Assembly (NCBI GenBank): GCA_024195265.1
Contig: JAJLRJ010000014.1
Location: forward strand, 13,102,562-13,166,561
DNA length: 64,000 nt
Origin: Dendrophyllia cribrosa
Taxonomy: Eukaryota; Cnidaria; Anthozoa; Scleractinia; Dendrophylliidae
Direction: 5' to 3'
Shown: one piece after another, positions 1 through 64,000 of the stretch
Position numbering within the stretch: the stretch's first letter is position 1
How the letters are laid out: each line of letters starts with the position of its first letter
Notes under the pieces: model-generated
The model's input: only the letters and a program-made list of their open reading frames with translations
Database searches by the model: none
What the model was told of the DNA's origin: nothing
Program-made: the position numbers and the translations under genes

Positions 1-143
1 GTGAGCTGTCCCTTTGTCTATTGTCTACACAGTGAACGTTTCTTTGAGTTATTTTGTTCATGTTACTCATTAACGTCATTAACATTTCCATTCCGAAAAA
101 AAAAAAACATTTTATGAACGGCCTATCATTCATTTATTATTAG

Positions 144-455
144 CTCCAAGTCAGTCGCCAATCGATGTTCGAGCATTGAACAAGACAAGCCCAACAAAAA
201 TTACGGTCGAATGGAACCCAATCCCCGATAAATTCTACGTCCATGGCATACTGCGAGGTTACAAAGTGCTCTACAAGGCGATTGCCATAGCAAACGAGAA
301 ACCCAAGGAGGAACTGGGAACTAGTGAAGTGATTGTTGAGCCTTCGATGCTGCTCGCCGTTCTGGAGAATTTGACTGCTTTTACCAGATATGAGGTTCAA
401 GTATTGGCGTTTACAGTCAAAGGAGATGGCGTCAAGAGTCCACTTATCAGAGCAG
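144..455 (+). CDS. Exon: FN3 domain 6, copy A
   Basis: Identical in sequence and borders to 33355-33666. Acceptor at 141-143, donor CAG|gtaata at 456. It carries V-E-W-N-P-I-P-D and R-Y-E-V-Q-V-L-A. An ATG start within it is not real; the exon is internal. Confidence 0.9.
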
Positions 456-3400
456 GTAATACAAGAGAGTAACATGATTTTCAGATACTTTTGCCTGTTT
501 TCATTTTGAGACGTCAACATGAAGTGGCATTGCCGTCTTAAAAATCAGCCTGTGATTGGTTGAAAATTTCCCGCAACAATTTATCAAAGAAAACGCAAAA
601 TGTTGATTATTTTCAGTTTGCCAGGTTTCAGTGGCAGATACATAAATGACAACAATGTATCCAATGCAATTATCCTTTTTATCGCAAGTTTTGACATCTC
701 AAAAGCAGGTAAAAGTATTTGACAATCGTAATACAATGCAGTATTGCCGTCTCAAAATCCAATTAGTTTATAGCACGATTAGAAGCACTAGAAGTTTTGT
801 TAATGATTTGTCATAAACCTAAGGTCAAAAGCATAGAAAAACTGGTTAACTATAATGGAAACAACGCAAGAAACGATAATAACTCGACCCATATCTAACA
901 AACGAAAACCCAAAGCAGACACGTAATTGCTTTCGAAGACAAATCGAAAAAAAACTCTGAGTTGAATGTGACAAAGACCAAGTAAATCGAATTAGCTCAT
1001 AAGTAGTCGTCATCATCATCCTTCGGTCCGGAGTGCAACCAGAACTCGCAGTACAATGTCACTCCACATATCACGGTCCTGCATTGCCGTCGTCAAATCA
1101 CCCAGATGGAGTCGAGAGTCACGGGAGATTTATCTCCGGGAATGTCATCCTCCTTGAGTGGACAGTTCCACGAATTCTCCATAGGAGGAGGGAGAAGATG
1201 ATTTCTCCTTCAGCTCTGTAGCTGTGACCGGTAAACTGGAGCCGCCTTTGATGTATCCTCTGCGGAATGGGTGGTAGTGTCCCGTAGATCTGCGCCTTAG
1301 CTTGGTTGCGTGTTCGGACCAGTGAATGTTTTGGGCTCTGCGCAAGAGGTTGGTGTAAGTACCGTCAAGTCGTTGATGTTGACGACCCGTCAGAGACCAT
1401 GTTTTGGCCCCATAGTGAAGGATTGGTTCGATCAACGTTCGGAAGAGTTCGAATTTTATGTTCTTATCAAGGTTAGAGCGCCAGGATGTCAACGTAAATC
1501 GGGCTGTACACAAGCATACGCGCAAGTACAAGCACAAGGGTAAAAAAAATTGCTCTTTCCAGTGTTTATGTTTGCGTCATGTCCGTTTTCACTTGACACA
1601 AATTTCTTATATGTTTCCTGTTACGCTTGTGCTTGCGTAGCTAGTGAAAACCAGGTTTAAAATCCCTATTTTTGTTTCAGATACTTGCAACTGCTACAGT
1701 ACCATCTTCACTAACTGGTGGATCAACCCGCCTTACGTGGACAGCCCGCAATCGAATAAGAGCGGGATCATAACACCCATCCTCAAAGAGGCCGTGCACT
1801 CCTGTTGCGGAAACTGTACCGAACATGGCACCTCTCGCGTGGACTTCACCCGCACAGCCACGGGATATCCCGCGAGGAAATCCGGGCTTGTGCAGTTCAA
1901 GAACGGCATCGAGGAGACAACTGAACTGCAATTTCCGGTTTATGGGTTCATGGACCAGACTCGTTACTCAGGTAGTTATGGGTTTGTCCCGTTTGTGCAG
2001 TCACCTGGGTTAGCGCTGATCGTCATTGGAGACGAAAAAGGTACTGCTGCTTCCTTGCTGCTGAAGTCACTGGCGTTATGCTTTCCGATTCTGTTTCTGT
2101 CCATTGCGATGTTGTGGGTCTCCAGTCTTGCCATGTGGTTTGTGGTAAGTTGTAACATGAAAGTCTACTCTCTACTGATTCAATAAACAATCAGCACCAC
2201 AGGAAAGTTTGCTCAATAGCTTTCATTTGAATGGTCACACGTTAGAATTTCATCCACAGACTCAAAACGTTAGAACCACGTTGTACAGCATAATAAACAG
2301 TACCACAGGAAAGTACTGCTCAGTAGCTTTCCTTTGAATGGCCACACTTTAGGATTTCATCTACAGACTCAAAACGTTAGAACCACCTTGTACAGCATAA
2401 TAAACAGTAGCACAGGAAAGTACTGCTCAATAGCTTTCATTTGAATGGCCACATTTGGGGATTTCATCTACAGACTCAAAACGTGAGAACCACCTTGTAC
2501 AGCATAATAAACAGTAGCACAGGAAAGTACTGCTCAATAGCTTTCATTTGAATGGCCACATTTGGGGATTTCATCTACAGACTCAAAACGTGAGAACCAC
2601 CTTGTACAGCATAATAAACAGTACCACAAGAAAGTACTGCTCAATAGCTTTCAATTGAATGGTCACACTTGGGGATCATGTTCATCCACAGACTCAAAAG
2701 TTAGAACCATCTTGTACAGCATGATAAACAGCACCACAGGAAAGTACTGCTCAATAGCTTTCCTTTGAATGGCCACACTTTAGGATTTCATCTACAGACT
2801 CAAAACGTTAGAACCACCTTGTACAGCATAGTAAACAGTACCACAGGAAAGTACTGCTCAATAGCTTTCCTTTGAATGGTCACACTTTAGGATTTCATCC
2901 ACAGACTCAAAAGTTAGAACCACCTTGTACAGCATGATAAACAGTACCACAGGAAAGTACTGCTCAATAGCTTTCATTTGAATGGTCACACTTTAGGATT
3001 TCATCCACAGACTAAAAAGTTATAACCACCTTGTAGAGCGCAATAAACAGTGCCATAGGAAAGTACTGCTCAATAGCTTTCATTTGAACGGTGACACATA
3101 AGGATTTAATCCATGGACTGAAAACTTATAAGAACCACCTTGTACAGCCTTATAAACAGTGTCACAAGAAAGCACTGCTCGGCAATATATTTTGCTTCAT
3201 TTTAATATCTTAATTAAGGATATCATCCAAAGAATCAGTGTAAAATGAAAACTATTGAGTATTATTATGTGAAGGTGCTGAAGAAAGTCGTGGTTTTTTT
3301 TTTCTTAAAGGACCCTAGTCATCCAAAATGCACTGCGCGCTCAAACGGTGAAATCCGCCATTTTCGATGCCATCGATATAACTTAACATTGCATAGTGAA

Positions 3401-4439
3401 TCGGAATCTTACTGCATCGTCCCAAGTTGTGTAAATGAAACTCTGTAACTGTTATCGTCGTTTTTTTGAATTATTAGTCTATCGGTTTGAATGATTTTTT
3501 TCGTAGTTTTGCGCTACCGGTGGACAAGGTTTTGACATCCAAAGTCAATGGTCTTATGACCTCACGATTTCCCAAGCGTCGACAGTCGAAGGAGCCAGGA
3601 AATGCAAAAAACTTTCCACCTTTGGATTGCGAGCAAAAGTGAAGTTGGAATCGTACGGCTAAACCATAGCCAGTTCGCCGAATTGTTGTTGTTAAAAAAT
3701 GTACAACAGTTGCATCCGGCCGTGAGAATTATGAAACAGCAAACCTGCTGGAGATTCAAATATTGTCAATATTTCACAAACTGATTTCATGATGGATGCA
3801 ATAACGTCATACGTTTAACAACGAAAGTACAGCCTAGCTCCGAGACACGCAACTTAAACGCAGAATAAACTCTGAGGAGTCGAAAACAATTATAATATGC
3901 CATTATTCTATGGAATCATTGATAAACACTATCTCGGAAGCCATGCTAACCGCAGACTTGCGCTCACACAAAATCACGAACTGAGAAGAGAAATTAACTC
4001 AGTGATCCTAGCATTTAGCGACTAACTACTGATCTTGCAGACTATGCGCCAAAGAAACAATATTGTTATGCCGAGAACTAGCAAACAGCGGTGGCATAAC
4101 TAAATATTCTCATAATAAACGGCTCTGGTGGAAAGCGTAAATATCTCCTGTCAGTATCAGAGACTTTCCTAAGATCAAAGAATCGGCAACATTGAGAACA
4201 ACAGTCCTGTTATATCTTAATTTTGATCTATAAAAAGAAAACAATCTCTCAGACACGTACTTGGGGTAACCCTATTCTAAAGCCGGGCTGAAATGCTTTT
4301 TTTTGCGACAAGCAGGATTTGTGCTAGGCCTGTCACCTTTTGTAACGATATTTTTATAAATATCTCGCCTCTGACCTGTCGCGGCGATTTCCTTACTTTT
4401 GGTCACGCGCCACGTGTAATATAATACCGAGACTCCCGT

Positions 4440-4471
<32 letters not shown>

Positions 4472-7400
4472 ATCCTTTAACTTGAGCAGTCTTGGCTGTG
4501 AAAGTGTTAATATAGCACAACATCCCCTCTTGCGACAAATTTTCAGTGAAAAACAAGCAATCTTTTGAATGCAACTCGTGGTCAGTTGCAGTTTGTAAAA
4601 TCAAAGGGGTTGTGCTGCATGCCTCACCGACAGACGTAGAACAGTACTTCAGGACCTTTAAAGATTTATCAGTCCTTAGAACTGAGCTAGCCCGTGCGCG
4701 CTGAACCTGCGGATTAAGCGACTTAGTGTTGTTAACGTTTCTAAAACTTTCTCAGGAAACAGCTTACAACGAGCGTCACTTCCCTCGCAACGTTATACAT
4801 GGGAGCTGGGAAGCAATGTGGTGGGCATTTGCTTCAATGACAACTCTTGGGTAAGGCGCATGCGCAACACCTTAAAACTATCTTGTATTACCCGGGAAGG
4901 GTGAGAATTACCCGGGATGGGTGGGTATTACCCGGAAAAGGTGGGTATTACCCGGGAAGGGTGGGTATTACCCGGGAAGGGTGGGTGAAGGAGGCATTGT
5001 GACGGTGATTTTGCTGGTTTTTGGCCAAAACTATTAAATATTCGACCAGAAACCCATAAGTGGGTTGAAACGTGCAACTGTCTCTTGTACGCTTCAAAAC
5101 AAGCTTCCGATTATTCAAGTTGTTACAGCCATATTTGGAAAATCAAGATAAAAATATTAACCAATCAATTCGCTAGAACAACTTGCTTCCAATCTCGAGG
5201 GACCGAGGGGTTTCCAAATATGGTACGAAGCAAAAAATGAATATTCGGAAGCTGTGAATGCGCGTTACACGTTTCAACCCACTTATGGGTTTCTGATTCG
5301 ACTTAATACCTTTGCTCATACATAAGATGCTCCTAAAACACCGACAAGAAAATATCAAGCGATTCATCGTAAACTATTATCAGCTTTTTAGCCATTTTAC
5401 CAAGACACAAGAAACGAACTTGCAAAAACTGGCTAATGTTTTCAAGTTGCAATCCATTTCCATCCAGACCACCTGCAGCCAAAGACACTTATTTATAGAT
5501 TACGTGTAATTGCGTTCGCGCAATCCTAATCTTATGTTGGGTATCCTGTGTGGTAGCCCGATTGAATTCAGCTTTTCGCTGTTTCTCTGTTTCGACACCA
5601 CTTCAGCCCCCCCTCCCCAGAAGATTCTTTTGTTCTTTTCAGGGACAAACCGGGCGTGAACTGGTATCTACTTTGGCCTCGCACGTTTTCACATACCTTC
5701 TTTTGTGCGAACGCATTTTCATTATGGTTGATTACTACAAGTAGTATAGTAATTTTTAACAAAACCGCTTCATTGTTTTTGGAGCGAGTCAGAGTCATAG
5801 TGATACTAAGATACGTGACATTGCCTCTTTGAAGGGGACGTGCCACTAAATGGGACATGGTTTTCAGGGTCTTCTGTCTTAAACAGGGAACACAATTTTA
5901 CTATTTTTAAAGATTTACACGGAGCGTCATTTTTTGAACAGGTCGTTTTCATCTATGTAAAGTTTGTTTTTCTGGCTTTGAGAACAACACCCGATACAAC
6001 AATAACAACAACAACAATTTATCTCGGTATTCCCATATAAATACATGGTATTACCTATACAAGTAGTACGTATCAAGTATTACATGTAAGTACTAGCAGT
6101 AATCACAGATTATGGAGACGCGTTCGAAGGAATTTCCGGCGGAAATGAGCCCCTGAAAAAAACCAATAGGGGCGGCCATTTGGAAGACCGTCTACCAAAA
6201 AATCTCAAATTTTACTGCACATAAACCACAGGACAACCAACACGAAATTAGGATTGCGTTCTTCGAACGCGATAACAACAACAACAAAAAGAAACGGATA
6301 TATCTGATCATTAAACTAACATAGATTGTCGATTTAACGTTGAATTATAATTATAAGCAGCGGTAGTCCTACAGACAAAAGGATCAGCGCTGCCGTTAAA
6401 AAAAAAAAAGATTTTAGAGCTATTGTCTAGATTATTAAAAACAAGATGTTGCAGAGAATGTCAAATGAAACGCCTTGGCAAAATTAAGGCTTGAGCATAC
6501 GTGAAGTTCGACGTTTGCTAAACCCAAATTTAAGTTGTGTTTTGTTTCTTTTCTGAAATACTGATGTCCCGCTATAGCAGGCTTTAAACAGACTACTTGA
6601 TCCGGGGGGCGGGAAAAATTAACGGCTTTTACACTGGGAAAATGTCAAATTCCCCACTATGTTTCGGGGGTCAGGAAGAGGATTTCAAATGACTTAATGC
6701 ATAACAAACACGAGAAAAGAGCTCAGAGAAACACAAAGCGTAGCCGAGCACTTGTCGCACCTCTCGACACAGTAACCCAAGCTTTATGTAAACCTCAGTT
6801 TACCAGTGGATGCATTGCTCTAAACATTAAATAATGACGTTTTTCCTTCAGTTACGGCGATCGTATTCCAAGGACGATTTTTGGTCGCCTGGTGTGTTTA
6901 TCATGGATTTTAATGGGTCTGGTTATGGTCACGTGTTTTAATTCTACCATGACAACGTTGCTGACCGCTAGGATCTTGGACAAAGATGTGAGCTTATATG
7001 GAACAAAGGTTTGTAAATTTGGTCTTAAGAATTTTGTTTCATTTTTCTAAATGATGACAAGCAAAATGTAGATTACTTACTGATCACTGGGGATGAGAGT
7101 TTTTCAATTGCATGAGTATCGAGAGTAATTTTGCGATTGCTTTGGTTTTGCATTGCTACGCTTTGTGATTGGCTAAAAATCCCGCGCCATTTTGTCAACC
7201 AATCTGAAGTAAAACTAAGATTAAACCACTACTCACTTGAATGCGTTTTCCCGCGCTTGGCGCCGGTTACACGTATTTTCTGCGAGCTCTGATTGATTCA
7301 TTGGACTGTCTGGTTCTGTTATGATTAGCCACAGTAACTACTTAGGTTTTGGCTTTACGACACTCATCTAAAATTCGTAACAAATCATAACAACAAAATT

Positions 7401-9695
7401 GGATCAGTTAGCAGCTCCGACTTGAGTACTAAATACGCGCGGTCTGATTAAACCAATCGAACTTCTACCGCGCGGTCTCTCGATCTTAGCTTGTTTAATC
7501 ACTTGCATAATTATGGACAGAACTCCACTCCACTCACTCCTATTAACATTATTAATCAGTTCATTACTCAGCAATTACTCGCTAAACTCATTTTACTCGT
7601 TGATTGTTTCTGTCTAGTAAAAGGAAACACAAATTTGCTGGATGATAGAGCGGTTTTCACTCGAGTGCCGTAAAGTTTAAATTATAGTAATCACTCTGGC
7701 CAATCACAACAGCCCGCAAACAATCCAGTGAACCAATCAGCACTCGCCAAGCGTGGGAAAACGCGTGCGAGCAAGTTACGATTGGTTTTGCTTCTGATTA
7801 GTTGAGAAAGTGGCGCGAGATTTTTTAGCCAATCACAAAACATAACAATGCAAAACCAATTGAAAACTGCTGTAACAATTAAAAATCTTTGTTTCATTCC
7901 TTTCTCAGGTTGCTGCCATCCAAAACTCTTCTGCATATCGTATTGCAATCATGAAAAACGCCCGAGTCAATCCAAACGGTGAGAAAACCAGGACAACGTT
8001 GTTTATTTAGTTTTCTAGCGGTTACGACCGGTTCCAACAAGTCTAGCTAAGATTGTGCTGCTCTCGAAAGCATTTTAAGGTTCCATATGCTACAGTTAAA
8101 GCGTTCATGGCCCAGGTTTTTTGATGATAAAAATGGTGACCCTTCCTTTGCAGGTAAGGAATACACAAATCTCCAAGAGGTTTACGAGGCTCTAACAAGT
8201 CGCGAAGTCAAAGGTATGCTTATTGACGCCTACACCGTCGGTAGCAGGAAGGAACTGTTCAATCGACGTGATCTCCGAATCAGCAAACTGCTTGACTACT
8301 CAGCCGCTTTTGGCGTCGTCCTGGGAGGAGAAGCAAAGAAGCTTCAGAAGTGCTTCCAGAAATACATGAGCGAACAACGGTCAGAGATTTCAAAGATCGT
8401 GGAGCACAATGTAGAAACCATAGAGGTAATGCATAAGTCAATTCCATCAATGCACATCTCCCTTCTTCGACCATGCTCTACACATTTAATTTCTAAGAAT
8501 GTGGACTAACGCCCCACAGTGGGACGAACGTACTGTTCAAACGTTCTGCAGCACAGAAACTTAATTTAGGATCATCTCTTGGATCGTCCACACGTTAATT
8601 AAAGGCAAACAAATAAAGAGAGGATAAGTGCTTTTTCTCTGACGGCCATCGAATCATCGGTCGAATTTAATCACCGATATTGTCACGTTGTTTTGTCTTC
8701 CAAAGCTGATGATCACAACATTCATGCGGTGCCAAGTGTGCCAAATATCAAAAATTCAAGAAAATCCCAAATTTCATTTTGTAAAGTAATGAAAAACAAA
8801 TGGTACCATGCAAAAGTACTGCCAAAGAGGTTTCATTTGAATGGTCGCACTATAGGATTTTATTGACAGACTCAAAAGTTAGAACAAATGGTACCATGCA
8901 AAAGTACTGCTGAAGAGGTTTTATTTGAATGGTCACACCATAGGATTTTATTGACAGACTCAAAAGTTAGAACAAATGGTACCATGCAAAAGTACTGCCA
9001 AAGAGGTTTCATTTGAATGGTCACACCATAGGATTTCATCCACAGACTCAAAAGTTAGAACAAATGGTACCATGCAAAACTACTGCCAAAGAGGTTTCAT
9101 TTGAATGGTCACATCACAGCTAACACCATAGGATTTCATCCAGAGACTCAAGAGTTACAACTACACTACATGTTTCCATTATTGACTCTGGGAGTGAAAG
9201 GGGTAACATCCTTCGAATTGCGGTCGAAACTCTCCTTATGGACACCTTCATAATAGAGACACCTCCCTTTTATGGACGCTTCTCTGGGTCCCGAAAATAC
9301 CAATACAATCCCTACTACTTCTATAATAGGAACACCTTTATTATGTGGACCCTTAGGTCTGTCCCTTTTGTGTCCGTATTAAGGAGGTTCTACAGGGGGT
9401 AACTGCGCTCGAGATTACCGACCTGACGTCTGACGACCGTTATTCATGGGTATGGAGAACAGTTACTACTGACTAGAAATAAGTTATGCGAAGACTCTCG
9501 GCCGAGCCCGCAAGATAATAATATTGTTTATCTGAAGCGTTTAAACTATAAATATTCCAAAGCGCTAACTATAAACGACATACATGTAATCGCTATATAT
9601 AAATAAAAATGTAAATAATTATGATAAATGCTATTAATAGGAAAATACTTCTGAATTAAATAAATACTAAATTAAAGTGATGGTGGTGGTGGTGG

Positions 9696-9759
<64 letters not shown>

Positions 9760-11700
9760 GGAAGAGATTGGACTGTGTATTTTGTTCTTTGATTTAAATC
9801 AATTAAGTTTTTTTTTAATTTTCTCGCAGGTTACACCCAAAAGCAGGTCGGTGGAGCGATCCAGTAGCCTGTTTGATCCTTCTTTTCCAACATACGTCAA
9901 TTCCGTGATCATCTGCGGCGTTCTTCTTGCCGTCCTGTGGTTGGTTGGAGCGAAATTCGAGTTCGCAAAGAAAATGGGCTGGATCAAGTTTAAAGAAAAA
10001 GGTCTGTCTTCTTGAGATTTCATTTCATTCAAAGAAAGTCGAAATAAATCCACAGCCTGGGAGGAAGTTCTGAACTCAGAGTCCGGGAGAGGGGTGGTCG
10101 TTGGAAAGCCTCGCCGTCAAATCACTTCACGCGAGTATTTTGTTTTATTATATAAACTTCAGTAAAAAATACTCGGGTTTCTCGACACATTTGAAGATAT
10201 CATCAATATCAATTTATTTTCACTGTGAAGAGTGAAGATATAGAAATCTTTTCGTTAGCTACCATGTTTGCTCTCGTGAAATGTCGAACGCGCGAAAAGG
10301 TGTTGGTCTTTTAAGAAAACATCTTCGAATCTTCCTCGGAAATCTTCGGCAATCTTCAAAAATTTTCGGAACGTGATCGGAAACGTTCGAACAACCTTCG
10401 GACAGTTTTTTGGAGAATTTTCGAAAATCTTCGGGAAATCTTAGGAAAATTGCTTAAAACTTAAAGCAACTTTTAATGTCGTTTATATAATAACCAAAAT
10501 AAAACATGGTTGCTTGGATATGAAATTTCTCTTCGCGTGTTCAACTCGATATCTCAATCGAAGAGAAATTTCATTTCTCCACGCACCCATGTATTATTAT
10601 CTTCTATTTCTTCTCAAATGAAATTCCCTAAGGACGCCAACCTATACAGAGTACGACTAGGACCCGAACGTTGAGAGCGGGGTCGTAGCTGTCCAAACGA
10701 TGTCTGTGATTGGCGAACGATACAATTGATATATCACTTGAACAATGCCCCTATCCCTAATCCCTATCCCAGCGGGACAAATCTATTGTTTTCTTAGCGA
10801 ATCACAGACATCGTTTGGACAAGTGCAGGGCTACCCGACGTTGAAGCCACGACCTCTTTTACGGGCGCGTTGTTAACTTGGGTAATATTTTGAAAGTTCC
10901 TCCATCCGGGTGTTTATGATATAAGCTATATAGTATGTGTACTCTGATAATGGTTATCGATTAACGTTTCAGGTCTCAAAATATAGGCAGGGAAATAACC
11001 TACCTTGGAAAATTACATACTTTGGTCTGAAAATAAGCAAGGGTTTTGATATGCAAGCCCCACACCCCTATCAAAATCTTAAGGACCCCCACCCACGAAT
11101 AAATAACTGCCAATTTGAGACTTCTTGCGAAAAGTTATCGCGAAAGGAGGGGGAGTCCCTTTTCCCCGTGGATCTAGGCTCTTGACTGTGTTTTTCATCC
11201 AAGCACGCGAGCCGGTAAGAGATTGTAATATAGCCTCATATTTGCGCTTGGTTTAGTGCGCACCAAGTCAGCCGTTATTATATAATTATGTACTCAACAA
11301 AACAAAAGAATAACAGCTTCGAACGTGCTTAGTGAATCCTGCTTTTTTTAATTTTACAGCTAAACATGACGCGCTTCCAAGACGTGTGGAGTTGTTGAGA
11401 AACAAAGCTGAGCTCAAGTCGGAGATGTCTAGAATAGTCACCATTTTCAAGATCAACTGCTCGCGCCGTATACAGGCCCTCCGGCAAAAACACAAGAAAG
11501 AGCTGTTGCATCTAGCGAAGCTCAAGAAACAAGCCAATAACGTGCTGATTCAGAAGCCCTCATTTCGCAGGGATGGTTTCATTACCTTCACGTTTGGACA
11601 CAGAACGCCCGAACACCTTAACGGCTCGGGAAGAAATGGCCACACAAAACAAGCTTCATATCTTAAAGAATTTGAGAATGAAACGGAAACCATAGTATAG
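144..11700 (+). CDS. 3' part of the FN3/iGluR-like K+ channel gene, copy A (gene-level entry)
   Basis: Copy A repeats the last FN3 exon and the seven channel exons: 144-455, 1681-2144, 4756-4850, 6852-7008, 7909-7978, 8154-8425, 9830-10001, 11360-11700. The upstream SEA and FN3 exons, if this copy has them, lie before base 1. Exon sequences match copy B except codon 9995-9997 (GAA, E) against GGA (G). All splice sites and the frame are intact, so nothing here marks it as a pseudogene. It may be the same locus assembled twice. A candidate poly(A) signal ATTAAA lies at 11797-11802 and an AATAAA at 12442-12447. Confidence 0.75.
1030..1495 (-). mobile_element. LINE 3' fragment (reverse transcriptase C-terminus), copy A
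   Basis: On the minus strand a reading frame contains NIKFELFRTLIEPILHYGA, K-T-W-S-L-T and R-L-D-G-T-Y-T-N-L-L-R-R, which resemble the thumb and C-terminal part of non-LTR retrotransposon reverse transcriptases. In another frame, around 1030-1100, it continues D-L-T-T-A-M-Q-D-R-D-M-W-S-D-I-V-L, the usual end of such proteins. A frameshift and the missing 5' part make it a dead fragment. A short GAT-rich tail follows its 3' end. It sits in the intron after FN3 domain 6. Confidence 0.75.
1681..2144 (+). CDS. Exon: S1 half-domain and M1, copy A
   Basis: Same as 34892-35355. The candidate ligand-binding arginine is codon 1962-1964. Polypyrimidine acceptor ...tttttgtttcag; donor GTG|gtaagt. Confidence 0.82.
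2190..3180 (+). repeat. 107-bp satellite array in the M1-pore intron, copy A
   Basis: About nine tandem units of roughly 107 bp, recognised by ACAGGAAAGTACTGCTCA, CTTTCATTTGAATGG and CACAGACTCAAAA, with 5-15% differences between units. Unrelated to coding sequence; frames across it are spurious. Confidence 0.92.
3309..4476. mobile_element. TTAA-flanked non-autonomous transposon T1, copy A
   Basis: TTAA on both sides (3305-3308, 4477-4480). The ends are inverted repeats: AGGACCCTAGTCATCCA at the left, and the right end reads inward AGGATCCTAGTCAGCCA. The TTAA target is the hallmark of piggyBac-type elements. There is no transposase frame in its 1,168 bp. A related, older copy spans 60165-63182. 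Confidence 0.82.
4756..4850 (+). CDS. Exon: pore helix, copy A
   Basis: Same as 37967-38061. It encodes the pore helix W-W-A-F-A-S-M-T-T-L-G and ends inside the filter glycine codon. A GC-rich minisatellite starts about 38 bases after the donor. Confidence 0.9.
4889..4986 (+). repeat. 22-bp minisatellite beside the pore exon, copy A
   Basis: Five units of ATTACCCGGGAAGGGTGGGT with small changes, starting 38 bases after the pore-exon donor. Confidence 0.9.
5042..5305. repeat. Inverted repeat in the pore intron, copy A
   Basis: GAAACCCATAAGTGGGTTGAAACG near 5070 is repeated inverted near 5270 (arms about 35-40 bp), framing 200 bp; a MITE-like structure. Copy B lies at about 38253-38516. Confidence 0.6.
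5511..6275. mobile_element. Inverted-repeat element in the pore intron, copy A
   Basis: About 45-bp imperfect arms (GCGCAATCCTAATCTTATG at the left; the inverse near 6230-6275). The interior is AT-rich with ACA/AAC repeats and no supported gene. Copy B lies at about 38722-39486. Confidence 0.6.
6852..7008 (+). CDS. Exon: filter Y-G-D and inner helix, copy A
   Basis: Same as 40063-40219. The Y-G-D codons are 6853-6861. Confidence 0.9.
7650..7873. mobile_element. AGAGCGGTTTTCA-family foldback MITE, copy A
   Basis: Shares GAGCGGTTTTCACTCGAGTG and TTAGCCAATCACAA words with 58115-58378 and 59612-59886. A related arm is visible near 7120-7200. Copy B is 40861-41084. Confidence 0.6.
7909..7978 (+). 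CDS. Exon: start of S2, copy A
   Basis: Same as 41120-41189; phase 0 to 1, donor G|gtgaga. Confidence 0.85.
8154..8425 (+). CDS. Exon: main S2 half-domain, copy A
   Basis: Same as 41365-41636. The donor GAG|gtaatg closes the exon; the frame stays open to a stop at about 8509, but that is intron. Confidence 0.85.
8795..9160 (+). repeat. 88-bp variant satellite array, copy A
   Basis: About four units of some 88 bp. They share the TTTCATTTGAATGGTCACAC and ACAGACTCAAAAGTTAGAA parts with the 107-bp satellite, but AACAAATGGTACCATGCAAA replaces its other part. Lies in the intron before the last membrane exon. Confidence 0.88.
9676..9758 (+). repeat. (GAT)n microsatellite before the last membrane exon, copy A
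   Basis: About 27 trinucleotides (GGT then GAT). Copy B (42888-42959) is nine bases shorter. The polymethionine frame through it is not a protein. Confidence 0.97.
9830..10001 (+). CDS. Exon: last membrane helix, copy A
   Basis: Same as 43030-43201 except codon 9995-9997 is GAA (E). Unspliced, the frame stops at 10013-10015. A trinucleotide repeat lies about 70 bases upstream, in the intron. Confidence 0.83.
11360..11700 (+). CDS. Terminal exon: cytoplasmic tail, copy A
   Basis: Same as 44559-44899; stop TAG at 11698-11700. Confidence 0.78.
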
Positions 11701-12441
11701 TTGTTGAATGATACGTTTTTTTGTTATTTTTTATAAAATGGTTTATAATGAGTAATGCTTATCTATGTACAGAATTTCCTTCAAATTGGAGGGAAAATTA
11801 AAGTAACAGTATACTAAGACAAATAATGAGTAAAAAAAAGAAGTTTAAAAGCTATAAAAGAGCAACGATGGTAACATTCCGAACATGAAACTTTAATAAG
11901 GCATGTTTTTCAAGATGTACCTATTAGAAAGTATAATAATATTATTATTTTATAGATATCAATATTAACAAAACGCCAAATACCGATAAATATCGTACTC
12001 GTATCGCATCGATATCCAGATTGAAAAGGGGGTATCGGCCAAATCATAAAGAAAACAACGGTAGATGACAATGCGCATGCGAAAACCATCATTTCTAGAA
12101 AAGCCATTCGTTTCAACCGCTGACCAAAAGAAATGTACACTCAGGGGACAAAACAACCTCGTCCCCAGGGCCTCCTCCGCTCTCAAAATGGCGGGTCGGG
12201 CTGGAGACAAGAATGGCTACAAGTGATGCAGGTCGATGTTACGTGAGCCTTTAGAATTCATTTTAAATTATTCCATTGAACAGCATAGCCTAACATATGC
12301 CATTGCACACATTCTCTCATAACCTAACTTACTTACATTTGTAACATGATTGCACCATAATTATTTATTAAATTTTGTAAGTTTGTACTATTTGTCTTCA
12401 TGGATTTATTTAAAGTTAATACCATATTTTTGCAGTTAAAG

Positions 12442-12447
12442 AATAAA
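12442..12447 (+). terminator. Candidate poly(A) signal AATAAA, channel gene copy A
   Basis: AATAAA 742 bases after the stop codon. A nearer ATTAAA lies at 11797-11802. Which is used cannot be told from sequence. The same signals occur in copy B at about 45641 and 44996. Confidence 0.35.
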
Positions 12448-12531
12448 TAAAATATTATGAAACTCCGAGCAGCAAACAATGCTCCTATTCATCTTTAAGA
12501 AATTCATTATACTTCCTTAAGGCCCAGCTAA

Positions 12532-13330
12532 ACGTTCTAACATTTTGGGATGGCAATGCTGGACGCGCCGCTAAACGCCCCAACATGTTGGCCAACATTT
12601 GTTGGATGGCAATGTTGGACGTCCGGATAAACGTTCCAACATATTGGCCAATATTTGTTGGATGAACGGCTAAACGTTCCAACATTGTTGGCCAACATTT
12701 GTTGGATGGCAATGTTGGACACCTAGCTAAACTTCCCAACGTGTTGGCCAACATTTGTTGGATGGCATGGTTAGACACGCGGCTAAACGTTTCAACATTG
12801 TTGGCCAACATTTGTTGGATGGCAATGTTGGACACGCGGCTGAACTTCCCAACATGTTGGCCAACATTTGTTGGATGGCATGATTAGACACGCGGCTAAA
12901 CGTTTCAAGATTGTTGGCCAACATTTGTTGGATGGCATGATTAGACACGCGGCTAAACGTTTCAACATTGTTGGCCAACATTTGTTGGATGGCAATGTTG
13001 AACACCTGGCTAAACTTCCCAACATGTTGGCCAACATATTTGGACGCTTGGCTGACGTCCAGACAGTGTTGTCCAACATTTGTTTGAAGCGTGACTGAAA
13101 CATGATTGGCTGTTACTAGCGTTGTTGTGTTGGAAAATTGGCTGAACGTTCAAACATTGATGCGCCCAACAAAATGTTTGGCAAAATGTTTGATTTTAAA
13201 CAAACCATTCATTCAACGAAAAAAGTTGGTAGAACATCATCTAACATAGGGTGCTAAACGTTCTATCATTGTTCAACCAACAAATGCTGTACAACAATGT
13301 TAGAACGTTTTGTGGTGTTCTTGTATTGTT
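12532..13330 (+). repeat. Palindromic minisatellite (CCAACATTTGTTGG units), copy A
   Basis: A dozen degenerate units of about 55-60 bp, each built around TTGGCCAACATTTGTTGGATGG, so every unit is partly self-complementary. It becomes more diverged toward 13330. Frames through it on both strands only translate the repeat. Confidence 0.9.
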
Positions 13331-13940
13331 CAAGTTATGCATTCATGTGCGTATGAAGCTGGTCGGATTATTCGCGCATGCGCAAAGTTTTAGCAATGGA
13401 GTTTAAATATGAGCAGCAAAGCCACACCGCTTCTGCCACTTCACTGCTGATCCAGTTACCTTATCATGGTGTTCAAAATACATATTTTTACAAAAGCTGC
13501 TGAACAGCATTCAGCTTGTTTTTCTTGGTTCCTTTTGCAATGGTTCGACATTTTTCCTAAAATAAACTCTCAGATATCAGCTAAGCACCCTTGTTTCTGT
13601 ATTAATTGCTATAAGTGGCTTAAATTTGTGGAAAAAAAGACACTTGACTTATAGGTCAATAAATAAAGTAGTTCCCTATTTTTCTCAGATGTAATCCTTA
13701 CAAGCAGACATGTCGAACGATGACAATAAGCAAAACGTTATAATGACGTCAATAAAGATACAGTGACCTCCTCCTGTAATGGGACAATGGGATAAAAAAT
13801 TTGGTGTCCCTAATCGAGACTCTATACAATTTTATAAAATTCTCAGGAACTCTTATTCCCGCGGACTTCAACTCCTGACTCAGGAATGGGGTACCCATTA
13901 TAGTGTTTCTTCACTGCGACCCTAAAATTGAGGCAATTCT

Positions 13941-16900
13941 TTAGTGTGAGGCATCATCACTGCTTTCGTCATCACAGATCGAGGCTTTTTCAAGCTCTTG
14001 TAGTACTTTTTTAGCTTTCTCCTCCTCTTTGCTCCAAAGCTCATATGTCTGAAAGCAGAGGACCTCTTGAGCATGATCCTTAGTCCAGCTCTCAAACATG
14101 TCTCCGCCCAGTTCTTTGTGAAGTTCACTTCGTTGTTTATGAGATTTTGTGACTTCGTTGCTCATTCTAAAGGACCAGAGAAATGTAATCGTACTTTAAA
14201 CTTAAGTCCGTAAGATCAGGAAGGGTAGACTGGACTGTGGACTGACCTGTGGACTGGACTTTGCATAATGGAATGTGGACTGCTAACTTCAGACCGTGAA
14301 AAGGTTACTGTGAAGTGTGGACTGGACCATGAACCAGTGGCCGGTGGATTAGACTACCGTAAAATCCCGGTTATAAGCACCCCCCCCCCCCCCCCCCTCC
14401 CCTGCTTATAAGCCCCCCAGGTTATAGGCCCATCAGTTTGGTAACAAAACAATATTCAGGTTGTACCCCCTCCTATATATAAACCCACCAGGAATTTAAC
14501 AGGAATTATTTACAATATATGCACCAAATTAACTAAAACGATGTTTATTTATCACAGTTTTTTTTTTGCTCGACAGTCAAAAAACCCTTATGAAGTTGTA
14601 TAAGCCCAGGTCTTATAACAGGGATTTTACGGTATGCCTATGGCCTTTTTTGGTCTCTTTAGGACCCATGAACTGAGGTGTCCATATTATGGAGGTAGAG
14701 TTTGTATGAATTTTGTTCTCTTTAGGAGCAAGTTCAAACTAAGTAAGTTGGACATATTATGGTTCTTTCTGTGTGTAACGGAGCACAGATGATGTAAAAC
14801 AAAAGGAACAAAGAACGACAATAATACAAATGCAAAACAAGACCAAAAATACAATACCTCACAAACAATAGAAGACAATGAGTACCGGTACACGCAGAAA
14901 GACCCCATATTATGGAGAAAGAGTTCATATAAATTTTGGTTCTTAGGACCGATTTGAATTAAGGTGTCTGCATTATAGAAGTAAAGTAGTTTGTATGAAT
15001 TTTGGTCTCTTTACTTTAGGACCAAGTGACGTGTCTAATCTAAGGTGCCTGTTTTATGGAGGCTGTGTCCATAAGGAGAAATTTGGCTGCATATAATATT
15101 TTAGTGTTCAATACCAGATCATGTTTTTGGGAACAAAACAACATGGTATTTTGGCTACCTGTGAGGGATATTATAATACACAAATAAAACATAAAGAGTA
15201 ATTTATATATGTACAACTGATCAAATAAAAGCCTTCTGGTCCCGGTTATTTGTTACAGCACTATCCACTGGATGAATCTCTATCTAGTAGATAACTCGAT
15301 AATATTGATTTTGTGTAACCTTTATCCACTGGATAGTGATTTATCTGTTGGATAACATTAACCACTCTTTAAATTATTCATCATCATCATCATATCTTTA
15401 TTAACACGTCAGAAGACATAGCCGAGGTTTAACCCTCTACTAATTGAAGGGCTCCCTGCAGGAACGTCCTTAGTATGTTTTTGGTAACTTTCACTAAAAT
15501 TGTATTTTTTAGGCTTTTAAAAGCACAGTTTTGTCAAATTAATGATTTATTATTTTTAAGGTACTTAAAACAGCTCCAAAATGGGATGAAAATCCACATC
15601 TTTGAGAAAATGTTTTGGGCTCCTATGACACCCTATGGCCCCCAGGACACCCTATGTATCTTTTCCAAAAAATATATAAATATTCTGTTCAAAGATAGAA
15701 GATTTGTTGACCTGGTTTAAATCCTTTCAGTCATATTTACATGATCCAGTCATGATTTTGGCAAGTGAGTCCCTTTTGCGGCCAAAAATCCAAGATTTCA
15801 GTGAAAATTTTCCAAAAATGTACTTAGGGCGTTATTGCTTAGGACGTTATTGCAGGGAGCCCTTCAACCTATCTAAGGGCGCTTACCATTTGTCAGAACT
15901 GGCCGGCCAGAACAGTCAGCTAGTAAACAAAATGCGCCTTTTTCAAGACCTGTTCCTGCAAGTCCATCAAAATGATGCATGCTATCTATGGATTGATCAG
16001 TCTGGATGCCCCATTCCAAAAATTAGGGGCATACAATTTACCAATTGACCGGTGGCCCGGCCGGCCAGTTCTGCAAAATAGTAAGCGCCCTAAGAAAACA
16101 TAGTAAGATAATATAATAGAATATTAAATAATTAAATAATAACAAGGAGTAGGCAGTTTAAAAAACAGTCCTGTTTATTGGCCTGAAACAAGTATAATTT
16201 CAAACAAACAAGTATAGTAGCATCTGAAATAGGGTCAAGGGTTGGACAACACAACATATTAAACCAGGGGTGTGTCTTCTAAAGAGAATATTAAGTTCAT
16301 GTTCTATTGGGATCAACCGTTTTCGGTTGGTTGGGCTGGTTGGATATTTTTTTGTGTTCTATTGGGAAAAAACCGTTTTCAGTTGGTTTGGTTGATCAAC
16401 CATTTCAACCAGCTCTGAACCTGGTTGAAATGGTAGAAATGGTTGAAACCGAAAATGGTTGAAAAGTGTTCTATTGGGACACCTCAACCAAATCAACCAA
16501 AACCGGTTTAGGTTGAAACAGTTGTCCCCAATAGAACACGACCTTAATCTGTTTAAGATGAATCTTAATTCTTAATACAAGAATGAACATCTCTATTTAA
16601 GACCAATGATACTTCTAATGATAATATTAAATTTCATGAAAAAGTCCAAATTTTTAATGTAAAAATTTCCCTTTCTAACAAGAATATTAAAGTTTCTTGA
16701 AAAGAATCCTGATTCTTTAGCCAAGAATTTAAAAACAACTTAAAATCTCCTCTCAAGATTTATAATTTTTCTCTGGGGATGAAGAATTGTTATGTTCTTC
16801 CTGACAAAACATTTTTCTTCGATTAAGAATATATTATCTTCTGAAAAGAAACTACTGGTAAGTTAATAGTGCGGTACTAACCGTTCACTCTCATTTAGAG

Positions 16901-16967
16901 CACGTTGGTAGAATCTGTTCATTCTCTCAGCATCTAAGACAGCACCATCAGAGTTAGCGTCAGAAAT
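13941..16967 (-). CDS. EF-hand-like gene, copy A, truncated at the gap
   Basis: Exon 2 (16967-16882) and the last exon (14166-13941) are present and identical in reading to copy B. The exon holding the start codon is missing: this copy stops at 18397, where the run of Ns begins, and the sequence after the Ns is unrelated. This gene copy is therefore incomplete for assembly reasons, with no disabling mutation seen. Confidence 0.58.
14357..14632. mobile_element. TA-flanked MITE with poly-C, copy A
   Basis: TA at 14355-14356 and 14633-14634; ends CCGTAAAATCCC and GGGATTTTACGG. A run of about 20 C near 14381 differs by two bases from copy B. GCTTATAAGC-like words recur inside. Confidence 0.8.
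14655..15075 (+). repeat. Degenerate tandem repeats (GGTCTCTTTAGGACC units), copy A
   Basis: Several units containing TCCATATTATGGAGG and TTGTATGAATTTTGGTCTC, the usual decayed remnant of a GGACAC-type repeat. Copy B lies at about 47843-48263. Confidence 0.55.
15444..15867. mobile_element. Inverted-repeat element, copy A
   Basis: Ends TTGAAGGGCTCCCTGCA and the inverse TGCAGGGAGCCCTTCAA, about 30 bp each with a few mismatches; no gene inside. Confidence 0.75.
15877..16090. mobile_element. PIF/Harbinger-like MITE (TAA target), copy A
   Basis: TAA on both sides; ends GGGCGCTTAC and GTAAGCGCCC extend inward to CAGAACTGGCCGGCCAG. 214 bp, adjacent to the previous element. Confidence 0.75.
16301..16542. 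repeat. Foldback of GGTTGA/TCAACC motifs, copy A
   Basis: GTTCTATTGGGA at the left and middle, CCCAATAGAACAC at the right, with many CAACC/GGTTG inversions between. Probably a MITE. Copy B lies at 49489-49730. Confidence 0.65.
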
Positions 16968-17539
16968 CTATTAGCAATAAAAAATTAATCTAATTTCAGT
17001 GGTTTCATCAGAAGGTAACTACCGGCAGTGTATAGGCATCTATTTGAACTCAAACTGCCACCTTCTTTGCCTTGATTTTCACCTCAATGCTTATACCGGT
17101 AAGTATTGAAGCTGTTGAAGGGCTGGGTGCATAACTGCCTTATGTCCAGTTTTGGGCTGTTTTTTTTTCACATTTACATTCACAGTGATGGGAAACTGTT
17201 GTGTAGTATTAGATTAGATTAGTTTTTTTGTTTTTTTTTTGTTTTTGTTTTTTTGCATAGATTTGCCTCATGTTTAGCATGTGAACTGCAAATTAATTGC
17301 AAAACATTGCTCTGAATTTTTTTCCACTGGTTTTTGCTTCGTTTTCGAGAAAACCTCACAGTTACTAGCGGCCTCTTTTGCAAAAAAAAAAACTTTTGTT
17401 TCTCCGACACTACACTTTCAGAGATTGGGAAGGCAAACCAGGCAAATGGGCCTAAAGCCCCTTGCTTTGAAAAGTTATGGGCCATTTCCAAAAAATATGG
17501 GCCACTAAAGTTAATACCTACAAATGTACTAACATATAG

Positions 17540-17760
17540 AGAAACGTATAAAGAAGAAGAAACTGATACGGTACAAACAACTAACGTGCAGAGAAATGCA
17601 GAGAAGACAAAACTGATACCGTACGAACGACTAACGTATGGAGAAACATGGAGAGGACAAAACTAATACGTATGAACATACTAAAGTACACAGAAACGTT
17701 GAGAATAAAAAACTGATATGGTACGAACAACTAACGTGAGGAAAAACGTCTAGACTATTG
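17540..17760 (+). repeat. About 58-bp degenerate tandem repeat, copy A
   Basis: Four diverged units with AAAACTGATACCGTACGAAC and ACTAACGTATGGAGAAAC. Copy B lies at about 50727-50947. Confidence 0.65.
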
Positions 17761-18241
17761 ACGGACAAACGTGGAAAAGGCAAAACAAATGCCATATAAA
17801 TGTACTAATTCTCGCGACTCTTTCATTACATATCACGCACAATGGCCCATCTTGGGCCCAGTAAGTTACTTTAAATTACAATGCGCCATTTTAGGACATT
17901 ATGCGCCATATGCGCATGGCGCACAGCCTTCCAAATCCCTGCACTTTGTCTTGATTGTCACTTTAATGCTTATGAGAATTGTCTTAACCGCAGCCTACAT
18001 GTATTTCAGCTAGCTCTAACATGTAGTTAAAAAATAAGGTTATTGAAACCCTTGAATTTTTATAGGCTGAGAAAAAAACTGACAGCTACCTGTGGGTATT
18101 GGAGGCACGAGGAAACAAGTCAGCCAATCAAACTATTAAAGGGTCAATGTCATGGGGATTTTGACATTTTTAGGCCAAAACTGACCCAAATAAGTCGAGT
18201 CAAATTTATCAACCCAGAAGCCCAGAATTATCCCGGGAGAA

Positions 18242-18397
18242 TAGCCCAATTTCGATATATTAAAATTCAACTTGAAACAAAAGACATTACTACGAGGCTT
18301 AGGGGAATAAACCATATAAATCCTACTATCATTCCCCTAAGCCTCGTAGTGATGTCTTCTGTTTCAAGTTGAATTTTAATATATCGAAATTGGGCTA
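18242..18397. repeat. 156-bp hairpin, copy A, ending at the gap
   Basis: Two 67-bp arms (18242-18308, 18331-18397), nearly perfect inverses, with a 22-base loop. Outer end TAGCCCAATTTCGATAT, inner end GGCTTAGGGGAAT. The last base is the last before the Ns. Confidence 0.92.
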
Positions 18398-18897
18398 NNN
18401 NNNNNNNNNNNNNNNNNNNNNNNNNNNNNNNNNNNNNNNNNNNNNNNNNNNNNNNNNNNNNNNNNNNNNNNNNNNNNNNNNNNNNNNNNNNNNNNNNNNN
18501 NNNNNNNNNNNNNNNNNNNNNNNNNNNNNNNNNNNNNNNNNNNNNNNNNNNNNNNNNNNNNNNNNNNNNNNNNNNNNNNNNNNNNNNNNNNNNNNNNNNN
18601 NNNNNNNNNNNNNNNNNNNNNNNNNNNNNNNNNNNNNNNNNNNNNNNNNNNNNNNNNNNNNNNNNNNNNNNNNNNNNNNNNNNNNNNNNNNNNNNNNNNN
18701 NNNNNNNNNNNNNNNNNNNNNNNNNNNNNNNNNNNNNNNNNNNNNNNNNNNNNNNNNNNNNNNNNNNNNNNNNNNNNNNNNNNNNNNNNNNNNNNNNNNN
18801 NNNNNNNNNNNNNNNNNNNNNNNNNNNNNNNNNNNNNNNNNNNNNNNNNNNNNNNNNNNNNNNNNNNNNNNNNNNNNNNNNNNNNNNNNNNNNNNNN
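18398..18897. other. Assembly gap, exactly 500 N
   Basis: A run of exactly 500 Ns, a length typical of a placeholder of unknown true size. It lies at the outer end of a 156-bp hairpin, a place where reads or contigs often end. Confidence 0.99.
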
Positions 18898-19369
18898 GGC
18901 AGTGAACCTTACATCAGAAAAGTGGGACGCCGGACTTGCAACTGAAAAAATAGCCGAGCGAACCTACTTCGCCTGAAAATCAAGTTTGGGGTATGTGTAG
19001 ACCAATAGCTCATTTTTCATTTTCGTGCTTAGTTTCCTGGCCTTTGAGTGGAAGCGAGTCTGGAGTCGACTTCGTTGTGATACACGTTGTTCAAAAGCCA
19101 CAATCTCGGAAAAAAAACTAGTTAAGACATACTAAAACTAAGACTAATTTAAGTATTCTATTGTTCTTACGGAAAACTGACTACATGTGGTTTATTATTA
19201 CATCTAACCCCACCAATACACTAAATAATTATGACTAGACAAAAGCATATGTTTAGCCACATGTTTAGTATATGTTGACGCATTTGAGAATTTTTTATGC
19301 CTGACGCATATGTATATGTTGTATGCATGATGCATATGTATATGTTGACGCATTTGTATGAGATTGTTT

Positions 19370-19720
19370 TAGTCTGGACGGGAAAAACTGTCCATTATCC
19401 GTATAAACGGGGTACGTATTAAGCGGGCAAATATTAGAGAAAATGTATGAGCGTTCGGCCGGGACCGAGAAAACTGTCCGTATTAAGGGTGTGTCCATAT
19501 TAATAGGGTGTCAGTATTAATAGGGTATCCGTATTCAATAGGGTGTCTGTAAAGCGGACAAATTTTAGAGAAAATATATGGGATTTCGGTCGGGACCGAG
19601 ACAACTGTCTGTATTAAGGGGTGTGTCCGTATTAATAAAGTGTCAGTATTAATAGGGTGTCAGTATTAATATAGGGTGTCCGTATTCAATAGAGTGTCCG
19701 TAAAGCGGTTTTCGACTGTA
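19370..19720. repeat. Degenerate GTGTCCGTATTAATAGGG repeat remnant
   Basis: GTCCGTATTAA and AGGGTGTCAGTATTAATAG recur six or more times. Related words occur at 9240-9400 and 55230-55520, so this is a dispersed family. Confidence 0.65.
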
Positions 19721-19754
19721 CTAAGAACGCAAGTTAAAGTTTCGACCCGTTTCT

Positions 19755-20380
19755 TATACTGAAAAATTGAAGTCCATGTTCCGGATGATTCATACTTTTC
19801 TAATTTAAGTTATGGTCAAGCAACGAAAAGTATTTTTTTGGACGTCCAAATTTGGATCAAAATGACTTTTCGTGTTCTGGGGCCTGGAACTAACATAAAG
19901 AAACATAGAATGCATGATCACTGCAACAAACCGTTAAAGAAGGCCGGATCTGGGTTTCCAAACCTAAATCAGTATTAATACTTCATGTGAAACAAAAGAA
20001 ACGACAAACTGATCCTTACGGCAGAAAAACATAAGCAGAAGTAAATAACATGGTGACGTCATGAGTTGTGATGACGCTTTCAGACACTTCAGTATTTCTC
20101 GTAAACAAACCACTTTTGTAGCTATATGTTTAGCAGTTTCGCTCAGTTGGAGATGTCCTTTCACGATGAATTTTGATCAACATGTTGACTACGAAGGTCT
20201 GCACAACTGCTGACGTCACAAGTTCTAATTTGCATATTTTGGCCACGGGCTGGTTGTCCCATCCTTTTGGCTCAAATAGGCCATTTTTGAGGTGAGAAAA
20301 AAAATTGATTGCGCGTTTGACCATAACTTAAATTGAAAAAAAATGAATCAGTGGAACATGGACTTCAACTTTTTAGTATA
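19755..20380. mobile_element. Inverted-repeat element, 626 bp
   Basis: Arms 19755-19819 and 20317-20380 are imperfect inverses (TTGAAGTCCATGTTCC, TTAAGTTATGGTCAA). No gene inside. Confidence 0.75.
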
Positions 20381-21189
20381 GTGTTTGCACATGACATCAT
20401 AAAAATCAAAAAATCTAAAGTATACATCCTACAGAGCTGTTTCTAACACGGTATGTGGATACCAGTGTTATAATCTTTCACAAAAAGTTTCAGGCTTTAA
20501 CGATGTTTCGTTTTCGATTTATAAAGGTTGTAAATGTGTCACGCAATTCGTCACGCTATTTCAGATAAGCCGTGAAAATAAACAAAATTGAACTAGTTGA
20601 AAGTTATTAATGAATTATAGATGTTAATAAGCCGATTTCATGCCTCCTATAGTGAATACAATATTTTGTGATGGGATTTTTGGTCTTATTAAGACTTTAA
20701 ATTTTTGGCCGCCATGTTGGTGTCCCTAAGTGGAACAACAAGATGGCCGCTCCATACATTTCTTACTAAAAATGTCTATACTCATTCGCCTATAACTCTT
20801 GAATGAAATGCTCTTGCGCTTCAAAATTTGGCCCAGATGTGTAGTTTTGAACTCTCTACAATTCCATAAACATTTTAGAATCGAAAACTGCTTCTGCATT
20901 TTGATATGACGTCAGTGAAAACACGCTATAAGAGACGGGTCAAAACTTTCATTTCATAGGCACTTGAAAAAAACTTTGTAATTCTAGCCCAGATTACTAA
21001 GCATACAACAATGTAAAATGGGCACTTTCGAGAGCACTTGTCAAAGACAGCGTGCGTCACGGGCGGCGGTTGATTTCGTCAAAGACCGAACATTTTCGCA
21101 TTGTTTATTTATTTTATTCATTCTCATGCAAGTAAACCTTTTATCTTCTCAGTCAATCCCAACAACCCATTATTTTGTTGTCTGTACAG

Positions 21190-21245
21190 GTTAAAGCAAT
21201 CATGGGAGAAAAGGCTGTTTCCGGAGTGACGATTTTTTCATTTAA
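21190..21245 (+). CDS. Exon: SEA domain, middle part
   Basis: Acceptor ...tctgtacag, donor AA|gtaagt, starting in phase 0 and ending in phase 2. It encodes VKAIMGEKAVSGVTIFSF plus two bases. Together with the next exon it reads as the centre of a SEA domain, just before the G-S-V cleavage-type strand. The exon coding for the first half of the SEA domain was not found upstream. Confidence 0.7.
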
Positions 21246-24200
21246 GTAAGTTGTGTTATTCTTAAAGAGAACCTCCACCGTTATAACAAATTAATGTTTA
21301 ATTGATGGAAATAAGGTCTTAATTTCAATTTTTCCAATAACAAGTGAAAAGAAAATTTTAGTGTACAGAAATATTGGATATGAATGTCACCTATTTTCGC
21401 TATTAAATTTCCCGCAGCAAGCTATTTTCAATTTTTGTGACGTCATATGGTTGTCTAATGCTCTTTTCGCGGTCAACCTTTCTCATTTGCATTACAATAG
21501 AAATCAACGTGGTTACGAGGCAATTTCGAGCAATTTTGTAGTTTCTGCCCGAAATTGCCTCGCAACCACGTTGACTTTTATTGTAATGCAAATGAGAAAG
21601 GTTAACCGCGAAAAGGGCTATTTTTACATACAAAAGCACATCGATTCTTGACAATAGAGCACAATAAAATTTTCTTTCATTTGTTATTAAAATAATTTAA
21701 ATTTAGACATTTTATCCATCAATTCAACATCAAGTTGTTAATATATCAGTGGAGGCTCCCTTTGAGTGGATGGTACGGAGGTACCAGGCAATATCCCTCA
21801 GTATGTATCTAAAGGAGAGACCATCGGGCAAAGTGGCTGGACATTCGTGCATATTAAGGAACTACAATGGCGGGTTAGTCAAGCGTGAGCGCTCGAAAAA
21901 GCGTAACAAAAGAGAAAATGTTTGAATTTGGTGAAGTTGGCTGACTAAAATTGTCATTTCGTAGTTATTAGACGTAGTTCAAGAATCAAAGAGCTTATTT
22001 TGGTAAATGAATAATAGATCATTTTATCAACTGAAAACGTTAGGTAAATTTAACGGGAACAAGTTGTAGACATGTACAAGACAGTCCGTGTAAGGTGCGT
22101 GTCCGCCGAAAAGCAAACGAAGCGAAGGCTAAGTGAGATCTCGCCTTCGGCTCGCAAAAGAGATTTGAGATTACTTCACATTGTCCATCTTCACCCAGGT
22201 GTATAATTGGGTACCAGCAAACTGATTAGAAAATCTAATAAAATACTGGGGATGACCTTGCAATGGACTAGCATCTAATCTACGAGGGAGTAGCAATGCT
22301 ACTAGTTGTTTCATGCTGGTTTCCCTGTGGCTTGTATGTGACTTTACCTTTGCCTTCGATGCAGTAATAAATTTTGATTTGATTTTTATCTTGAAGAAAG
22401 GGGAGCGTCATTGCTGAGTTTTCCGTCAGTCTTTTTCACCAGTCCTACAAAGGCATCACTCCACTTCAAGATGCCATTTACACGGAAAGAAAACTTGACG
22501 ATTTATCCGTCTCAGCTGTAAATTTTACTTCACCAGATGGTAAGAAATAATTCCTCTTTGTTCTTGAATTTTTTACCCTACGCTTTATTACCAGCCGCCT
22601 TTCGGAGAATGAAATATCGGAGAGGAAAACCAGACCCGAGTTAGGGGCAGAAATCGAGCCTATTTCTACCTCAGATCGCTCAAATTTGAAAATCAAAAAT
22701 TTCATTTTGTAAACTGCACTAACACCGCACGCTTAAATCTAGGAGCCACTCTGTACAGGGTGACAAAGAGTACCACAGGAAAGTACTGCTAGTAGCTTTC
22801 ATCAGTAAATGGTTACATTTTAGGATTTCATCCACAGACTGAAAAGTTAAAACCATCTCCTACATCATAATAAACAGTACCAAAGGAAAGTACTTCTCAA
22901 TAGCTTTCATTTGAATGGTCACACTTTAGGATTTTATCGATCCACAGACTCAGAAGTTAGAACCACCTTGTATGTACAGCATAATAAACAGTACCACAGG
23001 AAAGTACTGCTCAGTAGCTTTCATTTGAATGGTCACACTTTAGGATTTCAACTGCAGACTTAAAAGCTAAAAGCCGCATTGTACAGCATAATAAACAGCA
23101 CCACAGGAAAGTACTGCTCAATAGCTTTCATTTGGATAGTCACACTTTAGGATTTTATCCACAGACTCAAAAGTTAGAATCACCTTGTACAGTATAATAA
23201 ACAGCACCACAGGAAAGTACTGCTCAGTAGCTTTCATTTGAATGGTCACAGTATAGGATTTATCCACAGACTCAAAAGTTAGAACCACCTTGTATGTACA
23301 GCATAATAAACAGTACCACAGGAAAGTACTGCTCAGTAGCTTTCATTTGAATGGTCACACTTTAGGATTTCAACTGCAGACTTAAAAGCTAAAAGCCGCA
23401 TTGTACAGCATAATAAACAGCACCACAGGAAAGTACTGCTCAATAGCTTTCATTTGGATAGTCACACTTTAGGATTTTATCCACAGACTCAAAAGTTAGA
23501 ATCACCTTGTACAGTATAATAAACAGCACCACAGGAAAGTACTGCTCAGTAGCTTTCATTTGAATGGTCACAGTATAGGATTTATCCACAGACTCAAAAG
23601 TTAGAACCACCTTGTACGGCATAATAAACAGTACCACAGGAAAGTACTGCTCAGTAGCTTTCATTTGAATGGTCACACTTTAGGATTTTATCCACAGACT
23701 CAAAAGTTAGAACCACCTTGTACAGCATAATAAACAATATGATGAAAAATAACAGTACCACAGGAAGCTACTGCTCCATAGTTTTCATTTTAATGGTCAC
23801 ACTTTTGGATTTCAACAACGGACTGAAAAGATGTGAACCAACATACAATGCTTAATAAAGAGAACCACAGTACAGTGCTACCAAACGGCTTTCATTTGAA
23901 CTTGCACTTTTTATATTTTATATTTTCTGAAATTTCCATGGACTCCGAAAACTTAGAACCACCCTGTAAATGATAAATGAACAGAACGACAGAAAAACTA
24001 AATGTATCAACTACTTAGCTAAAGATTTTTCAAGTATCTTCAGGTAATTATCGCGGATTATTATTCAAATAGAACATCAATTTCCGGCGAACGCGTGTGA
24101 CGAAATTAAAAAAAAACTCTAACGCAGAAATTTCTTTATATATTAGACGTTTAACAAAAAATGTTTTTCCTTGCTTTATTTTGCCGCATATCAGTGACTT

Positions 24201-27200
24201 TATTTTCTACGCAATTCAGTTTATCATTCAACACATTGATACACTGCCCAAACATGGTCAAAAAGCTCTCGATATACGTTAGGTTTACATGACGTATATC
24301 CAGCGATGGAGGTAAATTTCTCATTTCAAAGGAAAGTGAAAATTACGGCTGCCTGAAATTTCGTGTTTTTACTGAAAATAATGCGTGAACTATTACAAAG
24401 AAAAGGGGAAAGAAAGAAAAAAAAGAGAAGAAAAGAGAAAAATTATTGAACACATGATTGAACAAAAAAAAAGGCGCGAAATATTTTCGCATTGTGTCGC
24501 AGTGTTTTTCGGCGAAGCTAAATAAAAGCTGGTTTAAAGTTCAACCGCTCGACACAGAGTGAATAAAGGAGCACCGGCTAATTAACAGTTATAGTGCTCG
24601 AGCTTGCGCAATATTGCTGATTTTACCCAACTCGGCCTAAGTCCTCGTCGGCTAAGTATCCGGCGATATAGAGCTGTTAAAGGCCCACCTTCACCCAAAA
24701 TGCTGTGCGCGCCGTGATCACTTTCTGTGCTGAGTTTCGTGTAACACGAAATTCACGCTTGAATGCGTGCAACCAATCAGATCACGCGTATGAACAATGG
24801 AGCATTTCAAAACAAAAAGAAACAATCGCAACGTCTTTTGGGTGAGGGTGAGCCTTTAATTAGCCGTCAATATAACAAAATTTTGGATCAGCCAGAAATC
24901 CAATCAGTATGCTCCTTTTGTAACTCGTGAATACGCAAAGCGTTAAAAGGAGTTATAGCATACAGGTAAGCATATGCAATTTTCCACTCGGTCGATCAGC
25001 TGTAAATATTGTGCCTGCAATATGTAAATGTCACCTGCCTTACCCATGGAGGGTGGTCAAGCCCAAATCATACCGTCCAGAAGGACATCGGACACCTTAT
25101 TGAGACTTATATAACCGAGTAACTGGTTAGCTTTCAGTCGAGGATAGGGGTAGCAGTTTATATAGTTAAATTTAGGACTAAGCAACCCGAGAAGCTAGGT
25201 GATATAGTGGTACGGTAAGCTATGTAAGTCTAAGCCTAGCTGAGGTCACAGATTCAATCCTGAGTGGGGATTTTAGATTTTCTTTTTTACACTTAAAAAT
25301 TTATTGAAAATAAAATTAAAGTGTCGACATTACGTTATATAAGTCTCAATAAGGTGTCCGACGTCCTTCTGGACGGTATGATTTAGGTACAACCTTGGAG
25401 GGTGGGGAGTTGGACCGGGAGTTGGACGCAGGGGGTCGATGGAGCAAAACGCCTAGGAGAGAGGAGGGTCCAAAGGTTGCTTCGTATTCACGAATTTTTA
25501 TTGTGGACTAGTTCAGCCATGTGATTTAAAAATTGACACTTCTTTGTTCCTATTTGCAATTCTAGTCCCAGTGATGGCTCCAGTAAATGTAACAGCTAAC
25601 AATTCAAGTTCCACCGCAATTCTCCTAAAATGGCTGCCTATCCCATCTAGTTATTCTAACGGTCCAATCCTGGGATACAGAATTTCCTACAGTGAAGCAG
25701 ATAGCAACGACCTCGCAGGTTTATGGCAGAAAGTTGTCGAAGGAGAAATGCTTTCATCTCATGTGACTGGATTAAAGAAATTTACTAAGTATCAGTTCCG
25801 AATGGCAGGAATTAATCGGCGAGGAGTTGGAGTGGATAGTATGCCGATAATAGCGGGCACAGACGAAGATAGTAAGCAATTAAAAATAGGCCCCCTGTGC
25901 GTACATGTGTCAACCATATATAATGTGCTTCAAACTTGATTTTGGTTTGATTTTTCTTTGCTTTTTTGTCATATTGATTATCGTGAATTACCAAAATCTG
26001 AAACAACGAAAAACACAAAGGAAAATAACTATCAAACCAAACACAATTTTTAACAACAACTAATTATATCATGTACTTGTAGAAAACAATTGGATTTATA
26101 CGTAAAATGCACAACACGGCAGGGTATTTTTAACATCTTACAGTTATCACGCGCCACTATTTATTTGTTATGGTATGACCACTAGATGTTAAGTTATTTC
26201 ATACTACCTGAACGATTATGGCATAAAACAGAAGGATCTTAAGCTCAGGCAAACAAAAAGATGCCGAGGAGAGTTGAAGAAAGTCCCACTCCCACACGAG
26301 AGTTGATTAGCACGTGGTCGAAGTCGTATCGAAAGCTCCTTCACGAATACACAGTATTCAAAGAGTTAAAATAACTCCTAAAGTGAAGTTAAATTTGGAG
26401 TTAAAATGACCCCCAAAAAGGGATTATTTTGAACCTAAATAACTCTTTGAAAAATTGCAGTGTATATGTTTTGCGATAAGTGGTTTTCTCCATGTACTCC
26501 GGTCTTCTCTATTGTCCAGAACAACTCCTCCAAATTCCATTAAGATTTGTAAAGTGCTCACAATTAGCACTGACTCTAAATACCGTTCACACGTAAATAA
26601 AGTGAGTTACTTGTTATTATTTTTAGATGTTCATTTTTTCATTCTTTCTCTCTCCACTCTCACTTAGAACCGAGTATGGTACCATCAAATATTAAAGCCA
26701 TCAACAGAAGCAGCACAGCCATTTACGTAGAATGGTCTCCAATCCCCAAACAATTCATCCACGGAATTCTACAGGGATATAGCATAACCTACACTACCGA
26801 GGCATTCGGTGACGTCAGTACGGGTGTTCACTTGACTGAAGCGGGTAGCACCTCCACCGTTATAAAAGGTCTTCTAAAGTTCTCTAACTATAGTATTCAG
26901 GTCAGCGGTTTCACTGTGAAAGGTGACGGGCCTCTGTCGCAGGCAGTGTTTGTGAGGACCGACGAAGACAGTAAGTAGACGGATAATTATTTGTTGAAAT
27001 CAAACAGACAGATAAGAAAGAGTAAGCAACAGTCGATGGGCAGGCGGTGTGATAGATACACTGACTGAATGGCTAGCCAAATGACTAACTAACTAACTAA
27101 CTGAAAGCTAGTTGTCTATTAAGAAGACAGCTACGGGAGATAAAAAGAAAAACAATACAGATACACATTTTATAAGAAGCGGCATTTTATTGATGAACAA

Positions 27201-30200
27201 ACATAAAAAAAGCCGTATGTGCGACGCAGCACTGTCGTGGTTTAGTATTGCTTCTCAATTCAAATTGCATAAAATAACTATTCTCATTGTACGTCGACAC
27301 CCTCTACTCCAAATTATCCCTATACATGAAGTGAGAGCAAATGAGCGGTTGAAATACCAAAGAAGAAGTTTCTGCTCCATTTTCTTGGTACATAGTCGTA
27401 AAATCGATCACCTCTCCCGGAGATCTTCGGAAAACGTCGTCCTCTTTTAACTCGTGAATACGCGAAGCGTTGAATGAGTTATTGCATTTGGGTAGAGATT
27501 TGACTCGATCGATCGCTCGCTAGCTCGCTCCATCGGCTGTAAACACTGTAAACATCTTCTTTTGCTTCTCTACTACGTATACCCTTATATTTTCCTCAAT
27601 ATATTACATGGGATGATGTTTTTAAATTTGCCAAATACTTAATTAAAATGTAATATTAATTGTAGTTCCCAGTCGCCCTCCAGCTAACGTCACGGGCAAC
27701 AACATTACATCAACAAGTATTGAAGTCCGATGGGAAAAGATCCCACCCCGTTACGTACACGGCATTCTCCTTGGTTACAACATATCTTTCATAGCAACTG
27801 ACAGTGGAAACGATCGACAATGGAGTGCACTTGCAGCCAATGAGTCTACTACGTCTGTGGTTTTAACCAATTTGCGCAAGTTTACAACGTATATGGTGAC
27901 GGTGGAAGGGTTAACGAGCAAAGGAAGTGGAATTGAAAGCAAGAATGTGCCTATTACTACCGCTGAAGACAGTAAGATCAATTAATCGTCTCTAATTCTT
28001 TCTTTCTGAAATTTTTAATAAATAGTACAGCAGTAAATTGGCTAAACTTTGTGCGCTGGGTATAAATAAATAATAAAAGGTCTTCGTTGAGTCAAAAGAT
28101 CACAGTGATAATATCTCATGTAACAAAATATATATTAAAGGTCAAATGAACCAAAAATTTGACATTTTTTCTTTTAGTTTAATATTAATGCAATATGTTT
28201 AATGAGTACCAAATAAACATATTCTGAAGTTTGAAACTAATTTGACTTGGCATCGCAGAGATATTGGAAGTTGAATAATGCGACTTTTTGGCCTTCATAA
28301 TCGTAGAGCGATCGGGAAAATTGTCGGAAAGTGACGTCACTATTGACGACCTCAAAACAGTCAAGGTTCGAAGTTGAAAACAATAGGTTTAATGAGCGAA
28401 AACAATGCATGCCTGCACGTGCGTTTTATATTTTAGTACATTTCCTTGCCGTTTCCTGCAAAACAACAACGTCAGATGATCAAGTTATTGGTTTTTGTGG
28501 AGAACGGGAACTCACATCGGTTAATTTTCTTTTCTCTATTTGAAATTTAAAGCCGTCACTATGAATTCAACAGTTTACCTCCACAAAAATTACCGCGTAA
28601 GTGGAGATGATTGACAGACGGGGAAAATTAACCTGCACTAAACTACCAAGTGAGTTGGATTGAAAAAACTTAACTCCGTTAAAAAAATCTATTGTATAAA
28701 CAGATGAAGTTTCTCGAAGCAATATTTCGTCGCTCAAAGCTCTTCGTTTCCTACCAAAACACACTTCGAGCTCCTCGGCCATTTTCAATGCGAAAACAGT
28801 AGAAATCTTTAAGTTTTAAGAATATACACAAGCTATAATACTCAGTATTCGCCAGGAGAGAGGACACTGGGAATGAGGTTGGCTCACCAATAGTGACGTC
28901 ACAATCCTTACCAATCCTACCACTTGTAGTGCGCGGCCATTTCAGAAACGTTTTCGTGAAGCCTTCGGAAATCTTCGTACTTTTAGCTATGTAACTTCCT
29001 TAAAGGCTCAGGAAGGAAAATTTTTGCATAAGTTTGCTTTATTATGGTTTCTTTTAACGTTTAAATGGATAAATTCATGGTTCATTTGACCTTTAATGAG
29101 AATACAAGGTAAAATACTGGAAACCATATTAGTAATTGATCTATTCATAAAACTGAAACACTTTTAAAGCGAACGATATTCACCTTTCTTAAAGGCCCAC
29201 CTTCACCCAAAATACGTTGCGGTCGTTTGTTTTTGTTTTGAAATGCTCCATTGTTCATACGCGTGATCTGATTGGCGCACGCATTCAAGAGTGAATTTCG
29301 TGTTACACGAAATTCAACACAGAAAGTGATCACGGCGCGCACAGCATTTTGGGTGAAGGTGGGCTTTTAAATTATAAAGTGTATATAATTATAAATTATA
29401 AATAACAACTACCTAGTGGATGGTTGCTTAAAGAACGGGTATTCTTAAACACGATAACAAATACTGTGAGCTGTACTTTTGGCGATGCGTTGCCATTTAT
29501 ATTCTTAGCGTTTTTACAAAAATAGAAAAATGTTCCCAAAAAAAGTAAGGGATTGACCAACTAACTTGACTGAGATGATCATCAGATAAACAGCCCCTTT
29601 TTATGTTAGGGACGTTTAAGCTTTCTAACGCGGTGGCTATTTGTGGATATTTACCGAGCCGCAAAGCGGCTAAAACTGTGAGATAATATAGCACAAACAG
29701 TGAGATAATATAGCACGAAAATGATGATTTTTAACTCATTTATTCCTGTCAAAGATTACAATTTTCGCGCGCAAATTGCTTGGAGGTGAATAGCACTCGC
29801 TATCCCGAGTCTCAGTAGCCAATCAGAGCGCGCCAGCAAAGCTATCTACTGTTTTAGTATATACTAATTTTAGTTACTTACGTTTCTTGTAGGACCGGAT
29901 GCCCACCCAGTCAACGTTACTGGCTTCAACAAAAGCTCCACTTCTCTTTTCGTTGAATGGCAGCACATTCCACCGCAACACAGAAATGGTATTCTCTTGG
30001 GATACAAAATTTTCTACGCTCCCAGAAATTCTGATCAGCCAAAGCTCAGTGTAATTGTGAATAGCTTCAGATCATCAATAGTTCTTACAAAACTGATCAA
30101 ATATACTTGGTACGACATAACCGTGGCCGGCTTCACTAGCAAAGGACTGGGACCTCAGCCTCCACCGCTAGTGATTCGGACTAGTGAAGATGGTAAGTCA

Positions 30201-30224
30201 CGTGATAGTTTTGTACAGGCTGTA

Positions 30225-30310
<86 letters not shown>

Positions 30311-33300
30311 CGAACGTTAGTACAACTACAGGTACTCAGTTAAACAAAACGTTTTTGGAGAATTCGAGTAAAGCTGTAACATGTTTTTGTTAAACGGATG
30401 TTAATATATGAAGTAAGGAGACCCCATTTTACATTCATCTTCCTATTTTTTGATGTTACTAGAGTTCTTAATTTCCTCGCTAAGTGTAATTATGAGTTTT
30501 TGCAGCGTGAAAGAAAAAAGACCGCTGAATAATCTAAGTTCGGCAAAGGCGAAGGTTGGAATAAATTGTCAGATACAGTCGACTCCCGATAACTCGAACC
30601 CTCGCTAACTCGAACCTCGCGCTAACTCGAGCCAAAATCGATTTCCCGTGGATTTCGTTCATACATTTACTGTAATTTTACCCTCGGTAACTCGAACCCT
30701 CGATAACTCGAACCTCCCGCTAACTCGAAGTAATTTCCATTTCCCTTCAGGTCATTTTCTATATAATTTCACTCTCGATAACACGAACCACGTTTGTCAA
30801 GACGTGACAAATCAAAAAATATAGTACTGTAGAACAAAACATTGAATTTATTTTTAAGCAGCCAAGTATTCTAGAGGTCAGTCCGTTTAGGGTAGTTCAG
30901 ATTGCATTAATCTTTGCCGATTAACTCCTTCTTTAAAATGTCAATCCATTTTCTGTGTCCCTTGAAGTTCAGTGTGCATGGCACTTGCATCCCTTCCCCA
31001 TCTCCACGGTTAACTGCCTTGCCAGTCACCACAACAGTACAGTCGTTCTTCTTATCGGCACGCAAAAAATAGAAAATTGTCTTCGCAAAACGGCCTGATT
31101 TTCCTTTCATTAAATGTCCAACAACTTCGCCATCACGTTGCACAGATTAACAGTATTTAAAAATGTACTACGTTGTAAGAATAAAAGTGCACGTGCCCGG
31201 GTGCATGTGGTCACGGTTTTCCACTTACTTTATGGTCATTTGTTCTCAACTCCCGATAACTCGAACCTTTTTCGATTTCCCTTGAAGGTTCGAGTTATCG
31301 GGAGTCGACTGTATTGCCTTTTATGTCCCCAAATAATGTCCTTCAGCTGGGACAAAATTTTTGCAAGCGACAAACAAACTCTACAAGGAAGATAATACCT
31401 ATGTAGACTGCTCAACCTGCGTACTCTAATATATTACGTTTTACTTTTTAACCAATTCTGTGAAAGCAAAGTCACGTTTTTACCGAACTACACACTGGTT
31501 ACGACTAGACATGTTTATTTGGGTTTTACTCACCTCATTGCATAACTTTTTAAAATTAAAATTTGATTTTAGTCATTGTTATGTGGGCGTTCTTTATACT
31601 GGGTACGCTTATTACTTTTTAATTCCATAAATATTTCTCCTTGTTATCTTGGACAATTCAACCGATTTTATTTTACTTGGCATCACTGATTTTTAGTTCC
31701 CAGTAAACCCGCGATCTCGGTGAGAGCTCGGAACACAAGCCACACCAGCCTGTTTGTACAATGGAACGAAATACCACCTGACTACATTCACGGGGAGCTA
31801 TTGGGCTTCAGAGTGCTTTTCTGGCGATATAATGAGTCACGTGGCACGTACGAGACAAAACAACTTGGTCCCAAGCAACTGTCTGTTCACTTGACAAATT
31901 TGTGGATTTACACCAAATACAAAATCCAAGTTCTTGGTTTCACAGCCGTCGGAGAGGGAAGTGTAAGCAAAGAAATAGTGGTCTCCACCGATGAATTCAG
32001 TAAGTTGTAGGCCCCGTCCACACGTATACGTTTACGTTCGTAAACGCATATTTTTTTTATCTAAAACGCTCCTGTCCACACGAAGCCAGCCACCGTTTAC
32101 GATTCGTTTTCACCCACACGTAAACGCTAAAACGATACGTAAACGCTTCAAATCTGCATTGAGCATGCGTCAGACCGTCCGCCATATTGGGACCCATATT
32201 GGATATCTGCTCTATTTTCTTTATTTGTGGACTGGGTCCGAATCTGTGACATCAGCGTTTACGAAAATATCCGTTTACGCTGTCCACACGTAAACGGGTA
32301 AACGGCGTTTTCGAAAATATCCGTTTAGGGTGACCGTTTTCATCGTTTACGTGTTGACGGGAGGCCTAAACGCATAAAAAAAATATGCGTTTACGAACGT
32401 AAACGTATACGTGTGGACGGGGCCTTAAAGGGACACCGTCTCACCGAAATAATAAAGACAACAAAGTGTCGCTTATCTTATTTCCATGTTATATCGCCAA
32501 ATGCCATCAAATATACAATTTAATTGGATAGAAAGATGATATAGAGGAAAACAGACGCAGTAGTTTGGAGATAAAGTGTAGGATTGCAAGGATGGAAGTG
32601 GATTACATTTCAACAAATTTGATTTCCTGACAGGTGGTCAAGAAAGCAACATTGTCATTCTTGTGGAATTTTGAGGTTTTTTTAGCGTTTATGTTGTCTC
32701 TTTAGTTAATATTTTTTATTGATTCCAATACTTTTTGCGATTTTTTTCTTTCTATTTCAAGACATTAAAGCAAGCTCCTGGCCATAATCATGAATGCTTA
32801 ACCGCGGTCAAACGAGAGAAATTTGCAAAAGTTAATCAAAGTACTTTTAAAAAAGTTGAGGTTGTCATTTTCACTGTTTAAAATTTAATATATTGCCAAT
32901 ACACTGTCAATTAACCAAATGTTTTAAAAGTTTACTAAAAAGCTTTAAGCGTTTAAAAACTGTGAACTGTTGAATTGTCGGCGCCATTTGCCAACATAAT
33001 TTTGATCAGGCGCAAAGAGTTTTGGTCAGTTTTCAACGGAAAAAGCTCATCATTTTGAGAAAAATTAAAAGATAGTAACGTCAACTAATTTTTTTATACA
33101 ACCTTGCCCATATTTCCATTTAATATTAAATAAAATCTCACTAAATAAAACGAAAAACGCCTCGGACGTTTGACCGCGGTGGACATGAATTGAAGCACGA
33201 TATACCAGCCGGTGAGCTGTCCCTTTGTCTATTGTCTACACAGTGAACGTTTCTTTGAGTTATTTTGTTCATGTTACTCATTAACGTCATTAACATTTCC

Positions 33301-36300
33301 ATTCCGAAAAAAAAAAAACATTTTATGAACGGCCTATCATTCATTTATTATTAGCTCCAAGTCAGTCGCCAATCGATGTTCGAGCATTGAACAAGACAAG
33401 CCCAACAAAAATTACGGTCGAATGGAACCCAATCCCCGATAAATTCTACGTCCATGGCATACTGCGAGGTTACAAAGTGCTCTACAAGGCGATTGCCATA
33501 GCAAACGAGAAACCCAAGGAGGAACTGGGAACTAGTGAAGTGATTGTTGAGCCTTCGATGCTGCTCGCCGTTCTGGAGAATTTGACTGCTTTTACCAGAT
33601 ATGAGGTTCAAGTATTGGCGTTTACAGTCAAAGGAGATGGCGTCAAGAGTCCACTTATCAGAGCAGGTAATACAAGAGAGTAACATGATTTTCAGATACT
33701 TTTGCCTGTTTTCATTTTGAGACGTCAACATGAAGTGGCATTGCCGTCTTAAAAATCAGCCTGTGATTGGTTGAAAATTTCCCGCAACAATTTATCAAAG
33801 AAAACGCAAAATGTTGATTATTTTCAGTTTGCCAGGTTTCAGTGGCAGATACATAAATGACAACAATGTATCCAATGCAATTATCCTTTTTATCGCAAGT
33901 TTTGACATCTCAAAAGCAGGTAAAAGTATTTGACAATCGTAATACAATGCAGTATTGCCGTCTCAAAATCCAATTAGTTTATAGCACGATTAGAAGCACT
34001 AGAAGTTTTGTTAATGATTTGTCATAAACCTAAGGTCAAAAGCATAGAAAAACTGGTTAACTATAATGGAAACAACGCAAGAAACGATAATAACTCGACC
34101 CATATCTAACAAACGAAAACCCAAAGCAGACACGTAATTGCTTTCGAAGACAAATCGAAAAAAAACTCTGAGTTGAATGTGACAAAGACCAAGTAAATCG
34201 AATTAGCTCATAAGTAGTCGTCATCATCATCCTTCGGTCCGGAGTGCAACCAGAACTCGCAGTACAATGTCACTCCACATATCACGGTCCTGCATTGCCG
34301 TCGTCAAATCACCCAGATGGAGTCGAGAGTCACGGGAGATTTATCTCCGGGAATGTCATCCTCCTTGAGTGGACAGTTCCACGAATTCTCCATAGGAGGA
34401 GGGAGAAGATGATTTCTCCTTCAGCTCTGTAGCTGTGACCGGTAAACTGGAGCCGCCTTTGATGTATCCTCTGCGGAATGGGTGGTAGTGTCCCGTAGAT
34501 CTGCGCCTTAGCTTGGTTGCGTGTTCGGACCAGTGAATGTTTTGGGCTCTGCGCAAGAGGTTGGTGTAAGTACCGTCAAGTCGTTGATGTTGACGACCCG
34601 TCAGAGACCATGTTTTGGCCCCATAGTGAAGGATTGGTTCGATCAACGTTCGGAAGAGTTCGAATTTTATGTTCTTATCAAGGTTAGAGCGCCAGGATGT
34701 CAACGTAAATCGGGCTGTACACAAGCATACGCGCAAGTACAAGCACAAGGGTAAAAAAAATTGCTCTTTCCAGTGTTTATGTTTGCGTCATGTCCGTTTT
34801 CACTTGACACAAATTTCTTATATGTTTCCTGTTACGCTTGTGCTTGCGTAGCTAGTGAAAACCAGGTTTAAAATCCCTATTTTTGTTTCAGATACTTGCA
34901 ACTGCTACAGTACCATCTTCACTAACTGGTGGATCAACCCGCCTTACGTGGACAGCCCGCAATCGAATAAGAGCGGGATCATAACACCCATCCTCAAAGA
35001 GGCCGTGCACTCCTGTTGCGGAAACTGTACCGAACATGGCACCTCTCGCGTGGACTTCACCCGCACAGCCACGGGATATCCCGCGAGGAAATCCGGGCTT
35101 GTGCAGTTCAAGAACGGCATCGAGGAGACAACTGAACTGCAATTTCCGGTTTATGGGTTCATGGACCAGACTCGTTACTCAGGTAGTTATGGGTTTGTCC
35201 CGTTTGTGCAGTCACCTGGGTTAGCGCTGATCGTCATTGGAGACGAAAAAGGTACTGCTGCTTCCTTGCTGCTGAAGTCACTGGCGTTATGCTTTCCGAT
35301 TCTGTTTCTGTCCATTGCGATGTTGTGGGTCTCCAGTCTTGCCATGTGGTTTGTGGTAAGTTGTAACATGAAAGTCTACTCTCTACTGATTCAATAAACA
35401 ATCAGCACCACAGGAAAGTTTGCTCAATAGCTTTCATTTGAATGGTCACACGTTAGAATTTCATCCACAGACTCAAAACGTTAGAACCACGTTGTACAGC
35501 ATAATAAACAGTACCACAGGAAAGTACTGCTCAGTAGCTTTCCTTTGAATGGCCACACTTTAGGATTTCATCTACAGACTCAAAACGTTAGAACCACCTT
35601 GTACAGCATAATAAACAGTAGCACAGGAAAGTACTGCTCAATAGCTTTCATTTGAATGGCCACATTTGGGGATTTCATCTACAGACTCAAAACGTGAGAA
35701 CCACCTTGTACAGCATAATAAACAGTAGCACAGGAAAGTACTGCTCAATAGCTTTCATTTGAATGGCCACATTTGGGGATTTCATCTACAGACTCAAAAC
35801 GTGAGAACCACCTTGTACAGCATAATAAACAGTACCACAAGAAAGTACTGCTCAATAGCTTTCAATTGAATGGTCACACTTGGGGATCATGTTCATCCAC
35901 AGACTCAAAAGTTAGAACCATCTTGTACAGCATGATAAACAGCACCACAGGAAAGTACTGCTCAATAGCTTTCCTTTGAATGGCCACACTTTAGGATTTC
36001 ATCTACAGACTCAAAACGTTAGAACCACCTTGTACAGCATAGTAAACAGTACCACAGGAAAGTACTGCTCAATAGCTTTCCTTTGAATGGTCACACTTTA
36101 GGATTTCATCCACAGACTCAAAAGTTAGAACCACCTTGTACAGCATGATAAACAGTACCACAGGAAAGTACTGCTCAATAGCTTTCATTTGAATGGTCAC
36201 ACTTTAGGATTTCATCCACAGACTAAAAAGTTATAACCACCTTGTAGAGCGCAATAAACAGTGCCATAGGAAAGTACTGCTCAATAGCTTTCATTTGAAC

Positions 36301-37650
36301 GGTGACACATAAGGATTTAATCCATGGACTGAAAACTTATAAGAACCACCTTGTACAGCCTTATAAACAGTGTCACAAGAAAGCACTGCTCGGCAATATA
36401 TTTTGCTTCATTTTAATATCTTAATTAAGGATATCATCCAAAGAATCAGTGTAAAATGAAAACTATTGAGTATTATTATGTGAAGGTGCTGAAGAAAGTC
36501 GTGGTTTTTTTTTTCTTAAAGGACCCTAGTCATCCAAAATGCACTGCGCGCTCAAACGGTGAAATCCGCCATTTTCGATGCCATCGATATAACTTAACAT
36601 TGCATAGTGAATCGGAATCTTACTGCATCGTCCCAAGTTGTGTAAATGAAACTCTGTAACTGTTATCGTCGTTTTTTTGAATTATTAGTCTATCGGTTTG
36701 AATGATTTTTTTCGTAGTTTTGCGCTACCGGTGGACAAGGTTTTGACATCCAAAGTCAATGGTCTTATGACCTCACGATTTCCCAAGCGTCGACAGTCGA
36801 AGGAGCCAGGAAATGCAAAAAACTTTCCACCTTTGGATTGCGAGCAAAAGTGAAGTTGGAATCGTACGGCTAAACCATAGCCAGTTCGCCGAATTGTTGT
36901 TGTTAAAAAATGTACAACAGTTGCATCCGGCCGTGAGAATTATGAAACAGCAAACCTGCTGGAGATTCAAATATTGTCAATATTTCACAAACTGATTTCA
37001 TGATGGATGCAATAACGTCATACGTTTAACAACGAAAGTACAGCCTAGCTCCGAGACACGCAACTTAAACGCAGAATAAACTCTGAGGAGTCGAAAACAA
37101 TTATAATATGCCATTATTCTATGGAATCATTGATAAACACTATCTCGGAAGCCATGCTAACCGCAGACTTGCGCTCACACAAAATCACGAACTGAGAAGA
37201 GAAATTAACTCAGTGATCCTAGCATTTAGCGACTAACTACTGATCTTGCAGACTATGCGCCAAAGAAACAATATTGTTATGCCGAGAACTAGCAAACAGC
37301 GGTGGCATAACTAAATATTCTCATAATAAACGGCTCTGGTGGAAAGCGTAAATATCTCCTGTCAGTATCAGAGACTTTCCTAAGATCAAAGAATCGGCAA
37401 CATTGAGAACAACAGTCCTGTTATATCTTAATTTTGATCTATAAAAAGAAAACAATCTCTCAGACACGTACTTGGGGTAACCCTATTCTAAAGCCGGGCT
37501 GAAATGCTTTTTTTTGCGACAAGCAGGATTTGTGCTAGGCCTGTCACCTTTTGTAACGATATTTTTATAAATATCTCGCCTCTGACCTGTCGCGGCGATT
37601 TCCTTACTTTTGGTCACGCGCCACGTGTAATATAATACCGAGACTCCCGT

Positions 37651-37682
<32 letters not shown>

Positions 37683-40600
37683 ATCCTTTAACTTGAGCAG
37701 TCTTGGCTGTGAAAGTGTTAATATAGCACAACATCCCCTCTTGCGACAAATTTTCAGTGAAAAACAAGCAATCTTTTGAATGCAACTCGTGGTCAGTTGC
37801 AGTTTGTAAAATCAAAGGGGTTGTGCTGCATGCCTCACCGACAGACGTAGAACAGTACTTCAGGACCTTTAAAGATTTATCAGTCCTTAGAACTGAGCTA
37901 GCCCGTGCGCGCTGAACCTGCGGATTAAGCGACTTAGTGTTGTTAACGTTTCTAAAACTTTCTCAGGAAACAGCTTACAACGAGCGTCACTTCCCTCGCA
38001 ACGTTATACATGGGAGCTGGGAAGCAATGTGGTGGGCATTTGCTTCAATGACAACTCTTGGGTAAGGCGCATGCGCAACACCTTAAAACTATCTTGTATT
38101 ACCCGGGAAGGGTGAGAATTACCCGGGATGGGTGGGTATTACCCGGAAAAGGTGGGTATTACCCGGGAAGGGTGGGTATTACCCGGGAAGGGTGGGTGAA
38201 GGAGGCATTGTGACGGTGATTTTGCTGGTTTTTGGCCAAAACTATTAAATATTCGACCAGAAACCCATAAGTGGGTTGAAACGTGCAACTGTCTCTTGTA
38301 CGCTTCAAAACAAGCTTCCGATTATTCAAGTTGTTACAGCCATATTTGGAAAATCAAGATAAAAATATTAACCAATCAATTCGCTAGAACAACTTGCTTC
38401 CAATCTCGAGGGACCGAGGGGTTTCCAAATATGGTACGAAGCAAAAAATGAATATTCGGAAGCTGTGAATGCGCGTTACACGTTTCAACCCACTTATGGG
38501 TTTCTGATTCGACTTAATACCTTTGCTCATACATAAGATGCTCCTAAAACACCGACAAGAAAATATCAAGCGATTCATCGTAAACTATTATCAGCTTTTT
38601 AGCCATTTTACCAAGACACAAGAAACGAACTTGCAAAAACTGGCTAATGTTTTCAAGTTGCAATCCATTTCCATCCAGACCACCTGCAGCCAAAGACACT
38701 TATTTATAGATTACGTGTAATTGCGTTCGCGCAATCCTAATCTTATGTTGGGTATCCTGTGTGGTAGCCCGATTGAATTCAGCTTTTCGCTGTTTCTCTG
38801 TTTCGACACCACTTCAGCCCCCCCTCCCCAGAAGATTCTTTTGTTCTTTTCAGGGACAAACCGGGCGTGAACTGGTATCTACTTTGGCCTCGCACGTTTT
38901 CACATACCTTCTTTTGTGCGAACGCATTTTCATTATGGTTGATTACTACAAGTAGTATAGTAATTTTTAACAAAACCGCTTCATTGTTTTTGGAGCGAGT
39001 CAGAGTCATAGTGATACTAAGATACGTGACATTGCCTCTTTGAAGGGGACGTGCCACTAAATGGGACATGGTTTTCAGGGTCTTCTGTCTTAAACAGGGA
39101 ACACAATTTTACTATTTTTAAAGATTTACACGGAGCGTCATTTTTTGAACAGGTCGTTTTCATCTATGTAAAGTTTGTTTTTCTGGCTTTGAGAACAACA
39201 CCCGATACAACAATAACAACAACAACAATTTATCTCGGTATTCCCATATAAATACATGGTATTACCTATACAAGTAGTACGTATCAAGTATTACATGTAA
39301 GTACTAGCAGTAATCACAGATTATGGAGACGCGTTCGAAGGAATTTCCGGCGGAAATGAGCCCCTGAAAAAAACCAATAGGGGCGGCCATTTGGAAGACC
39401 GTCTACCAAAAAATCTCAAATTTTACTGCACATAAACCACAGGACAACCAACACGAAATTAGGATTGCGTTCTTCGAACGCGATAACAACAACAACAAAA
39501 AGAAACGGATATATCTGATCATTAAACTAACATAGATTGTCGATTTAACGTTGAATTATAATTATAAGCAGCGGTAGTCCTACAGACAAAAGGATCAGCG
39601 CTGCCGTTAAAAAAAAAAAAGATTTTAGAGCTATTGTCTAGATTATTAAAAACAAGATGTTGCAGAGAATGTCAAATGAAACGCCTTGGCAAAATTAAGG
39701 CTTGAGCATACGTGAAGTTCGACGTTTGCTAAACCCAAATTTAAGTTGTGTTTTGTTTCTTTTCTGAAATACTGATGTCCCGCTATAGCAGGCTTTAAAC
39801 AGACTACTTGATCCGGGGGGCGGGAAAAATTAACGGCTTTTACACTGGGAAAATGTCAAATTCCCCACTATGTTTCGGGGGTCAGGAAGAGGATTTCAAA
39901 TGACTTAATGCATAACAAACACGAGAAAAGAGCTCAGAGAAACACAAAGCGTAGCCGAGCACTTGTCGCACCTCTCGACACAGTAACCCAAGCTTTATGT
40001 AAACCTCAGTTTACCAGTGGATGCATTGCTCTAAACATTAAATAATGACGTTTTTCCTTCAGTTACGGCGATCGTATTCCAAGGACGATTTTTGGTCGCC
40101 TGGTGTGTTTATCATGGATTTTAATGGGTCTGGTTATGGTCACGTGTTTTAATTCTACCATGACAACGTTGCTGACCGCTAGGATCTTGGACAAAGATGT
40201 GAGCTTATATGGAACAAAGGTTTGTAAATTTGGTCTTAAGAATTTTGTTTCATTTTTCTAAATGATGACAAGCAAAATGTAGATTACTTACTGATCACTG
40301 GGGATGAGAGTTTTTCAATTGCATGAGTATCGAGAGTAATTTTGCGATTGCTTTGGTTTTGCATTGCTACGCTTTGTGATTGGCTAAAAATCCCGCGCCA
40401 TTTTGTCAACCAATCTGAAGTAAAACTAAGATTAAACCACTACTCACTTGAATGCGTTTTCCCGCGCTTGGCGCCGGTTACACGTATTTTCTGCGAGCTC
40501 TGATTGATTCATTGGACTGTCTGGTTCTGTTATGATTAGCCACAGTAACTACTTAGGTTTTGGCTTTACGACACTCATCTAAAATTCGTAACAAATCATA

Positions 40601-42905
40601 ACAACAAAATTGGATCAGTTAGCAGCTCCGACTTGAGTACTAAATACGCGCGGTCTGATTAAACCAATCGAACTTCTACCGCGCGGTCTCTCGATCTTAG
40701 CTTGTTTAATCACTTGCATAATTATGGACAGAACTCCACTCCACTCACTCCTATTAACATTATTAATCAGTTCATTACTCAGCAATTACTCGCTAAACTC
40801 ATTTTACTCGTTGATTGTTTCTGTCTAGTAAAAGGAAACACAAATTTGCTGGATGATAGAGCGGTTTTCACTCGAGTGCCGTAAAGTTTAAATTATAGTA
40901 ATCACTCTGGCCAATCACAACAGCCCGCAAACAATCCAGTGAACCAATCAGCACTCGCCAAGCGTGGGAAAACGCGTGCGAGCAAGTTACGATTGGTTTT
41001 GCTTCTGATTAGTTGAGAAAGTGGCGCGAGATTTTTTAGCCAATCACAAAACATAACAATGCAAAACCAATTGAAAACTGCTGTAACAATTAAAAATCTT
41101 TGTTTCATTCCTTTCTCAGGTTGCTGCCATCCAAAACTCTTCTGCATATCGTATTGCAATCATGAAAAACGCCCGAGTCAATCCAAACGGTGAGAAAACC
41201 AGGACAACGTTGTTTATTTAGTTTTCTAGCGGTTACGACCGGTTCCAACAAGTCTAGCTAAGATTGTGCTGCTCTCGAAAGCATTTTAAGGTTCCATATG
41301 CTACAGTTAAAGCGTTCATGGCCCAGGTTTTTTGATGATAAAAATGGTGACCCTTCCTTTGCAGGTAAGGAATACACAAATCTCCAAGAGGTTTACGAGG
41401 CTCTAACAAGTCGCGAAGTCAAAGGTATGCTTATTGACGCCTACACCGTCGGTAGCAGGAAGGAACTGTTCAATCGACGTGATCTCCGAATCAGCAAACT
41501 GCTTGACTACTCAGCCGCTTTTGGCGTCGTCCTGGGAGGAGAAGCAAAGAAGCTTCAGAAGTGCTTCCAGAAATACATGAGCGAACAACGGTCAGAGATT
41601 TCAAAGATCGTGGAGCACAATGTAGAAACCATAGAGGTAATGCATAAGTCAATTCCATCAATGCACATCTCCCTTCTTCGACCATGCTCTACACATTTAA
41701 TTTCTAAGAATGTGGACTAACGCCCCACAGTGGGACGAACGTACTGTTCAAACGTTCTGCAGCACAGAAACTTAATTTAGGATCATCTCTTGGATCGTCC
41801 ACACGTTAATTAAAGGCAAACAAATAAAGAGAGGATAAGTGCTTTTTCTCTGACGGCCATCGAATCATCGGTCGAATTTAATCACCGATATTGTCACGTT
41901 GTTTTGTCTTCCAAAGCTGATGATCACAACATTCATGCGGTGCCAAGTGTGCCAAATATCAAAAATTCAAGAAAATCCCAAATTTCATTTTGTAAAGTAA
42001 TGAAAAACAAATGGTACCATGCAAAAGTACTGCCAAAGAGGTTTCATTTGAATGGTCGCACTATAGGATTTTATTGACAGACTCAAAAGTTAGAACAAAT
42101 GGTACCATGCAAAAGTACTGCTGAAGAGGTTTTATTTGAATGGTCACACCATAGGATTTTATTGACAGACTCAAAAGTTAGAACAAATGGTACCATGCAA
42201 AAGTACTGCCAAAGAGGTTTCATTTGAATGGTCACACCATAGGATTTCATCCACAGACTCAAAAGTTAGAACAAATGGTACCATGCAAAACTACTGCCAA
42301 AGAGGTTTCATTTGAATGGTCACATCACAGCTAACACCATAGGATTTCATCCAGAGACTCAAGAGTTACAACTACACTACATGTTTCCATTATTGACTCT
42401 GGGAGTGAAAGGGGTAACATCCTTCGAATTGCGGTCGAAACTCTCCTTATGGACACCTTCATAATAGAGACACCTCCCTTTTATGGACGCTTCTCTGGGT
42501 CCCGAAAATACCAATACAATCCCTACTACTTCTATAATAGGAACACCTTTATTATGTGGACCCTTAGGTCTGTCCCTTTTGTGTCCGTATTAAGGAGGTT
42601 CTACAGGGGTAACTGCGCTCGAGATTACCGACCTGACGTCTGACGACCGTTATTCATGGGTATGGAGAACAGTTACTACTGACTAGAAATAAGTTATGCG
42701 AAGACTCTCGGCCGAGCCCGCAAGATAATAATATTGTTTATCTGAAGCGTTTAAACTATAAATATTCCAAAGCGCTAACTATAAACGACATACATGTAAT
42801 CGCTATATATAAATAAAAATGTAAATAATTATGATAAATGCTATTAATAGGAAAATACTTCTGAATTAAATAAATACTAAATTAAAGTGATGGTGGTGGT
42901 GGTGG

Positions 42906-42960
<55 letters not shown>

Positions 42961-44899
42961 GGAAGAGATTGGACTGTGTATTTTGTTCTTTGATTTAAAT
43001 CAATTAAGTTTTTTTTTATTTTCTCGCAGGTTACACCCAAAAGCAGGTCGGTGGAGCGATCCAGTAGCCTGTTTGATCCTTCTTTTCCAACATACGTCAA
43101 TTCCGTGATCATCTGCGGCGTTCTTCTTGCCGTCCTGTGGTTGGTTGGAGCGAAATTCGAGTTCGCAAAGAAAATGGGCTGGATCAAGTTTAAAGGAAAA
43201 GGTCTGTCTTCTTGAGATTTCATTTCATTCAAAGAAAGTCGAAATAAATCCACAGCCTGGGAGGAAGTTCTGAACTCAGAGTCCGGGAGAGGGGTGGTCG
43301 TTGGAAAGCCTCGCCGTCAAATCACTTCACGCGAGTATTTTGTTTTATTATATAAACTTCAGTAAAAAATACTCGGGTTTCTCGACACATTTGAAGATAT
43401 CATCAATATCAATTTATTTTCACTGTGAAGAGTGAAGATATAGAAATCTTTTCGTTAGCTACCATGTTTGCTCTCGTGAAATGTCGAACGCGCGAAAAGG
43501 TGTTGGTCTTTTAAGAAAACATCTTCGAATCTTCCTCGGAAATCTTCGGCAATCTTCAAAAATTTTCGGAACGTGATCGGAAACGTTCGAACAACCTTCG
43601 GACAGTTTTTTGGAGAATTTTCGAAAATCTTCGGGAAATCTTAGGAAAATTGCTTAAAACTTAAAGCAACTTTTAATGTCGTTTATATAATAACCAAAAT
43701 AAAACATGGTTGCTTGGATATGAAATTTCTCTTCGCGTGTTCAACTCGATATCTCAATCGAAGAGAAATTTCATTTCTCCACGCACCCATGTATTATTAT
43801 CTTCTATTTCTTCTCAAATGAAATTCCCTAAGGACGCCAACCTATACAGAGTACGACTAGGACCCGAACGTTGAGAGCGGGGTCGTAGCTGTCCAAACGA
43901 TGTCTGTGATTGGCGAACGATACAATTGATATATCACTTGAACAATGCCCCTATCCCTAATCCCTATCCCAGCGGGACAAATCTATTGTTTTCTTAGCGA
44001 ATCACAGACATCGTTTGGACAAGTGCAGGGCTACCCGACGTTGAAGCCACGACCTCTTTTACGGGCGCGTTGTTAACTTGGGTAATATTTTGAAAGTTCC
44101 TCCATCCGGGTGTTTATGATATAAGCTATATAGTATGTGTACTCTGATAATGGTTATCGATTAACGTTTCAGGTCTCAAAATATAGGCAGGGAAATAACC
44201 TACCTTGGAAAATTACATACTTTGGTCTGAAAATAAGCAAGGGTTTTGATATGCAAGCCCCACACCCCTATCAAAATCTTAAGGACCCCCACCCACGAAT
44301 AAATAACTGCCAATTTGAGACTTCTTGCGAAAAGTTATCGCGAAAGGAGGGGAGTCCCTTTTCCCCGTGGATCTAGGCTCTTGACTGTGTTTTTCATCCA
44401 AGCACGCGAGCCGGTAAGAGATTGTAATATAGCCTCATATTTGCGCTTGGTTTAGTGCGCACCAAGTCAGCCGTTATTATATAATTATGTACTCAACAAA
44501 ACAAAAGAATAACAGCTTCGAACGTGCTTAGTGAATCCTGCTTTTTTTAATTTTACAGCTAAACATGACGCGCTTCCAAGACGTGTGGAGTTGTTGAGAA
44601 ACAAAGCTGAGCTCAAGTCGGAGATGTCTAGAATAGTCACCATTTTCAAGATCAACTGCTCGCGCCGTATACAGGCCCTCCGGCAAAAACACAAGAAAGA
44701 GCTGTTGCATCTAGCGAAGCTCAAGAAACAAGCCAATAACGTGCTGATTCAGAAGCCCTCATTTCGCAGGGATGGTTTCATTACCTTCACGTTTGGACAC
44801 AGAACGCCCGAACACCTTAACGGCTCGGGAAGAAATGGCCACACAAAACAAGCTTCATATCTTAAAGAATTTGAGAATGAAACGGAAACCATAGTATAG
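21190..44899 (+). CDS. SEA-FN3x6-iGluR-like K+ channel gene, copy B (gene-level entry, 5' end not visible)
   Basis: Fifteen exons: 21190-21245, 22397-22539, 25566-25871, 26668-26970, 27666-27971, 29893-30192, 31697-31999, 33355-33666, 34892-35355, 37967-38061, 40063-40219, 41120-41189, 41365-41636, 43030-43201, 44559-44899. All borders are AG/GT, all phases agree, and the sum (3,600 bases) closes on a TAG. Approximate residues: SEA 1-66, FN3 domains 67-676, S1 half-domain 677-800, M1 801-831, pore loop and filter 845-866, inner helix 872-895, S2 half-domain 915-1029, last membrane helix 1053-1072, tail 1086-1199. The order S1-M1-pore-helix-S2-helix is that of animal ionotropic glutamate receptors, whereas the filter (T-L-G-Y-G-D) is that of K+ channels, as in bacterial GluR0. 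Expected at the plasma membrane with the FN3 stack outside. No start codon or signal peptide was found; upstream exons may lie in 18898-21189, in the N gap or beyond. The fusion is inferred from splice phase. Confidence 0.8.
21266..21758. mobile_element. Foldback element in the SEA intron
   Basis: Outer arms AGAACCTCCACCG and CAGTGGAGGCTCCC. A central near-perfect hairpin near 21465-21615 (GTCAACCTTTCTCATTTGCA and its inverse). About 490 bp. Confidence 0.75.
22397..22539 (+). CDS. Exon: SEA domain, C-terminal part with GSVI motif
   Basis: The acceptor follows ...tttttatcttgaag and the donor is G|gtaaga; the phase joins exactly to the previous exon. It encodes KKGSVIAEFSVSL and continues to VNFTSPD, about 47 residues. 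The K-G-S-V-I strand is the typical SEA motif, at which many SEA domains cleave themselves between G and S. There is one N-glycosylation sequon (N-F-T). It ends in phase 1, matching the FN3 exons that follow. Confidence 0.75.
22745..23900 (+). repeat. 107-bp satellite array with a three-unit higher-order repeat
   Basis: Ten or so units of the same 107-bp family in the intron between the SEA exon and FN3 domain 1. A block of about 322 bp starting near 22969 is repeated nearly unchanged from near 23291, so three monomers form a higher-order unit. The last two units are more degenerate. Confidence 0.9.
24681..24855. mobile_element. TTAA-flanked MITE, family 2
   Basis: 175 bp with TTAA at 24677-24680 and 24856-24859. 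The inverted ends are AGGCCCACCTTCACCCAAAA at the left and the inverse of a slightly changed version at the right. A second copy in opposite orientation is at 29193-29366. Confidence 0.82.
25065..25384. mobile_element. Inverted-repeat element holding a tRNA-like sequence
   Basis: Ends AAATCATACCGTCCAGAAGG and the inverse; arms about 50 bp. The interior holds the tRNA-like stretch at 25193-25272. Confidence 0.75.
25193..25272 (+). pseudogene. tRNA-derived (SINE-like) sequence
   Basis: TGATATAGTGGTACGG resembles the A box of Asp/Glu-type tRNAs and AGATTCAATCC the B box (GGTTCGANTCC) at a fitting distance. The acceptor stem and a clean cloverleaf are not seen, so this is a decayed tRNA-like promoter rather than a tRNA gene. 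Confidence 0.4.
25566..25871 (+). CDS. Exon: FN3 domain 1
   Basis: Phase 1-1 exon of 306 bases with acceptor ...gcaattctag and donor A|gtaagc. It encodes one whole fibronectin type III domain: an N-terminal P-x-x-P-x-N-V stretch, the strand-B tryptophan in L-L-K-W-L-P-I-P, G-Y-R-I-S-Y in strand C, and the strand-F tyrosine in F-T-K-Y-Q-F-R-M. It ends in a G-T-D-E-D linker. Several N-x-S/T sequons lie near the start. Confidence 0.88.
26668..26970 (+). CDS. Exon: FN3 domain 2
   Basis: Phase 1-1 exon of 303 bases, acceptor ...ctctcacttag, donor A|gtaagt. Landmarks are V-E-W-S-P-I-P, H-G-I-L-Q-G-Y-S-I-T-Y and F-S-N-Y-S-I-Q-V, followed by F-T-V-K-G-D-G and an R-T-D-E-D linker. It is closely related to the other FN3 exons of this gene. 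Confidence 0.9.
26971..27665. other. Intron between FN3 domains 2 and 3
   Basis: No element with clear ends. Contains AACTCGTGAATACGCGAAGCGTT, also found (slightly changed) near 24916, a dispersed repeat. The frame at 27112-27450 shows no coding signs. Confidence 0.5.
27666..27971 (+). CDS. Exon: FN3 domain 3
   Basis: Phase 1-1 exon of 306 bases, acceptor ...taattgtag, donor A|gtaaga. It shows V-R-W-E-K-I-P-P, H-G-I-L-L-G-Y-N-I-S-F, F-T-T-Y-M-V-T-V-E-G and a T-T-A-E-D linker. Three early sequons (N-V-T, N-I-T and a later N-E-S) suggest glycosylation. Confidence 0.88.
28139..29092. mobile_element. TTAA-flanked element, family 3 (954 bp)
   Basis: TTAA at 28135-28138 and 29093-29096; ends AGGTCAAATGAACCA and its inverse TGGTTCATTTGACCT. 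No transposase frame; the small frames inside on both strands lack features. Confidence 0.82.
29193..29366. mobile_element. TTAA-flanked MITE, family 2, inverted copy
   Basis: 174 bp with TTAA at 29189-29192 and 29367-29370. The inside matches the reverse complement of 24681-24855. Lies in the intron between FN3 domains 3 and 4. Confidence 0.82.
29893..30192 (+). CDS. Exon: FN3 domain 4
   Basis: Phase 1-1 exon of 300 bases, acceptor ...gtttcttgtag, donor G|gtaagt. It carries V-E-W-Q-H-I-P-P, N-G-I-L-L-G-Y-K-I-F-Y, Y-T-W-Y-D-I-T-V-A-G and an R-T-S-E-D linker. A (TTGA)n microsatellite begins about 35 bases after the donor. Confidence 0.9.
30228..30309 (+). repeat. (TTGA)n microsatellite after FN3 domain 4
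   Basis: About 20 perfect tetranucleotides beginning about 35 bases after the exon donor. Confidence 0.97.
30576..31311. mobile_element. Tigger/pogo-like TA-flanked element with cargo frame
   Basis: TA at 30574-30575 and 31312-31313. Ends CAGTCGACTCCCGATAACTC and its exact inverse, with further inner repeats of the TAACTCGAACC motif. The CAGT-type end and TA target suit the Tigger/pogo branch of Tc1/mariner. The 736 bp hold no transposase but do hold a HIRAN-like frame on the minus strand. Confidence 0.8.
30907..31143 (-). pseudogene. HIRAN-like fragment inside the Tigger-like element
   Basis: 78 residues starting at a GTG/Q-R-D position, with R-D-G-E-V-V-G-H-L-M-K, V-V-V-T-G-K-A-V-N-R-G-D-G and M-Q-V-P-C-T-L-N-F-K-G. 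This pattern (x-G-x-V-V-G-H-L followed by V-T-G-x-x-x-N and V-P-C) resembles the second half of HIRAN-type domains, which bind DNA ends in helicases such as HLTF. The first half is missing: a stop lies just upstream. Family call from memory of the pattern. Confidence 0.45.
31697..31999 (+). CDS. Exon: FN3 domain 5
   Basis: Phase 1-1 exon of 303 bases, acceptor ...ctgatttttag, donor A|gtaagt. Landmarks are F-V-Q-W-N-E-I-P-P, H-G-E-L-L-G-F-R-V-L-F-W and Y-T-K-Y-K-I-Q-V-L-G, with an S-T-D-E-F linker. A 415-bp inverted-repeat element starts 11 bases after the exon. Confidence 0.9.
32010..32424. mobile_element. GGCCCCGTCCACACG-type foldback element
   Basis: 415 bp from GGCCCCGTCCACACGTATAC to its exact inverse; inner CGTAAACG words repeat in both directions. 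It begins 11 bases after the FN3 domain 5 exon. Confidence 0.82.
32425..33211. other. Unique intron sequence before copy B
   Basis: AT-rich, no repeat or exon recognised. It marks the left border of the visible duplication, which coincides with base 1 of this window and so may not be the true border. Confidence 0.5.
33355..33666 (+). CDS. Exon: FN3 domain 6 (membrane-proximal), copy B
   Basis: Phase 1-1 exon of 312 bases, acceptor ...catttattattag, donor CAG|gtaata. It shows V-E-W-N-P-I-P-D, H-G-I-L-R-G-Y-K-V-L-Y, F-T-R-Y-E-V-Q-V-L-A and F-T-V-K-G-D-G. It is the last FN3 unit before the ligand-binding-like S1 segment; the terminal G joins the next exon to make the D of D-T-C-N-C. Confidence 0.92.
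34241..34706 (-). mobile_element. LINE 3' fragment, copy B
   Basis: Duplicate of 1030-1495 with the same frameshifted reverse-transcriptase end. Confidence 0.75.
34892..35355 (+). CDS. Exon: iGluR-like S1 half-domain and M1 helix, copy B
   Basis: A 464-base exon from phase 1 to phase 0, acceptor ...tttttgtttcag, donor GTG|gtaagt. It starts D-T-C-N-C-Y-S and contains W-W-I-N-P-P-Y-V-D (the usual P-P-[FY] of S1 domains), S-G-I-I-T-P-I-L-K-E, a C-C-G-N-C cysteine group and M-D-Q-T-R. The arginine (codon 35173-35175) sits where glutamate receptors keep the amino-acid-binding Arg, ahead of Y-G-F-V-P-F. The exon ends in a hydrophobic stretch of about 31 residues (SLLLKSLAL to LAMWFV), read as M1. 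The alignment to glutamate receptors was made by eye. Confidence 0.82.
35401..36391 (+). repeat. 107-bp satellite array, copy B
   Basis: Duplicate of the 2190-3180 array. Confidence 0.92.
36520..37687. mobile_element. TTAA-flanked transposon T1, copy B
   Basis: Duplicate of 3309-4476, again flanked by TTAA. Confidence 0.82.
37967..38061 (+). CDS. Exon: pore helix and first half of the K+ filter, copy B
   Basis: A 95-base exon, acceptor ...actttctcag, donor TTGG|gtaagg. It encodes ETAYNERHFPRN, then VIHGSWEAMWWAFASMTTLG, a textbook K+ channel pore helix (W-W-A-F-x-x-M-T-T). It ends inside the codon of the first filter glycine (GG|T), so the intron cuts the selectivity filter. Confidence 0.9.
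38100..38197 (+). repeat. 22-bp minisatellite, copy B
   Basis: Duplicate of 4889-4986. Confidence 0.9.
40063..40219 (+). CDS. Exon: second half of the K+ filter and inner helix, copy B
   Basis: A 157-base exon, acceptor ...ttttccttcag, donor AAG|gtttgt. It completes the filter glycine and encodes YGDRIPRTIFGRL, then VCLSWILMGLVMVTCFNS, then T-M-T-T-L-L-T-A. The Y-G-D-R-x-P-R-T run after the filter is reminiscent of the bacterial K+-selective glutamate receptor GluR0. The polar end of the helix corresponds in position to the gate region of glutamate-receptor M3. Confidence 0.9.
41120..41189 (+). CDS. Exon: start of S2 half-domain, copy B
   Basis: A 70-base exon, acceptor ...ttcctttctcag, donor G|gtgaga, phase 0 to 1. 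It encodes VAAIQNSSAYRIAIMKN then A-R-V-N-P-N. Q-N-S-S-A-Y-R suits the segment of S2 that contacts ligand and follows the inner helix in glutamate receptors. Confidence 0.85.
41365..41636 (+). CDS. Exon: main S2 half-domain, copy B
   Basis: A 272-base exon, acceptor ...cctttgcag, donor GAG|gtaatg, phase 1 to 0. It encodes GKEYTNLQEVYEALTSREV, K-G-M-L-I-D-A-Y-T-V-G, then L-D-Y-S-A-A-F-G-V-V-L and a helix ending N-V-E-T-I-E. Such a helix-strand-helix pattern after the channel helix matches the S2 lobe of glutamate receptors. The open frame continues upstream of the acceptor only by chance. Confidence 0.85.
42006..42371 (+). repeat. 88-bp variant satellite array, copy B
   Basis: Duplicate of 8795-9160. 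Confidence 0.88.
42888..42959 (+). repeat. (GAT)n microsatellite, copy B
   Basis: As copy A but three units shorter. Confidence 0.97.
43030..43201 (+). CDS. Exon: last membrane helix, copy B
   Basis: A 172-base exon, acceptor ...attttctcgcag, ending G|gtctgt. It encodes a serine/arginine linker and then YVNSVIICGVLLAVLWLVGA, the last membrane helix, followed by basic K-K-M-G-W-I-K-F-K. The codon at 43195-43197 is GGA (G), whereas copy A has GAA (E). The donor is weak; without splicing the frame runs G-L-S-S and stops at 43213-43215, giving a short alternative tail. Confidence 0.83.
44559..44899 (+). CDS. Terminal exon: basic helical cytoplasmic tail, copy B
   Basis: A 341-base exon with acceptor ...tttaattttacag, joining in phase 1, stop TAG at 44897-44899. 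It encodes AKHDALPRRVELLRNKAELK and then a long lysine/arginine-rich helix (Q-A-L-R-Q-K-H-K-K-E-L-L-H-L-A-K-L-K-K-Q) that could form a coiled coil. It ends F-E-N-E-T-E-T-I-V, whose last residues resemble a PDZ ligand ([ST]-x-V). No known catalytic motif is seen. Confidence 0.78.
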
Positions 44900-45730
44900 T
44901 TGTTGAATGATACGTTTTTTTGTTATTTTTTATAAAATGGTTTATAATGAGTAATGCTTATCTATGTACAGAATTTCCTTCAAATTGGAGGGAAAATTAA
45001 AGTAACAGTATACTAAGACAAATAATGAGTAAAAAAAAGAAGTTTAAAAGCTATAAAAGAGCAACGATGGTAACATTCCGAACATGAAACTTTAATAAGG
45101 CATGTTTTTCAAGATGTACCTATTAGAAAGTATAATAATATTATTATTTTATAGATATCAATATTAACAAAACGCCAAATACCGATAAATATCGTACTCG
45201 TATCGCATCGATATCCAGATTGAAAAGGGGGTATCGGCCAAATCATAAAGAAAACAACGGTAGATGACAATGCGCATGCGAAAACCATCATTTCTAGAAA
45301 AGCCATTCGTTTCAACCGCTGACCAAAAGAAATGTACACTCAGGGGACAAAACAACCTCGTCCCCAGGGCCTCCTCCGCTCTCAAAATGGCGGGTCGGGC
45401 TGGAGACAAGAATGGCTACAAGTGATGCAGGTCGATGTTACGTGAGCCTTTAGAATTCATTTTAAATTATTCCATTGAACAGCATAGCCTAACATATGCC
45501 ATTGCACACATTCTCTCATAACCTAACTTACTTACATTTGTAACATGATTGCACCATAATTATTTATTAAATTTTGTAAGTTTGTACTATTTGTCTTCAT
45601 GGATTTATTTAAAGTTAATACCATATTTTTGCAGTTAAAGAATAAATAAAATATTATGAAACTCCGAGCAGCAAACAATGCTCCTATTCATCTTTAAGAA
45701 ATTCATTATACTTCCTTAAGGCCCAGCTAA

Positions 45731-46520
45731 ACGTTCTAACATTTTGGGATGGCAATGCTGGACGCGCCGCTAAACGCCCCAACATGTTGGCCAACATTTG
45801 TTGGATGGCAATGTTGGACGTCCGGATAAACGTTCCAACATATTGGCCAATATTTGTTGGATGAACGGCTAAACGTTCCAACATTGTTGGCCAACATTTG
45901 TTGGATGGCAATGTTGGACACCTAGCTAAACTTCCCAACGTGTTGGCCAACATTTGTTGGATGGCATGGTTAGACACGCGGCTAAACGTTTCAACATTGT
46001 TGGCCAACATTTGTTGGATGGCAATGTTGGACACGCGGCTGAACTTCCCAACATGTTGGCCAACATTTGTTGGATGGCATGATTAGACACGCGGCTAAAC
46101 GTTTCAAGATTGTTGGCCAACATTTGTTGGATGGCATGATTAGACACGCGGCTAAACGTTTCAACATTGTTGGCCAACATTTGTTGGATGGCAATGTTGA
46201 ACACCTGGCTAAACTTCCCAACATGTTGGCCAACATATTTGGACGCTTGGCTGACGTCCAGACAGTGTTGTCCAACATTTGTTTGAAGCGTGACTGAAAC
46301 ATGATTGGCTGTTACTAGCGTTGTTGTGTTGGAAAATTGGCTGAACGTTCAAACATTGATGCGCCCAACAAAATGTTTGGCAAAATGTTTGATTTTAAAC
46401 AAACCATTCATTCAACGAAAAAAGTTGGTAGAACATCATCTAACATAGGGTGCTAAACGTTCTATCATTGTTCAACCAACAAATGCTGTACAACAATGTT
46501 AGTGGTGTTCTTGTATTGTT
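45731..46520 (+). repeat. Palindromic minisatellite, copy B
   Basis: Duplicate of 12532-13330, nine bases shorter near 46503. Confidence 0.9.
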
Positions 46521-47130
46521 CAAGTTATGCATTCATGTGCGTATGAAGCTGGTCGGATTATTCGCGCATGCGCAAAGTTTTAGCAATGGAGTTTAAATAT
46601 GAGCAGCAAAGCCACACCGCTTCTGCCACTTCACTGCTGATCCAGTTACCTTATCATGGTGTTCAAAATACATATTTTTACAAAAGCTGCTGAACAGCAT
46701 TCAGCTTGTTTTTCTTGGTTCCTTTTGCAATGGTTCGACATTTTTCCTAAAATAAACTCTCAGATATCAGCTAAGCACCCTTGTTTCTGTATTAATTGCT
46801 ATAAGTGGCTTAAATTTGTGGAAAAAAAGACACTTGACTTATAGGTCAATAAATAAAGTAGTTCCCTATTTTTCTCAGATGTAATCCTTACAAGCAGACA
46901 TGTCGAACGATGACAATAAGCAAAACGTTATAATGACGTCAATAAAGATACAGTGACCTCCTCCTGTAATGGGACAATGGGATAAAAAATTTGGTGTCCC
47001 TAATCGAGACTCTATACAATTTTATAAAATTCTCAGGAACTCTTATTCCCGCGGACTTCAACTCCTGACTCAGGAATGGGGTACCCATTATAGTGTTTCT
47101 TCACTGCGACCCTAAAATTGAGGCAATTCT

Positions 47131-47356
47131 TTAGTGTGAGGCATCATCACTGCTTTCGTCATCACAGATCGAGGCTTTTTCAAGCTCTTGTAGTACTTTT
47201 TTAGCTTTCTCCTCCTCTTTGCTCCAAAGCTCATATGTCTGAAAGCAGAGGACCTCTTGAGCATGATCCTTAGTCCAGCTCTCAAACATGTCTCCGCCCA
47301 GTTCTTTGTGAAGTTCACTTCGTTGTTTATGAGATTTTGTGACTTCGTTGCTCATT
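47131..47356 (-). CDS. Last exon of the EF-hand-like gene, copy B
   Basis: Acceptor ...ctctggtcctttag, then A completing CGA, then MSNEVTKSHKQRSELHK and on to the stop. It is rich in E, K and helix formers, with one W-S-K-E-E-E-K-A-K-K segment and an acidic C-terminus. The internal ATG could also act as a start, giving 74 residues. Confidence 0.62.
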
Positions 47357-50300
47357 CTAAAGGACCAGAGAAATGTAATCGTACTTTAAACTTAAGTCCG
47401 TAAGATCAGGAAGGGTAGACTGGACTGTGGACTGACCTGTGGACTGGACTTTGCATAATGGAATGTGGACTGCTAACTTCAGACCGTGAAAAGGTTACTG
47501 TGAAGTGTGGACTGGACCATGAACCAGTGGCCGGTGGATTAGACTACCGTAAAATCCCGGTTATAAGCACCCCCCCCCCCCCCCCTCCCCTGCTTATAAG
47601 CCCCCCAGGTTATAGGCCCATCAGTTTGGTAACAAAACAATATTCAGGTTGTACCCCCTCCTATATATAAACCCACCAGGAATTTAACAGGAATTATTTA
47701 CAATATATGCACCAAATTAACTAAAACGATGTTTATTTATCACAGTTTTTTTTTTGCTCGACAGTCAAAAAACCCTTATGAAGTTGTATAAGCCCAGGTC
47801 TTATAACAGGGATTTTACGGTATGCCTATGGCCTTTTTTGGTCTCTTTAGGACCCATGAACTGAGGTGTCCATATTATGGAGGTAGAGTTTGTATGAATT
47901 TTGTTCTCTTTAGGAGCAAGTTCAAACTAAGTAAGTTGGACATATTATGGTTCTTTCTGTGTGTAACGGAGCACAGATGATGTAAAACAAAAGGAACAAA
48001 GAACGACAATAATACAAATGCAAAACAAGACCAAAAATACAATACCTCACAAACAATAGAAGACAATGAGTACCGGTACACGCAGAAAGACCCCATATTA
48101 TGGAGAAAGAGTTCATATAAATTTTGGTTCTTAGGACCGATTTGAATTAAGGTGTCTGCATTATAGAAGTAAAGTAGTTTGTATGAATTTTGGTCTCTTT
48201 ACTTTAGGACCAAGTGACGTGTCTAATCTAAGGTGCCTGTTTTATGGAGGCTGTGTCCATAAGGAGAAATTTGGCTGCATATAATATTTTAGTGTTCAAT
48301 ACCAGATCATGTTTTTGGGAACAAAACAACATGGTATTTTGGCTACCTGTGAGGGATATTATAATACACAAATAAAACATAAAGAGTAATTTATATATGT
48401 ACAACTGATCAAATAAAAGCCTTCTGGTCCCGGTTATTTGTTACAGCACTATCCACTGGATGAATCTCTATCTAGTAGATAACTCGATAATATTGATTTT
48501 GTGTAACCTTTATCCACTGGATAGTGATTTATCTGTTGGATAACATTAACCACTCTTTAAATTATTCATCATCATCATCATATCTTTATTAACACGTCAG
48601 AAGACATAGCCGAGGTTTAACCCTCTACTAATTGAAGGGCTCCCTGCAGGAACGTCCTTAGTATGTTTTTGGTAACTTTCACTAAAATTGTATTTTTTAG
48701 GCTTTTAAAAGCACAGTTTTGTCAAATTAATGATTTATTATTTTTAAGGTACTTAAAACAGCTCCAAAATGGGATGAAAATCCACATCTTTGAGAAAATG
48801 TTTTGGGCTCCTATGACACCCTATGGCCCCCAGGACACCCTATGTATCTTTTCCAAAAAATATATAAATATTCTGTTCAAAGATAGAAGATTTGTTGACC
48901 TGGTTTAAATCCTTTCAGTCATATTTACATGATCCAGTCATGATTTTGGCAAGTGAGTCCCTTTTGCGGCCAAAAATCCAAGATTTCAGTGAAAATTTTC
49001 CAAAAATGTACTTAGGGCGTTATTGCTTAGGACGTTATTGCAGGGAGCCCTTCAACCTATCTAAGGGCGCTTACCATTTGTCAGAACTGGCCGGCCAGAA
49101 CAGTCAGCTAGTAAACAAAATGCGCCTTTTTCAAGACCTGTTCCTGCAAGTCCATCAAAATGATGCATGCTATCTATGGATTGATCAGTCTGGATGCCCC
49201 ATTCCAAAAATTAGGGGCATACAATTTACCAATTGACCGGTGGCCCGGCCGGCCAGTTCTGCAAAATAGTAAGCGCCCTAAGAAAACATAGTAAGATAAT
49301 ATAATAGAATATTAAATAATTAAATAATAACAAGGAGTAGGCAGTTTAAAAAACAGTCCTGTTTATTGGCCTGAAACAAGTATAATTTCAAACAAACAAG
49401 TATAGTAGCATCTGAAATAGGGTCAAGGGTTGGACAACACAACATATTAAACCAGGGGTGTGTCTTCTAAAGAGAATATTAAGTTCATGTTCTATTGGGA
49501 TCAACCGTTTTCGGTTGGTTGGGCTGGTTGGATATTTTTTTGTGTTCTATTGGGAAAAAACCGTTTTCAGTTGGTTTGGTTGATCAACCATTTCAACCAG
49601 CTCTGAACCTGGTTGAAATGGTAGAAATGGTTGAAACCGAAAATGGTTGAAAAGTGTTCTATTGGGACACCTCAACCAAATCAACCAAAACCGGTTTAGG
49701 TTGAAACAGTTGTCCCCAATAGAACACGACCTTAATCTGTTTAAGATGAATCTTAATTCTTAATACAAGAATGAACATCTCTATTTAAGACCAATGATAC
49801 TTCTAATGATAATATTAAATTTCATGAAAAAGTCCAAATTTTTAATGTAAAAATTTCCCTTTCTAACAAGAATATTAAAGTTTCTTGAAAAGAATCCTGA
49901 TTCTTTAGCCAAGAATTTAAAAACAACTTAAAATCTCCTCTCAAGATTTATAATTTTTCTCTGGGGATGAAGAATTGTTATGTTCTTCCTGACAAAACAT
50001 TTTTCTTCGATTAAGAATATATTATCTTCTGAAAAGAAACTACTGGTAAGTTAATAGTGCGGTACTAACCGTTCACTCTCATTTAGAGCACGTTGGTAGA
50101 ATCTGTTCATTCTCTCAGCATCTAAGACAGCACCATCAGAGTTAGCGTCAGAAATCTATTAGCAATAAAAAATTAATCTAATTTCAGTGGTTTCATCAGA
50201 AGGTAACTACCGGCAGTGTATAGGCATCTATTTGAACTCAAACTGCCACCTTCTTTGCCTTGATTTTCACCTCAATGCTTATACCGGTAAGTATTGAAGC

Positions 50301-51779
50301 TGTTGAAGGGCTGGGTGCATAACTGCCTTATGTCCAGTTTTGGGCTGTTTTTTTTTCACATTTACATTCACAGTGATGGGAAACTGTTGTGTAGTATTAG
50401 ATTAGATTAGTTTTTTTGTTTTTTTTTGTTTTTGTTTTTTTGCATAGATTTGCCTCATGTTTAGCATGTGAACTGCAAATTAATTGCAAAACATTGCTCT
50501 GAATTTTTTTCCACTGGTTTTTGCTTCGTTTTCGAGAAAACCTCACAGTTACTAGCGGCCTCTTTTGCAAAAAAAAAAACTTTTGTTTCTCCGACACTAC
50601 ACTTTCAGAGATTGGGAAGGCAAACCAGGCAAATGGGCCTAAAGCCCCTTGCTTTGAAAAGTTATGGGCCATTTCCAAAAAATATGGGCCACTAAAGTTA
50701 ATACCTACAAATGTACTAACATATAGAGAAACGTATAAAGAAGAAGAAACTGATACGGTACAAACAACTAACGTGCAGAGAAATGCAGAGAAGACAAAAC
50801 TGATACCGTACGAACGACTAACGTATGGAGAAACATGGAGAGGACAAAACTAATACGTATGAACATACTAAAGTACACAGAAACGTTGAGAATAAAAAAC
50901 TGATATGGTACGAACAACTAACGTGAGGAAAAACGTCTAGACTATTGACGGACAAACGTGGAAAAGGCAAAACAAATGCCATATAAATGTACTAATTCTC
51001 GCGACTCTTTCATTACATATCACGCACAATGGCCCATCTTGGGCCCAGTAAGTTACTTTAAATTACAATGCGCCATTTTAGGACATTATGCGCCATATGC
51101 GCATGGCGCACAGCCTTCCAAATCCCTGCACTTTGTCTTGATTGTCACTTTAATGCTTATGAGAATTGTCTTAACTGCAGCCTACATGTATTTCAGCTAG
51201 CTCTAACATGTAGTTAAAAAATAAGGTTATTGAAACCCTTGAATTTTTATAGGCTGAGAAAAAAACTGACAGCTACCTGTGGGTATTGGAGGCACGAGGA
51301 AACAAGTCAGCCAATCAAACTATTAAAGGGTCAATGTCATGGGGATTTTGACATTTTTAGGCCAAAAACTGACCCAAATAAGTCGAGTCAAATTTATCAA
51401 CCCAGAAGCCCAGAATTATCCCGGGAGAATAGCCCAATTTCGATATATTAAAATTCAACTTGAAACAAAAGACATTACTACGAGGCTTAGGGGAATAAAC
51501 CATATAAATCCTACTATCATTCCCCTAAGCCTCGTAGTGATGTCTTCTGTTTCAAGTTGAATTTTAATATATCGAAATTGGGCTATTGTGCTGGTTTGAG
51601 GCAAAGAACGCGACCACAACTGACAAGGCTCAGTTAAAACTTAATACTGCACCTTGAAAAGCGGCGTAATATTCTGTTTGTATTAAGAAAACTCCTCAAC
51701 TCACTTCGAGTGCTTGTGTTTTACATGCATCCTCAACAAACTGTCTCAAATTATCGTCTCGTTTCTCGCCGTCCGCCAT
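47131..51779 (-). CDS. Small EF-hand-like protein, 3 exons, 128 aa, copy B (gene-level entry)
   Basis: Exons in transcript order: 51779-51705 (ATG, 25 codons), 50155-50070 and 47356-47131 (stop). Their phases fit (0/0, then 2/2) and the total is 387 bases, 128 residues plus stop. The protein starts MADGEKRDDNLRQFVED. Its second exon holds D-A-N-S-D-G-A-V-L-D-A-E, which fits the 12-residue EF-hand loop (D1, N3, D5, G6, V8, E12). The long last exon is charged and helical and ends acidic (D-D-E-S-S-D-D-A-S-H). There is no signal peptide or membrane segment, so a soluble cytoplasmic or nuclear protein is likely. I do not recognise the family. It is tail-to-tail with the channel gene. Extra exons between those listed cannot be excluded. 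Confidence 0.6.
47547..47820. mobile_element. TA-flanked MITE with poly-C, copy B
   Basis: Duplicate of 14357-14632 with a shorter C run. Confidence 0.8.
48632..49055. mobile_element. Inverted-repeat element, copy B
   Basis: Duplicate of 15444-15867. Confidence 0.73.
49065..49278. mobile_element. PIF/Harbinger-like MITE (TAA target), copy B
   Basis: Duplicate of 15877-16090. Confidence 0.75.
50070..50155 (-). CDS. Exon 2 (EF-hand loop), copy B
   Basis: Acceptor ...attgctaatag, donor CG|gttagt; 86 bases. It encodes ISDANSDGAVLDAERM, then N-R-F-Y-Q-R-A-L-N-E-S-E. The twelve residues from D to E fit an EF-hand calcium loop, followed by a helix as expected. It is too short to appear as a stand-alone reading frame. 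Confidence 0.62.
51430..51585. repeat. 156-bp hairpin, copy B
   Basis: Same hairpin as 18242-18397, here followed by real sequence. Confidence 0.92.
51705..51779 (-). CDS. Exon 1 of the EF-hand-like gene, copy B
   Basis: The start ATG is at 51779-51777 in the context AAGATGGCGG, a good Kozak match. The exon reads MADGEKRDDN...KTQALE and ends GAA|gtgagt in phase 0. It lies 120 bases beyond the end of the duplicated segment, so copy A lacks it. Confidence 0.58.
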
Positions 51780-52143
51780 CTTCAATGATCTTCGTTACCT
51801 GGTTTGTTTTGGAAACAGAAGGACAGCTTTCAATCACATTACATGACGTACAACTTCAACCTCGTTACCAGGGTCTTTTAGTGTCCTCTTGTGTAGCTCG
51901 CTTGTGTTCAGTTTCTTCCGTGTTTCATCGAATGGTCCTTTCAAAAGATTAGTCATTTGAAAGAAATTATCCGTAATCATCGCCTTCCTGGACCTGGAAT
52001 CATGATCACCCATCACCCTTATTCTTCGACTGTCTTCCTAGGCTACGTGCAAACGTCTCTTTCTTACTTGCTTTACTCGCGGTAAAACAAAGCAAAGGAG
52101 ATCGAGCGGCCCTGAAGGGGTAGAATAGGGCTGGGATTTCTAA

Positions 52144-52164
52144 GGGACTGTGCAATAATTACCT

Positions 52165-52199
<35 letters not shown>

Positions 52200-53673
52200 A
52201 AAACGAGAGGGGGGGCACAATGTAAACTCACTCGCCTTAGGGAGGGGGTAACATGTAAATTTCAATTTCTGGATAAGTGGGGGGGGGGGGGGGGGGGCAA
52301 CTGAAAAACTGACTTTAAGACTCAAATACCAAAGATATTTCAATTAAAATTATACTCATTACTTTCCGGACTGCTTTAAATAATACTTATATGGCATTCA
52401 AAAATAAAACAGAACTAACAGTTATTTAATTATAGTAACAGAGCCATGAGCAGTTTCACCAATCTGGTCACATCACTAAAAATGATACTCATTACTTTCT
52501 GGGACTGATTTTGACAATGGCGGATAGTCACTTTTAAAGGGTCACATTTCCGCTCAGAATAAAGGAAAACGCGTCTCAGCTACTTAATTTTCTCAAAATT
52601 TTCTGTGGGGGCATGCCCCCAGACCCCCCTAGGGAAGTGACGCCTGCGGCGTTTCACTCGAGGCGGCTGTGCCGTCGAAAAACTCACTCCTTCCCAGCAA
52701 ATCAACTTGAGAGCTCTAGTGTTCCTAACAGCAAACCAACAACAAATGCCGATTGACATTAAATGTACAGAAATTTTAAGCGCAAAGTAAGCATCACATG
52801 AACCTCAGGACACCCCTCTAGATTCACCACTGGACGTAATTAATAAATTGGAAATGCAGGTAACAAGACTGAAATAGGCCATTTCCGAGTTGCCTTTAGC
52901 CTCTCTATCAAAGCGAGGCTAGGTGCGAAACCTTTCATATGAAAATGAGTTTTCATTTGAATGTGAATGAAAACTCATTTTCATATGAAAGGTTGTGCAC
53001 CTAGCCTCGCTTTGACAACGAGGCGTAACGTAACTCGGAAATGGCCTATTAACTTCACAAGATTATCAAAGTGATACATGTCTTTTTGTTGGTGTTTAAG
53101 AGCTTGATGATAAAAACTCTTCAACTAACTCTTCAGCTTCTCCCATAAAGCATTTAGACTTTAACAGGTCTTCTAAACAAGCTTTTCAGTGTGAGACGTA
53201 AACAAAGCAAGAATATCTAGATCGACATTATCGATCTGTGGCACTCCATATATGTACTTCTCTGGTTCATATTCACCATCAACTGGTGTCCCCCCCAGTG
53301 AAAGAAAAATAACAGAAGCTCTACTCTTTCGATTTTCCACAGCCAAAGAACTCCTTTTTTCTGGCTTTCCTTTTGTCTTCCTTCTTTCTCCTGGATTTTG
53401 TTACGTTGGTTTTTGAACCAATAGAATAGGTGGCCTTGTATTTATTTGATGCAGTTTCAAGGTCCTCAATCAGTTGTACCGGAGGAAGAAATCGAACAAG
53501 TTAACTAGGTATGAGGGAATCAATGAGAGGAGACTTTTTCAAAGTGGGGGGGGGGGGGGGGGGGGGCATCCTTAATGTTATCATTATGTGAGGGGGGGTT
53601 GAACTTAATTTTTGCTTAATGAGAGGGGGGTATGACTTAGGTTTGGGCCACATTGCACCCATTTTACTGCATC

Positions 53674-53739
<66 letters not shown>

Positions 53740-53763
53740 TCCAGGTAATTATTGCACAGTCCC
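52144..53763. mobile_element. PIF/Harbinger-like element with poly-G/poly-C subterminal tracts
   Basis: TAA at 52141-52143 and 53764-53766. Ends GGGACTGTGCAATAATTACC and its exact inverse. Just inside are long G runs (52168-52196 and near 52280), another G run near 53550, and a C run of some 64 bases (53674-53737). These tracts could form quadruplexes or be expanded by slippage. No transposase frame in 1,620 bp. A foldback element is nested at 52873-53050. Confidence 0.75.
52873..53050. mobile_element. Nested foldback MITE
   Basis: 178 bp, almost fully palindromic: AATAGGCCATTTCCGAGTT at the left and its inverse at the right, with GAAAACTCATTTTCATATGA arms at the centre. Confidence 0.8.
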
Positions 53764-53766
53764 TAA

Positions 53767-54911
53767 TCTAAATCTAAATCGAATGCTGTATTTAACTCCC
53801 GCATGGGATATGTAAATACAGGAGCGTGATCAGCGGTCATATTTAGTCATAATAGTGACTGAGAAAATAGATTTGGGTCACTGGAACTGGGAATCCCAAA
53901 CACAAAATTGGGAATGGGAAACATGTCTATACATTACACAACATATATAGTCAACACTCAATAACATTCCTTAACTTATAGAAAGGCTAAAGAAATAATT
54001 TTGATTCAGTAAAAGTCTTAAACGAAACCAGCGCAGTGCATTGACGACTCGCTCTTAGTTCTCCTGTTCTCAGAGTATTTTTCTGCCCTTGCGTGCTAGT
54101 GATTTAGTGTAGTGATATGACCGAGCATTTTCAAACTATCGTAAGGCAACGTGGCGGCGAATACGGGTGAATCTCTTCCAACTGTAGTCGTAGAAATCAA
54201 GTACATTTCTACAAATAACATAGTAATACACACGGAAAATCGTAAATTGGGAGGAGTACTGTAGCTCTTCCAGACCTCTATTTTTATTGGTCCCGTAGTA
54301 CTGTAGCTTCTATTGTGTTTAGGTCTAGGGCTATTGTTTCTGTTGTTTAACCTATTGTTTCGTTAACCAATCACTGAGCTTGTTTGGAAAGGTACAGCCT
54401 CTCCCTAAATTGGACATTCTTTTTAACTGTTCTCCCAAAGCCAAAGAACTGGAGAAAGCATTGTTACAGATAAGTGGAAGTCCTAGAAGAATCCAGTTCA
54501 CTTTTGTCAGTGTTGTACAAAATTTGTTTACCTGCTCTCGGCTTCCATTCACTGGCGGTTTGATCAATTGGCGGATCCACTCCATGGAGGACGAGAGACG
54601 GAGTGAATAGGGGGAGTGAACGGGTGAAAGGGTGGGGAGGCGACATGAAAATGTAATAGACTGAAAAAAAAAATTTCGGCCCCTCGGGTCTCAAGAGAAG
54701 GGGGTGGAGTAGGGGGTTAGCTCCCCCGGGCTCCTCCCCTAGATCCGCTACTGAGAACCGTGCCTTACATGGCCCTGCATGACCCTTTCATGTGTTAGTC
54801 CGGGACAGACAGAGACAACTAAACAATGAACACTTTGGAAATATCTGCAAGGGCAACGAACAATGCAAAGGCGTCGGATCCTGGTGGATCTAGTCAGCAA
54901 ATGTTATATAA
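53767..54911. other. Stretch without supported gene
   Basis: Mostly unique sequence plus, at 54590-54760, a GGGGGAGTAGG-rich stretch of repeat type. The open frames near 54352-54694 on both strands overlap each other, and none has splice or domain support. Confidence 0.4.
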
Positions 54912-55146
54912 TTAGGAAATAACTAATCTAGAAGGCTGACTGTACAACTGGGATTTTGTATATTCTGTCCAATATTTCGTCAGGCACGGCCTGACTTCTT
55001 CAGGGTATACAATGACTACTTGGAGAATGTGTCCCTGAACAGTTCTTTCCAAAGGTTTTTGGGAACGTCTACTTAATTCCGACAATTCAAGGAAGTGAAG
55101 GAACGTAAATCGGCCTTGCCCTCCCCTTGATGTGGCTTTGCTTTTT
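54912..55146 (-). CDS. Candidate fourth exon, 3' border unknown
   Basis: Acceptor ...ttttttgtttgccag ends at 55147. The frame needed by the exon at 58467-58406 is open here and reads KSKATSRGGQGRFTFLHFLE and on. No strong donor is visible, so the low-coordinate border given is simply the end of the open frame. Confidence 0.25.
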
Positions 55147-58100
55147 CTGGCAAACAAAAAAGATTATGTTGAATATTATTCTTTTCCAGTTTAATGCGAA
55201 GGATTATAAAAAATACACCACAGTGGAACCTCTACTTTGGGACACCTCCATTACAGGTCCCGCCGGCAAAACGCTCATATAATCTTTGTAATTATCAGCT
55301 CTATTTAAGGGACACCTCCATTAAGGGGACACTTCTCCTGATCCCGTCCCGCAAAACGCTCATATAATCTTTGTAATTATCAGCTCTATTTAAGGGACAC
55401 CTCCATTAAGGGGACACTTCTCCTGGTCCCGGCCCACAAAACGCTCATATAATCTTTGTTATTATCACCTACACTTCTCTTGGTCCCGATGGTGTCCCTT
55501 TAAAGGAAGTTCTACTGTCGTCTCACCTAAAACTGGTAACCAACCAATCGCATCGCGCGTTATGGAGTCGTTATGGGATCAAAGTGATATACCGTAAGAA
55601 CATTAAATGCCCGTTTACACAGGCGATTTTTTGTGCAATTTTTGTCGCACTTGTCGATGCAATTTTGGTCGCGCGCTAGTTGCGTCTTCAAATCGCATGT
55701 GTAAACGGGCGGCGATTTCAGTGCCATTTGGGTGCGATTTGTCGCGCGATGTCGCAGAGGTTTCGAACATGTTCGAAACCTGATGCAACTTGGCGGCGAT
55801 TTTTGGGAAATCACTGCAAATCAAAGCAAATGTCGCACCCGAATCGAACAGGAAATAGCCGCTAGTTTACACTTGCTTCAAAAGTTGCATTGGAGAGCGC
55901 GACAAATATCGCATCAAACATCATGTGTAAACGGGCCTTAATAGCCATACACAAAAAACAATAGGCCTTATGCATGATGACGCCACCACTTCAAAATTCA
56001 CCACCAAGCCTCGTTTGTACGAAATTCCTTGCAAACCCTTGACAGGTTCACGTTGTTTTCGAGTGGGTATTCTTTTCAACTTTGCTCCTTTGAGAATACA
56101 TTGATGAGATTGTCACAGATTTACACTTCGAAAGCGAGGCTTGGGGGTGAAATAAGCTAGTCTGCCGTAAACATGCATAAGGATATCCAAGTTTCGTCTT
56201 GAAACTTAATATTCATAACAAGCATTATAAATAAACTACCTATCTATTGTTAGAGTACAATACATACACTAAAATTGGGACGACACATGAAAACGAAAAC
56301 CAGCAAAACATAACTGAATGCATCGTGATTCTTTAAAAGCTTTGCTGGTATCACTTTCCAATAATTTTCCTTCGGAACTATTTTTAGTGCCCTAAATTCT
56401 TCCCGCCGTCTTCAGTTATATGTGATTAATTGCATTTTTATAATTATTATTTTTGTATCTTCCGCTTTCATTATTACAAGTGTGAGTTAATTACAATATT
56501 TTTTTGTTACTATCTAAAGTGAGCTATTATAAATGCCTTTAAAGGGGCTGTCGCCATTGATTTTTCAGTGTTTCTTTACAAAGCCCTAAAACACGTCGAT
56601 ATCAATGAACACCCAAAAATAATGGCCCAGTTTTGTTTAAAATTATTCTGCTAGTGCTGTTAGAGCTGCAGATGGCCAGGATTAAATGGATTCCAACTTG
56701 AGAAAAATGGGCCAATTTTTTGTTCCAGTTTATCACCTTGTATCTTGCTAAAACTGGGATTATGGTTTATTCTCTCTTTGAAAATTCGCTTGATTTCACG
56801 GTGCAACTTTTTTCACAACGTTGTGCGCAACAGTTTCAGAAGTAGAATCGAGTTCTACTTTTGCGACGTTGCGCGCAACAAATTGCATTGTGACACCCCC
56901 CCCCTCCAAAAAAAAAAAAAAAAACCTTGTTGCCCGCAACGTTACTCAGTAGAAAAGTTGCACCGTCTGTTGGTTCAAGCTGTATTTTTTTTTTTCAGGC
57001 GAAATTTTTCAACTGCTTAAGTTGATAGCACACTGCGAGGATCGCAAATTTCAGTCTTAAGCATTTGTGCTTGACAATGGTAGTTTGGCGACGTTTGACC
57101 CCAAAACGTTAAAATCTCAGAACATAGCTCCTTTAATGTCCCCAAATCCAATCATTGTGTTTGCTCGCGTTTCCCCCTTTTCTTTCCGATATACTATTTC
57201 CTCTTTGGGATTTTATAACTTAAAAGAGAATATTAATTTGAGGCTTCCTTCGAAAAAAACAAAAACAAAAACAAAAACAAAAACCTAAGGGTAAAAACAA
57301 TTGCCTGTGCAGGGGGAATGGCCCACGATGAAACCTGCCAAATGAAAGAAGCCTTTATCTATCCTTGGATCACTGTAAAATGTCAACTTGGCATAAACTA
57401 CAAGAAACCATCTTTCAACAACGTTTTCATGAACTTTGTATCTTAGACAAGTCTCTGGGCCTGTTTCGTCTTGATATTCTTGTAAAAGGAGTATTCTCCA
57501 AGCAGAAACTGGAGAAAAATCTTCATCCTTTGAGACCAAGGTACTCCTGTAAATTGCCAAAGGTCTTTCCAGGTTCTGCGGAAGGAAAGAAAAATGTCAT
57601 ACAACTGCATCATTCAAGTTCAGTAAGAAATTCAAGTCTAGCTCATAAATTGCTGGCGATTATCTCTGTTTTGATATAGTAATAGGATTCATACCAGGGT
57701 GCAAAAATGCATTTGTGAATTTTAAAGTTTCTGCTTAGCAATTTTCGGTTCCTGTCTTCAAGGTGGTTCTAACTTTTGAGTCTGTGTTTAAAATCGTAGT
57801 GTCACAATTCAAATGAAAGATACTGAGCAGTACTTTCCTGTGGTGCTGTGTTATACTGTACAAGGTGGTTCTGTGGAGAAAATCTTAAAGTGACACCATT
57901 CAAGTGAAAGCTACTGAGCAATAATTACTTGTGGTATTGTTTAGTTTGTGTTTATTGATGAAATCAAATTGTACTAAAGTGTGAACATACAAATGAAAGT
58001 TAATGAGCAATATAATTTCCTGTTATGAGGTTTCTCTCTAAACATCATTTGCAATTTTTTTTTCAGTTTGAGCCTCGAAACTCTTAAAACAAAAACATGT

Positions 58101-59060
58101 TAGAAAGTGTTAACTTAGAGCGGTTTTCAATCGAGTGTTGTAAAACCAAAACCAAAGTGAAATCACTCTGACCAATCACAAGAGGCACTGACAATCTACT
58201 GAACCAATCAGAACTCAAAACAAATACGTGCGTGACGTACGAACACGTCACAATTGGTTTTGCTTCTGATTGGTTTAAAAATTTGCACGCGATTTCTTAG
58301 CCAATCACAAGCCGCAGCAATGCAAAACCAAAACAATCCCGAAATTACTTTTCGACACTCAATTGAGAACCGCTCTAAGGAAAAGTAATTTTGCATCTGG
58401 CTAACCTGTGAAGTGTTCGGCCATCAGACGAATAGTAAGTAGTTCCACCGTCAGTTATAATCTTGAACTGAAAAAAGGTTAACTAAAAAAGGACACAAAG
58501 AGTAGAAATTAGCAATCTAATTTCAGAATCTTGATTAATATAACATGCACCAATCATACTTTGACGTATACACTAAGCATATATTAGTCTCCTACACAGC
58601 CATTATTTGTATCGTCACGCAACGCTCCTCCCGTTGCGTGACAATTCAAAAAACGGCTGCGTAGGAGATTAAGTATATGTTCGTGCTGGCCGACCTGGCA
58701 GAACTGAAGGAGGTACAATTGTGGAGTAAGGAAAATCGTTCCTGCAGTGCGACTTTTCTTCAATATGTTGAGATTCTGTTCTAGTCTCCTATGCAACGTC
58801 GCCAAATTTTGAATCAGTCTAAACTAGAATGAGTAGGGGTCGCCCCCGCAAACATGGAGAAGGACAACAGAAAAAGAGCTAAAAGTGATGGGTCTTAAAA
58901 CCTAGGCAGAGGCTGCGACTGTGGCAGCTGATAGGACAGCATGAAAACGGTGAGTATGCTGCCCTGTTCTTCAGGAGAGGACGACGATGATGATGATGGT
59001 GCTACGATGACGATATGATGATGATGATGATGATGGTGATGACGATGACGATGACGATGG

Positions 59061-59114
<54 letters not shown>

Positions 59115-62100
59115 GGAAGGTGACGATGACTATGATGAGGATAATGACGATGATGAAACTAGAACTTTTGGGAGTGAAAAGAGTAAACAGCAATGCGCAA
59201 GACTACAAGGAATGGTTGTAACGTAAACGTTTGGAAGCTGAAAAACAGTCGGTTTTTATCTGGTTTTGTGTATAAGGACGGCGCGAAGCGCCGAAAGCGT
59301 GCATCCCCGCGTGCAAGCCACGCAAACTCGCCGTATGCATACATGCTCCAGACCTTTTGTTATGTTCGCCACGCTCGTTCAAACAAGCACAATAGCATTC
59401 AAACACCCGCAATACCGACTGTCTTGCAGTCCAAAGCCGTTTAAAATGGGCCAAAAATATGAAACTCATCTTACAAAAAATACATAGAATATTCCAAAAC
59501 AGTTGATGATAAAAAGAACTGCTACGTAAACATCCTGGCCCATGGCTCCCTAAAAGAGAAATAATTCGTATAGTACATGACCGAACTTAAAATTACCATC
59601 TTTTCTTTCTACGCGGTTTTCAACTGAGTGTAATTTGGCAATTGCATTGGTTTTGTACTGCTATGCTTAGTAATTGGTTAAAAAATCTCGCGCCACTTTG
59701 TCGACCAATCAGAAGTAAAACCAAAACCAATCGTGATTTACTCGCACGCGTTTTCCCGCGCTTGGCGCCGGCTACATGTATTTGCTTCGAGTTCTGATTG
59801 GTTCATTGGATCGTCAGCACCTGTTGCGATTGGCCAGAGTAATTACTTTGGTTTTGGTTTTACGACACTTAATTGAAAACCGCTCTATCAGTCGAAAATA
59901 AATATTTTTAGACTGAGTAAACTATCTAATTTCTCTTATCGGGTTACACGAGTCTTTGCGAGACAAGTTGCTGATGAAATTGCACGTGTAACACCCCTCA
60001 ATTCTCTTGTCAGCGTTGTGTCGCAAGAAAAAAAATGCCTATTGTAACAACACCTTTACTTTAATTTTAGTTTTTCGACACTCGAGTGAAAAACTGCTCT
60101 AAAAGTTGCTATTATAGTCAACTCCTGTCAAAACTTAAAAGATTTCAGCACTTTTGACGGTTAAAGGACCCTACAACCCAAGACAAAATTAGTTGGGAAG
60201 GCTTGTAAAACGCTAAAAAATGACACTACCTTTGGGTTTCAGCTCAATTAAAGGCGCGCACAACGCTTTTTATAGCCCCCCTCTCCCCCAAATCCAATGT
60301 TGAAGACGTCTATACAAAAGACAGTGTAAGTTAAGTATTTGCGTTAACAGCAACTTTGAAAGAGGGGGATGACGGGGGAGGGGTGAGGAAAACAAGGAAC
60401 CTTCCCAACACTTTTGTCTTTGGTTGTATGAAAACTGAAACGAACTTTTAACTACTCATAAAATCAAAAGTATTACCGATATAGGGCTAAGGCATCGTCC
60501 GCTAAATGATAGTTAATTAGTCTTTCTTGTGTCCATGTCAGAGGTTAAAACGTTCAAATTGACGGATTATTACAAATGTATAATAATGATCAAACGGTAA
60601 CGGTTGCGTGACATATAAAGTCTGTGAAAACCTCGAAATACATTGCACTCTAAAAGGCCAAATATTATTACATAGGAAAGCGTTTTAGCAATGTTACGTT
60701 ATAAGTTAATGTTAATACGTGTTATTACTGAGTTCAATAATAGTTTTCTGGAACGACGCTTCAAACTGCATGCAGGTCCTCGAAAAACATCACGTAGATG
60801 GACAATGAACGTGGATCCGAAACGATAAAATGTCGTTTAGGAGTAACTTGATTGAGCTTTGAATGATATACTAACAACACAAGCAAACAGGAAAAAACTT
60901 GAAAAGCGAATAAATTTAAAACGATTATTAGTATATTTATTATCTCTGTGTTAACGGCCTGTCAAATTTGCGTGACCTTGCATGAGTACTTCTGCAAACA
61001 TTACTCCACAATACTCCACACCTAAATGCACTCAAAAAATAGCTTTTAAAAGGTCTTTCATTTCGATTACAGTGGATTGTGCTTAAGAACTTAAAAGCTG
61101 AGCAGAGGACCCTGTTATAAATCTCTAAAGTAAAGGATTTTCCTTATTTTGAACAATACTCCATTTGGAAACAATTCTTTAAACATAAATCTAATTATCT
61201 TTTTTATATTCCGTACTTTTCGTGGAGTAATGTTTGATTTCTACTGAAATGAAACCGAAACAACTGGATTATTCATTCCAACAAGCCCTTATAACAAAGG
61301 CATTAACATTGGCCATTTTGCTTTCGTTTACATTGCTTTCAACAAGTATAATTCACCATATATGAATGGAGTAATGTCGCACGTTCGTGGAGTAATGATG
61401 TACTCGCATAATTAACGGTGGAAACCGATGACTGATAATTAAATTACTCTTAAGCTTATGTTGTCCAACATAACTGGGCAACACAGTGTCCATAGGGTAC
61501 CAAGTGCAATTGTTCTGCTGGAGGAATTTGCCCCCAGAAATGTAAACATTTCCATCTTACATTTAACATCTCTGTATTCAGGATTAACTCGACTAACAAC
61601 GTTCTTTGAAGGTCTGAATATTCAATTTTAACTTAGTTATCCTGTTCTGTCATTGACCAAAGCAACTACTAATACTTCGATATTCATGCTAGATACAATC
61701 ACAAAACATTTCATACATGATGATGTATTTGACGCCTTGAATTGTTGTAGAAAACGACGTTATGCGTAGACCACACCCAAGTAATCTTCAACACAACCCA
61801 AGACAAAATTAGTTGGGAAGGCTTGTAAAACGCTAAAAAATGACACTACCTTTGGGTTTCAGCTCAATTAAAGGCGCGCACAACGCTTTTTATAGCCCCC
61901 CTCTCCCCCAAATCCAATGTTGAAGACGTCTATACAAAAGACAGTGTAAGTTAAGTATTTGCGTTAACAGCAACTTTGAAAGAGGGGGATGACGGGGGAG
62001 GGGTGAGGGGTGAGGAAAACAAGGAACCTTCCCAACACTTTTGTCTTTGGTTGTAGTCATCCAAAATGCACTGTGCGCTCAAACGGTGAAATCCGCCATT

Positions 62101-63535
62101 TTCGATGCCATCGAAATTACTGAACGTTGCATAGTCGGAATCATACTGCATCGTCCCAAGTTGTGTAAATGAAAGTCTATAACTGTTATCGTTGCTTTTT
62201 TGAATTATTAGTCTATCGGTTTGAATGATTTTTTCGTAGTTTTGCGCTACCGATGGACAAGGTTTTGACATCCAAAGTCAATGATCTTATGGCCTCACGG
62301 TTTCCCAAGCGTGGACGGCCGAAGACGCCAGGAAATGCAAAGAAAAATATTCTTCGCGAATCGACTTTTGACCCTTGGAATGCGAGCAAAAGTGACGTTG
62401 GAACCGTACAGCTAACCCATAGCCAGTTCGACGAATTGTTGTACAACAGTTGTATCCGGCCATGAGAATTATGAAACAGCAAACATGCTGGAGATTCAAA
62501 TATTTCACAAACTGGTTTCATGATGGATGCAATAACGCCATACGTTTAACAACGAAAGTACAGCCTAGCTCCGAGACACGCAACTTAAATGCAGAATAAA
62601 CTCCGAGGAGTCGAAAACAATTGTAATATGCCATTATTCTATGGAATCATTGATGAAGAAATACTATCTCGGAAGTCATGCTAACCGCAGACTTGCGCTC
62701 ACACAAAATCACGGACTGAGAAATTAACTCATTGCGGATCCTAGCATTCAGCGACTACTACTGATCTTGCAAACTATGCGCCAAAGAAACAATATTGTTA
62801 TGCCGGGAACTAGCAAACCTAAATATTCGCATAGTAAACGGCTCTGGAAAGCGTATCAGTGTCAGAGACTTTCCTAAGATCAAAGAATCGGCAACATTGA
62901 GAACAACAGTCCTGTTATATCTTAATTTTGATCTATAAAAAGAAAACAATCTCTCAGACACGTACTTGGGGTAACCCTATTCTATAAAAGCCGGGATGAA
63001 ATGCTTTTTTGCGACAAGCAGGATTTGTGCTAGGCATGTCACCTTTTATAACAATACTGGTTTTTATAAATATCTCGCCTCTGACCTTTCGCGGCGATTT
63101 CCTTACTTTTGTCAAGCGCCACGTGTAAATATAATACCGAAACTCCCGTAACAAAAACAAAGGTGTGGCTGACTAGGGTCCTTTAATCCTTTTGATTGGA
63201 ACATCGATTCATAGGGCCATCCCGATTATACGGCCACCTCAAATTTGATGAGGTGGTCAATATTATGCTGTGTTCACACTGGGGCAAAACATGTTTAGTC
63301 TGATCACTAATGAAACATGTTTCAGTGTGAAAAGTGTACACATCAGGCGGCGCATTGCGCGAATCATAATCCAAACATGTTTATTCTGAGAATGGTTTGA
63401 ACTACCTCACGAGGTACATGTCGTTACGATCTAAACCAGACAAAACACATGTTTTCTTAAAAATTGTAGGAAAACAAGAATGCTTACTTACACTGAATGA
63501 AGATGTCTCTCCTATAAACACTTGCAAGTTAAAAT
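54912..63535 (-). CDS. Possible minus-strand membrane-anchored protein, partial exons (gene-level entry)
   Basis: Four candidate exons read in one phase on the minus strand: 63535-63492, 59549-59475, 58467-58406 and one beginning at 55146. The second holds an ATG followed by a hydrophobic stretch (VYVAVLFIINCFGIFYVFF), which looks like a signal anchor. The third encodes FKIITDGGTTYYSSDGRTLH, and the fourth begins K-S-K-A-T-S-R-G-G-Q-G-R-F-T-F. If translation starts in the second, the first is 5' UTR. No family recognised; more exons are expected. Support is splice signals and phase only. Confidence 0.38.
55230..55510. repeat. GGGACACCTCCATTAAGGGG tandem remnant
   Basis: Two to three units of about 115 bp with AACGCTCATATAATCTTTG and ATTATCAGCTCTATTTAAGG between GGACACCTCC words. 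Confidence 0.7.
55607..55937. mobile_element. TTAA-flanked MITE, family 4
   Basis: 331 bp between TTAA (55603-55606) and TTAA (55938-55941). Ends ATGCCCGTTTACACA and the inverse TGTGTAAACGGGCC. The interior is rich in GCGATTT and GTCGC words. Overlapping frames on both strands are not genes. Confidence 0.75.
56543..57132. mobile_element. TTAA-flanked element, family 5, with a nested foldback
   Basis: TTAA at 56539-56542 and 57133-57136, with short imperfect ends AGGGGCTGT and CATAGCTCCT. Inside it, 56799-56968 is an inverted-repeat unit (CGGTGCAACTTTT to AAAAGTTGCACCG) with GTTGCGCGCAAC words. Confidence 0.55.
57137..57761. other. Stretch with two overlapping open frames, unassigned
   Basis: Both strands are open over 57365-57560 (104 and 91 residues). 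Neither shows a domain. On the minus strand an exon-like start ...tttttctccag at about 57515 is possible and could belong to the minus-strand gene described above. Confidence 0.3.
57762..58030 (-). repeat. 107-bp satellite, two to three diverged units, inverted
   Basis: The same family in reverse orientation (TGAGCAGTACTTTCCTGTGG, CATTCAA, AAGGTGGTTCTAAC), outside the duplicated segment. The units are well diverged. Confidence 0.8.
58115..58378. mobile_element. AGAGCGGTTTTCA-family MITE
   Basis: 264 bp from TTAGAGCGGTTTTCAATCGA to the inverse TCAATTGAGAACCGCTCTAA, ending 28 bases before a candidate minus-strand exon. Confidence 0.8.
58406..58467 (-). CDS. Candidate exon following the hydrophobic exon
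   Basis: Acceptor ...aaccttttttcag, 62 bases, donor CACAG|gttagc. It reads FKIITDGGTTYYSSDGRTLH plus AG; the phase matches the exon at 59549-59475 and the one at 55146. It lies between two foldback transposon copies. Confidence 0.45.
58587..58664. mobile_element. Short hairpin MITE (CTCCTACGCAGCC type)
   Basis: TAGTCTCCTACACAGCC and the inverse GGCTGCGTAGGAGATTA enclose GTCACGCAACG and its inverse. About 80 bp. Confidence 0.7.
58985..59155 (+). repeat. (GAT)n microsatellite, interrupted
   Basis: GAT/GAC trinucleotides over about 170 bases; frames through it give poly-M or poly-I. Confidence 0.95.
59475..59549 (-). CDS. Candidate exon with ATG and hydrophobic signal-anchor
   Basis: Acceptor ...tatttctcttttag, 75 bases, donor TTT|gtaaga. 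It reads G-A-M-G-Q-D then a run of about 19 hydrophobic residues. It is either the first coding exon of a type II or secreted protein, or an internal membrane exon. Confidence 0.45.
59612..59886. mobile_element. AGAGCGGTTTTCA-family MITE, another copy
   Basis: CGCGGTTTTCAACTGAGTG at the left and TTAATTGAAAACCGCTCTA at the right; the interior carries the same CCAATCAGAAGTAAAACC words. Confidence 0.75.
60174..60426. mobile_element. TA-flanked MITE, first of a direct pair
   Basis: A 253-bp unit starting CAACCCAAGACAAAA and ending in the imperfect inverse TTTTGTCTTTGGTTG; TA at 60172-60173 and 60427-60428. The TA target suits the Tc1/mariner group. Confidence 0.72.
60429..61793. other. Unique 1.37 kb between the two MITE copies
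   Basis: AT-rich, without a supported coding frame, RNA gene or tandem repeat. Held between direct repeats inside an interrupted transposon, it may be hitch-hiking DNA. Confidence 0.5.
61794..62053. mobile_element. TA-flanked MITE, second of a direct pair
   Basis: Nearly identical to 60174-60426 apart from a 7-base GGGGTGA duplication. Its right side has TA (62054-62055), but its left side is CA, so it probably did not jump in alone: the pair plus the DNA between behaves as one 1.88-kb insertion. Confidence 0.7.
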
Positions 63536-63930
63536 CTGACGGAAAAAAGACACAGTGAGACAACCATGTTGAACGCGGTTAAATCGCGATGTTAAACTCA
63601 TTAAGCCAGGGCTTTACGTCTATGTAAAACCTAATCCAACTTTTTCCGTGTCGTTCGTTGCTTTTTGAGAGGGAGGGCAGATAACAGTTGACACTTGACT
63701 GAAAACTCAAAGGCTCCCAAGAGCCAACTCATGAAAACGAAACGACTTTCGGAACCTCCTTCCTTCTCCTACGCGTTTTAGTCTGATCACGAATGAAACA
63801 TGATTCACTGTGAAAAGTGCTCATATCAGGCGGTGCAGTGCGCGAATCATGATCGAAACATTGTGTATTCTGACCATAATTGAAACTACCTCACGAGATA
63901 GTTTCGATCTAAGGCAGACGAAACACATTA
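63276..63930 (+). repeat. Pair of diverged direct repeats (about 155 bp)
   Basis: 63292-63452 and 63776-63930 share TTTAGTCTGATCAC, ATGAAACATG, ATCAGGCGG, GCGCGAATCAT and CTACCTCACGAG. The CAGTGTGAAAAGTG motif and ACATGTTT words suggest a transposon family. Confidence 0.7.
63492..63535 (-). CDS. Candidate short exon (coding or 5' UTR)
   Basis: Acceptor ...cttttttccgtcag and a perfect donor AGT|gtaagtaag enclose 44 bases. One frame reads F-N-L-Q-V-F-I-G-E-T-S-S-F-S and ends in phase 0, as the next exon requires. It could equally be untranslated. Confidence 0.35.
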
Positions 63931-64000
63931 CCACAAATGCCATCTCCTTGTTAAACAATGCATTGCCCTTCATTCCTGACGGGCTTGAAAAGTAAGATTC

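Follow-up and report, generated by a model that had tools for sequence, protein, structure and literature searches.

Fifteen exons were recognised between positions 21190 and 44899 of the window, the stretch of 64,000 nucleotides from Dendrophyllia cribrosa analysed here. All of them had an AG acceptor and a GT donor, with the last one closing in a stop codon, and the phases joined them into a single frame of 1,200 codons with the stop counted, so the exon structure and the 1,199 residues of the first-pass annotation were borne out for this interval. In the spliced window model, six fn3 stretches were found by Pfam, in agreement with the six FN3 domains already proposed, together with Ion_trans_2 (47.3 bits, cut-off 22.5) and Lig_chan (31.8, cut-off 30.8), and the proposed K+ signature was recovered as the filter TTLGYGD. 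The Pfam scan and the channel homologue search were run on a first model with two wrong 5' exons, which left the channel part unaffected. Those two exons (21018-21131 and 21707-21873) were dropped, as the relative P0001 and the upstream contig gave the true SEA exons. The features of the locus were as follows.

1..18397, + strand: end of the upstream contig, a repeat of 33212-51585 (99.85%, 2 substitutions, 8 gaps)
18398..18897, no strand: 500-N gap between overlapping contigs
18898..18990, + strand: SEA exon a, incomplete (N gap; 1 base short near the contig start), with an intact open-frame upstream copy at -14332..-14223
21190..21245, + strand: SEA exon b (VKAIMGEKAVSGVTIFSFK), internal and not the first exon, matched to P0001 by eye
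22397..22539, + strand: SEA exon c with GSVIAEF, similar to the SEA self-cleavage motif
25566..25871, + strand: FN3 domain 1, phase 1 at both ends (Pfam)
26668..26970, + strand: FN3 domain 2 (Pfam)
27666..27971, + strand: FN3 domain 3 (Pfam)
29893..30192, + strand: FN3 domain 4 (Pfam)
31697..31999, + strand: FN3 domain 5 (Pfam)
33355..33666, + strand: FN3 domain 6 (Pfam), second copy at 144-455
34892..35355, + strand: S1-position segment (TCNC and CCGNC cysteines) and M1; S1 undetected by profile
37967..38061, + strand: pore helix, ending in WWAFASMTTLG; the donor splits the filter glycine codon
40063..40219, + strand: filter end, with YGDRIP, and M2 gate helix; split codon shared with 23 other listed pore exons
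41120..41189, + strand: S2 lobe, exon a
41365..41636, + strand: S2 lobe, exon b, with an acidic residue (LIDAY) in 15/15 rows
43030..43201, + strand: last transmembrane helix (M4-like, by hydropathy), one substitution in the second copy
44559..44899, + strand: tail (presumably cytoplasmic) and stop codon

The exon at 21190 was internal, and the ATG within it was likewise internal and not a start, since the relatives start with LamG and TSP1 and the coral's own upstream contig adds both. The window is part of a 27-Mb contig, and the genome as searched has 627 Mb in 22 contigs. Within the 50 kb examined upstream of the window, a LamG exon was located on the overlapping contig (-21712..-20995, relative to the window), and TSP1 was encoded by one giant exon (-17473..-14825). 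With the upstream exons the number of coding exons in the complete gene rose to 18, and the stop followed 2,358 codons, so the product is about 2,358 residues long with LamG and TSP1 in front, instead of the 1,199 first reported. Fifteen TSP_1 and one Laminin_G_3 (55.4 bits, cut-off 27.6) were identified in the full product by Pfam. The domain order was a hydrophobic N-terminus, read by eye as a signal sequence, followed by Laminin_G_3, 15 TSP1, the SEA-like segment, six FN3, the S1 position, M1, pore, M2, S2, the M4-like helix and the tail, and the hydropathy profile of the channel peaked at M1, M2 and the last helix. An amino-terminal domain of the periplasmic-binding type was absent by Pfam, with LamG, TSP1 and FN3 present instead. 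With P0001-P0011 as tblastn queries, nothing more was found at 12,000-18,900 or beyond 45,000 except the SEA exon at 18899.

The SEA segment of the window protein matched 0 Pfam families. In the Actinia relative P0008 the segment reached 27.6 against the SEA cut-off of 26.4 when scanned alone, and 22.2 in the whole protein, and the segments were homologous by profile (hhalign 98.4%). The SEA domain claimed earlier is thus a putative one, read from P0008 and segment homology and not from a Pfam match of its own, and the segment would be called SEA-like. GSVIAEF in SEA exon c is similar to the self-cleavage site (G-S) of SEA domains. It was present in the window, P0001 and P0002, and occurred as GSVIVEF in P0011 and GSVIATF in P0008; P0004 had GAVV and P0009 had GAII, elsewhere in the protein, and no motif of this kind was present in P0003, P0005-P0007, P0010 and P0012. 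GSVIAEF is therefore only a putative cleavage site of the window protein.

Using the channel part as query, 11 proteins were obtained at E<=0.001, 10 of which had FN3 together with the channel, while P0011 stopped inside S1. A second protein search added P0012, P0013 and the bacterial receptor P0014; it scored those 8,000 candidates that had most words in common with the query, and relatives outside hexacorals may exist beyond these. The searches yielded FN3-channel fusions in seven named sources, Acropora palmata, Acropora digitifera, Actinostola sp., Stylophora pistillata, Nematostella vectensis, Actinia tenebrosa and Montipora foliosa, six of which, all but A. digitifera, were looked up and placed in Hexacorallia. 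In the databases these proteins were named "uncharacterized", "sidekick" or "PTPRQ-like". Their ectodomains varied, with LamG, TSP1 and FN3 in P0002, P0004 and P0005 (P0002, from Acropora palmata, had LamG, 9 TSP1, 6 FN3 and the channel), TSP1, SEA and FN3 in P0008, and lectin, discoidin and FN3 in P0012. In a tree of 14 channel domains, midpoint-rooted for drawing only, the window grouped with P0001 and P0002 (99/99) and then with the anemone protein P0003 (100/100), and P0004 and P0005 formed a separate coral-anemone pair (100/99). Because two coral-anemone groupings were supported, at least two family members probably predate the parting of corals and anemones, and the sequences compared indicate that hexacorals have a family of several genes whose members set one and the same channel module under varying adhesive ectodomains.

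The genome of D. cribrosa itself gave 103 exon places. Those of S1-M1 covering at least 130 of residues 1-157 numbered 23, four with stops inside the match, and at least 22 S1-M1 exon loci were left when the artefact copy described below was removed. The second pore exon was found at 25 places, two being the window's copies; three more matches, in frames of 484-592 residues, were left out of this count and are probably voltage-gated K+ channels. The acceptor split the filter glycine codon as G|YGD[RK] in all 23 other listed pore exons, although the query holds the filter and the search favours exons keeping it. Four other places were listed for the preceding pore exon, and the three examined all ended in TTVG. 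TLGYGD or TTLGYGD was present in 15/15 pore-holding family proteins (P0001-P0010, P0012, P0013 and P0015-P0017); P0011 stopped before the filter, and the motif was absent in P0018-P0021. The window channel is predicted from this filter to be K+-selective.

A second copy of FN3 domain 6 and all the channel exons, missed in the first-pass annotation, was located at 144-11700 besides 33355-44899. Over the whole repeat, positions 1-18397 were 99.85% identical to 33212-51585 (18,398 aligned positions), and upstream bases -14316..-5000 matched 18898-28211 with 0 substitutions and 3 gaps in 9,317 aligned positions. Two genuine tandem gene copies could be invoked, as the second channel copy differed from the first by two substitutions (one coding, in exon 43030..43201) and several indels. 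Against this, the repeat opens with the downstream contig's first base and closes with the upstream contig's last base, with the 500-N gap between, and substitutions numbered 0 in 9,317 and 2 in 18,398 positions, so tandem copies are highly improbable. What the duplication looks like is two overlapping contigs left unmerged at the gap, which explains the loss of 1 base in the SEA exon near 18898, since the other contig has the base. The 5,000 bases before the window were N, which leaves the upstream copy without readable FN3 domains 4 and 5. Gene counts at such gaps in the assembly may be inflated by false 3' duplication. Another reading, that the locus holds two adjoining genes or alternative transcripts, an adhesion protein ending after FN3 and a separate channel, could draw on the Stylophora model P0011, which stops inside S1, and on the FN3-channel joint in D. 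cribrosa being known from genomic DNA. It is opposed by P0001, which was 85% identical in the channel and whose single open frame extended from SEA as far as the C-terminus. In its cluster no contig was longer than 5,234 bases, which is too short for introns of the window's kind, so the P0001 sequence is most likely cDNA. P0010 (994 aa on 3,862 bases) also ran through and is most likely cDNA too. Annotated proteins with FN3 and channel were present in Acropora, Stylophora (P0004), Nematostella, Actinia, Actinostola and Montipora as well. The earlier proposal of one gene joining FN3 to a K+-filter channel of glutamate-receptor topology was upheld by the same order in these hexacoral proteins, the joint was no splicing mistake, and there is very little chance that two genes are present.

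For the lineage of the channel, a family profile of 15 rows was compared with an iGluR profile made from P0014, 7 loci from bacterial genome bins, and GLR3.4 and GluK2 fragments, to which the coral's own iGluRs were later added. The first comparison covered 180 columns with a probability of 98.9 and 0/100 shuffles as high, and the second reached 99.0 (score 139.3, 0/60 shuffles) over 242 columns, beginning at the end of S1 and stopping where S2 ends. S2 without the pore matched the S2 lobes of solute-binding proteins and iGluRs at 77% (score 35.1, 0/100 shuffles) and, in a second run, at 84% (score 37.4, 0/60 shuffles), while 32.5% (score 26.5) was obtained against the profile of the wrong lobe and 1.4% against the first whole-iGluR profile. 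Lig_chan matched 7/7 channel pieces at E<=10 (best 1.1e-11), and in six whole relatives none reached the cut-off, with five below it and P0005 not listed. The segment at the S1 position, about 122 residues long, gave 0.5%, 0.3% and 0.2% against S1 profiles, with 10/100 and 9/60 shuffles scoring as high, while a true coral iGluR S1, used as positive control, scored 97.7%. S1 was still undetected when 16 paralogous exons and iGluRs of the coral itself were added to the S1 profile. So the "full S1" announced at first was not recovered, as the segment is present and matches no S1 profile built.

In iGluRs, an arginine of S1 holds the carboxylate of the amino acid and an acidic residue of S2 holds its amino group. 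One arginine column was invariant in 18/18 S1 rows of conventional iGluRs, bacterial receptors and solute-binding proteins. No conserved S1 arginine existed in the 30 family rows, where the top column, which belongs to the TC(R/N)C site ahead of the lobe, reached 53%. Seven residues past the proline of the FPV motif, a place set by eye because S1 was not statistically alignable, arginine occurred in 0/30 rows and glutamine in 17/30. The S2 acidic residue was D in 15/15 rows and, in the S2 alignment, faced the D of 2pyy. The bilobed ligand-binding domain expected by the first-pass annotation was therefore supported in its S2 half, which is detectable, and not in S1, which is undetectable and has no conserved arginine; binding of the glutamate type by the window channel would therefore be unlikely. 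Column 80 of the 30-row S1 alignment was K or R in 77%, apparently in an AKK/ARK stretch, and could be a replacement ligand contact.

Two other accounts of the channel were weighed. It could be an ordinary two-helix K+ pore fused to an adhesion receptor, with an iGluR likeness that any pore loop would have, no clamshell, and flanks forming a new gating domain. The transmembrane part alone was indeed nearer to ordinary K+ channel profiles (135.8) than to bacterial iGluRs, which were without the K+ filter (107.7). K+ channel pore regions were among the best 60 of 399 matches in one PDB profile search and among the best 60 of 307 in another, and the undetectable S1 and the 1.4% of S2 against the whole-iGluR profile point the same way. 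But the iGluR match runs on through M2 and S2 to its end, S2 without the pore beat all shuffles in both runs, the S2 aspartate is kept, and the linker N..FP...G..E..WW before the filter matches that of bacterial iGluRs, which makes a plain K+-pore fusion unlikely. The profile evidence indicates that M1, pore, M2 and S2 are related to ionotropic glutamate receptors. Within that relationship, a K+ channel gated by glutamate or glycine through the usual chemistry, like GluR0 or AvGluR1, would have the same kind of pore, the same order of parts and the S2 acidic residue seen here; with no S1 arginine conserved beyond 53% and none at the FPV-marked place, it is very unlikely.

Taken as the 3' part of one receptor-channel gene of the hexacoral family, the locus would thus probably encode a hyperpolarising K+ channel gated by contact or ligand, with no canonical glutamate sensing. 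Four subunits would most likely assemble into a K+ channel of the plasma membrane. The long arm would be engaged by a ligand or a neighbouring surface; alternatively, the S1/S2 part would be engaged by some ligand that is not a free amino acid. The movement would pass via S2 to the gate helix, K+ would leave, and the cell would be hyperpolarised. The tetramer, the K+ selectivity, the gating stimulus, the SEA cleavage and the hyperpolarisation are all predictions drawn from sequence. As a tentative proposal going further, a large hexacoral family might use a glutamate-receptor-type scaffold with a K+ filter whose gate answers to engagement or pulling of the adhesive arm (LamG, TSP1 and FN3, or lectin and discoidin in relatives) instead of to an amino acid. 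A self-cleaving SEA joint might serve as release point in some members, and contact might be converted directly into hyperpolarisation, perhaps in self/non-self or symbiont recognition.

On the main reading, an animal lineage would have kept or regained a K+ pore on a glutamate-receptor scaffold and multiplied the gene, with adhesive modules standing in place of the amino-terminal domain. Such proteins would make a natural test of how gates of the glutamate-receptor type can be driven when no amino acid is involved, and they could be set beside GluR0 and AvGluR1 as living counterparts. In corals and anemones they would be a candidate receptor family for sensing contact or chemicals. The automatic names sidekick and PTPRQ conceal this channel family.

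Parts in GluR0 follow the order S1-M1-pore-M2-S2. GluR0 of Synechocystis is activated by glutamate and has a K+-type filter with two helices around the pore, according to PMC12332018, and the coral protein is like it in placing a K+-type filter in a glutamate-receptor-type channel. Compared by description and not by sequence, the coral protein differs from the two-helix GluR0 in having an M4-like helix and a tail, in carrying about 1,830 residues ahead of the channel and in lacking a conserved S1 arginine. AvGluR1 from the rotifer Adineta vaga combines a K+-type filter with animal iGluR architecture, again according to PMC12332018; by description, again without sequence comparison, it has the usual eukaryotic architecture, whereas the coral protein has LamG, TSP1, SEA and FN3 before S1. 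Sidekick and PTPRQ, the sources of some relatives' database names, have FN3 stacks in common with the coral protein, but its C-terminal part is a channel and no tyrosine phosphatase domain was listed; Pfam matches with Ig or phosphatase names overlapped the FN3 stretches.

In animals, glutamate receptors are known to be mostly excitatory and to carry an amino-terminal domain of the periplasmic type. The conventional iGluRs of the same coral share the topology, and their S2 and gate helix are detectably related to those of the window channel. PF10613 gave 53 exon matches in the coral's own genome, none of them on the window's contig, so the ordinary glutamate receptors form a separate set; in the window and the six relatives scanned PF10613 was not matched. 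A dense cluster of conventional iGluR exons (PF10613) was observed at 33.2-33.8 Mb of contig C3. The protein P0014 (1,143 aa, ena) and the loci L001-L007 were bacterial, their receptor part being of the SBP_bac_3 and Lig_chan type. In P0014 the long part before the receptor part also carried PF12679, PF12698 and PF02517, of the ABC-2 and CPBP families.

In the open-licence literature searched, covered by titles and abstracts, neither a description of the family nor one of the layout as a whole was found, in line with the novelty suggested at first, and the word fibronectin was absent from the available parts of two iGluR phylogenies (PMC12226733 and PMC6307864). The channel family is real and conserved, and it has no name in the literature so covered.

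Several repeats were also present in the window. Intronic tandem arrays were found at 22765-23736, 35403-36391 and 42006-42324, with units of 106, 107 and 88 bases and a core shared by eye, and another array with a 57-base unit carrying TTGGCCAACA was located downstream of the gene (45866-46243). The window had no tRNA gene, including in the element at 25062-25387, and no Rfam match at gathering level. This element, in the intron before FN3 domain 1, had 54-base inverted arms that were 96% complementary and 218 bases apart. Two homopolymers, 63 C at 53675-53737 and 28 G at 52168-52195, are possibly sequencing or assembly noise.
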